The notes beneath the pieces were generated by a model, which saw only the letters and a program-made list of their open reading frames with translations, searched no databases and was not told the DNA's origin. Positions 1-64,000 of a stretch of 64,000 nt of DNA are shown here, piece by piece. The translations under genes were made by a program, and so were the position numbers. How positions within the stretch are numbered: position 1 is the stretch's first letter; every line of letters begins with the position of its first letter. Source of the stretch: Branchiostoma floridae (taxonomy: Eukaryota; Chordata; Leptocardii; Amphioxiformes; Branchiostomatidae); assembly GCF_000003815.2 (NCBI RefSeq), contig NC_049983.1, positions 23,681,742-23,745,741 on the forward strand, written 5' to 3'.

Positions 1-1403
1 CCCCTATGAATTGTGCTGTCTGGTCCAATATCAACATACATGTAGTTAGGGCCAGTTAATTATCATTCAACCAGTTTAGTCTAATACCTAATATTGCTAC
101 CTATGCATAACTATATACTAATAGATGCATAACACAAACATGACAAACACACTTCTTTGTGGCAGAAATAGGGGGCAAGGTACCAGGTCTTCAGTGCTAC
201 CCATTTCCATCTCTCTTTCACCATGCTCAAATTGTGAGATGGGGGGTTTTGTGCTCACTTGCAGCACAAACTTTGCCCCACACATATCACACTCCAAACC
301 AATTCCACTTTTCACTCTACTCTGACCTACCCTCCTCGTAGGTCCTTACACACTTCGGGTCAACCTCCCATCCCACAGGGCTATGGTTCAACCCAGTCCC
401 AGAATCTCTCCGCGGGCAACCTCTTAGCATGCTAAGATGGCACCGTGGGAAGTCCCTTCTCATTCAAGAGAACATCCCGATATTAGGTATGCGGCCCCTA
501 TCCTGGGACTCTTCTGTGTAGCACTCTCGCTTTCTCACAGGTTCTTTTTTTTCTGGAGCACAGTCTCCTTCATCTTTTTTACTGGAGCACAGTTTCACTC
601 TGTCTCCCACAACTTCTATTTCTTTTTTTTTGGAGCACTGTCTCCCTCTGTCTCCAACTTCTCTGGAGCGCTCTGTCTCCCTCTTACTTCAGAGGACATG
701 TTCCTTTCAGCATAACTTGAGGTAGCACTGAATGACCCAAGTACCCATTCCCAGTTTTATTTCATGATAAACGTCTTCCTTCTTGGACCTTGCATGTAAC
801 GAAAGTAATATGAAGTGCCAAAGATAATCCTCTTTGTCTCCGGGTTTACACCCGTGTTACAATGCCTGTTCTCGGTGCTTCTACATCAAGTCTATAGCAA
901 GGTCCTTCTTTAATTCCTACACGAGTCACGCTGCGAGCGGGCGACCGTTTTACCCTGGTTGCCAATATTGTTATAGCCAAGATTGGGCTGGTCGGTTAAA
1001 CCAAGGCTCTGTCCAGCGGGTGTTTAACGCACCCTGACTCGTAGCTAATCTTACCTACACTACAAAACATTGTTGCTACAGGATATATGTGCCTACACAA
1101 CTTTAGTTTACCTATATATTAAGGGTGGGCGGGACTGGGGGAATCTCTGATCCCTGATACTGTCGCTGTGTTAGGAATCTGGACAAGTGATTTCCTTTTA
1201 CTCTTTTTTCCCTTATATACCTTCTGCCCTGGAGGCGTGCCTCCCTTGACAATACTAGATTGCCCATTCTCTGAGTCGCATCCTGTCATCTTCACTTTCC
1301 ATTCCTTCTACTTTCTTGGAACGCTCCCCATTTACTCATGACCACTTCCTGTCCCTTCCTAACACAGCCTGACACTGGTCACTGGTTTTCAGATCATTAA
1401 CCC
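1..1403. other. Upstream flank without a supported gene
   Basis: The open frames here are short and none shows a recognisable domain or a convincing exon. The stretch from about 540 to 680 is T-rich with repeated 'ctggagca' motifs. Positions 58-168 recur almost unchanged at 1438-1549, so this is probably repetitive sequence. I see no gene. Confidence 0.5.
58..168 (+). repeat. Direct repeat, first copy
   Basis: About 110 bases beginning 'ttatcattcaaccag' and ending 'ggcagaaat' recur at 1438-1549 with one or two differences. The two copies lie about 1.38 kb apart. Confidence 0.8.
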
Positions 1404-1621
1404 ATCTTAATAACTGAATAAGTTACTAAGATTCCATTAATTATCATTCAACCAGTTTAGTCTAATACCTAATATTGCTACCTATGCATAACTATATACT
1501 AATAGATGCATAACACAAACATGACAAACACACTTCTTTGCGGCAGAAATATTAGGTATTAGACTAAACTGGTTGAATGATAATTATATGGAATCTTAGT
1601 AACTTATTCAGTTATTAAGAT
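1404..1621. repeat. Inverted repeat with 70-bp arms beside a scaffold gap
   Basis: Positions 1404-1473 and 1551-1621 are reverse complements over about 70 bases with one small difference (ccattaa against ccatataa). The spacer of about 77 bases is the remainder of the direct repeat. The right arm ends 12 bases before the run of N. It may be a foldback element or an assembly artefact at the contig end. Confidence 0.75.
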
Positions 1622-1633
1622 CGAGCACGAACC

Positions 1634-1733
1634 NNNNNNNNNNNNNNNNNNNNNNNNNNNNNNNNNNNNNNNNNNNNNNNNNNNNNNNNNNNNNNNNNNN
1701 NNNNNNNNNNNNNNNNNNNNNNNNNNNNNNNNN
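1634..1733. other. Assembly gap of 100 N
   Basis: Exactly 100 N bases, the usual placeholder for a gap of unknown length. Nothing upstream can safely be taken as contiguous with gene A. Confidence 0.98.
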
Positions 1734-1857
1734 GAAAGGTCTCACGAATTATGTTTGTTCCATCGTAGTTTTAATGGTTTGACTGAATAAAACGCTGTCG
1801 CTGTCTAAACGAAATATTGTTCAGTGGCTTAGTTACATCATCATTATCATCGGTCCA

Positions 1858-1985
1858 CATGCTTACACACGACGGGGTTATACCGCCCCTTACGGGGTGA
1901 CATACCCCTCCGCTGGCTAATTACAAGACGGGGATGCGCCATGTCTCCCGTCCGGGTGAATGATGTAAATCACCATATTAGGTAT
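1858..1985 (-). mobile_element. Fragment of tRNA-derived SINE-like repeat
   Basis: The segment with 'cggggttataccgcccctta' and the following 'gggatgcgccatgtctcc' matches the far end of the SINE-like repeats at 6173-6530 and 60975-61410. The tRNA-like head is absent. Confidence 0.6.
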
Positions 1986-2656
1986 ATATACCATATATAA
2001 GGGTAATCTCCTTGACATAATTAACACAGCCAAAAATTAACAAGCCCCCTTCCTCACCCCAACACACACATATACACACTAACACACACGGCAGTTCAAT
2101 GGACTTCATTGCTTGCCCGTGCTTTCAAATGTATCAATTTCTTTTAAAAAGCATCTTTTCCAAATACAAAAATGTGTTGTTTTTGCTATTTGGCAACAAC
2201 AGACATTCTATACTAACAACGATAGCACTCAGATTAGAGTCGGTTTGTGTACCCGTAGGATGAATTGGAAAATGTGGGCAAAATGTGTGAAAAATTACAA
2301 GGGCAGTATACAGACTCACCGCCTGGTGGCGTCCTTGTGTTGCTACCGGTAACGCGCGCGGTTTTATCTCGTTAATGATTTACTTTGAGTGTTACACTGT
2401 ACCATGTTTACGTCTTGGCTGGGTTGACCACCGAACTGATTAAACGCACAATCATACCCGATGATTACTGATACATAGCTTACTAATGAAAACGATTGCA
2501 TGGAAAATCCTGCAACAGAATCATGTATTTTCGTTATATATACCTTACTTCATTCCCATTACATCCTTCTATGTTCGTCTGGGAGAGAAGAAAATTCTAA
2601 AAGTAAACATGCTTTCCCGGCACATCCTGTGTACCATTATAGCAGGTTCTCAGGAG
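1986..2656. other. Region just upstream of gene A coding start
   Basis: AT-rich sequence with short unconserved open frames. It should contain the promoter and any 5' UTR exon of gene A, but I see no clear TATA box. A splice acceptor 'ttctcag' ends at 2653, three bases before the first ATG. Genes B and C have the same arrangement, so the start codon probably lies in the second transcribed exon. Confidence 0.45.
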
Positions 2657-2755
2657 ATGGACCTGGACACGTTCTTAACGGCTGTGCGGGAAGGTGACGT
2701 GCAGACTGTGAGGAGGGGGCTGGCGGCTGGGGTGGACGTCAACGACTTCAGATGG
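2657..2755 (+). CDS. Gene A exon 1: ankyrin N-terminal cap
   Basis: 33 codons, ATG to TGG, then donor gtaaaa (phase 0). The protein starts MDLDTFLTAVREGDVQTVRR and contains GVDVN, the first helix pair of an ankyrin stack. Matches exon 1 of gene B (18178) and gene C (54181). Confidence 0.8.
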
Positions 2756-5700
2756 GTAAAACAATTATCTATATTTCAAGATTATCGGGCTGTAGTTACG
2801 CCATTAGTTACCCTTCTTACGATATGGTAGGCCTGATCCTTTTACACCCTCGTACTAATTCGGTATGACGAGACTGTCGGTCCCTGTACAGTTAATATAA
2901 TAAGTTGTAACCAGGTACCCCTGTCACAACACTAACAACATTAATAGTCAATCTACATATTATCCTTTCCAACAAACAAGTCTCATTCAGAGATAACCTT
3001 GACACTATGTTCTGGAGCAGGTGTAAATGACTCGTAAAAAGGCATTTTGTCACTGAGTTTTTTTCGTATTTCTTATGTGGCCTCCCGGCCAACACACACA
3101 CTTACTACTTGTGCGTACGTCACATAATCTTTCCCAAACATGTTGCAGAATAGTAAAAGGATCCGTTTTAAATGTTTAAAATGGACACCCTTTCTTCAGA
3201 CAGGAACCTGCGGTTTTTCCCTTTTAGCTAGTAGACAGTGGATGTCATCCGAGTCAGTGTGGCTAAACTTATAAAATAATGGCTACACGAATAACTATTC
3301 TATGATTTATATATCTTCCATGCAAATAGAGGTTGGCGGGAAGATTGTGACCCTTTTATCAGATGTCCCATTTTCTTTTCGCACTCCCCGTCAACCTCTG
3401 CTACATGCTTCAAAGGGCCACGCATTACAATACTACACAGAAGAAAACAAATATTGAAGTGCTCTCTGTCATCTGTTCTCTTATCTTATCAAACCATTAT
3501 TTAAGAATACTTTTAAAATGATCTTTAGCTTTTGAAGTTATAATATTTGAATGTATTCATTTCAGTCCACGTTTGTGATATTTTATAGCATTTTATAATA
3601 GTAATACTTGTCTCTGGACAGGCATTTTGCAACCGTTCACTGTCCAAACTGTTGTTGAGTCCAGGTCAGCCCAATGCAAAATGGGGCTGACCTGGAGGCG
3701 AGGATAAAGGTAAGTAGCTGTAACCCTGCCCTAATTTTTCCTGACCAGGTGTACCTCAGGACAATATTATGGTGCCCATGATGATGATAATCCATCTATT
3801 GATTTGATTACACATTTGCACTTTTTCATAGCATTTTATCATTTGTCTCTGTCTCTGGACAGTCATTTTGTAACCGTTTATTGTCTCAACTGTTGTTCTA
3901 TCCAGTTTGACTGGACACCCCTGCATCTGGCCAGCGAGTACGGGCAGACTGAGGTAGCAAAGCTTCTGATCCAAAATGAGGCTAACCTGGAGGCGAGGGA
4001 CATGGTAAGTTACTATAACCTGATCCTGTTTTTCCTGACCTGTACTTGGGCATTGGTGCCCATGGTACCCCTGTCATAACAATCACAACTAATACTAGTC
4101 ATCTACATATTATCCTTTCCAACAAAAAAGTCTCATTCAGAGATAACCTTGACGCTATTGCTCTTGAACTAACGTGTAAAAAGCAAGTATTTTGTAACTG
4201 AGTATATTTGTATGAGAGTATTGTACCCAGGTCCGGGAATTCCCCCCGACACACACATAATTGTTCACAAATGCATTACAGAATACTAAAATGATCTATT
4301 TTACTGTTTCAATTGGACAAACTTCAAAATTGAACTCACAGTTTTACTTTCACTTACTGAGTCGCGTGTGTGAATGCCACCCATCAAATCAAGTCAGTGT
4401 GGCAGTGGTCAAACACATGCTGTATGAATGAGTCTTCCATATTTTACCACTAAAGGCATTACTGAAGTTTCTCTTTGATTTTGTAAACAAGTATTTACAG
4501 CGTGATATCATAATAGCTAGTTATTTTCCTCTCTTTACAAGTTACAGTGACGACACATTTATGACCAAACACAACAAACAGCATTATCACCTGGTCAGCC
4601 TCTACATGAATGAGCTTGAATAGGGAGACTTTGTGTTACACAGACCACCTTATCACTTTTCTCTGCACAGGGCCAGTCCACACCCCTTCATAAAGCTGCT
4701 GCTGAGGGCCACACCGGGACTTGTGAGCTTCTGATTCGTTCTGGGGCTGATGTTATGGTCCAGGATGAGGTGAAACATAGTTTAACTTGGTTTTTAAATG
4801 GATCTTATTAGACTCAGATGTGAATGTAATCACACTCACTCAAAAATAACATTGAATAATCTAAACTGTTTAAATGTGAATTCATTACATGCATTAAGTT
4901 GAATGTTGGTGAATGCTACTTTAAATTAACATTACTACCATGTCTGTCTTCCCTGTACAGGACCAGTCCACACCCCTTCATAAAGCTGCTGCTTGGGGCA
5001 GCACTGGGACTTGTGAGCTTCTGATTCGTTCTGGGGCCGATGTTATGGTCCAGAATAAGGTAAAATAAATTTTAGCTTATTTCAAAATCATAATGTATGG
5101 GCCCCATATCTAAACCCGATGGACGTAATATTTGTCTGCTGTAATTTTACATTGAAGCCTACGTACCGATTCTGAAGAACACTGCATCATGTAACAACCA
5201 CACTCACTCAAAAACAACATGGATAACCTAAACTCAACAACTCAATAGAATGTGAATTCCTTGAATGTTATAATGTTAGTAATACTTTAAATTCATAATA
5301 ACAACAGTACTTACCATGTCCGTCCTCCCTGTACAGGACTGGTCCACGTCCTTGCATCTGGCTGCTGCTAAGGACCACACCGAGACTTGTGAGCTTCTGA
5401 TTCGTGCTGGGGCAGACGTTATGGATCAGAATAGGGTGAAATAGATTTTAGCTTATTTCAAATATGGACCCCACATTTAAGCTCTATGGAGTATATTTGT
5501 CTTCTGTAATTTTGCCTTGAAGCCTACAGATTCTGAAGAACACTGCGTCATGATATATGTTTTTTCAAATGGTCATGTGAATACATGTTATTGAATACAA
5601 AGTTGGATTAAGTTATCAACAATTACTTATCATGTCAGTCCTCCCTGTTTATATAGAGCCATTCCACGCCTCAGTCCAAGTCTGTATGGATGCAGGGCTC

Positions 5701-7097
5701 GAAATGCTTTTTTCTGCATACCTGCACTGGTGCAGGTAACATTGAAAATTACCTGCACCAGACAAATTTTACCTGCACCACTCTGAAGTTAGGAAGTATG
5801 GATCATACTAAAATTGTTCAGTGACCATTGCTTTTTTTTTCTTTTATACTTTATAGGTGGTCAACAGTCAATGCAGCTAATAACAATCCACATACATCAA
5901 CATCATAGGACATTTATGTACATTTGTATAAAACCAAGTACATGCACCAGTGCAGGTTAGGTACAGGTAGACACCAGAATACCTGCACAGCTCCAATTTT
6001 ACATGCACTAACCTGCATATACAGGTAGTATTTCGAGCCCTGGGATGTAACCTTAAATTATCAAAATGTTACATTGCCTACACAAGACATAATGCTCCAT
6101 ATACATTGTAGCAAGGTCACACTCAAAGTCTACATGAAACAATTTTCTACAAGCAGCATACATATTTCTTTCTGGGGATGCGCCAGGTCTCCCATCTGGG
6201 TGAATGGTGTAAATCACTGTATGTCTTATACTAGAGGAAGGTTTGCCAGGCGTCCATTTGAGTGATTTGAGGTGAATCACCAACTCCAGACAGAATGGTT
6301 TGCCCTATCGCACACCGGGGCATGCCCTACTCTTTTTCGGAATGTGTGGGGGTTGTTCAACGTGAGGTGTGGCTCCTCAAACATGGGACCTCCATTTAAC
6401 GTCCTATCCGAGGGACGGCCCTAGCCAAAGCTAGGTACCTGAGTAAAGTGAAGAATGTCATGCAAATTGAACCCAGGACCTCTTGGGCCTGAGCTCAATG
6501 GGCTGCCGATTACGCCACCCAGTCACGCTGGTTCATTTCGCCGTTATGATATTGCCTTAGTTATCAATTATCAACTATTATGATTTCCTTCCTTTTTGTT
6601 AAATAATATAATTCTTTTGGTTAGTACATAATTGTCTGATGTATAAGTTTTACACTTCTATCCAATGAGTTGTTCAATTGTATTATTATTAGTTACTTTG
6701 GAAGAAGATTATGTATAAGCCATGAGGATTTTTTCTTCCCCCTGCATGTATTTTCATCCGTTAATTTGTTTTATGTTATCTTTTTTTACTGATTGTGCAA
6801 AATAAATCAAATCAAATCAAATCAAATGATCTTTCACAAATCATACAATACTCTGCTGTTATTTTCACTTACTTAACTCTGTTAGTTGGCAAGCTGTTTT
6901 TTGCCTCCTTTGGTCTGAATGGACCATGAGAGATTGGTCAGTAACAGCAAGACATTAAGCACATCTTTCATGTTTACATTACAGGAGGGGATGACTCCCT
7001 TGGATTGTGCAACGGATCCGGAGACTCGACGGCACTGGAAGGTAAATCACTTAGTAGCCCACAACACTTTTCCATCAGTTGGTGCTATTATCTGGTA

Positions 7098-7175
<78 letters not shown>

Positions 7176-10100
7176 AATGGTTGTGAGGCCAGGACGTGAA
7201 TAAAAGGTGGAGACAAATATAACTGGTGTGCTGAATTATTACTTATCAACGGACCTTTCTAACAACTACTCTGTCTACTCTGTTGATGGTTCCTTTGTGG
7301 GAAGAATATGCTGATTTGAAACATTTGTCCTATCAGAACCTTGACAAACAGGCAAAACAAGAGAAGTCCTACCACGAGCTGCTGCAGCAGTCAGGCGGGG
7401 TGAAGGTCAACAGGTTTAAGGTGTTCATAGGAGGGAAGGAGGCAACTGGGAAGTCCACGCTGAAGCAAAGTCTCACTAAGGCACGTTACATGTACCTTAG
7501 TCATGATCGTTCAAATCCTGTTTCATCCTATATTAAATAGAAAGGTGTGAATTATTCTTACTTTTCTAAAATGTTGCTCTGTCTGGTTATTCGACCAAAA
7601 ATATACATACAAGTCATTTCCCACCAATTATATATACCGGTAATGACACCCGCATCTTACACACACCAGGGCCTGCTGTCTGCACTGATCCAAAGATTCT
7701 CCCGAAGGTCAGTGAGCCAACCTCATGAGCCCACCCCAGGTGTGGATATTGGAACGTTCCATGTTCCAGGGGTGGGGGAGGTCAGCGTGTGGGACTTTGC
7801 TGGTCAGTCAGAGTATGCGGTGACGCACAGCATGTTCATGGATGCAGAGAACACCGTCTTCATTGTGCTGTACAACATCGTGGACGATAAGAAGACCCAA
7901 GAACAACAGGTACAAAAATATAGTCTTTAACGGGTATAAAACAGGATTCAAGCTTTTGTGACTACAGAAGCTTGGCACAGCATGCAATGATTGCTACCTA
8001 AACCGGTACAATGGTCTAATGAGCAGAGTTTGCCCCTTTGTATTTTGTAGGTCACAGTTAGTTTTGATCCCCAGCGTTGGACCAGGTCAGACTGTAAAAT
8101 GGCCCATAATGCTTTCGCTGCTTAGCACGTAGCATTTGGAAAAGATTAGGGAGATAAACATACACTACTACCAGTGTAATATAAATGTAAGTTGTTGTGT
8201 GGCCTAAGAATAAAGATATTTGCCCACCCTATACACCTTGGACGGTGTGCGAAGGACTTGATCAACTGGCATATGTCGTCACAAACATTCGGATGATGCT
8301 CATGTAATGTATCACCAAATGGAATGCACAACGCGTTGCCATGCTTTTAGCACTTAGTGCAATCAATTATTTCTAGTTCTAAAAGGCGAAATATCTAAAA
8401 ATGAAATGCACAACTATAGATTATGTAGTTTTCTTTCAGATTTTGCAAGATCTGACATAACTTGTCAATCCGTGTTACCATAGGTTACCTGGTGGTTGTG
8501 TTTCATCAAGTCCTGCAACCCAAACCGGCAGCCTGACGTCATCCTGGTGGCCAGTAATGCAGATCAGGTGGACCCTGCCATAGGTAAGGAAAATGTTTAT
8601 TTCATACCTCCATGAAATATTTAGAGATTTTGTGAATTTAATGCAATTACCAAAAGACCATCATTTGAGTAGATTGTGCTAGTTACAGCCTTATTTGCAA
8701 ATTCAATGAAACGAAAGCATTAAATTTACAAAAGCACTAAATATTTCATGTAGGTATAAGGTCTCCAAACTCGTATGTTCTAATTGTATTAACATCAATT
8801 GCTATAGCTATCTAGTCAGAACATTTTCAATTTTCATCTTACGACCACAGATGCACTCGACTCGTTTGACTCAAATACATGTAATCACTCGAATATGTGT
8901 ATGAACTGACCTTATTGCATGGATTTACTTTCTATAATGGAAATATTCCTTGACACAACTAGGACAGGACCGAGCGACCCTTGTTGTTCATACGATGCAA
9001 ACAGAGTTCAAAGACCACCTCCGTATCTCAGATGAAGTGATCCTGATGGACTGTAGGAGGACCCGGACACCTGAGATGGACCGACTCAAGTCTCTTCTAG
9101 TTAGGATAGGAGCGACATTGATTCAAGTGAGGCTCTAAAACTACCCACTATGTCGCTTCTTACTGTGTATAATCGCCTCTACCATAAGATCATTTAAAGT
9201 ATGCTTTTATTTTAATCACTGTGACAGTAGACTAGAGAAAAGAAAATAGAAGTATATCTCAAAGAGGCTGATTTAAAAATACATGAAACTACATGTACAT
9301 AATTCTGGATAAATAGCAAAACAAAACAAAAACATGCCACATTATGTGAAGACCACAGAAATCCTTAACATGTATACAACTTGCTATTCAAAAACCAACA
9401 GCACCAACGCGACATGCCCATGCTGTGTGCAAAGATCATGGAGCATCTACCAAAGTGGTGCAAGAGTAAAACCCAGAAGTGCCCCGTGATGATGTGGCCT
9501 GACTACCTGAGTGAAGTCAAGGAGCTTGACAGATTTGTGACCGAGGACTTCCTCAAGAAATCTTCAAGATTCTTGCACCACCTGGCAGAGGTACTAAAAT
9601 ACTTTATAATTGGCAATGCTTCAGCGAAAAGGAGGCATCACGCACAATTGTTCTGCAATCTCATGGTTTTCACATGTAGTTAGTAGATAAATTTTATTCA
9701 TGTGTTATATCTTGGTAGTTTGTATCACGAGCTACGTACATACGAATGTGTAAAGAGTTATGGTGTTAAGTTTTGGTATGTTAGCTTTTGGTATATTATG
9801 ACTTGACTGAAACTGCTTAAGTAAACAGATGAACAGTGTCCAGGTGTGCACTTATACCAATTTATATATCTTAAACTTTATTCTCAACGCAGATTCTGTT
9901 CATCACTCCGGCCACTTCTGACCCCATCATTGTCCTGAAGCCCAACTGGCTCGGCACAGACGTCTTCGGTCGAGTCATGGCGCCAGACTTCTTTGAAAAC
10001 CACCTAAACAGAACAAGTGACGACTACGTTACCAGGGAGGAGCTGCAGCGTGTGTTCCATGACGTTGCTGACGTTGATCTTGTGATCACCCTGCTGCAAG

Positions 10101-11611
10101 AGTTCCAGCTCTGCCACACCTTTGACGAAGAGACCTACATCATCCCAGGGCTGCTGACACAAACCATGCCTGACGAGGTGTGGCAACCACCAGCAGAACC
10201 AAAGGTAGTCTACTTTGGGAAGCAAGTCCAGTGTACCGACTCTACTGATATGTTTTCCTCTGCCTTCTTTCCCCAAGTGCAGACCTGCCTGATGAGGGAG
10301 CTTGAGAATCGCCCGTCACTGTGGAGAGATGGCGCCACGTGTGCGGGCAAGAACGTGGAAGGTCTGATCAAACTCTCTCCGGACAGCCGAGCAGTCAACA
10401 TCTGTGTCCGGAGTGTGCAGGGTGACAAGGTGCAGTGCGGCAAGATGCTGCAGCAGCTGGAGAACATCATCGCTGATGTGCTCTATGAGTGCAGTCCAGG
10501 AACAGGCACAGTAGAGAATATACTCAGCGCGCGTGCACTAAGAGAACACAGGGAGGAATTCTACTCCTATGGCAAGGAGGAGATCAGCAAGGCAACAGCA
10601 GAGAGCGGTACAGTTGTCCATCCAGTACTTCAGTTCACTGAACAGATCAATGACCTGCTGTGTTCAGAGGATGGAGACCCAGACACCGAGGACACAAAGG
10701 CTTCCCAGCCATCGCCATGGGAAGTTGACACCCGTGAACAAGACATTATGCCATCACAGCTGACCGATGAGCCACAGGATAGGGAACGCCTTGCCACCAG
10801 GACCTTCCCAAAGCTGGTCCAGGCTCGTGCTCGACAGGATACCGAGGAGACTAAGGTATTCCAGGCAGTCCAAAGTGCAGATGACGCCTGGGAACAAGGA
10901 ACGACGATGCCACCACAGCTGGCCGATGCGCTACAGGATAGGGAGGACCAGGCCACGAGGAACTCTCCAGAGTTGGTCCAGGACTCTGTAGAAACGAAAG
11001 TGTTCAAGCCAGTCCAGACTGAAGTTGACCTTCTTTCAACAGACATGCTGATGGCAACACTGAGCATCGATGAGCCACAGGATATGGAGGACCCGCTGGT
11101 CAAGAACCGCTCACAACTGGTCATGGCTTTGCGGAATGTAGAGCCAATCCTGGACCATCTACAGGAAAGCGACATCCTAACTATGGAGGAGTGTGACGTC
11201 ATCAGGGCCAAAAGTACACCCCAGGACCGCACACGCGCGATGTTGGCCATTCTGGACACAAAGGGAGAATATGCAAACCAGACGTTCCAGGCAGTCCTGA
11301 GGAAGGTTGATCCCCTTGCAGCTGACATGCTGATGGGTACAGATCAGACCGAGGATAGGGAAGACCATCTGCACAGACGTCGCTCTAAGCTGGTGCATGC
11401 AATAAGGGACGTGGAACCACTTTTGGACCACCTACAGACACGTGACGTTCTCAGCACGGAGGATTGTGACATCATCAGGAGCAAGCCCACACCTCAGGAA
11501 CGCGCACGCGCACTGCTGGACACTGTGAGAGTAAAAGGAGCAAATGCACGTCAGGTGTTGAAGGCCGTCCTAGGAGAGGTGTACCCGGATGCCTTAGAAG
11601 TCATGGCTTAA
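2657..11611 (+). CDS. Gene A: ankyrin - Roc - COR - CARD protein
   Basis: Predicted cytosolic ROCO-type GTPase of about 1,035 residues, closest in plan to DAPK/ROCO proteins. Exons: 2657-2755, 3906-4004, 4671-4769, 4961-5059, 5337-5435, 6985-7041, 7337-7480, 7670-7909, 8484-8583, 8963-9126, 9402-9590, 9893-11611; an optional 45-nt exon lies at 3665-3709. All junctions keep frame. Order: ankyrin repeats (1-184), Roc GTPase (about 205-400, P-loop GKEATGKS at 217-224, DFAGQ at 274-278, SNAD at 336-339), COR (about 400-650), decayed CARD pieces, then two CARD-like domains (862-945, 949-1035). No kinase or LRR is present. The start was chosen because the same MDL(D/R/G).F codons follow an AG acceptor in all three paralogs. 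By family knowledge Roc-COR is a nucleotide-dependent switch, ankyrins bind ligand or partner and CARDs recruit other CARDs; immune signalling is inferred. Confidence 0.8.
3665..3709 (+). pseudogene. Shrunken ankyrin exon of 45 nt
   Basis: Lies between 'gagtccag' and 'gtaagtagct', the usual splice borders of this exon family. It keeps the end of the repeat (NGADLEAR) but has lost 54 nt from the middle. The remaining 15 codons are open and phase 0-0, so it could still be spliced in without breaking the frame. I treat it as a relic; a real mini-exon is possible. Confidence 0.55.
3906..4004 (+). CDS. Gene A exon 2: ankyrin repeat
   Basis: 99 nt, 33 codons, phase 0-0, between ...tatccag and gtaagt. 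Contains TPLHLASEYGQTEVAKLLI, a textbook ankyrin repeat. The 'VASEYGQTEVAELL' subtype is shared with gene B exons 2-3 and gene C exon 2. Confidence 0.85.
4671..4769 (+). CDS. Gene A exon 3: ankyrin repeat
   Basis: 99 nt, phase 0-0, acceptor ctctgcacag and donor gtgaaa. Contains STPLHKAAAEGHTGTCELLI and SGADV, the 'HKAAA..GTCELLIR' subtype that dominates the array. Confidence 0.85.
4961..5059 (+). CDS. Gene A exon 4: ankyrin repeat
   Basis: 99 nt, phase 0-0, acceptor cctgtacag and donor gtaaaa. Contains STPLHKAAAWGSTGTCELLI; the usual GHTG turn reads GSTG. Flanking intron sequence resembles its neighbours, showing tandem exon duplication. Confidence 0.85.
5337..5435 (+). CDS. Gene A exon 5: ankyrin repeat
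   Basis: 99 nt, phase 0-0, acceptor ctgtacag and donor gtgaaa. Contains TSLHLAAAKDHTETCELLIR, a diverged copy in which the usual GHTGT reads DHTET. Confidence 0.8.
5693..6042. mobile_element. MITE with cagggctcgaaat terminal inverted repeats
   Basis: 350 bp, starting 'cagggctcgaaat' and ending with the inverse 'atttcgagccctg', flanked by the direct repeat ggatg (5688-5692 and 6043-6047). The inside is rich in 'acctgcac'/'gtgcaggt' palindromes. A second copy is at 55518-55879. No coding capacity. Confidence 0.8.
6173..6530 (-). mobile_element. tRNA-derived SINE-like repeat
   Basis: Shares 'gacctccatttaacgtccta' and 'cggccctagc' with copies near 26250, 44846 and 60975. The right end ('gaacccaggacctcttgggc') reads as the complement of a tRNA-like head, so the element lies in minus orientation. 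Confidence 0.7.
6796..6826. repeat. (tcaaa)n tail
   Basis: 'aaataaatcaaatcaaatcaaatcaaatg', probably the 3' tail of an old retroelement copy. Confidence 0.6.
6985..7041 (+). CDS. Gene A exon 6: ankyrin C-terminal cap
   Basis: 57 nt, 19 codons, phase 0-0, acceptor cattacag and donor gtaaat. Contains EGMTPLDCATDPETRRHWK, the first half of a repeat that closes the stack. Gene B has the same exon at 26694-26750. Confidence 0.8.
7103..7174. repeat. (tatc)n and (at)n microsatellite
   Basis: About 35 bases of tatc repeats followed by about 35 bases of at repeats, inside gene A intron 6. Confidence 0.95.
7337..7480 (+). CDS. Gene A exon 7: Roc P-loop (G1)
   Basis: 144 nt, 48 codons, phase 0. Acceptor tcctatcag at 7336. 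An AG further upstream (7304) would give the wrong frame. Encodes the linker and the first strand and P-loop of the GTPase, VFIGGKEATGKST. The downstream intron starts with gc (aag|gcacgt) rather than gt; the only nearby gt would shift the frame, so this is read as a GC-AG intron. Confidence 0.75.
7670..7909 (+). CDS. Gene A exon 8: Roc switch regions (G2/G3)
   Basis: 240 nt, 80 codons, phase 0-0, between acacaccag and gtacaa. Contains TPGVDI (G2-like Thr) and the G3 motif DFAGQ followed by SEYAVTHSMF, the usual Roc pattern, then the hydrophobic strand TVFIVLYNI. Confidence 0.85.
8484..8583 (+). CDS. Gene A exon 9: Roc G4 region
   Basis: 100 nt, phase 0 to 1, donor gtaagg. Contains the strand VILVASNADQ, in which SNAD stands where the canonical G4 N/TKxD motif is expected. 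Confidence 0.8.
8605..8757. mobile_element. Short MITE with about 40-bp inverted repeats
   Basis: 'tacctccatgaaatattta' at the left is mirrored by 'taaatatttcatgtaggta' at the right, with further pairing inside (gaatttaatgc / gcattaaattt). A related end occurs near 26957. Lies in gene A intron 9. Confidence 0.75.
8963..9126 (+). CDS. Gene A exon 10: end of Roc
   Basis: 164 nt, phase 1 to 0, acceptor acaactag and donor gtgagg. Encodes the last Roc strand and helix (EVILMDCRR..TPEMDRLKSLL) leading into COR. Confidence 0.8.
9402..9590 (+). CDS. Gene A exon 11: start of COR
   Basis: 189 nt, 63 codons, phase 0-0, acceptor ccaacag and donor gtacta. Contains MWPDYLSEVKELD and RFLHHLAE, the winged-helix-like opening of a COR domain. 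Confidence 0.8.
9893..11611 (+). CDS. Gene A exon 12: COR remainder, CARD relics, two CARDs
   Basis: 1,719 nt terminal exon, acceptor caacgcag, stop TAA at 11609-11611. It opens with the COR signature IIVLKPNWLGTDVFGRV. After an acidic linker (NDLLCSEDGDPD) come CARD fragments (about 10660-11085) and two full CARD-like units of about 85 residues (11088-11335 and 11350-11608) with the shared pattern R..LV.A.R.VEP.LDHL....L...CD.IR. They resemble those in gene B exon 12. Confidence 0.85.
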   Translation: MLFITPATSDPIIVLKPNWLGTDVFGRVMAPDFFENHLNRTSDDYVTREELQRVFHDVADVDLVITLLQEFQLCHTFDEETYIIPGLLTQTMPDEVWQPPAEPKVVYFGKQVQCTDSTDMFSSAFFPQVQTCLMRELENRPSLWRDGATCAGKNVEGLIKLSPDSRAVNICVRSVQGDKVQCGKMLQQLENIIADVLYECSPGTGTVENILSARALREHREEFYSYGKEEISKATAESGTVVHPVLQFTEQINDLLCSEDGDPDTEDTKASQPSPWEVDTREQDIMPSQLTDEPQDRERLATRTFPKLVQARARQDTEETKVFQAVQSADDAWEQGTTMPPQLADALQDREDQATRNSPELVQDSVETKVFKPVQTEVDLLSTDMLMATLSIDEPQDMEDPLVKNRSQLVMALRNVEPILDHLQESDILTMEECDVIRAKSTPQDRTRAMLAILDTKGEYANQTFQAVLRKVDPLAADMLMGTDQTEDREDHLHRRRSKLVHAIRDVEPLLDHLQTRDVLSTEDCDIIRSKPTPQERARALLDTVRVKGANARQVLKAVLGEVYPDALEVMA

Positions 11612-12241
11612 GCTTGTCCTAGCACATTTAGTGCAAAGTTGCAATTGGTTAACAGCAATAATCTGATAAATGCATATGGCAAACAGATAAAATGTAACGT
11701 TGACATTTAGAACATACTAAACGCCTAATGTTTTATACTTCAATGAAAGAACCCTACCACACAACATCTTTCCAGACATTGTACAACTTGCTGTAATTTT
11801 GTAACTGTTGTGGCATGGTTTTAACTTTGTGTAGGTTGGTTACAACTAATTCAATGTACATAACAAAGTCTATGTATGTAATTAAGAAACAGGTAGTTTG
11901 CTTTCTATAAGTTTGTGGAAAGAAAATCTGAACTGTAGTGGGTAAATGGAGAAACGAGTTACATGACAAATTTCACAAAGCATTCTGAACTGTGCCTTTT
12001 GTAATTATAAATGCGTTTTGGTTTTATACTGTACATACCTAAAGACTAGACACTTGAGGATAAAAAAATCAACAAAGATAATATCCATTCAATATTACAA
12101 TATTATCCTGTGAGCAACGATTATACATGATAATCAGTGTCCGTGTATATATTCAAAAAGATGTGAAGCAATGGTATTGGATATAATAAAATGTGCCATT
12201 GAAACTTTGTGGAGAATTGTCATAGTTGAAACAGTGTGGGA
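11612..12241. other. Gene A 3' UTR and flank
   Basis: AT-rich, no open frame of note. Includes the AATAAA at 12185. Confidence 0.6.
12185..12190 (+). terminator. Possible polyadenylation signal of gene A
   Basis: AATAAA about 570 bases after the stop codon and about 50 bases before the minisatellite. Confidence 0.5.
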
Positions 12242-12635
12242 TGCACCAATCTGCTTGATACACTAACAGTACCGTCCCTGGTGCTGAATTGCAGTCACAC
12301 TAACAGTACCGTCCCTGATGCTAAATTGCAGTCACACTAACTGCCGTCCCTAGTGCTGAATTGCAGTCACACTAACAGTACCGTCCCTGGTGCTGAGTTG
12401 CAGTCACACTAACAGTACCGTCCCTGGTGCTGAATTGCAATCACACTAACAGTACCGTCCCTGGTGCTGAATTGCAGTGACACTAACAGTACCGTCCCTG
12501 GTGCTGAACTGCAGTCAAAGCAACAGTACCGTCCCTGGTGCTGAATTGCAGTCACACTAACAGTACCGTCCCTGGTGCTGAATTGCAGTCACACTAACAG
12601 TACCTTTTCTTGTGCTGAATTGCAGTTATACTAAT
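12242..12635 (+). repeat. 37-bp minisatellite 3' of gene A
   Basis: About ten copies of a unit of about 37 bp (acactaacagtaccgtccct plus ggtgctgaattgcagtc), with some variant and shortened units. The same repeat follows gene B at 41620-42530. Confidence 0.95.
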
Positions 12636-12636
12636 G

Positions 12637-12809
12637 TAACAGTGGTGTTCAAGGACTGCTAAACCGAAGACGCCTAACGGCTTAAGCCTTTTGGCCGAAC
12701 GGTTTGCACGTTCGATTTGTGATCCGGCTGCCCGGGTTCGGCGCGGGTTCGAATCCCGGGAGTCGGGGTGTTGTTTCTTTCTGTTCTTACTCGCCCCTCG
12801 GGTTGTTTC
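12637..12809 (+). mobile_element. tRNA-derived SINE insertion
   Basis: 173 bp flanked by the direct repeat actaatg (12630-12636 and 12810-12816). Contains a tRNA A-box-like 'tggccgaacgg' and B-box-like 'gggttcgaatcccg'. The equivalent position after gene B (about 42525-42540) lacks it, giving an empty site. The acceptor stem does not pair, so it is not a working tRNA. Confidence 0.75.
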
Positions 12810-12816
12810 ACTAATG

Positions 12817-15403
12817 CTGCTGTACACACCTCACATGATACAGCATTCCTCATTGAGCCTCACACATGCACACATGCTAATGCCATTCAATCACCACCAC
12901 TGACCGATTGCAACGACTTAGGTGCACTTGTAGCGTTAATATACATTTCCAACAAAACTTCCAATATTTCTGTCGTGGTGGCTTCCGTTGGAAAATTGTT
13001 CAAAGCCAGTCAACAGGTGCTAACAATTGATATGAAAGTCCACAAAAGTTTTCTGAAAGCAGTGCATAAACAGGTGTAGGCTAGGTGGGGGTAATGTTAG
13101 TCATTAGAAATAATACCAATTTTTATGAGCACAATTCTAGTTCTATCCTCACTTAACGTTACACACAGTAGCTCAGACAGCTCAATGGCAGTACCTATAG
13201 TAACCGCAAAGCGGCAGTGCTTCCAAGAGCTCTCTACAAACGTTGGCCGTGGCTGTAGCCGTGGCTGGTGGCCTGATCCACCCCTCGTCCTGAGTGGCAC
13301 AGCCCGAAAGGTCAGAGTTCATTGCAGACAGAAACTTCACAAAGTTTGACAAGGTACTATAGTATGTTGAAGTTTATTATTCCGTTCTGTTTGAAGTTGA
13401 CGTTAATTTTCAATGTGAGATTGAAACGTATGTTGAGGTTACCCATAGTAAGGAAACTGGCATGACAGTGAATTGAGAACATATCTTAGTTTTACACATG
13501 AGTTTTACACACGTGGGTGGGTGGGGGGCAAAGTTAAGCTTTCTAAATTTTTCACCCAAACTACCATTTCTTAACTAATAGATGTCACCAAGATGAGTAA
13601 AAATTGGCGCTGTACTTTTATATCATTTGTTTGCAGTTAAATCTTGAGTAACAAAACTAGTGATTGAATTTTAGAGCTCAGTCTAGAGATACGGATTCAG
13701 GATTTAAATTGCTTGCAGATTTTGATAGGATAGAGATTATGTGCACCAACAGAAGAAAAAAAGCTTCAATTTTGGGTGCACCAAGGTGCACATGCACCTA
13801 GTATTTTGAGCCCTGCTGCACGTGCATTCTGATCTCTGTGAATCCGCATCTCTAGAGTGAGTTTTAAAATTCAACCATTTTGTTACTCTACATAAGCCCA
13901 TTCATGGATCCAAGTGCACATGCACAGGTCAAACTCAAAGGTGAAGGTCCTGTGACTACAATGTAATCAGTTGTTGTCTTGACGATACAGGTGGTCTCTA
14001 TCAGTCAGATTCTATAGATTACAACACGTGTATTCTGTATCTCCCAAGTTACCAACCCAACCACGGGTAGGATTTCCCTAATTAGGTAGCAGAACACAGT
14101 TTTCGGCCTATGGGGATTTCTATAGTTAAGGGCTTCAAGGTGGCCTCGACGCATTAAAAAATATAGTAGGGCGCACTTTTGGAATACCAAAAACGGATAT
14201 GTTTGAGTTGAAGGTACAAGCAACAAAATAAATTGAAAAACAAAAAAATCCTGTCGGTGTATCGTCTTCTCACGCCCTCTTTGAAATACCCCTCTGCGGA
14301 GGTCACAGAACTGCAGCCGGCTTCCACTAGAAAGGCAGTTGCGTAATGGGGCGCATTTATACACGAAATTGAAAACTTTCACAGTCCAAATCATGCAGTC
14401 TCAAAGTCGACACCTTCTTTCACCACGCAGCACAGGTTATATCTGGCTGCCTCTCAGTCTCAAATAAGGCTGTTTACCGCTCATTCAACAGTTTTATACG
14501 TACTATTTTATTTACCCGCGTCATAGACCCCGGGGTTCGAGGAGAAATACTGTGGTCTGCTACCTTAAGCTGCAAGCCGAACTGTGGGAGGGCTGGGACG
14601 GAGGGTGGAGTGGAATTCATTATACACCGTGTTGTATTTTATTTACGTCATACCCACTGGAGAAAACACACATTTTAATGTGAAATGTACCAAAAGTGTC
14701 AAGAATATTTGGTGTCCTGGAACAAAAATCATAAGCAAGTCCAACATTCCAATCCGGTCTGCGGATTTTCGACTGTGCCACACTCCACACTGGAGCATAT
14801 ATTCTAGAATTTTATATATTCTATTGAATCCCGTATGGTACAAGTTAAGCGGCCCAGGTTAATGACATAAACATCAATTATACAATAACCAGGCATGTTA
14901 TGTTTATAATTCACAGGGACATTCATTGCTGCGACTGGGTCCAGGATTGATATTATGAATGAATTCAACATAAACAGCATGCTACATAGAACCATTTGCA
15001 CTTCGTGAATAACTTTTCAACAGCATAACATTTCAACATAACGTTGAATTAGAGTGGGCTGGGTACACTTAACAACAAAATTGAGTAGCTTGTTATGTCT
15101 CATAAAAAGACCATGACTTGTGCGGACCCTCACATATGATTTGCCGGGATGCACTTCAGCAGTGATATATACTATATGGAAGAAAGTGTTTTGCATGTAT
15201 TTGTACAGTCATTTTGATGTATGCTACATTAAGCTTTGCTAATTGTAGTTGAAATTTGGCCTTACAGTTCTTTTAGCCAAAAAAAAACTCAAGAGTTTCA
15301 AGTGACCTTACAATGTCTTATGAGATTCTCTTTTTCCCTGTTTTGCAGCTCCATAATCGAGTCAAGAAGTGTGAAGCTCAGACATAACAGCACACAACCC
15401 AAC
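12817..15403. other. Duplicated intergenic block, copy 1
   Basis: Matches about 42540-42700 and 47340-49094 downstream of gene B, in the same order. Reading frames are not preserved between the copies here, so most of it looks non-coding. It carries 'gtgcaccaaggtgcacatgc' repeat fragments near 13780. Confidence 0.6.
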
Positions 15404-15634
15404 ATGGAAGACACACTGTCCAGTACAGATGACCAGGACTTGATCAGCAGTGCGGAGGAACACAGGCTCCACGGGGAGTGTGGCATTACCTGTCATCTCT
15501 CCTCTAACGTAGTACCTGGATTCTGCAGGAACATCAAAGTCTTCCCGGAAGACTTCAAGGTCATCGAGATTGACAATGACGGGAATCTGGTGTGTCCTCC
15601 GGAATGGATCCCTGAGGGATGGGATTCAACTTAA
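15404..15634 (+). CDS. X1: small conserved ORF, unknown function
   Basis: 76 codons from an ATG in aacATGG to TAA. Acidic N-terminus with SSTDDQD, then HGECGITCHLSSN and a motif DNDGNLVCPPEW. X2 (49095-49322) has the same length and about three quarters identical residues, which suggests coding constraint. A possible acceptor ttttgcag ends at 15349, so a 5' exon is likely. Just before the stop, a one-base shift would continue the protein as IQLNKRDSECFMC to a donor (atg|gtaagt) that is also conserved in X2. No family recognised. It may be a whole small protein, a terminal exon or an old frameshifted exon. Confidence 0.5.
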   Translation: MEDTLSSTDDQDLISSAEEHRLHGECGITCHLSSNVVPGFCRNIKVFPEDFKVIEIDNDGNLVCPPEWIPEGWDST

Positions 15635-16877
15635 CAAGCGAGACTCCGAGTGCTTTATGTGCTGGCTGTATTTGATGGTAAGTGGGCAGTCTTTTAGATA
15701 CACCAACATGTGCTTTCAAGCTGTAGATTACATGTTACCGAGACTCTTCTTATACACATCCGTTGCTTATTCACACTGACATTTCAGTGACTGTCAAACT
15801 GACTCCTAGGAGAACCTTTGTCCCTTTTCAAAAAATCAATATTGGCATTGGAATAGTTTAGGCAGTAATAAAGGTAAATGTTCCCAACACTTGTCTCGAA
15901 TATGCAGGAAATAGCCCCCCCCCCCCACTGCAAATTAGTTATGTCTCCTGCTTGTTGAGAACTGGCCTGCTGTACCTTAAGCCTATGCGGTGAAAAAAGC
16001 TAATAAAACCCCTGAGTGTCATGAACAAGAACACAACTGACTCTCAAAAAGCTGTAACAGTCAAATCACAGGCCAAAGGCAGCCAAGAAGGTTTATTTGA
16101 ATAGTACAATAGTACATTGAAAGCACAAGACTGAGTGAGAATGAAAGTTGAGTGTCTGAGTGAAAGTTGATTGAAATTGAGTGAGTGAGTGAGATAATTG
16201 TGAGTGACAGTCATAGTTGAGTGAGTGAGTGAGTGAGTGAGTGAGCGCGTGAGTGAGTGAGTGAGTGAGTGAGTGCATGCGTGAGTGCATGCGTGATGTG
16301 TTTTTGCATAAGACAAAAGTTTATGAGTTGTTAACTCTCGAGCTTTGTGTCAGCGATCACTCAAAACAGTTTTGAAGATCAATAGTTAAACAAATATTCA
16401 CCCTGACTTGAAGTGGCTCCCATGTGGACTGTAACCTTACATCTGGTGATGAAGGGTCAAAGTCCCAGTCTGCATGTGTTTGTACCTGTTTGCTTGCTGA
16501 TGTGGCAGTCAGGCCGCCATGTTGTAATTTGGGATATTGCTCGTCTTTTGAGCCAATATGACTGACACCTGAACACCACCAGGGATCCCAGAAATACTTG
16601 TCTCTAACTAAGACTACAGTCCAGGTATGGTCTTAGGGATTGTACATTATATTTACCAGGGGAAGAGCTGGTGCACTGGGGGGAGGGCCATTCAATTTTT
16701 TTTTATGGGGGAGGGCCATGATTGAAAAACTTTTTGAGCTGGGGGATGGCCATCCTTAGATCATAAAAATAGCTTAGCCTACCAGCAAAATTTGTCCATC
16801 AAAATGTAGAAAGTCTCTAGGCATTTCAGACTGTCAACATTTCAAAATTTCCCTTGACCTACGTATACTATTTTTAA
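15635..16877. other. Intergenic block between X1 and the MITE, copy 1
   Basis: Corresponds to about 49323-50470 after X2. Contains a C run at 15918, an AATAAA at 16002 that could serve X1, and the gtga repeat. The open frame over the gtga repeat is a by-product of the repeat. Confidence 0.55.
16174..16290. repeat. (gtga)n microsatellite
   Basis: Runs of gagt/gtga units with a few interruptions. A shorter decayed counterpart is at about 50085-50150. Confidence 0.95.
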
Positions 16878-17736
16878 AGGGGCATTCCACTCCAGAAACG
16901 AGTAGTATTATTCCTCAGACAATAAATAATTATGTTTGAATCAAGTTTGTTTGGTCAAATTTACCACAAGTTTAAGCTTAAACGAAGAGGGAACATTGTA
17001 GCAAACGAGTTCTTGAATTCCCTTGAGGACCCTTCCAATGCATTGTGCGCTGCTGAGGGAGGACGTGGCTTTGACCATGGGAACAGGTACCGGTTAGTAC
17101 TAGTATAGATTTCGATACTATGATGTTTTAGGATCACTTTTTGAGTAGACTGTATGTGTGCAGTCATTCTGTAGTATTTTGTTGATGTATAAAAGTAGCC
17201 TTTTTAGAGAAGAATGATCCACAAAAGTGACCACATCTCTGGATTCCAAGAACCGCTGAGCTTCAAACTTTGTGTGTTCCTTCCTAAACGTCCGATAGTC
17301 ACCCTACCACTTTCGTTCGCTCAGCGGTTCTACCGTTAGCGAGAAATTGTGCCCAACGTCGGCCATACAAGCAGTTTTGGCGCCGCCATTTTACGTTGAC
17401 CGACTTTCAACTCCTTATAGTTAAGTGGCCAAATATCCCCATCCCAAGATGATATAGTCTTCAAACGTTTTTTGTATTTCCCTACATGTGTGATTATCAC
17501 TTGACTGCTTTGTCAAGCTTATCCCGACTACCGTTAGCGAGAAGGTGTGACGGAAGTCGCGAACTCATATACGGCGCAGTACATTAGAAGCGGGTCCGCA
17601 TGGGGGTGCTCTAATTTAGAAAAGAATATTGTCTAAAAGACAAATCAGGTAACTTTGCGAAAAGTCGAGTGCATTAGTATCCCAAAAAATCTCATCTATC
17701 AGAAAATAATACTCGCTTCTGGAGTGGAATGCCCCT
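16878..17736. mobile_element. TTAA-flanked non-autonomous DNA transposon
   Basis: 859 bp with inverted ends beginning aggggcattccactccaga and matching for about 35 bases. Flanked by TTAA on both sides (16874-16877 and 17737-17740), the target duplication typical of piggyBac-type elements. The homologous site upstream of gene C (about 51890) has a single TTAA. No transposase ORF, so it would need one in trans. Confidence 0.85.
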
Positions 17737-17740
17737 TTAA

Positions 17741-18177
17741 ACACTAAGTGAAGACATGGTTGAAGGTCCTGACGTAGGCTCCCAGCTGGCTGAATGGTTT
17801 TCCCTTCGCTTCCCCCGAAGACAATTTTCCCCTCCATCCCACACTCTGCTGAATATTATACAGTCCTTTGCCATCGTGTTGTATTTGCATGTCAACCCCA
17901 TCATGTACCAGATCAAACCACTAGCTACTCACAGGATTTTTATGAGACTGACAGTATTGTCTAGTGCATTGACTGTTAAACTTTGAACAGCAGTTTGATT
18001 GTCTCATTTTCTCAAGTTACACATTTAGACAGTGGCACAGTAACTGTTACTAACAACATTGTCAAGAGCATTTTTTTCAAGTATAAATAATCTAGATCTG
18101 TTTAAAAAAAAGCAAACAAGACACCAAGACACCCTTTGATTCTGAGTCACATGTTGTCCATTCTGTTGCCCCCAGAG
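17741..18177 (+). promoter_or_regulatory. Gene B upstream region, shared with gene C
   Basis: From 'acatggttgaaggtcctgac' on it parallels 52422-52748 plus 54071-54180 before gene C. No clear TATA box. It ends in the acceptor ...gcccccag just before AGATG. The 5' UTR and promoter must lie in or beyond it; this is inferred from position and conservation only. Confidence 0.45.
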
Positions 18178-18285
18178 ATGGACCTGAGGGACTTCTTCTG
18201 GGCTGTGCAGAAAGGTGATGTGCAGACTGTGAGGGAGGGGCTGAAGGCTGGGGTGGACGTCAATGCCAAGATTGACTGGCTAGGG
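18178..18285 (+). CDS. Gene B exon 1: ankyrin N-terminal cap
   Basis: 108 nt, 36 codons, phase 0, donor gtaagg. Starts MDLRDFFWAVQKGDVQTVRE. Three codons longer than in gene A and the same length as in gene C. Confidence 0.8.
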
Positions 18286-21200
18286 GTAAGGATGCTGATT
18301 TTCATTGATCAAACTAAAGGTGGGACTTCTGAAATATCAATTTTAATTAATGTGATTAGTATTTTGATGGAATGGTAACAAACTAGCAGCAACAAGTTAT
18401 TTCGGCTTTTTTATCTGCGCAATATATTGCGGTGCATACTGTTCTCAATATTGACAATTGATAGCCTTACTTGATGATATGTCAACTGCTGAAAAACTAT
18501 TTCAATGTACCATGTTACAAAAAACAGTAATTTGAGCCAAATTGCCAACTATATTCACCAGTGTTATAAATAATCATGTAATTCTGACAGGAAACTGCAG
18601 ATTTGTAAGATATGACATGATTTAGAGTGAGAGCATCTCTATGCAGAAATTTGCTGTCAACAAACAATTATTTCAGACATACCCAAAGAATCTGATCAGG
18701 TTTACTGTGCCTGTGACATGGTTTATCTCAAAACACCGTCAAGGTGTAAGGAATTCCAGACCTACATGAAAGTGAATGTGACATGGCACAACGCCACTCG
18801 GATATTCACATAACATTGTACATACTCTCACTGATAGTGTTCAGGTCAACTTGTCACAATGATGGACATAGCTTAGTTTGGTATTGCTACCACTTAGCTA
18901 TGCCCTACTTATTCACAAGAAGAAAGGTATGAATGAACTATTATAGTATACTCATAATCTCACTTACTCACTCACACTCACTATCTGGTTTAGCATCTGT
19001 TGTTCCCTGTCTACCAGGGGTTAGACGTCTATTTAATATTAAATTACACGTTTGTGCAATTAGTGTATTTGTCTCTGTCCAGGCATTTTGTAACCAGTAT
19101 TGTTCGAACTGTTGTTCTATCCAGCCTCGCCAGTCATCCCTGCATGTGGCCAGCGAGTGCGGGCAGACTGAGGTAGCAGAGCTTCTGATAAAAAATGGGG
19201 CTAAAATGGAGGCGAGGGACGGGGTAAGTAGCTATAACCCTGCTCTCATTTTTCCTGCCCTGTACCGGGACAATGGTGACCATGATGATGTCACAACACT
19301 CACAACATTAATAGTCATCTACTAAATTAAATGATCCCTTCCAAGAAAAAGTCTCATTCAGAGATAGATTGATGCTATTGTTCTGGAGTAAGGTAAGTTT
19401 AAATAACTTGTATATAAAGGCATTTTGTCACTGAGTTTTTTTTCATATTCTATAAATGAATGAATAAATATTCCTTCTGTGGCTTCCCGAATAACACACA
19501 TAGACTTACTACTTGTGCATAATGTACATAATCATTCCCAAACGTCGCTATATTGCAGAATAATAGTAAAAGCACCTGTTTCAAAATGTTAAAAATGGAC
19601 ACACTTTCTTCATACATGAACTTACGGTTTTTGACTTTCACCTACTAGTACTAGCCAGTTGTGCATGTGGATGTCATCCAAGTCAGTGTTGCAATATAGT
19701 AATTAAACGTAATACTAAGGCTACATGAATGACTATTCCATTATTTGCTATCATCTACAATGTATGCACGCAGCGGTTGGTGCAGAAGATTGTGACCTTT
19801 TTATCATATATTATGTTCTTTTCGCACTCCCCATGCGCTAACCTCTGCTGCATGCTTCAAAGGGCCACACTTAAAATTTTACACAGAAGATAACAAATAC
19901 TAAGTTAAGTTATTTAACTCTCTGTCATCTACCTTATTTTATCAAACCAATAATTAGAAATACTTTTGATATGATCTCTAACATTTGAAGTGATAAAAAA
20001 AATTATATTAAATTTTTGTATTCATTTCATTCCACGTTTGCGTTTTTTCATAGCATTTTGTGACAGTATGCTTGTCTCTTGGCAGTCATGTTGTATTCAG
20101 TTACTGTCCAAACTGTTGTTCTATCCAGCTTGACCAGACATCCCTGCATGTGGCCAGCAGGTACGGGCAGACTGAGGTAGCAGAGCTTCTGATACAAAAT
20201 GGGGCTGACCTGGAGGCGAGGGACGAGGTAAGTAGCTATAACCCTGCCCTCCTTTCTACTGACCTGTACCTGGACAATGGTGCCCATGGTGCCCCTGTCA
20301 CAATACTCACAATATTTAATTATCCCTTCCAGCAAACAAGTCCCATTCAGAGATTACCTTGATGCTAATGTTTTGGTATAAATGACTTGTAAAAAGCAAG
20401 GCATTTCATCACTGAGTTTCTTTTGTATGAGAGTCTTGCACTCTGCTCTGGTACTTCCCCTTCCATGGCACACACATTATAATGTTTACAACTGTATTAC
20501 AGAGTAGTAAAATGATCTGTTTTCAAGTTGAGAGTTTCAGTTGTACAAACTTCCCCCATGAATTCACGGTTTTACTTCCACTTACCAAGTCGCGTGTGTA
20601 GATGTCACCTATCAAATCAAGTCAGTGTGGTAGATAATATTATATGCTACTTGAATGAGTCTTCCATATTTTACCACTAAAGGCATTACAGATTCTGAAG
20701 TGTTTTTTTTTTTTTATTTACATAATGGTTATCAAGTAACAAGAGTCTTTACAAGACCCGAAGGCCACTCCAAGGTTATGGGTTACATTTTGCAAACAAT
20801 TGGTTAAGGTGTAAATAGTCTCAATGCACTGTGTAGTTTTATGTAACGTGTTTGTCTTATGACTCCAGGAAGACTATCGATACATTGAATTCACTTGAAA
20901 ATTCATCTGTGTTGGTAGAAGTCATTATTTAGCAAAAATTGGACTCACACGAATTTTCGACTGAACGGCATGCACCAATCTTTTGTATTTACATTGTACT
21001 GACAAATAGAGATCTTTTGAATAAACAAATTAGCAAATTCTTTACGGTGTGATATAAATTTTTTCCCTCTCTTCATAGAGATGACACAATTTTGACAAAA
21101 TACAATCACCATTACCACCAGGTCGACCTCTTCATGAATGAGCCTGAACAGGGAGAGATATTTTGTGTTACACACACCACCTTTATTACTCTTCTCTGTA

Positions 21201-24200
21201 CAGGACCAGGACACTCCCCTGCATAAAGCTGCTGCTGGAGGTCACACCGGGACTTGTGAGCTTCTGATTCGTTATGGGGCTGATGCTACGACCAAAAATG
21301 AGGTGATACATGTACATATTTGCTTACAATGAAGACGTGCATACCTGTTATTGAGTGTAAAGATGGGCATTGGTGATGTAATATGACTTAACTAGAGTTC
21401 CACGAACACATACCTTTGCCAAATAAACCAGGTTTGTTATGTAGAATGATGTCTGTAGACAGATGCATTACTCATTTCATTTTCTTTATAATTATATGCT
21501 TGGAGTTGGTTTATAAAATTTTGGCATTGATTATGCAAATTAGATCCCAAGTTACAATTAATTGATATTAAATTGTATCAAGCATTACTTAAGCTGTCAG
21601 CATACCAAAAATCATGATGATCCTTTGATCCATTCTTGATTTTTTCTCTTTCAAAGTCTTTAAATACACCTCTTACTGTTTTCCCTCTTTCTCAGTTACA
21701 TATGTGACAACTTTGATGAAAGTACTATAATGGAATGCAGTGGATTTATGAACTTTTCCTAATCAATGATGCAACTTAGCTGTTAACTTCCATGATAAGT
21801 ATCACATTATATAAGTCTTCACTTAGGCTATCTACATGCCAAAAATCATGATGATCCGTCAACACGTTCACATTTTCTCATTAATTATGCAAATGAGATC
21901 ATCATTTGCATGAAAAATATGTATTGACATTTCTCTCTTTCTCAGCTACATATGTGACAAGTTTTAAAGTCCTATCATGGAATGTAGTGAATTTATAAAA
22001 TATCCTCATTAATTATGCAAATTAGTTGTTGATTTGCATAATTGGTATCTCATTATGTAGGCCTTCACTTACGCTACGTACATACCAAAAAACATGATGA
22101 TCCGTCAACATTTTTATATTTTCTCATTAATTATGCAAATGAGGCCATCATTTGCATAATTGATATCTATTGACATTTCTCTCCTTCCCAGCTACATATG
22201 TGACAAGTTTTAAAGTCCTATCATGGAATGCAGTGGATTTATAAATTTTCCTCATTAATTATGCAAATTAGCTGTTGATTTGCATAATTAGTATACCATT
22301 ATGTAAGTCATCCCTCATTCTGTCTACATACCAAAAATCATGACGATCCGTCAACACGTTGCAGAGTTATTCTCGTCCAAAGTTTGAAAGGAAACCGGCG
22401 CCTGCAGTTCCATTAAAGCCGCTAGGGGGCCCAACTCACAGCACTTACTCTCTGCCTCGAGGGCTATCTACCGCTTAAAAATTATGATCACAGCATGTCC
22501 AGAACACGAGATATCAAAAATTGATGTTCTGCTGCAGTACCTTAGCAAGCCGCTAGGGGGCCCATTATCGAACTTGACCTTCGTTTTCCCGACCCCTACC
22601 CACCTACCAAATATTATCGGGATCCATCCAAGACTTCTTGAGTTACGCTGTTAACAGACAGACAGACACACAGACACACAGACTCACAAGCCCAAAACAT
22701 AACCTTAGCCATTCTGGCAAAGGTAAAAATGTTATTTACTACTACAGTTCAGTTCAGTTCAGTTACAGTACATCCTCTCCGTCATCTGTACATACAGGAC
22801 CAGGGCACTCCCCTCCATGAAGCAGCTGCTGGGGGCCACACCGGGACTTGTGAGCTTCTGATTCGTTCTGGAGCTGACGTTACGACCAAAGATAAGGTGA
22901 TTTATATTTGTTCCAACTGACCTTTATCACATATTTTGTCTATGAATACATGTAGTACCAGTCCTCACCCTTGCATTTGGCTGCTGCTGGAGGGCACACT
23001 GAACGTCTGTTTTGTTCTGGAGCTGATGTTATAACGCAGGATGCAATAAAACATAGTTTAACTGAAATGGACTTTATTAGATTCATATATGGATGTAATT
23101 GTCGTATTCTGTAATGTTACGTTGAAGTTTACACAAGAAGAATGCATCATGTAACAACAACACTGACTCAAAAACAACATGGATAATCTAAACTCATTAA
23201 CTCAATAACCTCTGAGGACATGTTATCAAGTTGCACGATGGTAAAATTTGGCCCCAAAATTTCCAGACTTCTATGTGGGGATTTAGAACACGAATCATCT
23301 TCCATCGAACAGAACGCTGGCGTGATCGAACAGAACGGGCGTTCTATTTGGGGTCATCCGAGGTCACCCGCAGGTTGTTACAGTAAACACGCAGCAAACA
23401 CCCTCATTTTCCCGGGTGCCGTGCGTCAGAAGAAAAACAAACATTTTCACAAATATAAACCGTTATTTGGCAAGCTTAGTTTTGCTGCCGCTTAGTTTGG
23501 AACATGTGACATGTATTAAAGCTGCTGGCGTCATTATTGGTGACCTTGAATGTTACAACACTTGTTTACGGCGGTATCAATTACTCTATGTCACTATCAG
23601 TGCGACTCGACATAGGACCAAACATGGTATTTAAATCGATGGCAAAACGCGTGCAAATCAACTCTTTCAGGACTTATATTGTCGACAACTAATATCTCCA
23701 GCTTTGTGTCTTAGGGATTTTTGGAACATGGAGGCAATTTTGAATTACGAGTGTGGTGGTCGCTGCAGCTACTTATTAATCTTCCTGTCTTCCCTGTACA
23801 GTACCAGGACACACCCTTACACAAGGCTGCTGCTGGGGGCCACACTGGGATTTGTGAGCTCCTGATTCGTTCTGGGACTGACGTTATGGTGAAGAATAAG
23901 GTATTAGTTACTTGTTTCAAATAGACCTCACAAGACTCTATGGACGTAATATTTGTCTGCTGTAATTGTACATTGAAGCCTACACAAGAACACTGCATCA
24001 TGTAACAAACATATGAGGCCTTAACCGAAAACAGTGACACTCAAAAATAACATGGATATTACATAAAATATGAATTTCTGTCCCTGTACAGTAGTCTCTA
24101 CCAGACTCTGGGTCGCTGGAAAACGGTAGAAATGGCACAAATAGAGGAGTAAGGAGTGTAGCCGGCCAGGGAACAGTACGCGACCTGCGGCTACACTCCT

Positions 24201-27200
24201 CTGGCCGGCTTACTCCTCTATCCAGCAACCCGGAGTCTGGTAGAGACTACCTGTACAGGACCAGGATACATCCCTGCATTGGACGGCTGCTAGGGGCCAC
24301 GTGAGCTTCTGATTCGTTCTGGGGCTAATGTTATGGCCCTGGATAAGGTAAAATAAATCTAAGCTTATTTCAAAAATTCAAATGGACCTCACATTTTAAT
24401 ATATTCATTTGTTGAATGCAAAGCTGGGCATTGTTAACATTTTTATTAACAACACCATGTCCTTCCTCCCTGTACAGCACCATTCCACTCCCCTGCAAAA
24501 AGCTGCCGCTGGGGGCCACACCGGGACTTGTGAGCTTCTGATTCGCTCTGGTGCAGACGTTGACACAGCCATAGATAGGGTGATATACATTTGCTTTAAA
24601 GGAACATTTGAATATTACATTGTGTTAGAAACATGTTTGTTACTTTAAAGTCTGTTTTTGTTCAATGGCGGCGCTAACATTCGTTGTATTTTATTATTAA
24701 CTAACTCTGTCCCTATTTGGTTTATCATCTGTCCTTGTTTATTTATATAATACTTTGCTTATTAAAAAAACTAAACACTGCCCGTCCTCCCTGTACAGGA
24801 CCAGAACACACTCCTGCATCGGGCGGCTGCTAGGGGCGACACTGGGACTTGTGAGCTTCTGATAAGTTTGGGGGCTGGCGTTATGTTCCAGAATGAGGTG
24901 AAACAAACTTCTTTGAAATAGACATAACAAGATCTCAAATGTATGCAATCTTCTTCCGCAGTAACTTTGAATCTAAGACTGCACAAGAGCAGTGCATCAT
25001 AACAATCAAAATCTACATATGGTCATCAATCGTAGTCAACAGAGCACTACATTGAGTCAAGGAACGCAACACAACACCTGCATAATGATGCTTCTGGGGG
25101 CCACGACGAGACAAGGATAATCTAAACTCAATAAAATGTGATTGATGTATTACTCCGAGTGGGTACCCTAAAAGATATCCGAGCCAAAAACCGAACGGCT
25201 GCATGGACGCATGTTTTTAGCGGTGAGAAATTCCCTATTAGCCAGCCGAACTGATATCAAAAGTTAGATTGGTGAAAGCCTGCTTGTGACTGAAAAATTA
25301 GCAGGTAAAGTTTGACAGCCGCGCGCTGAGTCGGAGGTACACATTCCTGGGTTCTGAGTGGTGCGGTTGTACACTAGCAGCGAAAAAGTGCCTTTTGCGG
25401 GGATTGACTAATTGTACCTTGTAATTGCTATAAACAACAAACCTATGGATTCTAGTCATTGGCAATTTTTTCAATTATATAGAGTACATTTGCTCAACAT
25501 AGAATGAAAAATCTGCTGACATTTCATGTAGCTTCATTATGAACGCGACCATGTAAAACACGAATTACAACATAGAAGTCTATGGAAAGAAGAAACTCAT
25601 CAATGAGACCTTAAGTTGGGCATTGGCTATGTTATGTCATTAACATTAATATTATTACTGAGTCTAATACCATGTCTGTCCGCACTGTACAGGACCAGGA
25701 CACACCCTTACACAAGGCTGCTGCTCGGGGCCACACTGGGACTTGTGAGCTTCTAATTCGTTCTGGAGCTGATGTTATGGTGAAGAATAAGGTATTAGTT
25801 ACTTGTTTCAAATAGACCTCACGGACTCTGTGGACGTAATATTACGTAACATTGAAGCCTACACAAGAACACTGCATCATGTAACAATCACACTCACTCA
25901 AAAACAACGTGGATAATCTAGCTAAACTCAATAACTCAGTAAAATGTGAATAAATTATTAAGTTGAGCGTTGGCAATGTTATGTTATGAACAGCTCAGTA
26001 CTGACCATGTCTGTCCTCCCTGTACAGGACCAGTCCACTCCCCTCCATAAAGCTGCTGCTGCTTCTTGGCACCACACTGAGACTTGTGAGCTTCTGATTC
26101 GTGCTGGAGCCGATGTCACAGTCACAGATAAGGTGATATATATTTTTTTCAAACTAACACGTGAATACATGTTATCAAATGCAAAGTTGCAGTGTTGGTG
26201 AAGTTACGTTATCCGTTGATACATGGCGTAAATTACAATAAGGCAGATAAGAGAGGGATGTTCGCCAGGCCTCCATCCTGGTGAATCACCAACTCCAAAC
26301 AGAATGGTTTGCAACATTGCACACCGGGGCATGCTCCTTATACTTTTTTTGAAAGGTGTGGTGGGCTCTTAAACATGCACGCACGTGGGGTGTGTCTCTC
26401 CTCATAAATGGTACCTCCATTTAACGTCCTATCAGAAGGACGGCCCTAGCAAAAAATAGGTACTTATTTTCACCTGACTGAAGTGGTGAAAGTTGTGAAC
26501 CCAATGCGTTGCAGATTACTCCACCCAATCACACATCTTTCACAAGATACTGTATTTGCTGTTATTTTGCTTAGTAATACTTAAGTTTGTTAGTTGGTAA
26601 GCTGATTTGTTGCCTGCTTCAGTCGGGATAGACTATGAGAGATTGGTTTGTAACAGCAAGATATCAAATGCATCTTTCATGTTAACTTTACAGGAGGGGA
26701 AGACTCCCTTGGATTATGCAAGGGATCTGGAGACTCTACGGCACTGGAAGGTAAATCGCTTAATAGCCCACAACACTTTTCCATAGGGTACAGTCATTTG
26801 GTGCATATCAGGTGAACTCTGATCACCGGCAGTAGGATAATAGTGTGGTTTTAGTGTGCACAGAATGTTACATGTATTTACTACCAGCTACTCTATGATC
26901 TGTTGCTTTGTGGGAAGACTGTGATAATAAACAATTTACAACTAGAGTTTGACGACCTCATACCTCCATGAAATATGTAGAGCTTTTGTAGATTTCATGC
27001 AATTGACATTTAACATAATTTATGCATGGTGTTGTTACTAACGTACATATGTCACAATTATTAAATTCCCATCATTAATCATAAGAGGTTTTGCAATTTT
27101 GATATAAAGTAAAGTAAGTTCCTCATTACCATACTTGGTATCTGCTTATAATCCACCTATCATAATTAACATGTTACATTTATGGATTCCGTAGTTGTTA

Positions 27201-30200
27201 TTGAAAATAATGGAATTATACAATTTCCTCTTTAATTATGCAAATTAAGTCCTCATTTGCATAAAATGTATATCATTATGAATATATTTGCCTAAGCTAT
27301 CCATCAATCCTTTCTGCAGTTATCCTCTTTGGAATGTCTCAACAAAAATGCCTTTGCAGTTTAGAAATTAAATGTTAGGGGGCTGAAACTTGCCCCACTT
27401 TGTCATGACACTTAAAGCTAGCTATCACCCAAATGTCAAGACCATATCACGTCCGGGACAAGAGATAGATAGAAAAAACTGCTATGATAGAATATTCTCA
27501 TTAATTATGCAAATGTACACATATTTTGCATAATCAGTGTTTCATTTTGTACAACATTGTCTAAGATACCTACAAACCAAAAATCATAAAAATCCGTTGT
27601 TCCCTTCGTGAGTTATGACAAAGTCCTTTTTACCAACAAGCCCTACCCATTTTGCTAACTGGGAAGTGCTAAATGGTACCGCCCACGCGTGGGGGTCAGG
27701 GACCCGTGGGCCTTAGCTACTGTCAGGTTAATGGCTGCAAAGGGTGAAAGGAAGCAAACCAGCTGCAGGCTTAATAAGGGATTTATATTGCTTCAGAAGT
27801 TTTTGACAAAAATACTCCTGCCATCCCAAAGCTAGCCGCTAGGGGGGCAAAACTTTTGTTACTAATTCCTGAGATAAATAGCTATCTTACACCGAAAAAA
27901 CGTGACTTCAAAGCTGACTTCAAGGCTGTTTTGAAACAGATCATCCCGCATGCTGCTGAGATGGTCCAAGGAAACGCCAGTGACCTGCTGTGTAGCGAGG
28001 ATGAGGACCCGCTCATCAGGAATCGCACAAAGCTGATCCGGGACCTGACGTCATCGTCCGTCATGGGGGACGTCCTGAACCATCTCCTGTCACGTGACAT
28101 TCTCAGCGATGAGGAATACGAGCGTATCAGGGCAAAGGAAACACCCCGAGACAAGGCAAGGGAACTGTTGGACATCATGCATACAAAACACAAAAGCGCA
28201 AGAGATGTATTTAAGGAAGTCTTGAGAGAGGTCAACCTGCATGTTGCAGAACTGTTGACGTGTAGAGAGGATGAGGATCCGCTCACTATGAACCGCCCAG
28301 AGCTGGTCCAGGCCTTGAGAGATGTGGAGCCAATCCTAGACCACCTACAGGCATGTGACACCCTGACTGCCAAGGAGTGTGATGTCATTAGGGCAAAACA
28401 ATCACCCCAAGACAAGGCAAGGGAACTGCTTGACATGATAGGAAGAAAAGGTGCCCCTGCAAGTCGCAAGTTTAAGGATGCCATGGATGAGGTAAACCCG
28501 CATGCCGCCGAAATGATCAAAGACTCCAGTGACCTGCTGTTTAGAGAGGATGAAGATCTAGGGATTGAGGATGTATCAGGTATTCTTCTATTTGTCAATA
28601 GGCAAAATACATGTAACGATACTCACAGGTTCTAGAGCATACAAAATGCAATAGAGATTTATTGAATATTCTATAATATCCTACTAATATACAACAAAAA
28701 CTAACAATGTTAACCTTTCTGCAGTCCTGCAGTATCACAGGTACTGCAACAGTGACTATTTGTTGTTAATCACAACAATTATGGTTCCTTTTGGAAATTG
28801 GCTTAAAGTTTGTGTTGTATGCTAAATACTACTGCTGCAAAATACCACATGCCAGCATGACTGATAGAAGGAGAAAACAATTCAGTTCAGTTAAATATGA
28901 TATCATTCACACCAATATAGTATCAGTCCAGTAATTATGTCTGAGCGTCTCATGGAAGAAGTTATAACTACAAGTATGGGTAGTTCACAAAGCTTTTGAT
29001 GACTATCATCAATCAAGTTGTAAAGTAGAATGCACATGCTCTATTGTCCAGGTGACCCTGACGTGCCCATTGAGGTCCTGCTGCGGGGACCAGAGATGGC
29101 AAGACTTTATTCTCAAGCCAGAGACCAGGGGTTCCTGACTGTCCACAGCACAAGGGTTCCGGTGGTGGGGCAGTTCAGGTCAGGCAAGAGCTGCTTTATC
29201 AAGAGGCTGATGGGAGAAACAGTCAGGAAGGATGAGGAGGAACCCATCACGGATGGAATCCACATCATTTCTGATGTCCAAACCAAGACATGGAAGAAGT
29301 CACCAGGTTTGAAAAGCATGCTGATGACTTTTCATTTTTCTGTTACTCTTCTTTCTGTATTTTCTTTATCATCTGTCTTGTTCATGAATGTTTTGGATGA
29401 TTCAAGAATTGATTCTATTCCACTTCCTTTCACTCTACAGAGGAGATAGATGAATTAGCAGGACCATTGCTACCGACAGAGACCTCAACAGGTGATAAAT
29501 TAATATGTTGATTTGGTAAAGAGTGTTGCTTTTGTCTCACCATCTAGAATTGAAAGCTTCTGTTTTATACGTCAAAAAGCATTTACTCAAGCAACTAGAT
29601 AACAAGACACTGACAAAAGATAGTGGGTGCTTTCTTGTGAAGGGAAATAACAGGCCACTAGGGGTGCTAAAATAAGATGTACATTTTATAAACTAAGGCA
29701 ATTCTCCCAAAATTGCACGATACTGGAAAGAAATTGTGCCGGAATTAATGCAAAATAATCAATATATTCTAGTATTCTAAACTCCAGAATCTGAATGCAG
29801 TTAGAGGATCTAGAGATTTGTATTTTTAACAAAATTTTGATTTGAAAACTACTTAATGGCAGTTATGTTGAATTTCACTTTGTTAGCCAAAAATTTGGTG
29901 CAGAATGAATCAAGATACCAACAGTTTTTTTTAAGCATTCCTTCATTCTGCCTTTCATTACGTCAATATTAGCTCCCACTCACAGTGCTGCACTCTATAC
30001 AGGGCAGGAAATGGGTCTTGAGGAACAAACTATGCCAGACTCACCAAGCCTGGATAATCAGGGACAACCTCAACCAGACTCACCAAGCCAAGAGCATCAG
30101 GGACAACCTCAACCAGACTCACCAAGCCAAGAGCATCAGGGACAACCTCAACCAGACTCACCAAGCCATGAGCATCAGGGACAACCTCCACCAGACTCAC

Positions 30201-33200
30201 CAAGCCAAGAGCATCAGGGACAACCTCAACCAGACTCACCAAGCCAAGAGCATCAGGGACAACCTCTATCTGACTCACCAAGCCAAGAGCATCAGGGACA
30301 ACCTCAATCAGACTCACCAAGCCAAGAGCATCAGGGACAACCTCTATCTGACTCACCAAGCCAAGAGCATCAGGGACAACCTGAACCAGACTCACCAAGC
30401 CATGAGCATCAGGGACAACCTCAACCAGACTCACCAAGCCAAGAGCATCAGGGACAACCTCAACCAGACTCACCAAGCCAAGAGCATCAGGGACAACCTC
30501 TATCTGACTCACCAAGCCAAGAGCATCAGGGACAACCTCAACCAGACTCACCAAGCCAAGAGCATCAGGGACAACCTCTATCTGACTCACCAAGCCAAGA
30601 GCTTCAGGGACAACCTCAACCAGACTCACCAAGCCAAGAGCATCAGGGACAACCTCTATCTGACTCACCAAGCCAAGAGCTTCAGGGACAACCTCAACCA
30701 GACTCACCAAGCCATGAGCATCAGGGACAACCTCTATCTGACTCACCAAGCCAGCAACAGACTAACATCAAAGACGACCTGTCGAAAGTCATGCCAGAGA
30801 AACAGAAGACCGATGTCATTCCAGACAACCTGCTTGAATCTGGAGAGAGAATGCTGAAGGCGGGTATTACTCAGGAAGAGCTTGGCACTGCCACAAATCC
30901 GCGTCTGTCCTTCTGGGATTTCGGCGGCCAGGCCACTTACTACGGGACCCACCACTGCTTCATCACCCCCCAGGGAGTCTACATCCTTGTCATGTCTCTG
31001 CTGCAGAAACTGTCGGACCCTGTACCAGATCAGGACTACATGGCATCTGTGGACAACCTGAGAACAGGAGGAGGTATGTTCCACCAGGTCTCGAAATAGT
31101 TCTTGCTTCGCAGATAATATGATTCTGCACACTTCTGTGTTTATTAAAAAATGCTAATGATAAGACCAAGAAGAACTAGCAATGCAACCCTTTCAATGGT
31201 TCATAACTTAGAGAACTCAGACATATACATTTTTATAACTGTTACAATGCTTATATTCTAATTAATGAGAAGTGTCTTTCTACAGACTACCTGGACCACT
31301 GGCTCAACTCAGTTCACTCTCACACACAGCAACACAAAAAACAGCCTCCCGTCATCATTGTCCTCACGCACAAAGACATGGTCTCTAAGGTGTGGTTATT
31401 TTTGTTTCCTACAAAATAGTCTCTTTGCTGTAGCTTTTCTCATTTGATCCGCAGGGGAACACAACACTTTGTGGTTCATTGTGGAGTAGACTGCCAAACA
31501 ACCGAATAGCAAATAATTCAACCATATATGAATCTAATTAGTCTATTTATTGTTCCATAATGCTAATGTACTCACAGTGCAACTCAAAGTTAAGGTGACT
31601 GTTTAAAGACTTATATGATGAACATAATGTTAAGATTAGTATATTTGCAAACAACTATGTCGGCATTCTACAGGAATACATTGACAAATATAAGGAAGAG
31701 ATACGGAGCCACATCAAGAGGAAGGCGGCAGGCAAGCTGGTCATGTCAAAGATATTTGCAGTGGACAACACAACTGAGGATGCAGCAGTTGACAAGATTC
31801 GTGACTACATACGACAGGTAGCAAGAGAACTGCCGCACATGGGCGAGGAAATCCCCATCTCATGGCTTCATCTCAACTCCAGACTGAAGACAAAGAGGAA
31901 AGAGGCTGATCCGTTTTGCACGTTCCAAGAAGTAGTGGAACTCGCCCGAGATCCTGACATCAGCATCACAGACAGGCACACCCTCGCCATGGTTCTCACC
32001 TTCTTCCACGATCGAGGTGACATCATCTTCTTTGACGAGCCCAGTCTCCGTGATGACGTCACCCTGCAGCCACAGGTGATGATTGATGCCTTTAAGACCA
32101 TCATCACAGTTCCTCCATATCAGCATGGCAGAAAGACGAAACCAAGGAATAAGTGGATGAGTTGGTTACTGTCAAAGATTCTGAAAAAGAAGAAACAACA
32201 GAGAGGCCCGGACCTGAGCAAAATGTGGGAGAGACTGGAACAGGAAGGGGTCCTCAGTGACGAGTTGCTAACAAGAATCTGGGAGAAGAAGGACGAAGAA
32301 CTGGAAAAACCATTTCTGCTCCGATACAAGTCCTTCCTGAAGGCACTCATGGAGAAGTTCTATCTCATTTGCAATGCCACACCTGTAGGTGATGCCAGCG
32401 AGGAAGCCCAGCAGAATGAGATCTATTTTGTGCCTGCGCTCCTAAGCTGTAAGAGGGACAACGCCAAGTTATATCCCCGCAAAATGCATGTCTGTCCTCA
32501 GCCACTCTACTTCGTGTTCAGTGAGAAGTTTCTACCCAGCGGCATGTTCTGCCGTCTACAAGCCTTGTGTGTACGCAGGTTTGGACTGAAAGAGTCCTAC
32601 GTGTTTGCCGGGTGTGCCCGTTTCCCTACAGATGTACAGCAGGAAACATTCGTCATCACCAAAGTCAACCACTACTTGAAGGTGGAGCTTCTGTCGTCCT
32701 CCAAAGTCTTCACAGAAGGTCTGCGCGTCAGGAAGTTCCTCAGTAGCGCCCTGTTTGAGATCAAAGAGAAGTGGATCCCCTGTATCCAGTACAAGCTCAA
32801 GTTCTGTTCTACACTACCAGAGGAAGGAAGTGAACCTGCATTTCAGACATTGCCAACAGGTGATGGGCCAGTGGAACAGGATTCAGGGTAAGGATACATA
32901 ATCTATGAAGTAAGGTACTCAATCTATTGATCTACGCCATCTTTGGCAATTTACATTAAATTTTGGACTATTGTGTAGATTTATGTCATAGATAAACTTA
33001 GCTTCATCTTTGAGGTCATACATTTCATGTACTTGCAGCAGAATTTCCAAGTGCTGAATCAGATGCATATTGATTACTAATAGTCTAAATCAAAAGTGAT
33101 GAGAAAGCAATGGAAACTAACATCTTCAGCAGGATACATTTGGAAGTTGAAAATAACGTAGAGTAACTGATTCCATGCACCGTTTTCTTTTCAGAGTACC

Positions 33201-36200
33201 ATCTGAGTTTCGCAAGGTTTGGATGACTGGTATCTCGCAAGCTCATCGAACAGGTAATTCCACTTATCAGATTACACATTGTACAGGGCATAATTTGTTA
33301 GGAACTAAACTTGTTCCTACTTTTTATGATTATGACAATTACATGAAAACTTTGCTTAAAGCATTACACCTTAATTATATATATCGAGCCCAATGCACCT
33401 CCTTTGTATCTGTACGACTGTTAGGCATTTGTTCCTATGGCGTCACTCTTTCAATTTAGAATGATTTCTGAAATCTAAATTGCACAGAAAACTCAGGAGG
33501 AGACGGCCCAGTGATACTTCAGCCAACGGGGGACCCCAGCAACATGCGAACGATTGGCCCAGTGTTGGACACGATGGAGCTGGGGAGAGGGTTGTCACTG
33601 GACCAGTGTGACAGTACTAGGAGCCAACTGACGCCGAAAGATCGGGTCAACAACCTAGTGAGGCTAGTAGAGAACCGTTGCCTACTGGGAGCTGCGGTGG
33701 AGATGTGCTGTCCAGAATTTGCAGATTGCTTCTTGAGGGAAGAACGAGGTGTGTTATTATTGATCATGGACACATTTTCTGCAAGTGCTAATTTAATTTT
33801 ATCTCAACCTAAGCTCAATCATAGAGTAGAATAATCATAATCAAGAGTAGAATGGAAGCCAATAAGGTTTGATGATAATTCAGATAAAACTATTCCTCAC
33901 CCAAACTTTATTGTACCCCCCCCCCCTCCCCCCAAAAAAAACCTTCATTACAGACACGCCAAAAATAGTTACTCAAGCAACTGGATATGGTTTTGAAACG
34001 GTCAGACGTTTCGGAAAGAATCCACTTTCCTTCGTCAGTGACACTGAAGTGACCTGCAAGAAACACTGTCAGGTCTTTTATACTCTAACTATGAATGAAG
34101 ACAATTTCAGATGTCCAATTGGAAAGGTTGTAAGACAATTCAGACTGAAGACAATTTGGATTCCAAAGAAAACAAAGCTAAGCCAAAGTCAAGCTGAAGA
34201 CAATTGGATTTCAAGGGATATCAAGGCTAAGACACAGTTAATGCAAATGAGTCAATTAGCTCCTGTTGTTTTAGTTACAGGAGCTAAAAGTTTTGTTGGC
34301 GGGGGGGGGGGGGGGGGGGGTAGTGCTATGTCCCAAGTGCCGGAAAGTTCCATGCGTAGCCCCCCTTTTCTGTTGAGGGTGGGATTGTATATTCTCTCAT
34401 ATATGGCCCCTCTATATGGCCTTCATTACAGGCTTTGTGAAAAATTTTGAGTCATTTATCATTCTTTTTTCATTTCAGGAAAAGAGGTTGTCATTCTCCA
34501 CACAGATGACTACATGGAAGAGTTCATCTCGCCTCTCCAGACAGCCGCTTCTGAATCTGGCCTGTCCTGTCACACAGAGATTATCCAGCCTACTGACTCC
34601 ATCACAGAGAAAACAGTGAAACTTCTGCTCAACACAAACAACAGGATGGTTCTCCTAGTCATCACTCCCCAGACCCTACATCACGAGCACTGGTCAAACC
34701 TCGACTACGAGTTCCCAGTTCGGAACGGGAAGCTCCTGCTGCCCATCCTGCTGTACCCACGAGGTTCCAGAGACAGGATGGTCCGGGTGCTCCAGCAGCG
34801 GGCTCCAGTGCTGTGCAGCCTGGTGCGTGAGGAGATAGAGATGGATGGGACGGCAGTGTCACAGGAGAGGATGCACGAAATCTTGAACAAGGTACAAGTT
34901 ATACTTTATTTGTAAATTCCTACCATAGTTTGCCCTAAATGTGAATTATTTGGTTAAGCATTTTGTCCACAATTTACAACGCGTGCCATATACTACACAT
35001 GTATGTTGTCCACTGGTGTCTTAACTTTGAATGAATGTTACACGTTGTTTGTCTTGTTTACATGTATATATGGTGGGCCCCCTTGGAATTTAAAAGTCAT
35101 AGATGCCCACTCGGTTTGAGATGAATAAATAAACTTCAAGATCATGAAATTCTAATGAGATTCTTTTGATATATATTTTTTCAGGTCATGACGGATGAAG
35201 AAAAGGGTGAGTTTATGATACTGATACATAAATAAAAATCATTCTTAACATGCAACAGCAACAACTTACCTCAGCACATTCTGTGTCATTATGCAAAGCT
35301 TCATCATTCTTACAATATGCAGTCTTGAGAATCTTGATAAAATGTTCACTTCATTTCTGTAAAATATCCAAAAGCATAAATCATCAAAGGGGTATAAATG
35401 CCAAACATATCATTTGTGATCCTCTTAGATTTTCAGCAGATGTTAGGAAGCATCTTTGACCAGCTGGATGAAACAGATGTAAGGTTACTTCAGCGGGTGT
35501 GGTCAGCGCGTATTGGTCAACAGGAAATCGCAGGGACAGAGACGCCACATGACGTGATGAGGGCGAAGGTGAAGAGTGGATACATCTCAACTGGTAAGTA
35601 ACGGCCCTCCCACATCCATCTTTCCATGCTTTATGTCATGTGATGTGTTAATGGGAATATTTCCATTTACTGGTACTTTCAAAGGTGAATTTACATGTGA
35701 CAGATATTCACTATCAATAAGCATGGTAGATTTCAAATCATTTTTTGTCTTGTTTTTGCTGTAAATGATTCTTGTGAGTCTTTTTTACAATGCTCAAAAC
35801 TGCAGAAACTCCTTGAGTATACATTATGTATTTCAAAACATGTTTTTCTGTAGCATAACATAACACATTCAAGGACTATCTTTACCATTTCAGGTGACCT
35901 CGGAATGCCACAACTGGAGAAGGACATGATGGCAGCTGGGATCAGCCTTCCTGCTCTTGTGCGAGACATTCCAGGTTGGTTTCAAATTTGCCGATCAAAT
36001 TCTTACAACTAGTCACAGGCCACTACAATGTGTTATTCATGTAATGAACTGAGCTGAGTATGCACTAACAAGAGTGCCAAGACTACAATCTGACGTTGGT
36101 CCTCGATTGTCGTTTGTCCCCACATGTTAACTAAATGCATGATAAAGAATGTATTCAGTATCATTTCAAGCTCAAGTAGTTAATCTGAGATGAAGCATGT

Positions 36201-39200
36201 TGTTACCAGTCCTGACAATTTAGCTTCAAATTATGTCATTCGTCTAAGCCACTCTTGTTTTGCGTAAGTCATCTATCCTTTCAAAAAAATGAGTTCTGTA
36301 CAAGTGTTGGGAAGACAGCCAGGTGGTTTACATAAAAAATCAAAGTTTGCTTTTTGCATGCATCTAATCTTAGTACTTTTGATTTGATTCTTTAGGAATA
36401 CCCAATGAGTTACATTACGTTAAGACCACAAAGGCTTTTGTGGGACCAACGGGTGGGGAGATGGAGATTTCCGGTTTTGCCAAGCTTGTTGTACCACCAG
36501 GGATCCTTCAGCAAGACACAGCTGTCAGCATCTCCATCGCAGACATACCTGGCATCTTAAGGGGTGAAGAAGGCTTCAGCTGGCTCTCCGACTACCCCTG
36601 GTCCCTCGGTGAGGACGCCTACCCACGTGAGCTACTGGATCATGTGCTGTTCTCCCCAGCTGTTGACGTCAACCTACACGGTGCACAGCCTGATGGACCC
36701 ATGGAGTTACAGACGTGGCGGCCTCCTGGTTCTGAAGGCATGCAGTGTGTTCTGCTGAAGCATTTTGATGGAGAAGGCTGGGCAGATATCACAGCTTCAA
36801 CCACACACCAGATATATTCGGACAAACTGTCCATATCTATGCATACCTTCTGTCCCCTATGTGTGGTGTGGACCACGCTTGTCGATGTGGGAAAGCTGAT
36901 GACATCCGTGCTGTCGTCAAGAACTTTAGATTGTAGGTTTTCAGCGTACATCAAGTCACACGAAGAGGATGTGGATTTCCATGTCGTCTGTAGAGATAAG
37001 GCTGTTGAGAAAGAAGAGTACCGCCCTGGGTTCGAGGTGTGCGGAAGCAACAAAGCCATGTTCGATCTTTATCATAGGAATGATATTGAAGTTGCTGTCA
37101 GTGTCCAGAATGGCCAGAAAGAATCCAAGACAATAGAGCTTCGTGCCCAGCTCTGTTGCGAAGAAGACGGACAGAACGTTCAAATGTTCCTGGACAGGCC
37201 AAGCGGGAAACATCTCAAGGGTGATGTGATCATCAAGAGTGCTCATGAGCGACCCCCTCGGACCGTATGTGAGTTCAAGTTCCGGGAGGTAAGAGCTTCC
37301 AAGAGATGATATCACTAGTACTGAATAGGTTGTATTTTGAGACAAAAAATGTAGCGGTTCAAAACCAAAGCAGACAGCTTACGGTTTGATACCAAACACT
37401 TCTTTATAAAGATTATTTTGATAAAATTGTACCCACGGCAGCCATTGTTGTGGAAATGCTATGTTGCCCATTGGCAAATAACATAATATATGAGTGTTTT
37501 TATTCTTTTTAGGAAGGTCGAGTCTCCAACAGTGAGTACATTTTGCCCTTTCGTAAATGTAATGCTTTTTTGTGAAGATTGTATAAAAAGTCTAGGAATG
37601 ACAAAATTTCCCTCAGATTTTTTGCAATGACAAATTTTTATTTCACTGTAATTTGGTTTCAATGGAAACAATGGGCACAGTTTAAGTTAGACGTATAAAC
37701 TAGTTATTATCTCCAACTTCAATGTCATATAAACATGTGATACGTGAGGAAACACACATAGTACACATACATGTATATAGTAACTTCCTTTGCAGGTAGT
37801 GGCAACAAAAATCAATGGTAATTCCTGCCAATGTCTTGGTTTATATTTTACTGTTACATACCTGATGTTATGTCCTGAGAATTTTACCAGAATCAATTGT
37901 GATTACATGTTTGTTTATGTTTAATGTTCATTCATGCTTGTCAGGGGACAGTAAGAGGACTGATGGCCACCATCCTGACACATCAAAACCTCAAGCCAGG
38001 TCTGGAGGCGTGCAAACTGAATCCAGTGCCCAAGGTACTGATGCGCCATGGTGCGCTGCATTGCCCTCCCAAATCTCAGTCATACCGTCAATGCATACTA
38101 GAAGACTTTACCAATGTACATCTAATGTCTGACTGAAGGATATAGAACGTAAACCCAATAGAATTACATCTGATATCCGTGGGTTATGCAAACCTATGCA
38201 CTTGCACTTGATCCCGACAGCTCAATCCTGATCACAATTACTCACAGTTCCTCTCCTTCTCTCTCTGTTCTCTCTCTTCTGCTTCCCTCTCCTTCTCTCT
38301 CTCTTCTTGAGTGAGTCCTCGCCTACATTTTGCCGTCAGCGATGATCCCACTTCTGACACCACGTGTCAGGAGGCGCGAGACTGAAGTGTACTCTTGAAC
38401 TTCTTTAATCCATGAAATCCTACTAAATCCAGTACTAGTGACTCAGGGCTAGACCTTCTCCTGGCTCTCACAACCCTGGAGTGAAGCTCTGGTCTCTATC
38501 TCCAGTTTTTCTAGGTCACTAGCGGGCCAAACTAAATCTTTATCAGTGACCCCGTCCCATCTCATCACAGTGTTCTTCAGAATTTTTATGAAGCCTTTTC
38601 AACTTAACCGGTAATCGGTACTATCCTTACCCCAGAAGGAGCACGTGAGACCGGTGGTGCTCAGCCAGCAGATTCCGCCACTCAACCACCCAGAGGTCCA
38701 GCAGGGGCTGAAGGACCTGCCTCTCAGAAAGAGGGTGAGGTTACTATACTTTTTGTGAATTGCAGGAAGAATATCTTCTTGGTGGAAATCTATGTGTGTA
38801 TCAAAATTTGAACAAAATCATGTTATTTTGCTACTTCAGGTACTGAAAGTCTGGGTTTTAACATTCAATATTTGCTTTTCCATGTAAACGATGAGAACGA
38901 GACCTTGACCCCTCATCCATTTGCCAGATGGCGTGAACAATGGTTTTGAAAGGAGCAAAAGTATTTTCCATTAATTTTCTTACCCTTTGTTTTTTGTGGT
39001 TTGCAGAGGGCTTTAAAGCGCCAGTAGTCCTATTCGTCAATGACGAGTATGGGACTTCCAAGGGGGGGATTTCTACTATCAACAGCCAGATGGTCCAAAC
39101 CCTGACCGCAACCAATGCAGTCGTGTACAACACTGCCCTGCGTGTGCCAAAACGAGACCAGGAGACAGCAGACAGAGACGGCGTCCAACTGATACAGCCA

Positions 39201-40238
39201 GTTCAACAAGACGAAGAGTCTGTGCCAACGCTAGACTGGCTAACTAAGTACCACAGTGTCCACTTCCCGAATCTCCCACAGGACGTCACCTGCATCATCG
39301 GCCACGCCGACATCACAGATACGGCGGCACGAAACATCTGGGATCAACGCTATCCACATGCAGACCTCGTGACGATCACCCACGTCATACCAGAGGATAC
39401 AGAGTACTACAAGGGAGGGCGGAAGGCCATGAAGGCTTGGGAGAAAGAGAAGGATATGCTTGATAAAATCAACAACGTAAAGGCAGCCTTCTCTGTGGGC
39501 AAGCGGATCTTCGAACACTGTGACAACATGTACAGGGGAGAGAAGAAACCACAGAGCCACTACATCTTCCTCCCGAAGCCATCCGAGATGTTCCTGGCCA
39601 CCACAGTTCGACCTGGGGGACAGCAGAAGGTCGTCCTCTCCATCGGCAGGGTGAGGAAGGTGGAGAAGCTGAAAGGTCATGACCTCATAGCACAGTCCAT
39701 GGGTGAAGTAGCAAAGGAAGTCAGGAACGTCCGGTTGCGCGTGCGCGGTATCAGCGAGGATGACTTCGAGACAAGCAAGAAGATCTTGGAGGACAACCTG
39801 AAGAGTGGCAAACTGAACCCCACCCTCCTGCCGTACGGAACACAGGAGGACATCTTGGAGGACATGATGACAGCCCACCTGGTGCTGATGCCGTCCCGCT
39901 GCGAGCCGTTCGGGCTGGTCGGCCTTGAGGCCATTGCAGCTGGCATTCCCGTCCTCATCTCCGACAAGACCGGCCTGGCAGACTTGATCCTCGACCTGAT
40001 CGAACAGGGGAAGCTCCACCCGGACCACAAACGCGTCATCGTGGAGACAAATGTGAACGACACCGATCCTGAGGGAGACGTACGGAGGTGGGCAAGCAAG
40101 ATCGTGGACATCCTCAAGTACAGTGACTCGGAGTTCGAGAAAGCTGCCCGGTTCAAGCAGGAGCTCGTGGAGTCCAAGTACTGGGAGGAATCCCACTGCA
40201 ACTTCCTGCAAGCCTGCGGCATTCCGGCAGAGCAGTAG
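18178..40238 (+). CDS. Gene B: ankyrin-CARD-Roc-COR-CARD-TIR-like-ZU5-UPA-GT4 protein
   Basis: Predicted 28-exon gene, 7,800 nt of coding sequence, 2,599 residues, every junction in frame. Approximate domains: ankyrin 1-355; CARD tail and two CARD-like units 356-590; Roc 591-1084 (P-loop GQFRSGKS at 630-637, DFGGQ at 998-1002, THKD in exon 16) interrupted by an 18-copy 13-residue repeat; COR 1115-1460; CARD-like 1525-1590; TIR-like 1596-1733; death-like 1741-1822; ZU5 1828-1950; UPA 1965-2110; disordered linker 2121-2189; GT-B/GT4 glycosyltransferase 2190-2599 with an intact E-x7-E. No signal peptide or membrane span, so cytosolic. By family knowledge Roc-COR is a GTP switch and ZU5-UPA often autoinhibits a following death domain; here a glycosyltransferase sits in that place. 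A role as an immune sensor with an enzymatic end is inferred. The weakest junction is exon 11 to 12; the locus could instead be two genes. Confidence 0.65.
18286..19124 (+). other. Gene B intron 1
   Basis: No further exon seen. Aligns with gene C intron 1 (54289-55156), for example 'aacaagttatttcgg' and 'aagtgaatgtgacatggcac'. Confidence 0.6.
19125..19223 (+). CDS. Gene B exon 2: ankyrin repeat
   Basis: 99 nt, phase 0-0, acceptor ctatccag and donor gtaagt. Contains SSLHVASECGQTEVAELLI. Confidence 0.85.
19224..20128 (+). other. Gene B intron 2
   Basis: AT-rich intron related to gene A 2880-3480. No exon seen. Confidence 0.6.
20129..20227 (+). CDS. Gene B exon 3: ankyrin repeat
   Basis: 99 nt, phase 0-0, acceptor ctatccag and donor gtaagt. 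Contains TSLHVASRYGQTEVAELLI and NGADLEARDE. Confidence 0.85.
21204..21302 (+). CDS. Gene B exon 4: ankyrin repeat
   Basis: 99 nt, phase 0-0, acceptor ctgtacag and donor gtgata. Contains TPLHKAAAGGHTGTCELLIR and YGADATTKNE. First of the HKAAA subtype in this gene. Confidence 0.85.
21412..22724 (-). mobile_element. 1.3-kb AT-rich repeat element, copy 1 (inverted)
   Basis: Bounded by acctttgcca / tggcaaaggt ends and built of degenerate internal subrepeats containing 'attaattatgcaaatta' and 'tcatgatgatccgtcaacac', with two 'ccgctagggggccca' segments. Same element, other orientation, at 52749-54070 and about 61447-62742. No ORF; class uncertain. Lies in gene B intron 4. Confidence 0.8.
22798..22896 (+). 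CDS. Gene B exon 5: ankyrin repeat
   Basis: 99 nt, phase 0-0, acceptor catacag and donor gtgatt. Contains TPLHEAAAGGHTGTCELLIR and SGADVTTKDK. Confidence 0.85.
22956..23045 (+). pseudogene. Relic ankyrin exon, donor lost
   Basis: 90 nt open stretch (SPLHLAAAGGHT, SGADVIT) behind an AG, but the donor gtaaaac has become ataaaac. Three related relics (60159, 62765, 63580) share the same donor change, so it arose before this unit was copied. Confidence 0.7.
23150..23720. other. Unplaced insert in gene B intron 5
   Basis: About 23215-23700 has no counterpart in neighbouring ankyrin introns. One 92-codon open frame without a recognisable domain. Probably an old transposable element or unique intron sequence. 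Confidence 0.4.
23802..23900 (+). CDS. Gene B exon 6: ankyrin repeat
   Basis: 99 nt, phase 0-0, acceptor ctgtacag and donor gtatta. Contains TPLHKAAAGGHTGICELLIR. Confidence 0.85.
24091..24250. mobile_element. Foldback MITE on an ankyrin splice acceptor
   Basis: 160 bp, starting gtagtctctaccagactc and ending gagtctggtagagactac. Both halves pair again inside (atagaggagtaag / cttactcctctat). The flanking 7-bp repeat ctgtaca (24084-24090 and 24251-24257) is part of the acceptor, so insertion duplicated the acceptor. Confidence 0.9.
24259..24347 (+). pseudogene. Dead ankyrin exon with a 10-bp deletion
   Basis: 89 nt between ctgtacag and gtaaaa. Against sister exons it lacks accgggactt after ggccac; the shifted frame stops at once (AGC TTC TGA). 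Splice signals look intact, so inclusion would truncate gene B; it must normally be skipped or trigger decay. Confidence 0.85.
24478..24579 (+). CDS. Gene B exon 7: ankyrin repeat
   Basis: 102 nt, 34 codons, phase 0-0, acceptor ctgtacag and donor gtgata. Contains TPLQKAAAGGHTGTCELLIR with one extra codon near the end (VDTAIDR). Confidence 0.85.
24799..24897 (+). CDS. Gene B exon 8: ankyrin repeat
   Basis: 99 nt, phase 0-0, acceptor ctgtacag and donor gtgaaa. Contains TLLHRAAARGDTGTCELLI; the TPLH motif reads TLLH. Confidence 0.8.
25068..25115 (+). pseudogene. Fragment of an ankyrin exon
   Basis: 'cacctgcataatgatgcttc' followed by 'tgggggccacgacgagac' matches the start of an HKAAA-type exon; the second half is gone and no splice site remains. 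Confidence 0.6.
25130..25640. repeat. Insert in gene B intron 8, partly repeated near 47 kb
   Basis: About 25448-25610 matches 47169-47340 (for example 'catagaatgaaaaatctgct' and 'acatagaagtctatgg'). The rest is not seen elsewhere in the window. No gene. Confidence 0.55.
25693..25791 (+). CDS. Gene B exon 9: ankyrin repeat
   Basis: 99 nt, phase 0-0, acceptor cactgtacag and donor gtatta. Contains TPLHKAAARGHTGTCELLIR. Exon and donor side are very close to exon 6, a recent duplication. Confidence 0.85.
26028..26132 (+). CDS. Gene B exon 10: ankyrin repeat
   Basis: 105 nt, 35 codons, phase 0-0, acceptor ctgtacag and donor gtgata. Contains TPLHKAAAASWHHTETCELL, two codons longer in the turn than its sisters. 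Confidence 0.85.
26245..26535 (-). mobile_element. tRNA-derived SINE-like repeat
   Basis: Shares 'acctccatttaacgtcctat' and 'acggccctagc' with the copies at 6173, 44846 and 60975. Lies in gene B intron 10, the position equivalent to the copy in gene A. Confidence 0.7.
26694..26750 (+). CDS. Gene B exon 11: ankyrin C-terminal cap
   Basis: 57 nt, 19 codons, phase 0-0, acceptor tttacag and donor gtaaat. Reads EGKTPLDYARDLETLRHWK, counterpart of gene A exon 6. Confidence 0.8.
26932..27860. mobile_element. Repeat element filling the lost Roc-COR region of gene B
   Basis: Begins 'aactagagtttgacgacctc' and carries the 'aattatgcaaattaagtcct' and 'gccgctaggggggc' motifs of the 1.3-kb element family. 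It lies exactly where gene A has its Roc and COR exons. Exact ends uncertain; the acceptor of exon 12 may lie in its edge. Confidence 0.55.
27874..28579 (+). CDS. Gene B exon 12: CARD-like repeats
   Basis: 706 nt, phase 0 to 1, donor gtattc. Start chosen at the acceptor attcctgag, which fits phase 0; it is the least certain boundary of the gene. Encodes the last helix of a CARD (FKAVLKQIIPHAAEM) without the first five, then two full CARD-like units separated by acidic linkers (LLCSEDEDP). The second has LVQALRDVEPILDHLQ. Homologous to the end of gene A exon 12. Confidence 0.75.
28580..29051 (+). other. Gene B intron 12
   Basis: AT-rich, no exon seen. It is the possible border between the two ancestral genes. 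Confidence 0.5.
29052..29306 (+). CDS. Gene B exon 13: Roc P-loop (G1)
   Basis: 255 nt, phase 1-1, acceptor ttgtccag and donor gtttga. Helical lead-in then VPVVGQFRSGKSCFIKRLMG, a clear Walker A strand-loop-helix. It is a different Roc lineage from gene A (GQFRSGKS against GKEATGKS). Confidence 0.8.
29441..29491 (+). CDS. Gene B exon 14: short linker
   Basis: 51 nt, phase 1-1, acceptor ctctacag and donor gtgata. Encodes an acidic/polar linker (EEIDELAGPLLPTETST). No domain; supported by splice sites and phase only. Confidence 0.6.
29492..30002 (+). other. Gene B intron 14
   Basis: AT-rich, no exon or known repeat seen. Confidence 0.5.
30003..31073 (+). CDS. Gene B exon 15: 13-residue repeats and Roc G3
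   Basis: 1,071 nt, phase 1-1, acceptor ctatacag and donor gtatgt. The first two thirds are 18 copies of a 13-residue unit, DSPSQEHQGQPQP and variants, rich in Pro, Gln and Ser and predicted disordered. The last third has SFWDFGGQATYYGTHHCF, the Roc G3/switch II region, and the strand GVYILVMSLL. The repeats thus sit inside the GTPase fold between G1 and G3. Confidence 0.8.
30038..30752 (+). repeat. 39-bp coding minisatellite, 18 copies
   Basis: Units of 39 bp (gactcaccaagccaagagca plus tcagggacaacctcaacca) in perfect register for 18 copies, then a partial unit. Variants: caagagcat/catgagcat/caagagctt and caacca/ctatct, partly alternating. No unit carries an indel. Because 39 is divisible by 3 it expands without frameshift. 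Confidence 0.97.
31286..31389 (+). CDS. Gene B exon 16: Roc G4
   Basis: 104 nt, phase 1 to 0, acceptor ttctacag and donor gtgtgg. Contains PPVIIVLTHKDMVSK: the strand plus THKD, a canonical G4 guanine-specificity motif. Confidence 0.85.
31674..32887 (+). CDS. Gene B exon 17: end of Roc and COR domain
   Basis: 1,214 nt, phase 0 to 2, acceptor ttctacag and donor gtaagg. Contains KIFAVDNT (G5-side strand), then the COR opening IPISWLHLNSRLK, a winged-helix-like middle (MVLTFFHDRGDIIFFD) and a long second half of alternating helices and strands. Typical COR length. Confidence 0.85.
33195..33253 (+). CDS. Gene B exon 18: linker
   Basis: 59 nt, phase 2 to 1, acceptor cttttcag and donor gtaatt. 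Encodes VPSEFRKVWMTGISQAHRT. No domain. Confidence 0.65.
33488..33748 (+). CDS. Gene B exon 19: CARD-like domain
   Basis: 261 nt, phase 1-1, acceptor ttgcacag and donor gtgtgt. Pattern IGPVLDTMELGRGLSLDQCD, then LTPKDRVNNLVRLVE and a last helix AVEMCCPEFADCFL matches the CARD-like units elsewhere (L...CD..R....PKDR...L). Confidence 0.7.
33749..34478 (+). other. Gene B intron 19 with simple repeats
   Basis: Contains C-rich (33917-33936) and G-rich (34300-34321) runs and a 'gaagacaatt' repeat at 34096-34210. The 193-codon open frame across it has no domain and reads through poly-G; I do not call it. Confidence 0.6.
34479..34891 (+). CDS. Gene B exon 20: TIR-like domain
   Basis: 413 nt, phase 1 to 0, acceptor catttcag and donor gtacaa. 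Alternating pattern: EVVILHTDDY, a helix, GLSCHTEII, TVKLLLNTNNRMVLLVITPQ, then HWSNLDYEF and LLLPILLYPRG. This is the beta-alpha order of TIR or SEFIR folds. The first strand lacks the usual FISY, and the catalytic Glu of NAD-cleaving TIRs (W-x3-E) is Asp here (WSNLD). Confidence 0.55.
35185..35206 (+). CDS. Gene B exon 21: 22-nt microexon
   Basis: Phase 0 to 1 between tttttcag and gtgagt; encodes VMTDEEK. Needed to change phase from exon 20 to exon 22, which supports it. Confidence 0.6.
35429..35593 (+). CDS. Gene B exon 22: helical death-like segment
   Basis: 165 nt, phase 1-1, acceptor ctcttag and donor gtaagt. Helical: FQQMLGSIFDQLDETDVRLL, W, then a second amphipathic stretch. Fits part of a death-fold, but too short and diverged to name. 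Confidence 0.6.
35894..35974 (+). CDS. Gene B exon 23: continuation of the helical segment
   Basis: 81 nt, phase 1-1, acceptor catttcag and donor gttggt. Encodes MPQLEKDMMAAGISLPALVR, plausibly the last helices of the death-like segment. Confidence 0.6.
35975..36395 (+). other. Gene B intron 23
   Basis: No exon, repeat or RNA gene seen. Confidence 0.5.
36396..37288 (+). CDS. Gene B exon 24: ZU5 and UPA domains
   Basis: 893 nt, phase 1 to 0, acceptor ctttag and donor gtaaga. ZU5: GPTGGEMEISGFAKLVVPPG, the G-G...G...L.VPPG signature. A middle strand-rich part with FSPAVDVNLHG follows, then an UPA-like domain from CRFSAYIKSH to CEFKFRE. ZU5-UPA occurs in ankyrins, PIDD and UNC5; the order and length fit. 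Confidence 0.85.
37513..37531 (+). CDS. Gene B exon 25: 19-nt microexon
   Basis: Phase 0 to 1 between ttttttag and gtgagt; encodes EGRVSN. Bridges phase 0 of exon 24 to phase 1 of exon 26. Confidence 0.55.
37945..38034 (+). CDS. Gene B exon 26: disordered linker
   Basis: 90 nt, phase 1-1, acceptor cttgtcag and donor gtactg. Polar, low complexity (DSKRTDGHHPDTSKP...). Confidence 0.6.
38035..38635 (+). other. Gene B intron 26
   Basis: Contains a ct-rich run (38250-38310) and 'tctgacaccacgtgtcagga', which looks like repeat sequence. No exon seen. Confidence 0.5.
38636..38734 (+). CDS. Gene B exon 27: disordered linker
   Basis: 99 nt, phase 1-1, acceptor taccccag and donor gtgagg. Ala/Pro/Gly-rich (GGAQPADSATQPPRGPAGAE). 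Confidence 0.65.
39007..40238 (+). CDS. Gene B exon 28: GT-B (GT4-like) glycosyltransferase domain
   Basis: 1,232 nt terminal exon, acceptor gtttgcag, stop TAG at 40236-40238. About 410 residues, the size of a complete GT-B enzyme. N-terminal half: PVVLFVNDEYGTSKGGIS, a Gly-rich acceptor-side loop. C-terminal half: VVLSIGRVRKVEKLKGHDLI, LPYGTQEDILEDMM, then LVLMPSRCEPFGLVGLEAIA and AGIPVLISD. The E-x7-E pair (EPFGLVGLE) that marks retaining GT4 enzymes is intact. GC-rich relative to its surroundings. Donor sugar and target cannot be read from sequence; catalysis is inferred from the motifs. Confidence 0.85.
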
Positions 40239-40635
40239 AGGTGTACTGAAGCCATCCGAGATGTTCCTGGCCACCACATTTTGATCTTGGAGACAGCAGA
40301 AGCTCCTGCTGGCCATCGGCAGGGTGAGGAAAGTTGAGAAACGGAAAGGTCCTGACCTCGCAGCACAGACCTGCCTGGCAGACATGATCAGCGACCTGAT
40401 CCAGCCAGAACACAGGCACGTCATCGTGAAGACGACCGTGAACGACTCCGATATTGCAGGAGATGCAAAGAGATGGGCGAGCAAAACCATCGACATCCTC
40501 AAGTACAGCAACTCAGAGTTCGAGAAAGCTGCCAAGTTCAAGCTGGAGTTGGTGGAGTCCAGTTTCTGGGAGGAAACCCGCCGCAACTTCCTGCAGGCCT
40601 GCGGCATCCCGGCTCTGACCTCTGCAGATCTGTAG
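40239..40635 (+). pseudogene. Truncated tandem copy of the GT4 exon
   Basis: Starts with 'gaagccatccgagatgttcc', matching 39578 on, then repeats RKVEKRKGPDLAAQ and, after an internal deletion, CLADMISDLIQ through to NFLQACGIPAL and a TAG at 40633-40635. The deletion removed the E-x7-E core. The 103 codons after 40324 are open, but it lies behind the gene B stop without its own start or acceptor. Confidence 0.8.
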
Positions 40636-41619
40636 AGGTCAATGGGCAACAGTGGATGAGATGAAGTACTTTGATTAATTTGACCAGTTTGTACAGTGAA
40701 GAATTGTTTCTGTTAGGACAGTTGTTTTTGCCAGAACAGTCCTATTCCCTTAATTTCTGCTCAAATGTGAAAAATTGAGATTATATGCTTTGTATGCATA
40801 GCATATACTGGTATTCAGACTGATACATTGACCAAAGTAGCATCCTATAGTGCCAGGTGTGTAAATGTAAATGCGGCAACTCTGAAGTTGCTACTCCAGC
40901 TTTGGAGGAAGATAATCTTTCCTGGACCTATCTTAGATCCCCTGTAATCATGGGACACAGTTGTTGCCATATAGATATAAGATGTAAAACATTTTGTAAT
41001 TTTGGATTGTTTGCCTCCTTAAGATGCAAAAATGTATTTGCAAAAGGATGTAATTATAAGTGAGCTTCATGAGCATACCATGGCCACAGGTTTGCAAAGC
41101 ACATGTAAATGATATGATGTAAAATTACCTGCTGTTTTGTAGGCAGTGAAAGACTGCTGACTGTTGACATCTTCCTTCAATCATCCGTATGTAAATATTT
41201 TTTTTTTGTATTGTATAGATGTTTTTGTTACATAAATGGCTGTAAATGATTCATAGTGTACATCTGTGCCATATAAAGATGTAAAACGCAATTTTTGTGA
41301 ATGCTATTTTTTCCATAGACAGATATTGGAGCCATCTGATTTTGTTATTGTTCACAGAAGCCTGAAACAGTTTACTTTCATTCTTTAGTACCTGTGCACA
41401 AATAATGGCTGCTCACCTGAATTTTCAAAATATGATTTAAATGTAATGCTACAGTATTATTGCACTATCATCATGATGTTTACTATCTATAAGAAAAACA
41501 TTAACACAAAGTGGTAACATGTAACATTTCCGCCAATTCTTGCATTCAAAGAGAACCGTTTCAATAAACATCACAACTGAAACGTTAGCTTCGTCTGTCA
41601 TCACAATAGAAAGAGGCTT
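40636..41619 (+). other. Gene B 3' UTR
   Basis: AT-rich with many short ORF fragments and no domain. AATAAA at 41563 lies about 1.3 kb after the stop. Confidence 0.55.
41563..41568 (+). terminator. Likely polyadenylation signal of gene B
   Basis: AATAAA in 'gtttcaataaacatcac', just before the minisatellite, the same layout as after gene A. Confidence 0.55.
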
Positions 41620-42530
41620 CAGCGTCCCCGGTGCTGAATTGCAGTCACACTAACAGTACCGTCCCTGTTGCCGAATTGCAGTCACACTAACAGTGCCGTC
41701 CCTGATGCTGAATTGCAGTCACACTAACAGTACCGTCCCTGTTGCCGAATTGCAGTCACACTAACAGTACCGTCCCTTTTGCTGAATTGCAGTCACACTT
41801 ACAATACCGTCCCTGGTGCTGAATTGCAGTCACACTTACAATACCGTCCCTGGTGCTGAATTGCAGTCACACTAACAGTACCGTCCCTGGTGCTGAATTG
41901 CAGTCACACTTACAATACCGTCCCTGGTGCTGAATTGCTGTCACACTAACAGTATCGCCCCCGAATTGCAATCACACTAAGAGTACCGTCCCTGGTGCTG
42001 AATTGCAGTCACACCAACAATGCTGTCCCTTGTGCTGAATTGCAGTCACACTAACAATACCGTCCCTGGTGCTGAATTGCAGTCACACTAACAGTAGCGT
42101 CCCTGGTGCTGAATTACAGTCTCACTAACAGTACCGTCCCTGTTGCAGAATTGCAGTCACACTAACAGTACCGTCCCTGGTGCTTAATTGCAGTCCTTCT
42201 AACAGTACCGTCCCTGGTGCTGAATTGCAGTCACACAAACAGTGCTGTCCCTGGTTCTGAATTGCAGTAAAACTAACTGTACCATCCCGAATGCTGAATT
42301 GCAGTCACACTAACAGTACCGTCCCTGGTGCTGAATTGCAGTCACACAAACAGTGCCGTCCCTGGTGCTGAATTGCAGTCACACTAACAGTGCTGTCCCT
42401 GGTTCAGAATTGCACTCAAACTAACTGTATCATCCCGAATGCTGAATTGCAGTCACACTTACAGTACCGTCCCTGGCGCAGAATTATAATGACACTAACC
42501 ATCATAGTGTTGAATTGCAGTTATACTTAT
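41620..42530 (+). repeat. 37-bp minisatellite 3' of gene B
   Basis: About 24 copies of the unit found after gene A at 12242-12635, with more variants (tgctgtccct, cttacaatacc). The common downstream sequence 'ctgctatacacgcc...' proves the two arrays are at paralogous positions. Confidence 0.95.
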
Positions 42531-43518
42531 GCTGCTATACACGCCACACACGATACAGCATTCCTCATTGAGCTGCACACATGCACACATACTAATGTCA
42601 TTGCATCACCACCACTGCAACAACTTATTAGGTGCACCTAGCTTTAATATACATTTCCAACAAAACTTCTAAATTTCTGTCGTGGTGGCTCCCGTTGGTA
42701 ACACTGGTTAATAAGAAGCACAGATAAGTACGAAACTTAGCCTAAAATAAATTTTCTTCCATCGTCAGACATTCACATTCTAAAGCGAAAGAAAGAGTGA
42801 TGTATAATGATAGAACTGATGGATTTAATAACAAATTTAAGTGGATAATCTTATTGTAATGTAGCAGTTAAGCACCAATTTTAAACAACAAGTACTATTA
42901 TAGTAGTTTTAAAGAATTGTAGATATGTTATATTTTAGAGCTGTATTTGTCTTAGACGTCTGTTAGTGTTTCAGTCCGAGTTGTATTACTTTGTTGAACA
43001 GCGCAATTCAATTAACTACATGTACATTCAGTTAACTGCTAGACTCCCATTTGAATGTTCGAATCAATAAAAACCAAATCATCAAACCGTGTTCTATTTT
43101 ATCTATACCATACCCACTGGAGAAAACACACGTCTCAATATTTGCAATATGTGCCAGGAGTTGAAAAAAATATCTAGCACCCTACTCTATCACACAGGAA
43201 AACCCACATCATGGGTATTTGTATGACAACAGTGAGGATTATCATGCATCTTTATCAAAAACCACTAACTATATACAGTAATTTATAGATTTTCATGGGA
43301 CACTACATTTTACCTACACAGTACGCCAATCTAAAGGCGATTGATTTATGTACAGTTTACAGTAAATGTTGTGGTGAATCAAATTTCATGCTGCATATCA
43401 TCACATTGTTATCACTTTCAAAAAAAATGTTACGTGAAACCGAAGGTCAAGTTTGATCATGATTCTCCCATGGCAAATTCTCCGACTTCTTTTCGCAGAC
43501 ACTGGCAGACAATGGTGT
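42531..43518. other. Intergenic region between gene B and gene D
   Basis: The first 170 bases match 12810-12980. The rest is AT-rich, with no gene or RNA seen. Confidence 0.5.
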
Positions 43519-46003
43519 TCAGCACTTCCCTGTACGCGCACGGTTGGCTGCAATCAAAGAGTTAAAAAGCTTATTGATCAATTTGCATTGTAGAGGTTAT
43601 TTGCATTGATTTGATTTCACAAAAATCTGCAAAAAACATGACATTGAGATGTAGGACCTTCACTGTACATATCTAGGAACATTATATATTCACTGTCATT
43701 GGCTAGAACTGAAATAATATCTTTGAAATTTATTTATTTATGTTATTTTTACCCAGGGTGGCCTACTTCAGTGATTTACACTACTTTGCAGTGGGGCTAT
43801 GCATTACATAAATTGAAATGAAACATGTACATATGGTGACATACAAACAGAAAACTAACATACAATAAATAACTCATGCATGTGTGATAATTGTGGCCTT
43901 ACGCACTTGCAAATCAAAATATCAATTTAGAAGGTCTCACCTTTTTTCTTGCGATGCCAATTTGACGTAGTTACAACAACAACAATAATAACGACAATGA
44001 CACCACTCAGACCTCCTATAATCCCTCCGATTTGCGCGCCTGAAGGTCCTACAAATAAACGGAAAATAGAGTTTCAAAAACATAGAACACGTGACTCAGT
44101 GAGCAGTGGATCATAGGTTACAGGAAGTCACCGAGTCACGTGTTCTATCTGTTTAACGTGACATTACGACAGCAGTGGATTGTTCATTCTTTGACAAAGA
44201 CAGATGCTGTGCAGTCGAAAATTTGGATGAGTCCATTTTTTGTGTTGGAAATTACAGTTCAACAATTTCAAGATTGACTTCTACTAACACAGATGAACTT
44301 TCAAGTTTTAACTTAAAAGTTGATCCCATACCTCTGATACATGACAAAATGGTTGTAGGTTAATAAGAGTATTCAATCATATATATTGTCATATATCAGT
44401 AAACAACATCGGCTAATTTGTGCAGACAGTTTCAATAGTTTGAAATGAAATAAAAGCTAAATTCTTTGTGTCTGGGTCAGGGTAGCAACGTTCAACACAC
44501 CCACCTGAACTTGGAGGATCAGTCGACACAGGAGGTGGAGTTGTTGTACCGTTAGGGGCTGGAATAGATATGTTTAACAGCGTTATCGTATTTATAATAA
44601 TTGCTTGATTAAGTATCTATATCTATATAGCCGATATAACCGCCCTTCGGCGTAACACACCAGCTTCGCCCTTCGCTGAGAAAGATTGATTATCATACTG
44701 GTGTTGTTGTACCATTAGGAGCTGGAATAGATATGTTTAACAGCGTTATAATGATTATAATGATTGCTTACAAAACGTCAGACAAAAAAGTAAGATTGAT
44801 TCTCATACTGGAACAATGCAGTAACTGAAAACATCGTCTAAAATAGGTTTGGTTTGGTTTGGTTTGATACAGATCTCCATTAGTGACTGATATGTCACTT
44901 ATTAATTCTTCCTTGGAGTCACTGGGATTCTAGAAGGAAGGATTTGCACCATCGCCCACCGCATATCGCACGTGTGGTGGGTTCTTTAACGTGCATGGGG
45001 TGTGGCTGCTCCCCAAACACGGGACCTCCATTTAACGTCTTATCCGAGGGACAGCCCTAGCCGAAGCTAGGTACTCATTTTAAGCTGAGTAATCTCAATC
45101 AAAATCAAATACTGAACAATATCCTCTGTGAGGGTCAAGTAAGGAAAGCCGCGTACAGTGCCTTTTCCAAGGGCGCAAGATCGGCGACACGGCAGGATTC
45201 GAATTCGAGACCTCTTGGTCCCGAGCCAAACAAATTTGCGTAATACAGAACAAAAGATACGCCCCAATGCCCTGAGAGAATGACCTCGGTTCCATTGCGA
45301 CCTAGAGGTCGTTTTCACGTTTTCTGTCTGTCTGTACTTTCTTGTGTTTCTTACACAGTTCCATGACTATAATCTCACCTGTTCCTGATGTAAAAGACAT
45401 TGCATACTATTATAAACACTAAGTTATATATAAGGTTACATGCATCGTTTGCAGTCCAAATAAATTAAGAACAAAAACACTAAATACGATTAAGTTATCT
45501 ACCTGGCTTCCAAGTCTCTACTTCTAAGGTATTCAAATTCCCACACCTAGAAATTGCTGTTGGCTTTCAAACACCTATCTACGTAATTTGTAGCAAGGTG
45601 ACCAATGCAAATTTGGCGCAATTGCTTTCCTTGATTTAGCGTAATAAGTAGGGTGTTCTGCTGAATTCAGCGTTAATCGTTGTCAGGACCCCCCATGCAG
45701 ACGATCGTGATCCTCCTTTGTCGATCGCGTGACCGCGATTATTCTCACCTGCGATTTTCACAAACGGCAAGACATGTTACAGAACTGAGTGTAGACAAGG
45801 TTCTGGATGGCAAGTTTCTCTCTCCGTCAAAAGAAAATGTAATTTTGTACGACTATGCTGAGAGTACCTTTAATATATGCTGCCGCAAAGTTATCGTAGG
45901 AAGACTGTAACTCACCGATAGTCATAGAGAACGCCAGCTGTACCAGCACCATCAGGGCTGCTGTCACAAGGAGTGGGCGGGTGTAACGAAACGCGGCGGC
46001 CAT
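43519..46003 (-). CDS. Gene D: small secretory-pathway single-span membrane protein
   Basis: Four exons on the minus strand: 46003-45916, 44558-44505, 44048-43941, 43547-43519 (279 nt, 92 residues). All three introns are phase 1 with GT-AG ends. Signal peptide 1-27 (MAAAFRYTRPLLVTAALMVL...), a Thr/Pro-rich stalk with one N-glycosylation sequon (APNGTTTPPPVSTDPP), one membrane span near 54-74 (GGIIGGLSGVIVVIIVVVV) and a basic tail HRKKANRARTGKC. Predicted type I membrane protein. A larger extracellular exon could be missed in the 1.36-kb first intron. A second partial stalk exon lies at about 44702-44725. Family not recognised; the plan resembles mucin-like or small receptor stalks. Confidence 0.65.
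44702..44725 (-). pseudogene. Partial duplicate of gene D stalk exon
   Basis: On the minus strand the acceptor 'catatctattccag' and then CTCCTAATGGTACAACAACACCAG repeat the first half of exon 2 (PNGTTTP) with the same upstream intron. The second half and a phase-matching donor are missing. Confidence 0.65.
44846..45235 (-). mobile_element. tRNA-derived SINE-like repeat in gene D intron 1
   Basis: Minus orientation. The left end is the tail 'ggtttggtttggtttggttt'. It shares 'gacctccatttaacgtctta' with the other copies and ends in the complement of a tRNA-like B box ('caggattcgaattcgag'). Confidence 0.75.
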
Positions 46004-46115
46004 TTTTGCTCGTCTTCTCGGAGTCAGTAGTCCTGTTTGTCAGCAAACCCAGTCAGTAGTTCCTTCAGCTATGCGTGGATTCACCTGGCAGTGCCCTGGA
46101 TGAGTTTGCATCGTT

Positions 46116-46123
46116 CTTATATA
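46116..46123 (-). promoter_or_regulatory. TATA box of gene D
   Basis: TATATAAG on the minus strand (in gggtatataagaacg), about 115 bases upstream of the ATG at 46003, leaving room for a start site near 46090 and a short 5' UTR. It is the clearest core promoter in the window. Confidence 0.65.
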
Positions 46124-46364
46124 CCCACGGCAAACACGACCGGTAGGACGTTTGACACTCGCCGTTGGGTCACCAAGCCACGCCCCCAAGAAGAAGTCAG
46201 GAAACTATTTTCCAGGTGTAAAAATGGTCCAAGTTATTTGTTGATTTCTTCGCTTTCCCTTTAAACACCCCGCTAAAAAACGTCGTCTATGAAAGGCCAA
46301 TCAGACTGGCTCAGTTTGTTGTACACATGTACCCACCTCATGATAAAGGCAATAGGGGTTGTAC

Positions 46365-46495
46365 TAATAGCTCCATGGAGCTGATACAAATAGCTCCATT
46401 GAGCCAGCTCCCTGCGCCCAACCTACCAGCTCCATAGAGCTATTAGAACAGCCCTGCGCCCAACCTACCAGCTCAATGGAGCCAGCTTCACGCAC
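46365..46495. repeat. Palindromic 'agctccatggagct' repeat cluster
   Basis: Several short palindromes (tagctccatggagct, ccagctccatagagct) and two copies of 'ccctgcgcccaacctaccag'. Function unknown; upstream of gene D. Confidence 0.7.
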
Positions 46496-46589
46496 TTTCA
46501 ATGTATAGCCACGTTTCATGTCATTTTCAAGAGAAATTTATAGTTCGCTTTGAATGCATACATTGTCTCTGATACAAGATTGTTAAAGA

Positions 46590-46800
46590 AGATGATTGAC
46601 AATTTCTACAGATCCTAATGGTTTTATTGTATCTCATGACCTCTAGACCTTATGTACATATATGTATTTGTATCTGTTTTGATTGACTGTATGATATCTG
46701 TCCATGTACTTGTATATACTATGTGTTTTTTTTAACGAGCCCTGGAAGATTAGCAATGTGCTAAAGGGTATCGCAATAAACCAATAAACCAATTGGTTCA
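46590..46800 (+). mobile_element. 3' tail of a non-LTR retrotransposon
   Basis: 'cgagccctggaagattagca' and 'gggtatcgcaataaaccaat', ending in short aataaacc repeats, the look of a CR1/L2-type 3' end. No coding part remains. Confidence 0.5.
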
Positions 46801-49094
46801 CGTCACCATCAAGAGAAATTTATAGTCCGCTATGGAGATGCCCTGATAACACATTCTTACACCCGCTTACGCACTTGGAATACATAAGATTCATCAGTCA
46901 CGTATGTAAACAGTTAATAGTAATAGTAATAGAATTTTTCATCAATCAGTGACTAGTTTTTGACAGGTAAGCAAACATGTGAACTATTAAATGCAGTTAA
47001 GCATATTGCAACTGACGCCGCGATTCTTTGACGTGGAGCTCCGTTTTGAGTTTGAGGCTATGTGGTGCACTATTGGCTTCAACCCCCACCCCCAAATAAT
47101 CGTCTTTCGCAGCTGAAAGAACTGGCCGCAGATGAAACTCGTCTCAGATCCCCTCCACAACTATTTTCTGGATTCTGGTCATTGGCATTTTTTCCCCATT
47201 TAATATAATATATAGATTAAATGTGCCCAACATAGAATGAAAAATCTGCTAACATTTCATGTAAAGTTACCTTCATTATGAATGCGACCATGTAACACAC
47301 GTATTATGACATAGAAGTCTATGGGAAGCCAAAACTCATACTATAGCTCAGTGCCATGCCAGTACCTATCGTAATCGCTAGACGGCAGTGCTTCTAAGAG
47401 CTCTCAACACACACTGGTGTGATCTACCCCCTCATCCTGAGTGGCATATTCCGAAAGGTCAGAGTTCATTCCAGACAGAAACTTTACAAACTTCAGGTAT
47501 GTGGAAGTTGATTATTCCGTTCTGTTTGAAGTTGACGTTAATTTCCGATGGGATAAGGAAATGTTGAGGCTTCCTACAGATATGAAACTGGGATGACAGT
47601 GTATGGAGAATATATCTTAGTTTTACCAAGGAGGTTAAAAAACTTTTATCCTCCTTGGTTTTACGTATGAGTTTACACGTGGGTCGGTGGGTGGGGGGCA
47701 AAGTTAAGTTTTCAGAATTTTCCACTTAATTTACAAGTTCTAAATGGATGAATGTCGCCAAGATGAGTCAATACTGTCGCTGATCTACTTCTATATTTGT
47801 TTGCAGTTAAATCTAGTGTAACAAAACTAGTGATTGAATTTTAGAACTCACTCTAGAGCTAGAGTCGATGCGGATTTAGGATTATGGTCTCAGAACACAG
47901 TTTTTCCGGTATGGGGATTTACATGGTTAAGGACCCCAAAGTGAGGTGGTTCGACGACTCAAAACCTATAGTAGGGTGCAGATACAATTCACAAGAATTT
48001 AGTATGTTAAAGTTGAGGGTACAAGCTACAAAATATCTGAAGATGAGCATAGATTTGCCGGCTCGTTTTTCTATAACAGACACTTTGATTTGACCCCCAG
48101 CGGAGGTCATGGGACTGCAGGCGGCGAACAGGAAGTGCCGGTAACATATCAAGGCGCAAATTCCCGCCGGCCGAAAAATCGACGTAATCCAACTTATACA
48201 GTATGAACACCGATGTATTCCTCTACTATTCACCATAGATTCCACCTCGCTGTCGTGCACGGAAGAATAAATACGGCCTTTGCAAGTACCGCGATGCACT
48301 ATTTTAACCCGAACTACTTTTGGGGACGGGGGTCGCGGATAAATACTGTGTTATGAGACCTTATAACGTTATTAAATTGCTTGCAGATTTTGATAGGACA
48401 GAGAAAAAACTTGGGTGCACAGCTCCAATTTTAGGTGCACCAAGGTGCACATGCACCCTGTATTTTAAGCGCACATGCATTCTGATCTCTGTGAAAGGGC
48501 TTAGTATAAGTTATATAAGCCCATTGATGGGTCCAAGTGCACATGCACAGGTCAAAGTCAAAGGTGAAGGTCCTGACTTGTAAACAGTTGTTGTCTCGAT
48601 GATCATACAGGTGGTCTCTGTCAGTTGGATTATGTAGATTACAACTCCCATTTTAGTTACCAACCCCACCACGGGTAGGAAGCAGGAGGGCGATCCAACC
48701 TGCAGGAGGGCTGGGACCGAGGGTGATGCAGAATACATAGTGTTGAAATTGTTATAAATTTATGTCATACCCAATGAGAAAACACACTTCTCAATGCGAA
48801 ATGGCCTAGAACTAAAAATAGTGATTCCAATGTCTGAATCCGGTTTGCAAATTTTCAACAGTGCCGCGAGCACTCGGAGTGTGTTTCATATATTGTATGG
48901 AATCCTGTGTAAAGTTGTCACCAAGTTCGGAACACCCTTAATGAATGTTAGATTAGCAGCCCAGGTATGACATAAATATCAATTATACAATTACCAGTTG
49001 TGTTTACACAGGGGCATTCACCCTATAATCAAATGCTTCATGATGAATTCAGGATTGATGTTCTGAATGATTTCATAACAGCACACAACCCAAC
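46801..49094. other. Duplicated intergenic block, copy 2
   Basis: From about 47340 on it follows 13190-15400 in the same order. Positions 47169-47340 match 25448-25610. Open frames are not conserved with copy 1. No gene called. Confidence 0.55.
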
Positions 49095-49322
49095 ATGGCG
49101 GACACAGTTCCCAGTACAGATGACCAGGACTTCAGCAGTGCAGAGGAACACGGGCTCCACGGGGAGTGTGGCATCACCTGTCACCTCTCCTCTAACCTAC
49201 TAGTACCATTCTGTGGCAACATCAAAGGTTTCCTTGAATACTTCAATATCATCGAGATCGACAATGATGGGAACCTGGTGTGTCCTCCGGAATGGATTCT
49301 TGACGGATGGGATCCAACTTAA
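49095..49322 (+). CDS. X2: small conserved ORF, paralog of X1
   Basis: 75 codons, ATG in aacATGG to TAA. Shares STDDQD, GLHGECGITCHLSSN and IEIDNDGNLVCPPEW with X1. One codon shorter at position 13. The same one-base shift before the stop would continue as IQLKKRDSKSFICRLYAM up to a conserved donor atg|gtaagt. Function unknown. Relation to the ankyrin genes is positional only. Confidence 0.5.
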   Translation: MADTVPSTDDQDFSSAEEHGLHGECGITCHLSSNLLVPFCGNIKGFLEYFNIIEIDNDGNLVCPPEWILDGWDPT

Positions 49323-51889
49323 AAAGCGTGACTCTAAGAGCTTTATATGCCGGCTGTATGCAATGGTAAGTGGTCAGTCTTATAATTAGATGCACCAACA
49401 ATTGTGCTTTGAAATTCAACTAGTTATAGATACATCTTATTGAATAAGGAGACTTCTTACATCCATTACAGCTTTATTCACACCGACATTCTGGTGACTG
49501 TCTGTCATACTGACTGGTTCACAATTTGTAATGCAGCTCTATGGGTAGGTGTAAGTAATATACATTTACAGATGCGGTCCCAAACCCAAAGTATGTTACA
49601 TTGTGTATAGTGACTACTTCATGCAATTTTTACCATGTACTCCAAGACGTTAGTTTCCTACCTAGCTTATTTGCAAGTTTTATGAAGTAGAACTAGAAGC
49701 CTCCTATGATTACTTCCAGCCAGCATGGTGACCTAAGTGTTTCTTTCTTGGATGAATCCTGTGAGCGTTTTCAATCAAAGAATCAATATTTGGTGTTGGA
49801 ATAGTTCAGGCTGTAACAGAGGGGAATTCGAAATTTTTTTGACGGATCATGCCTCCCCATGCACCTATCAGTACAAGTTAGATCTCCTGCTTGTAAAGAA
49901 CGGGCCTTGTATACCTCAAACCTATGCTGTGAAAAAAACCAAAAAACTATCAAAAACCCTGACTGAGTGTCATGAGCCAGAGCACAAGTGACTCTCAAAA
50001 GGCTGTAAAAAGTGAGTCAAATGACTCAAATTTAGGCAACAGTGGGTTCATGTGATGCATGGGAAGCAGTGAGACTGAGAGTGAAAGTTGAGTGAGTGAA
50101 AGTTGAGTCAGTGACAGTGAAAGTGTGTGTGTGTGTGAATGCGTGTGTTATTTTAGCAATATTAAGTCAGAAGTTTATCAGTTGTTAACTCCCGGGCTTC
50201 ATGTCACGTCAGCGATATCCAAAACCGTTTTGAAGATCAATAGTTATACAAATAATCACCCCTGAGTTGAAGCAGTGGACTGTAATCTTACATCTTGTGA
50301 TAAAGGGTCAAAGTTCCAGTCTGCATTTGTACCTGTTTGCTTGCTGATGTGGCAGTCAGTCAGCCATGTTGGATTTTTGGATTTTCCTGTCTTTTGAAGC
50401 AATATGACGGACACCTTAACATCATCAGGGATCCAAGTAATAGTTGTCTAGTAGACTGAGACTAAAGTCCAGGTATGGTCTTAGGGATTGTTTGATATTT
50501 GGTGGGGGAGGGCTGGGCTCGTTACTGAAACACAACCAGTAGATTTCTGGCGAGGACACGCCTTTAAGTCGATTCGTTCACATGCAAAGTACCCAATTAC
50601 CACGTACTGATCTAGTGGCACGCGGGGGACAGGGATGAATAGTCCACACCTATTGTCTGTTGATTAACGATTTATCGTCGAGCTTCCTTTTAATAGTTTG
50701 CTTAGTTATTTGGAGTCGAATGTAATATTTCATGATGCAGTAAAGCCGTATTCTTAAGTTAGAAATACGTACCATGATTCCTTTACGTTCAATTTTCGAA
50801 ATGCAACTAACGTAGTAGGTATGTATGAAGACTGTATATTGTGCCCATTCGTTTCCTTTATACACACGAATTGCGAATACATGTTTGTAAATCACACCGC
50901 CGGATCTGTAATGTTTCACCAATAAACTACCAGTATCACTTCAATATATTTCAATGAATACACACTGTAATAGCGCAAATAAATAGTATCAAGAAGGTTA
51001 TTATGAAATGTACACAGGAAGCAAAACATTATGAATCAAAGCAACATTTCAATATGTACGACGTATAAGTGATGAATAGTGAAATATTATCGAAAAAAAG
51101 AAAGTACACCAACTTAGACTGGAACCCGAGACCATAAGTTAAAAAGTCTATTCGTTAATCCACTACGCCACGATACATTACTATGTGTATTGGTGTGCTA
51201 ATACAACTGAAGTGACGGAGCGCATGATAATACGAGACAAAAATTGTTGCAGGTCCATCATTTCAAAATCTGAAGTCGTAAGATCTCTCTAGTCTCTTCA
51301 CCTTTTGGTCATCAAAGTCAACTTTTTAAACCGCATAAATAGAACAAGGAATTCATATAGATCAACTGTTTGTACATAAAACTCCAACACAGTGTCTGCT
51401 GTGTGTAACTTGTAAGTTTATGACATTTACATGATAGACAGGGTGAAAATGGCCCGCCACTCGTTCGGGCTATTCACACCGTAGCAATATGATTGGTCCT
51501 TGCTAGAAAGTTACTGGGTGTGTTTTAGGGTACACAGAGGGCTGGTGCTCTGGGGGGGTGGGGGGTGGGGGTGGGGGTGGTCAGGTTCATTAAAATTTTT
51601 CAATGCCTGGGGGGAGGGTCATTGCAAAATTTTTTTATCCTTAGATTAACTTAGCCTGCCAGCAAAATAATTGACAAAAGTCCAGGTATGGTGTTAGGGG
51701 CTGTACGCTTTTTACCAGGAGGAGGGCTGGTGCACTGGGGGAAAGGGCCATTGAAAAACATTTTGAGCTGGGGGATAGCCATTTTTAGAGAAGCCATTTG
51801 CCTACCAGCAATATTTGTCCAAAGTAGAAAGTGGCATTTCATAGGGTCAACATTTCAAAATTTTCTTGAACCTACGTATACTATTTTTA
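49323..51889. other. Intergenic block between X2 and the gene C promoter
   Basis: Up to about 50480 it is the counterpart of 15635-16640. 50500-51640 is AT-rich and seems unique, apart from a tRNA-like relic at 51111-51176 and a G-rich stretch at 51550-51590. From 51650 it again follows the region upstream of gene B. Confidence 0.5.
51111..51176 (-). pseudogene. tRNA-like relic
   Basis: On the minus strand: A-box-like 'tggcgtagtggattaacg', a possible anticodon loop around 'gactttttaac' and B-box-like 'ctcgggttccagtc'. The acceptor stem ends do not pair, so I take it as a tRNA pseudogene or SINE head. Confidence 0.35.
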
Positions 51890-51899
51890 ACACAATATA

Positions 51900-52415
51900 T
51901 ATATATATGAGTCCTATATGTCCTATATGGAAGTCTTCACTACCAGACAACCTGAAAAGGGATTTCTTCAGAGCGATAGTTGAATCTATACTATTGTATG
52001 GCTCACCAGCTTGGACACTAACTAGGAAACTAGAAAGCAAGCTAGATGGTACTTACACACGTATGCTGAGGGCCATGCTCAACAAGTCTTGGAAACAACA
52101 TCCTACCAAGGAACAGTTGAATGGCAATATTCCTGCCATATCAACCACCATTAGGGAGCGTAGGATCAGATTTGCCGGCCATTGTTTTAGAAACAAAGCA
52201 GAGCTTGCTAGACAAGTGAACTCATCCTGTGGAAGCCAGCACACGGGTTTACACATGCAGGGCGACCTCGACTGACCTACATAGACCAACTTGCCCGCGA
52301 TGTGGGGTTACAGGTCAAGGACCTAAGGAACGCTATGGGGGACAGAGATGTCTGGAAGGAGAGGGTGGACTTGGTCCGGGCAAGCAGCTCGCGATGATGA
52401 TGATGATATATATAT
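51900..52415 (+). mobile_element. 3' fragment of a non-LTR retrotransposon
   Basis: Encodes the end of a reverse transcriptase ORF: FFRAIVESILLYGSPAWTLT, then LDGTYTRMLRAMLNKSW and RERRIRFAGHC, then shifts frame and ends in (gat)n/(at)n. No catalytic YxDD part remains, so it is dead. Absent from the homologous place upstream of gene B. Confidence 0.75.
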
Positions 52416-52421
52416 GAAGAA

Positions 52422-54180
52422 ATGGTTGAAGATCCTGAAGTAGGGCCCCAGCTGGCTAAATGGTTATCCCTTTGCTTCCCCCCAAGCCAATTTTTCTCCT
52501 CCATCCCACACTCTACTGAATATTCTGCAGTCCTAATTACCCGAGTCATCATGTTGTATTTGCATGTCAACCCCATCATGTACCAGATCAAACTACTGGC
52601 TACTGGAGTATTGTCTAGTGCATTGACTGTTAAACTTTGAACAGCATTTAAATGATCATCTCATTTCCTCAAGTTACACAATTAGACAGTGGCATCAGTA
52701 ACTGTTACTAACAACATTGTCAATAGCATTTTTAGCAAGGTTATGTTTACCTTTGCCAGAATGGCTATTAAAGGTTATGTTTTGGGCTTGTGAGTCTGTG
52801 TGTGTGTCTGTCTGTCTGTTAACAGCATAACTCAAGAAGTCTTAGATGGATCCCAATTATATTTGGTAGGTGGGTAGGGGTCGGAAAAACGAAGGTCAAG
52901 TTCGATAATGGGCCCCCTAGCGGCTTGCTAAGGTACTGCAGCAGAACCTCAATTTTTTATATCTCCTGTTCTGGACATGCTGGGGTCATGATTTTTCAGT
53001 GGTAGATAGCCATTGAGGCAGAGAGTAAGTGCTGTGAGTTTGGGCCCCCTAGTGGCTTTTTTGGAACTGCAGGCGCCGATTTCCTTTCAAACTTGATGAG
53101 AATAACTCTACAACGTGTTGACGGATCGTCATGATTTTTGGTATGTAGATAGAATGAGTGATGATTTACATAGTGGTGTACTAATTATGCAAATCAATAG
53201 CTAATTTGCATAATTAATGAGGAAAATTTATAAATCCACTGCATTCCATGATAGGACTTTCAAACTTGTCACGTATGTAGCTGGAAAGGAGAGAAATGTC
53301 GATAGATATCAATTATGCAAGTGATGGCCTCATTTGCATAATTAATGAGAAAATATGAACATGTTGACGGATCATCATGTTTTTTGGTATGTAGGTAGCG
53401 TAAGTGAGGACCTACATAATGAGATACCAATTATGCATATCAACAGCTAATTTGCATAATTAATGAGAATATTCTATAAATTCACTACATTCCATCATAG
53501 GACTTTAAAACTTGTTACATATGTAGCTGAGAAAGAGAGAAATGTCAATACATGATATTTATCATGCAAATGATCTCATTTGCATAATTAATGAGAAAAT
53601 GTAAACGTGTTGTCGGATGGTCGTGATTTTTGGCATGTAGATAGCCTAAGTGAAGACTTATATAATGTGATATTTATCATGTAAGTTAACAGCTAATTTG
53701 CATAATAATAGGAAAAGTTCATAAATCCATGGCATTCTATTATAGTACTTTCATCAAAGTTGTCACATATGTAACTGATGATGTAACTGACAAAGAGGGA
53801 AGAGAGTAAGAAGTGTATTTAAAGACTTTGAAAGAGAATAAGTCAAGAATGGATCAAAGGATCATTATCATTTTTGGTATGCTGATAGCTTATGTAATGC
53901 TTGAAACAATTCGATATCAATTAATTGTAACTTGGGATCTAATTTGCATAATCAATGCCAAAATTTTATAAACCAACTCCAAGCATATAATTATAAAGAA
54001 AATGAAATGAGTAACGCATTTGTCTACAGACATCATTTTACATAACAAACCTGGTTTATTTGGCAAAGGTATGTGTTCGTGGAACTCTAGTTTTCAAGTA
54101 TAAGTCTAGTAAAAAAGCAAACAAGACACCCTGTGACTCTAGATCTGACATGTTGTCTATTCTGTGTTGTCCTGACAGAG
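52422..54180 (+). promoter_or_regulatory. Gene C upstream region, split by a repeat
   Basis: 52422-52748 and 54071-54180 together match the 420 bases before gene B; the 1.3-kb element at 52749-54070 separates them. It ends in the acceptor gtcctgacag before AGATG. No TATA box seen. Confidence 0.45.
52749..54070 (+). mobile_element. 1.3-kb AT-rich repeat element, copy 2
   Basis: Same element as 21412-22724, opposite orientation, ends acctttgcca / tggcaaaggt. About 20 further bases (atgtgttcgtggaactctag) are shared with copy 1, so the true end may lie near 54092. Confidence 0.8.
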
Positions 54181-54288
54181 ATGGACCTGGGCATGTTCTC
54201 CACGGCTGTGGAGCAAGGTGACTTGCAGACTGTGAGGAGGGGACTGGAGGCTGGGGTGGACGTTAATGTCAAGATAGGCTGGCAATGG
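54181..54288 (+). CDS. Gene C exon 1: ankyrin N-terminal cap
   Basis: 108 nt, 36 codons, phase 0, donor gtaagg. Same length as gene B exon 1; ends KIGWQW. Confidence 0.8.
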
Positions 54289-57200
54289 GTAAGGGTAACT
54301 GATATTTTATTGATCAAACTAAAGGTGAAAGTTCTGAAATGTCAATAATGATTAATGTTGTTGTTAACATTTTGTTGGAATGGTAACAAAATAGCAGCAA
54401 CAAGTTATTTCGGATTTTTTATCTGCACAATATATTGTGGTGCATACTGTTCTCGATAATGACCCTTGATAGTTGGATGATATGTAAACTGCTGAAAAAC
54501 TATTTCAATGTACCGTGTTACAGAAAAAAACAGTAATTCGAGCCAAACTGCCAACTGTATTCAGCAGTGTAATGATATTAAATTAAATGTGTAATTCAGC
54601 CAGGAACTGCAGACTCATAAGATTTAGATTTAGAGTACGTGAGAGAATCTCTCTCTATATGTATGCAGAAATTTAATTTCAATACAGCAGAAATTATTTC
54701 ATACATACTCAAAGATGAAATTTACCGTGCCTGACACATGGTTAATTTGAAACCACCGTCAAGGCGTAAGGTATTCAAGACCTACGTGAAAGTGAATGTG
54801 ACATGGCACAATGCCACACTGATATTCACATAAAACATTTTACATTTATGATAGCGTTCAGGCATGACTTTTACAGCAGGGTTATATTTGTCACAATGAT
54901 GGACTTATTTATTGATTGATAAACTTAGCTTAGTTAAATACCTTAAAAGTTGGTATTGATACCACAAGATATGCCCTCCTTGTTTGTTATTCAACACTAC
55001 TTTAAGATTTATCAAACTTTTAAAGTGATAATACGTCTATTGATTTGATTACGCCAGGAAGGTTAAACATGTTTGCACCCTTTCATAGCATTTTATCATT
55101 TGTCTCTGGACAGTAATTTTGTAACCAGTTATTGTCCCAACTGTTGCACTATCTAGGAGGACCAGACATCCCTGCATGAGGCCAGCAAGTATGGGCACAC
55201 TGAGGTAGCAGAGCTTCTGATAAAAAATGGGGCTGAGCTAGAGGCAAGGAACTGGGTAAGTAGTGTAACCCTGCTCTCATTTTTCTGACCTGTACTGGGG
55301 CAATGGTGTCCATGGTACCCCTGTCACAACACTCACAACATTTCGTATCTACTAAATCCCTTACTACAAGTCTCATTCAGAGATAACCTTGATGCTATTG
55401 TTCTGGAGCATGTGTAGATGAGCAAGGCATTTTGTCACTGAGTTTCCTTCCTATCAGAGGCTTGTACCATAGCCTGAGCACATTCTGGGACTCCCTCTCA
55501 ACACACACATAATGATTCAGGGCTCAAAATACTTTTTTCTGCATACCTGCACTGGTGCAGGTAACATTGAAAATTACCTACACCATACAAATTTTACTTG
55601 CACCACTCTAAATTTAGGTGTATGGATCATACAAAAATTTTTAAGGAACCAATTTGAATTGCTATTTTAATTTTCTTTTGTACTTAATAGGTGATAACAT
55701 TCAATGCAGCTAATAACAATCCACATGCACCTACATCATAGTACATTTATGTATGAAACCCAGTACATGGACCAGTGCAGGTTAGGTGCAGGAAGACACT
55801 AGAAATACCTGCACAGCTCCAATTTTACCTGCGCGTAACCTGCATAATTTTTTTTATGCAGGTGGCATTTCGAGCCCTGTTTTTGTTCACAAATGCATTA
55901 CAGAATTATAGTAAAATGATCTGTTTCAATTGGACAAACTTCCTCAATTAATTCTCTGTTTAATTTTCACTTACCAAGTCACCCATCAAATCAAGTCAGT
56001 GTGGTCTAGCATATGTTACATGAATGAGTCTTCCATATTTATATTTCAGCCATACATACAAAATGTAGTATGGTGAAATATATTGTATTCGTAATGTTTC
56101 TCCTTTCTTTATATTTCAGCCATACATAGTATGGTGAAATATATTGTATTCGTAATGTTTCTTCTTCTTCTTCTTCTCCTGTCAAATCTTCAAAGTGATT
56201 CATCTCCGCCGTTCCTGGACCGAATGACCTGAAATTTGGCACAGGGGTAGAATGGGCCAATACCTTGATGCTTTTTTCTCAGTTTTTTCATATCTGCCTC
56301 TAAAAAATGATTTTATTGAGATTTTTTGGTCAATTTTAGACCAAAACTGTATATTTTGGCCCCTGTACCCTGGTATTACAACCAAATGAGCTGAAATTTG
56401 ACAGAGATGTGCCTTGATAATGCCCCCATATAAATTCGATAACACTTTTGGTGTACAGTACAACAAAATGCTTATTTTTGCGATTTTTTGACCAATTTTT
56501 GACCAAAAAAGGACACTTTTGGCCCCTGTACCCTGGTATTACAACCAAATGAGCTGAAATTTGACAGAGATGTGCCCTGATAATGCCCCCATATAAATTC
56601 AATAACACTTTTGGTGTACAGTACAACAAAATGCTTATTTTTGCGATTTTTTGACCAATTTTTGACCAAAAAAGGACACTTTTGGCTCCTGTACCTTGGT
56701 ATTGCAACCGAATGAGCTGAAATTTGACACAGATGTGCCTTGATAATCCCTTCATATAAATTCAATAACACTTTTGGTGTACAGTGCAACAAAATGCTTA
56801 TTTTTGCGATTTTTGGCCAATTTTTGACCAAAAAAGGACACTTTTGGCACCTGTACCCTGGTATTACAATTAAATGACCTGAAATTTGGTATAGATAGGC
56901 ATTAGATACTTGGTAACAAGATTCAAGTAAAATTTTTGACATAAACAACTTTAAAATGATTAATTTCGGCACTTTTCTGAGGGGAAATTTGTTTTCTTTT
57001 GGCCTCCTGACGTGACCTTCCGTGACCCCGCACAGAGCCACACCTGTGCGCGTCAGCCGGAGAGTTAATTGAATCAAAGACCTAGCCAATCAGCGAAGAG
57101 GAGGCCAAAGGCTAATTAATATTCATAAGCGGGGGCCTCATGATCCCGCATATAGCAGTGTTCCCGCCAGGGGGAGCGAAGCCCGCCTAAGGCTCTCGCA

Positions 57201-60200
57201 TTTTAGACTATTCAGAAGGCTTTATATTGTATCAGTTCTTAGGGGCATATCTATGATAATCGCAGCAGTCACTTAACTTCTCTTCAGGAGTTTAGCGTAA
57301 CACTATTTCAGGTCAAACCGTCAAAGGCAACTAAAAACAAACTTTAACGTTACTGAGTTCAACAGTACTTATAACTTGTTATCCGAAGTTGAAACGCTAG
57401 CGATGGTATTTTCGCTGCGCTGTTAGCTCCGTGCGACTGTTGTTGACGGTCTTATAACGGTATATTTTGCACCCCTGTACCCTGGTATGAGTAACATTTG
57501 GTATAGATAGGCATAAGATAGTTGGTAAAATGATCCAAGTGAAATTTTTGGCATAAAGTACTGTAAAAGGCTTAATTACAGCACTTTTTTGGGGGAAATT
57601 GGTTTTCTTTCGTTCTCCATGCCATGACCTTTCGGACGTTCACCCCACAGAGCCGACATCTGCACCTGCGTCTAGCCGACAGGAAGAGTTAATTCAATTA
57701 ATGGTTCAGCCAATCAGCGAAGAGGAAAGCGAAGGCTAATTAATATTCATAAGCGGGACCACACAATACGTTAACTTGAAGACTCAGGCCGTACAGACTT
57801 CTCGCCAGGATTTTTTCAAAGCGTCGGACAGGGGTCCGGGGGCCGCCGAATGTCCCTGGCGGGGTCCAGGGGCAGGGCCACTGTGGGGGGGGGGGGGACC
57901 CAGGTGGGCGAAGCCCCCCCGGAAGCTCTTGCATTTTAGACTATTGAGAAGGCTTCTTTTATCAGTTTTTTTAGGGCCATATCTACGATAATCGTAGCAG
58001 TCACTTACTTCTCTTCAGCAGTTTGACTTTAAAATATTTCGTTGCCGTTAGCCGCCGTGCGACTTTTGTTGACGGTCTGATATCCCTACGTCGCCGCCTC
58101 GCTGATATTCCCACGGACATGTTTCAAGAAAAATACCCAGCAAAAAATGCTGTTCTGCGTCAAATTTCGTTGCCGTTAGCCGCCGTGCGACTTTTGTTGA
58201 CGGTCTGATATCCCTACGTCGCCGCCTCGCTGATATTCCCACGGACATGTTTCAAGAAAAATACCCAGCAAAAAATGCTGTTCTGCGTCAAATTCTATTC
58301 TATAAAACACGTGGGACTCAGTGTTACAGTCTAAATATTTTGTAGAAGCACCGCTGTAGGAAAGAAGGTCCAAGTAATGTAAAACATCACGTAGCATGAA
58401 GTTCGCTGTCAACTGGCACACAGCACATGACTGTTTGAAACTCTAAGTCTAATCAACAGCCGTGTTTGATTGATAGCCGGCGGTCCTTTGATGAAGTCGG
58501 CGAAAGGTGCGTTAGTTAGAAAATCTGCGTTTAGTTTTGATACGTAATTATAAGTTAGACAGTGGCGAGAATGATTATTTTCTCATCAATATTTCTCTTC
58601 AGAATTATTTGAACTTAATTATACATCTAAACAATTGGCTTACCTGTGCAATGTTTATATGATTAATGATCAGTGTACTGAAATCATGTGTAACGTATGG
58701 CTCCTAGTCAAAAGATCAGCATTTTCTCTATAGTGACCACCTGTCTATAGTGGCCACATTTCCTAGTGCTGTTGTTGTTTGACATAAACTTTGAACATTT
58801 AAATTGTAAGTAACTTTAAACTGCCAGAGTTTCAGCCCAATAAAACACTCTCAGCGCCAGGGTATGAACAGACTGACCAGACAGACGAAAATAAATCCTC
58901 GAACAAGGTTCAATCGTATCTTCCGGGTCTGGCAGGAAGTTGTTAAACTAAAATAAGAATAGGCTCGATGGCTGATTGCATACAAAGTAAAACAGTTTAA
59001 CAGTTTTACAGCTTGAAGAAAACAAACGCTCCTACAGTACCTGCACCTGCTTGATAATTATTAAATCGTATGCCCTACTTGAATAAAAAAAGTTCACTGC
59101 AATAATAAATGTACCCACATCACAAGGAGCTTATACTTTTTTAAACTTACACCTAGTTATCGTACTGAAAATTGTTAATGACAGAAGTCATTCAACAATT
59201 TTCAGTCATGATGAAAATTTTCTGAATGGAAGGTGTGATTATTGTCATTTTCTGAAAAATAGAAGCAAGCTCTGTTTTTACCTGGAATCAATTCACAATA
59301 CCAGTCCACTTTGGGGGATAATGTACTGTTAAGAGGGTGTTCCATTTTTGCGCAGGGGTGATTTGGAACAGTCCAATGTTGCGTGGGAAGGGGTATGGCT
59401 GAAATATGCTGTATTTGCTCTTAAGCAAATGTCGGCCTTTCTAGTTACCACTAAAACCATTACAGATTCTGAAGTTTCTTTTTTTACATAATGGTTACCA
59501 AGTAACAAGACCTGAAGGTGTGACCCAAAGGCCACTCCAAGGTTATGTGTTACATTTTGGAAACAATTGGTAAATGTGTAAATAGTCTCAATGTGCTGTG
59601 TAACGTTTTATGTAACGTGTTTGTCTTATGACTCCAGGAAGACTACCGATACATTGAATTTTCTTAACTTGAAAGTTCATCTGTGTTGGTAGAAGTCATT
59701 ATTGAGCTAGTTAAACTGTAATATCCAACACATAAATTGGACTCACTCAAATTTTTAACTAAACGGCACCAGTCTTTTGTATTTACATTGTACTGACTAA
59801 TGCAGATCGTTTGAATAAACAAATAAACAAATTCTTTACCGTGTGACATATATCTTTTCCTCTCTTTACAGTGATGACACATTTTTGACAAAATGCAACA
59901 ATACAAACACCATTACCACCAGGTCGACCTCTTCATGAATGAGCCTGAACAGGGAGAGACATTTCGTGTTACACAGACCACCTTTATCACTTTTCTCTGT
60001 ACAGGTCCAGTCAACACCCCTACATAACGCTGCTGCTGGGGGCCACACCGGGACCTGTGTGCTTCTGATTTGCTCGGGGGCTGACGTTACGACCAAAGAT
60101 GAGGTGATTTATACTTGTTTCAACTAACCTTTATCATATATTTTTATTCTATGAATGGTAACAGTCCTCACCCTTGCATCTAGCTGCTGCTGGAGGGCAC

Positions 60201-63200
60201 ACTGAGCTGCCAATTTGACCTGTAGCTGATGTTATGACACCGGATGAAATAAAACATAGTTTAAGTTATTTTTAAATGGACCTTATTAGATTCATATGTC
60301 GATGTAATTGTTGTCTTCTGTAATGTTACATTGAAGTTTACACAAGAAGAATGCATCATGTAACAATAACACTGACTCAAAAACAACAGGGATAATCTAA
60401 ACTCATTAACTCAATAAACTCTGATACAAGTTGGGCATTGGCAAAGTAATGAACATGACTATACTTACCATGTCTGTCCTCCCTGTACAGGACCAGTCCA
60501 CTCCCCTGCATAAAGCTGCTGCTGGGGGCCACACCAGGACTTGTGAACTTCTCATTTTTTCTGGAGCCGACGTTACGACTGAAGATAAGGTGATTTGTAT
60601 TTGTTTCAACGAACCTTTACAAAGAACACTGCCAAATTGTAACAATAACACTGACTCAAAAACAACAGGGATAATCTAAACTCATTAATTCAATAAACTC
60701 TGAATACATGTTATCAAGTTGGGCATTGGCAATGTTATGACATTAAAGTGACTACTTACCATGTCCATCCTCCCTATACAGTTCCAGTACACACCCCTAC
60801 ATAATGCTGCTGCTAGAGGCCACACCGGGACTTGTGAGCTTCTGATTCGCTCTGGGGCTGACGTTACAACAAAAGATAAGGTGATATATATTTGTTTCAA
60901 CTTATTAGGATTCTCCATTTGGATTCTCCATTTGGAGGGTAGGGCGAAACAGGTGTTAATAACACCTTTTCAAAGCCGCCATACACACATGTGCACATGT
61001 TCGCACATGTCTACACGCGGCGGGGTTACACCGCCCCTTACGGGGTGATATACCCTTTCGCTGGCTGATACGGTATGGAGGTTCGCCAGGCCTCCAACCG
61101 GGTGATTTGAAGTGAATCACCAACTCCAGACAGAAGGGTTTGTTCCATCTCACACCGCACCATCGCACGTGTGGGGGTTCTTTAACGTGCATGGGGTGTG
61201 ACTCTCCCCATACACGGGACCTCCATTTAACGTCCTATCCGAGGGACGGCCCTAGCCGAAGCTAGGTACTCATTTTTCACCTGAGTATAGTGAGGAAATC
61301 CGTGTAAAGTGCCTTTCCCAAGGGCACAAGATCGGTGACACGCAGCGGGATTCGAACTCGCCACCTCTCGGTCACGAGGCACAAATCCCGCCGCTGCGCC
61401 AGACGATCTCACACGATCTCACACAACTAACCCTTATCATATATTTACCTTTGCCAGAATGGCTAAGGTTATGTTTTGGGCTTGTGAGTCTGTCTGTCTG
61501 TGTGTGTGTTAACAGCATAACTCAAGAAGTCTTGGATGGATCCCGATAATATTTGGTAGGTGGGTAGGGGTCGGAAAAACGAAGGTCAAGTTCGATAATG
61601 GGCCCCCTAGCGGCTTGCTAAGGTACTGCAGCAGAACCTCAATTTTTGATATCTCCTGTTCTAGACATGCTGTGATCATGATTTTTGAGTGGTAGATAGC
61701 CCTTGGGGCAGAGAGTAAGTGCTGTGAGTTTGGGCCCCCTAGCGGCTTTTTTGGAACTGCAGGCGCCGGTTTCCTTTCAAAATTTGGACGAGAATAACTC
61801 TACAACGTGTTGACGGATCGTCATGATTTTTGGTATGTAGATAGAATGAGTGATGACTTACATAATGGTATACTAATTATGCAAATCAACAGATAATTTG
61901 CATAATTAATGAGGAAAATTTATAAATCCACTGCATTCCATGATAGGACTTTCAAACTTGTCACATATGTAGCTGGGAAGGAGAGAAATGTCGACAGATA
62001 TCAATTATGCAAATGATGGCCCCATTTGCATAATTAATTAGAAAATATGAATGTGTTGACGAATCATCATGTTTGTATGTAGGTAGCGTAAGTGAAGACC
62101 TACATAATGAGATACCAATTATGCAAATCAACAGCTAATTTGCATAATTAATGAGGATATTTTATAAATTCACTACATTTCATGATAGGACTTTAAAACT
62201 TGTCACATATGTAGCTAAGAAAGAGAGAAATGTCAATACATATTTATCATGCAAAAGATGATCTCATTTGCATAATTAATGAGAAAATATGAACGTGTTG
62301 ACGGATCGTCATGATTTTTGGCATGTAGATAGCCTAAGTGAAGACTTATATAATGTGATACTTATTATGCAAATCAACAGCTAATTTGCATAATTGATTA
62401 GGAAAAGTTCATAAATCCACTGCATTCCACTATAGTACTTTCATCAAAGTTGTCACATATGTAACTGAGAAAGAGGGAAGAGAGTAAGAGGTGTATTTAA
62501 AGACTTTGAAAGAGAATAAGTCAAGAATGGATCAAAGGATCATCATCATTTCTGGTATGCTGATAGCTTAAGTAATGCTTGATACAATTTGATATCAATT
62601 AATTGTAACTTGGGATCTAATTTGCATAATCAATGCCGAAATTTTATAAACCAACTCCAAGCATATAATTATAAAGAAAATGAAATGAGTAACGCATTTG
62701 TCTACAGACATTCTACATAGCAAACCTGGTTTATTTGGCAAAGGTATGTTTTTTCGATGAATAGTACCAGTCCTCACCCTGCATCTGGCTGCTGCTGGAG
62801 GGCACACTGAGCTGCTGATTTGTTCTGCAGCTGATGTTATGACGAAGGATGGAATAAAGCATAGTTTAACTTATTTCTAAATGGACCTTATATTTTTTTA
62901 GATTCATATATCGATGTAATTGTCGTCTTCTGTAATGTTACATTGAAGTCTACACAAGAACACCGCATCATGTAACAATAACACTGACTCAAAAACAACA
63001 GGGATAATCTAAACTCATTAACTCAATGAATTCTGAATACATGTTATATTTCAAGTTGGGCATTGGCAATGTTATGTTATTAACATGACTATACTTATTA
63101 CCATTTCCATCCTCCCTGTACAGGACCAGTCCACTCTCCTGCATAAAGCTGCTGCTGGGGGCCACACCGGGACTTGTGAAGTTCTTATTCGTGCTGGAGC

Positions 63201-64000
63201 CGATGTTACGACTAAAGATAAGGTGATTTATATTTGTTTCAACCTGAACCTTTACAAAGAACACTGCCAAATTGTAACAATAACACTGACTCAAAAACAA
63301 CAGGCCTGGGATAGTATAAACTCATTAATTCAATAAACTCTGAATACATGTTATCAAGTTGGGCATTGGCAATGTTATGACATTAAAGTGACTACTTACC
63401 ATGTCCATCCTCCCTATACAGTTCCAGTACACACCCCTACATAACGCTGCTGCTAGAGGCCACACCGGGACTTGTGAGCTTCTGATTCGCTCTGGGGCTG
63501 ACGTTACGACAAAAGATAAGGTGATATACATGTATACTTGTTTCAACTAACCTTTATCATATATTTTTTCTATGAATAGTACCAGTCCTCACCCTGCATT
63601 TGGCTGCTGCTGGAGGGCACACTGAGCTGCTGATTTGTTCTGCAGCTGATGTTATGACGAAGGATGGAATAAAGCATAGTTTAACTTATTTCTAAATGGA
63701 CCTTATATTTTTTTAGATTCATATATCGATGTAATTGTCGTCTTCTGTAATGTTACATTGAAGACTCTACACAAGAACACCGCATCATGTAACAATAACA
63801 CTGATTCAAAAACAACATGGATAATCTAAACTCATTAACTCAATGAATTCTGAATACATGTTATATTTCAAGTTGGGCATTGGCAATGTTATGTTATTAA
63901 CATGACTATACTTATTACCATTTCCATCCTCCCTGTACAGGACCAGTCCACTCTCCTGCATAAAGCAGCTGCTGGGGGCCACACCGGGACTTGTGAAGTT
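54181..64000 (+). CDS. Gene C: ankyrin-repeat gene, 3' end beyond window
   Basis: Third paralog, partial. Exons: 54181-54288, 55157-55255, 60005-60103, 60491-60589, 60782-60880, 63124-63222, 63422-63520, 63941-64000 (cut). All phase 0-0; 254 codons read so far, all ankyrin. Starts MDLGMFSTAVEQGDLQTVRR. Intron 2 (4.7 kb) is swollen by repeats. Whether Roc-COR, CARD or GT4 parts follow cannot be seen. Recent tandem duplication of its last exons makes its repeat number likely to vary. Confidence 0.7.
54289..55156 (+). other. Gene C intron 1
   Basis: Follows gene B intron 1 closely; no exon seen. Confidence 0.6.
55157..55255 (+). CDS. Gene C exon 2: ankyrin repeat
   Basis: 99 nt, phase 0-0, acceptor ctatctag and donor gtaagt. 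Contains TSLHEASKYGHTEVAELLI and NGAELEARNW. Confidence 0.8.
55518..55879. mobile_element. MITE, second copy of the cagggctc family
   Basis: 362 bp with ends cagggctcaaaat / atttcgagccctg, about the same inside as 5693-6042. The homologous gene A intron (about 4253-4280) reads straight from acacacataat to gttcacaaatgc, an empty site. Confidence 0.8.
56042..56172 (+). repeat. Short tandem duplication
   Basis: 'ttcagccatacata' to 'cgtaatgtttct' occurs at about 56045-56105 and again at about 56115-56165, followed by a ttc run. Confidence 0.75.
56330..56960. repeat. Tandem repeat of about 180 bp
   Basis: Three to four units, each with 'ggacacttttggcccctgta', 'aatgagctgaaatttgacag' and 'acacttttggtgtacagt'. 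The minus-strand open frame across it is a product of the repeat. Probably part of a transposable element. Confidence 0.85.
57090..58035. other. Two diverged copies of a GC-richer module in gene C intron 2
   Basis: 'ccaatcagcgaagagg' to 'taattaatattcataagcgg' and the later 'cattttagactatt.agaagg' occur at about 57086-57230 and 57709-57955. A G run lies at 57887-57898. No exon or RNA recognised. Confidence 0.6.
58036..58291. repeat. Perfect 128-bp tandem duplication
   Basis: 58036-58163 and 58164-58291 appear identical, starting atttcgttgccgttagcc and ending gttctgcgtcaa. Either recent or an assembly duplication. Confidence 0.9.
58292..60004 (+). other. End of gene C intron 2
   Basis: Mostly unique AT-rich sequence; 59470-59990 follows the region before gene B exon 4 (20700-21200). 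No exon seen. Confidence 0.55.
60005..60103 (+). CDS. Gene C exon 3: ankyrin repeat
   Basis: 99 nt, phase 0-0, acceptor ctgtacag and donor gtgatt. Contains TPLHNAAAGGHTGTCVLLI and SGADVTTKDE. Confidence 0.85.
60159..60248 (+). pseudogene. Relic ankyrin exon
   Basis: Same relic family as 22956-23045, here with in-frame stops and the same ataaaac in place of a donor. Confidence 0.7.
60491..60589 (+). CDS. Gene C exon 4: ankyrin repeat
   Basis: 99 nt, phase 0-0, acceptor ctgtacag and donor gtgatt. Contains TPLHKAAAGGHTRTCELLI; the usual IRSG reads IFSG. Confidence 0.85.
60782..60880 (+). CDS. Gene C exon 5: ankyrin repeat
   Basis: 99 nt, phase 0-0, acceptor ctatacag and donor gtgata. Contains YTPLHNAAARGHTGTCELLI. 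Nearly identical to exon 7 at 63422. Confidence 0.85.
60975..61410 (-). mobile_element. tRNA-derived SINE-like repeat, fullest copy
   Basis: Read on the minus strand it starts with a tRNA-like head: A box 'tggcgcagcgg' and B box 'gagttcgaatcccg' (about 61340-61400), then a central part with 'cggctagggccgtccctcgg' and a far end 'ggggcggtgtaaccccgcc'. The reference copy for the others. Confidence 0.8.
61447..62742 (+). mobile_element. 1.3-kb AT-rich repeat element, copy 3
   Basis: Same orientation as 52749-54070 and very similar throughout. Inserted between the SINE and the relic exon at 62765 in gene C intron 5. Confidence 0.8.
62765..62853 (+). pseudogene. Relic ankyrin exon
   Basis: One base shorter than 22956-23045 (ccctgcat for cccttgcat), so frame is lost; donor position reads ataaagc. 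Confidence 0.7.
63124..63222 (+). CDS. Gene C exon 6: ankyrin repeat
   Basis: 99 nt, phase 0-0, acceptor ctgtacag and donor gtgatt. Contains STLLHKAAAGGHTGTCEVLI. Confidence 0.85.
63422..63520 (+). CDS. Gene C exon 7: ankyrin repeat
   Basis: 99 nt, phase 0-0, acceptor ctatacag and donor gtgata. Differs from exon 5 by only a base or two. Confidence 0.85.
63580..63668 (+). pseudogene. Relic ankyrin exon
   Basis: Duplicate of 62765-62853 with the same one-base deletion and lost donor. Confidence 0.7.
63941..64000 (+). CDS. Gene C exon 8: ankyrin repeat, cut by window end
   Basis: First 60 nt, acceptor ctgtacag. Reads STLLHKAAAGGHTGTCEV, as exon 6. Confidence 0.8.

What the first reader, a model, noticed from the sequence alone, without database searches (positions are those of the whole stretch)
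18178..40238. One continuous reading frame joins ankyrin, CARD, Roc-COR, TIR-like, ZU5-UPA and a glycosyltransferase
28 exons can be joined with consistent phases into 2,599 residues. The combination of a Roc-COR GTPase switch, death folds and ZU5-UPA with a C-terminal GT4 enzyme keeping its E-x7-E pair is one I do not recognise as described. Known ZU5-UPA proteins such as PIDD or UNC5 carry a death domain where this one carries the enzyme. Inference: a cytosolic sensor whose output is glycosylation of a target.
Basis: partly seen in the sequence, partly recalled or inferred. Interest (0 to 1): 0.9.

Follow-up and report, generated by a model that had tools for sequence, protein, structure and literature searches.

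The report
Immune sensor fused to sugar-transfer enzyme
One amphioxus gene appears to join sensor, switch and cell-death-signalling parts to a sugar-transferring enzyme, and gene relatives in the same genome carry a death domain where this one carries the enzyme, so it looks like a natural swap of one immune output for another; the general idea of such enzymes in animal immune proteins was already published.

Summary
A 28-exon chain, partly hand-chosen, with consistent phases gives 2,577 residues (reader 2,599). Phases alone are weak evidence: my chain finder split the region, inside Roc, unless extra genes were penalised. Paralogs in the same genome decide it. Two cluster copies repeat Roc-COR/CARD-like/TIR/DED-like/ZU5-UPA/GT4 in order, most exons with the same phases. 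A microexon follows ZU5-UPA in 8 of 8 loci examined, 19 bases in 7. The GT4 exon has a phase-1 acceptor in 8 of 8 cluster copies. ZU5-UPA paralogs elsewhere lead to a Death exon, 4 of 4 fetched, also with a phase-1 acceptor: GT4 probably replaced Death by exon exchange. Folds support ZU5-UPA and TIR; GT4 is Pfam GT4-conflict, E 2e-70, E-x7-E kept. The concept is not new: Kaur et al. 2021 (PMC8195603) proposed GT4 effectors in animal immune proteins and bacterial AP-GTPase-COR proteins. New here: this architecture, the mapped swap, a FIIND/GT4 paralog. Glycosylation output is inferred; the ankyrin-CARD join is weakest.

The parts
18178..18285 (+). exon 1, start codon MDLRDFF...
   Evidence: homologous start of gene 1 in the window (EMDLDTFLTAVREGDVQTVRRGL); donor score 3.6; the chain finder chose 18151
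19125..26750 (+). ankyrin-repeat exons 2-11 (19125-19223, 20129-20227, 21204-21302, 22798-22896, 23802-23900, 24478-24579, 24799-24897, 25693-25791, 26028-26132, 26694-26750), phase 0 throughout
   Evidence: Pfam Ank 9 stretches, E 2.6e-70; splice scores; exact repeat count uncertain
27940..28579 (+). exon 12, CARD x2 (open frame runs back to 27778 with a further half CARD, by eye)
   Evidence: Pfam CARD E 3.7e-37, 2 stretches; acceptor -0.3, phase-1 donor 0.1; same order Ank-CARD-Roc in L053+L015
29052..29306 (+). exon 13, Roc N-part with P-loop GQFRSGKSC
   Evidence: phase-1 acceptor shared with L029 and L030, ATG not shared; 255 bases, phase 1 to 1 in three paralogs
29441..29491 (+). exon 14, 51 bases, phase 1 to 1
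   Evidence: same length and phase in three paralogs
30003..31073 (+). exon 15, tandem-repeat insert inside Roc, then WDFGGQ motif
   Evidence: 39-base repeat x18.4 at 30035-30753; Pfam Roc
31286..31389 (+). exon 16, Roc C-part with THKD motif
   Evidence: same 104 bases, phase 1 to 0 in three paralogs
31674..32887 (+). exon 17, COR
   Evidence: Pfam COR-A 48.5 bits on the single ORF, 46.7 bits spliced; dN/dS 0.23-0.28
33195..33253 (+). exon 18, linker VPSEFRKVWMTGISQAHRT, 59 bases, phase 2 to 1
   Evidence: identical peptide in L009, 68% in L029 and L053; the chain finder chose a 22-base version in the window and another exon in L029/L014
33488..33748 (+). exon 19, CARD-like death-fold domain (DDa)
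   Evidence: dN/dS 0.05-0.17; matches a CARD of gene 1, E 2e-5; no Pfam hit on its own; acceptor -1.0
34479..34891 (+). exon 20, TIR-fold domain
   Evidence: predicted model pLDDT 83; Foldseek hits 1-23 all TIR, best E 4e-6
35185..35206 (+). exon 21, 22-base microexon, phase 0 to 1
   Evidence: same length and phase in L014, L009 and L015
35429..35974 (+). exons 22-23 (35429-35593, 35894-35974), DED-like segment (DDb)
   Evidence: Pfam DED E 0.07 only, below cut-off; dN/dS 0.24-0.39
36396..37288 (+). exon 24, ZU5-UPA
   Evidence: fold match to ankyrin-B and UNC5b; 8 of 11 aligned members hit Pfam ZU5 at E up to 1, not the window itself
37513..37531 (+). exon 25, 19-base microexon EGRVSN, phase 0 to 1
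   Evidence: 19 bases after ZU5-UPA in 7 of 8 loci examined, 25 in the eighth
37945..38734 (+). exons 26-27 (37945-38034, 38636-38734), hydrophilic linker, phase 1 to 1
   Evidence: this frame meets the phase-1 GT4 acceptor; seen in recent copy L014, not found in L009
39007..40238 (+). exon 28, GT4-conflict glycosyltransferase; E at 39903 and E at 39927 form E-x7-E
   Evidence: Pfam PF20706 E 2.3e-70; phase-1 acceptor; codons checked
40249..40632 (+). partial second GT4 tail after the stop (not part of the protein)
   Evidence: tblastn pieces 70.7 and 63.7% identical

Best explanation
The stretch is one gene for a cytosolic immune-receptor-like protein. Ankyrin repeats, and perhaps the CARDs, sense or scaffold; Roc-COR is the GTP switch and dimeriser; the CARD-like, TIR-fold and DED-like domains recruit or polymerise; ZU5-UPA holds the C-terminus shut or helps it cluster; and the C-terminal GT4 enzyme is the output that related ZU5-UPA proteins deliver through a death domain. 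The enzyme probably got there when a phase-1 GT4 exon replaced a phase-1 Death exon behind the ZU5-UPA microexon. Shown: gene order, phases, selection, folds, catalytic residues, Death versus GT4 ends among paralogs. Inferred: the replacement event, sensing, switching, release or clustering, and sugar transfer to an invader or host molecule.
For: Same domain order in L029+L014 and L030+L009, most exons with the same length class and phase; in L053+L015 the line Ank-CARD-Roc-COR-CARD-like-TIR recurs, then Death and FIIND before GT4. Roc exon acceptor phase 1 in the window, L029 and L030, ATG only in the window; phase-1 donors end the window's CARD exon (score 0.1) and the COR exons of L030, L011 and L013 (2.2-3.9). 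Even at low gene penalty the chain finder kept CARD-like...ZU5-UPA...GT4 as one gene. Microexon of phase 0 to 1 in 8 of 8 ZU5-UPA loci, 19 bases in 7, starting E/K-G in 7; 0 of 32 control stretches of 700 bases held an E/K-G microexon (some loci were scanned over longer stretches). GT4 acceptor phase 1 in 8 of 8 C5-cluster copies; 4 of those 8 have an in-frame stop and no ATG before the domain. Death domain in 4 of 4 fetched non-GT4 ZU5-UPA loci, each with a phase-1 acceptor (scores 1.0-1.5); a coordinate search puts a Death exon within 3 kb at two more. GT4 co-location 4 of 12 against 0.01 expected. dN/dS 0.05-0.49. GT4 E299, G302 and R214 invariant in 23 sequences including three bacterial ones.
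Against: No transcript or protein evidence. The chain finder split the region into two or more genes unless a second gene was penalised strongly; the split fell in the repeat exon, where a second frame is open, and cuts Roc. Several exons of the final chain are my choice, not the finder's; in the paralogs too the finder's chain differs in places: L029/L014 has another exon 18 and a 0-to-0 tail, L030/L009 has one extra exon, ends ZU5-UPA early and skips the microexon. Weak splice scores: exon 12 acceptor -0.3 and donor 0.1, exon 13 donor -0.4, exon 19 acceptor -1.0, exon 26 donor 0.1. Linker exons 26-27 are seen only in the recent copy L014. Two of the four Death exons also have acceptors of another phase nearby, and linker exons between microexon and Death exon were not resolved. 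At L021 a stronger phase-2 acceptor lies four bases from the phase-1 one. ZU5-UPA was found upstream of GT4 in only 3 of 20 fetched GT4 regions, so GT4 does not depend on it. The CARD comparison with L053 gives dN/dS 0.77 on a poor alignment. Enzyme activity and immune role are untested.
Confidence: 0.6

Rival explanations
1. Two genes: an upstream Ank-CARD gene ending near exon 12 and a downstream Roc-COR...GT4 gene starting near exon 13.
For: Ab initio chains split at low penalty (one search ended one gene at 28635 and began the next at 29036); that ATG lies in frame just before the Roc exon; the exon 12 donor is weak; upstream modules differ between copies: CARD in the window, gene-1-like COR in L030, none found in the 6.4 kb of L029.
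Against: The ATG is not shared by L029 or L030 while the acceptor is; phase-1 donors in the window, L030, L011 and L013 match; Ank-CARD-Roc order recurs at L053, although that copy is recent.
Confidence: 0.18
2. The GT4 exon is a separate gene with its own start (ATG at 38940) inside the last intron.
For: The frame runs 24 codons upstream of the domain through an ATG with a hydrophobic stretch.
Against: That stretch is the pyrimidine tract of a fair acceptor (3.3); L014 lacks that ATG, though another in-frame ATG lies in its tract; L009, L010, L012 and L015 have an in-frame stop and no ATG before the domain; the ZU5-UPA microexon needs a phase-1 partner downstream.
Confidence: 0.06
3. The fusion is real but GT4 is a sensor or binding module (sugar nucleotide or glycan) rather than an effector enzyme.
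For: The effector role rests on position and on the published proposal (PMC8195603); no activity is known for this family here; the protein has other possible outputs (CARD, TIR, DED-like).
Against: E299 and G302 invariant in 23 sequences and E307 in nearly all; its place is taken by Death in relatives, an output domain.
Confidence: 0.25
4. The locus is a decayed or chance assembly of duplicated exons in a fast-turning cluster.
For: Truncated GT4 tail at 40249-40632; near-duplicate ankyrin exons; some weak splice sites.
Against: No internal stop in 2,577 codons (exons chosen to be open); dN/dS 0.05-0.49.
Confidence: 0.05

Closest known systems
Metazoan GT4 conflict proteins (Kaur et al. 2021, PMC8195603; passages and section 15 read)
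   Same: GT4 enzymes in marine invertebrates including cephalochordates, joined to death-fold and other immune domains; effector role proposed
   Different: The pattern named in the passages read puts GT4 before TRADD-N and LRRs; Roc-COR plus ZU5-UPA plus GT4 in one animal protein is not named in what I read (Figure 6 source data not seen)
Bacterial AP-GTPase(Roc)-COR proteins with C-terminal GT4 (same paper, section 15)
   Same: Roc-COR switch with GT4 in the C-terminal effector position
   Different: LRR sensor instead of ankyrin; no death folds or ZU5-UPA named; not seen in the four bacterial GT4 ORFs I scanned
PIDD1 / UNC5 / ankyrins (ZU5-UPA-DD)
   Same: ZU5-UPA module; fold matches ankyrin-B and UNC5b
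   Different: GT4 in place of DD; Roc-COR upstream; Cys instead of Ser at the F/S position
NLRP1 / CARD8 (FIIND-CARD)
   Same: FIIND is a ZU5-UPA form; a cluster paralog (L015) has a FIIND upstream of GT4
   Different: GT4 where these have CARD; cleavage serine not evident by eye in the L015 reading
Coral glycos_transf_1 domain-combination proteins (PMC12314368, passages read)
   Same: Expanded genes joining a GT domain to ankyrin, TPR or NACHT-LRR
   Different: No Roc-COR or ZU5-UPA named in the passages read
DAPK1 and other Roco proteins
   Same: Ankyrin plus Roc-COR plus death fold (recalled)
   Different: Kinase and DD instead of GT4

Membership tests
GT4-conflict glycosyltransferases (PF20706) | profile match over cut-off across the full model | tested here: met
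   238 bits, cut-off 26, positions 1-380 of 385
GT4-conflict glycosyltransferases (PF20706) | retaining GT-B catalytic E-x7-E | tested here: met
   E299 and E307 of the GT4 exon; motif recalled
GT4-conflict glycosyltransferases (PF20706) | sugar transfer | not testable with these tools
   needs an assay
Roco proteins | Roc and COR in tandem | tested here: met
   Roc 45.6 bits (cut-off 27) and COR-A 46.7 bits (cut-off 35.3) (the repeat array was shortened in the typed query)
Roco proteins | P-loop, DxxG and THxD motifs | tested here: met
   GQFRSGKSC 608, WDFGGQ 975, THKD 1055; motif names recalled
ZU5-UPA-DD proteins (PIDD, UNC5, ankyrin) | ZU5-UPA fold | tested here: met
   Foldseek to 4d8o E 2.3e-12 and 3g5b E 2.9e-9; model pTM 0.49 and TM 0.36-0.39 over the whole chain, so domain placement is unsure
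ZU5-UPA-DD proteins (PIDD, UNC5, ankyrin) | C-terminal death domain | tested here: not met
   GT4 exon instead; no hit of a Death query in C5 23.58-23.98 Mb (150 of 259 candidates scored, and it also missed the Death domain of L015)
ZU5-UPA-DD proteins (PIDD, UNC5, ankyrin) | F/S autoproteolysis site | tested here: inconclusive
   window has FC; FS in 5 of 11, FC in 5 of 11, CS in 1
TIR domains | TIR fold | tested here: met
   Foldseek hits 1-23 TIR
TIR domains | catalytic NADase glutamate | tested here: inconclusive
   conserved W-S-x-L-x-Y-E, spacing not settled
NLR (NACHT/STAND) receptors | NACHT or NB-ARC ATPase | tested here: not met
   Pfam scans of the exon and spliced segments show Roc-COR, no NACHT

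The most novel reading that the evidence does not exclude
This amphioxus cluster is a natural combinatorial effector-exchange system. Roc-COR/ZU5-UPA or FIIND receptors, which elsewhere signal through Death or CARD domains, have had that last exon replaced through phase-1 introns by a bacterial-type conflict glycosyltransferase, apparently twice (C5 and C3), so that the receptor's output is direct enzymatic modification of an invader or of the infected cell. In the FIIND copy an NLRP1-like release of a UPA-enzyme fragment would be conceivable.
Probability: 0.3. Interest if true: 0.82.

Novelty: new variant of a known kind. Interest (0 to 1): 0.6.

Why it matters
It shows the site and probable route (phase-1 exon exchange behind a conserved microexon) by which an adaptor output was replaced by an enzyme output in an animal receptor family. 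That makes the published proposal that GT4 enzymes are immune effectors directly testable: related receptors (Death-linked ZU5-UPA 51-59% identical to the window's) with Death or GT4 ends exist in one genome as natural controls.

Tried and rejected
Rejected: consistent phases as proof of one gene (the chain finder splits at low penalty). Rejected: reading linker exons 26-27 in the 0-to-0 frame that the finder preferred (GTVRGLMATIL.../KEHVRPVVLS...), because it forces a GT4 acceptor at 39090 inside the domain and drops NDEYGTSKGG; one search had chosen 39007. A control meant to force a single gene on neutral sequence returned nothing, for the target too, because of a floor in my scoring (last lines); not used. 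The script ended in an error after printing the alignment and frames used here; its donor step was run again. PDB sequence search gave only distant GT-B hits for GT4 (best E 7e-5), none for ZU5-UPA and one meaningless hit at E 0.55 for TIR. Rfam: nothing. Autoproteolysis: in the 11-row ZU5-UPA alignment a His present in 7 of the 8 other rows (Asp in L019) is Phe in the three C5 rows, and the F/S serine is Cys there. I could not show that this His is the CARD8 His-270 counterpart (PMC3210808, passages), so loss of cleavage is only a lead.

Literature searches behind 'not found'. Supplements could not be read, so the source-data tables of PMC8195603 may list this very protein.

Rows dropped before the counts: the two pieces at C3:32.299 Mb were merged (13 ZU5-UPA hits to 12 loci); of 25 TIR hits two were merged and 7 weak ones (E 1e-5 and weaker) dropped; of 65 COR hits 7 weak ones (E 1e-9 and weaker) were dropped and the rest merged to 32 loci.

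Full report
What was checked. I rebuilt the gene on the + strand from open frames, splice scores and comparison with paralogs. Consistent phases are not proof. My chain finder gave several shorter genes over 15-42.5 kb at a low gene penalty, two genes at penalties 8 and 20, and one gene of 24 exons and 2,387 residues at 40 and 80. The final chain departs from that one by hand at exons 1, 5-7, 9, 18, 19, 24, 25 and 28. In the chains printed by these runs the part from the CARD-like exon to GT4 stayed one gene.

Domains. The N-terminal piece gives nine Ank stretches and two CARDs. The middle gives Roc (45.6 bits) and COR-A (46.7 bits), both over Pfam cut-offs, with P-loop, DFGGQ and THKD in place. 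A 39-base tandem repeat, 18.4 copies, sits inside Roc between P-loop and DFGGQ, and paralogs carry inserts of other lengths there. Exon 19 is CARD-like by resemblance to a CARD of gene 1 (E 2e-5). Exon 20 has a TIR fold (model pLDDT 83, Foldseek hits 1-23 all TIR, a flavodoxin next). Exons 22-23 are DED-like only at E 0.07. Exon 24 is ZU5-UPA: no Pfam ZU5 hit for the window itself, hits at E up to 1 in 8 of 11 aligned members (best 6e-4), fold match to ankyrin-B ZU5-ZU5-UPA-DD, UNC5b and weakly NLRP1 FIIND (model pLDDT 75, pTM 0.49, whole-chain TM 0.36-0.39 for ankyrin-B and UNC5b). Exon 28 is Pfam PF20706 'GT4-conflict' (E 2.3e-70). E299 of its E-x7-E pair is invariant, and E307 nearly so, in 23 aligned sequences, three of them bacterial.

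Why it is one gene, C-terminal half. The genome holds at least 57 GT4-conflict exons (57 of 102 candidates scored), eight of them in a cluster around the window (C5 23.58-23.97 Mb). I fetched 20 upstream regions; 3 of 20 hold ZU5-UPA (L009, L014, L019). L014 and L009 carry CARD-like, TIR, DED-like, ZU5-UPA and GT4 in the window's order, and the adjacent stretches L029 and L030 add Roc and COR. Gene chains made separately there recover the 255-, 51-, 104- and 22-base exons and most other phases. They also differ: L029/L014 uses another exon 18 and the 0-to-0 tail, L030/L009 has one extra exon, stops ZU5-UPA early and skips the microexon. L014 is a recent copy (ZU5-UPA 96%; DNA 93% over 37003-37831 and 97% over 37922-38187); L009 is not (ZU5-UPA 69%, GT4 55%). 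A distant copy on C3 (L019) has ZU5-UPA (36%) before GT4. After the ZU5-UPA exon a microexon of phase 0 to 1 is the best or only candidate in all eight loci examined (19 bases in window, L014, L009, L019, L031, L032, L033; 25 in L034). It starts E/K-G in seven and RD in L019; none of 32 control stretches of 700 bases had an E/K-G one. The GT4 exon has a phase-1 acceptor at the domain start in 8 of 8 C5-cluster copies and in 14 of 21 rows overall; seven rows (L016, L017, L020, L022, L023, L025, L027) show none above the cut, and in L021 a stronger phase-2 acceptor lies four bases on. Four of the eight cluster copies have an in-frame stop and no ATG before the domain, so GT4 there cannot start with its own ATG.

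Why it is one gene, N-terminal half. The first Roc exon has a phase-1 acceptor shared by the window, L029 and L030, and the window's ATG before it is not shared. The upstream module ends with a phase-1 donor in the window (CARD exon, score 0.1), in L030 (a gene-1-like COR exon) and in L011 and L013 (COR exons upstream of GT4). The locus L053+L015 repeats Ank, CARD x2, Roc, COR, CARD-like, TIR in one line, but its CARD exon is a recent copy. The ankyrin-to-CARD join is the least certain: the chosen acceptor (27940, score -0.3) leaves out half a CARD that is open upstream. For L029 no upstream module was found in the 6.4 kb seen; the joined L029+L014 stretch holds 2,562 N.

Selection. Against L029/L014, L030/L009 and L053/L015, dN/dS is 0.05-0.49 for Roc, COR, DDa, TIR, DDb, ZU5-UPA and GT4 (one simple distance method; no DDb or ZU5-UPA match in L053/L015). 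The CARD comparison gave 0.77 on a poor alignment.

The exchange of ends. Of 12 ZU5-UPA loci in the genome, four have GT4 downstream within 15 kb on the same strand (expectation 0.01 if uniform; the three on C5 are kin). I fetched the downstream stretch of four of the other eight (L031-L034): 4 of 4 encode a Pfam Death domain (E 1e-12 to 4e-16), each with a phase-1 acceptor (scores 1.0-1.5; L033 and L034 also have one of another phase nearby). Linker exons between microexon and Death exon were not resolved. A coordinate search with a Death query puts a Death exon 0.7 kb downstream at C8 and 2.8 kb at C17:14.05 Mb, a weak one 8.7 kb downstream at C9:4.75 Mb, and none near C19:6.439 Mb (150 of 259 candidates scored). 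So Death is the commoner end and the C5 cluster carries GT4, in the same intron phase. The ZU5-UPA tree groups the three C5 copies (99/98) and leaves L019 on a long branch. The GT4 tree puts L019's enzyme in a clade of C3 and distant C5 copies (98/100) apart from the cluster enzymes. This fits two ZU5-UPA/GT4 couplings, though one old one is not excluded. Within the cluster, GT4s behind ZU5-UPA, behind FIIND (L015) and behind a plain Ank-Roc-COR (L011, L013) fall in one weakly supported group (83/94) with L009 and L012 unresolved. Window gene 1 (2.5-11.6 kb) is Ank-Roc-COR ending in CARDs. Similar receptor stems thus carry CARD, Death or GT4 ends. The L015 paralog has Death (5e-7) plus FIIND (E 6.6e-31) upstream of GT4, with an assembly gap of 2,240 N between them, so that join is not shown.

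How it probably works. Established for the families (recalled): Roc-COR is a GTP-dependent dimer switch, CARD/TIR/DED-like folds assemble by like-to-like contacts, ZU5-UPA gates a C-terminal output in PIDD, UNC5 and NLRP1. Here that output is an enzyme with intact catalytic glutamates. Kaur et al. 2021 (PMC8195603, section 15 read) propose that such GT4 domains modify invader molecules or block interfaces. I take the enzyme-output reading as most likely, with a sensing or binding role for GT4 as the main rival. In the window the F/S cleavage serine of ZU5 is Cys and a His present in seven of the eight other rows is Phe, so release by self-cleavage may be lost; this is a lead, not a test.

Known or new. 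The idea of GT4 effectors in animal immune proteins, including cephalochordates, and of Roc(AP-GTPase)-COR-GT4 in bacteria, is in PMC8195603 (passages and section 15). Coral proteins joining a GT domain to ankyrin or NACHT-LRR are in PMC12314368 (passages), and a figure legend of PMC11508797 lists GT among NLR domains (passages). PMC2575513 (passages) describes amphioxus domain shuffling in general; its text has no occurrence of ZU5, Roc or glycosyl. I found no text naming Roc-COR with ZU5-UPA and GT4 in one protein (searches; most papers seen as listings only), and source-data tables were not readable. Verdict: a well-supported fused gene and a new variant of a known kind. On checking, confidence in the best explanation was lowered from 0.62 to 0.60 and the two-gene rival raised from 0.17 to 0.18, because the paralog chains agree less fully than I first wrote.

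Noticed in passing
window 2683-11611 (+): A sister gene: Ank, Roc, COR and CARDs in one line with its own stop at 11611; cluster copies L011-L013 carry GT4 after a similar Ank-Roc-COR.
   Followed up: partly
L053+L015, C5:23955888-23974887: Paralog with Ank-CARD-Roc-COR-TIR-Death-FIIND upstream of GT4; FIIND E 6.6e-31; assembly gap between FIIND and GT4.
   Followed up: partly
window 30035-30753: 39-base coding tandem repeat (18.4 copies) inserted inside the Roc domain between P-loop and DFGGQ; insert length differs between copies.
   Followed up: partly
window 40249-40632; also ends of L010, L012, L013: Truncated second GT4 tail directly after the intact GT4 exon; short DNA matches at the same place after the GT4 of three other cluster copies.
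   Followed up: no
L030 (C5:23591001-23600999): A gene-1-like COR exon lies directly upstream of the second Roc, suggesting a tandem double Roc-COR protein in that copy.
   Followed up: partly
L009 and L012: Linkers before GT4 are long repeats of GGSTEAPH-like units.
   Followed up: no
window 55160-64000 (+): Further ankyrin exons, apparently the start of the next cluster gene.
   Followed up: no
window 51655-52275 (+): ORF that looks like the end of a LINE reverse transcriptase (by eye, not tested).
   Followed up: no
window 56200-57089 (-): Overlapping ORFs made of a repeated peptide (VIPGYRGQKCPFLVKNWSK...), by eye a tandem repeat of unknown nature.
   Followed up: no
C17:16178962-16193358: COR, TIR, two Death exons and GT4 in one line without a ZU5-UPA hit, another end arrangement.
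   Followed up: no
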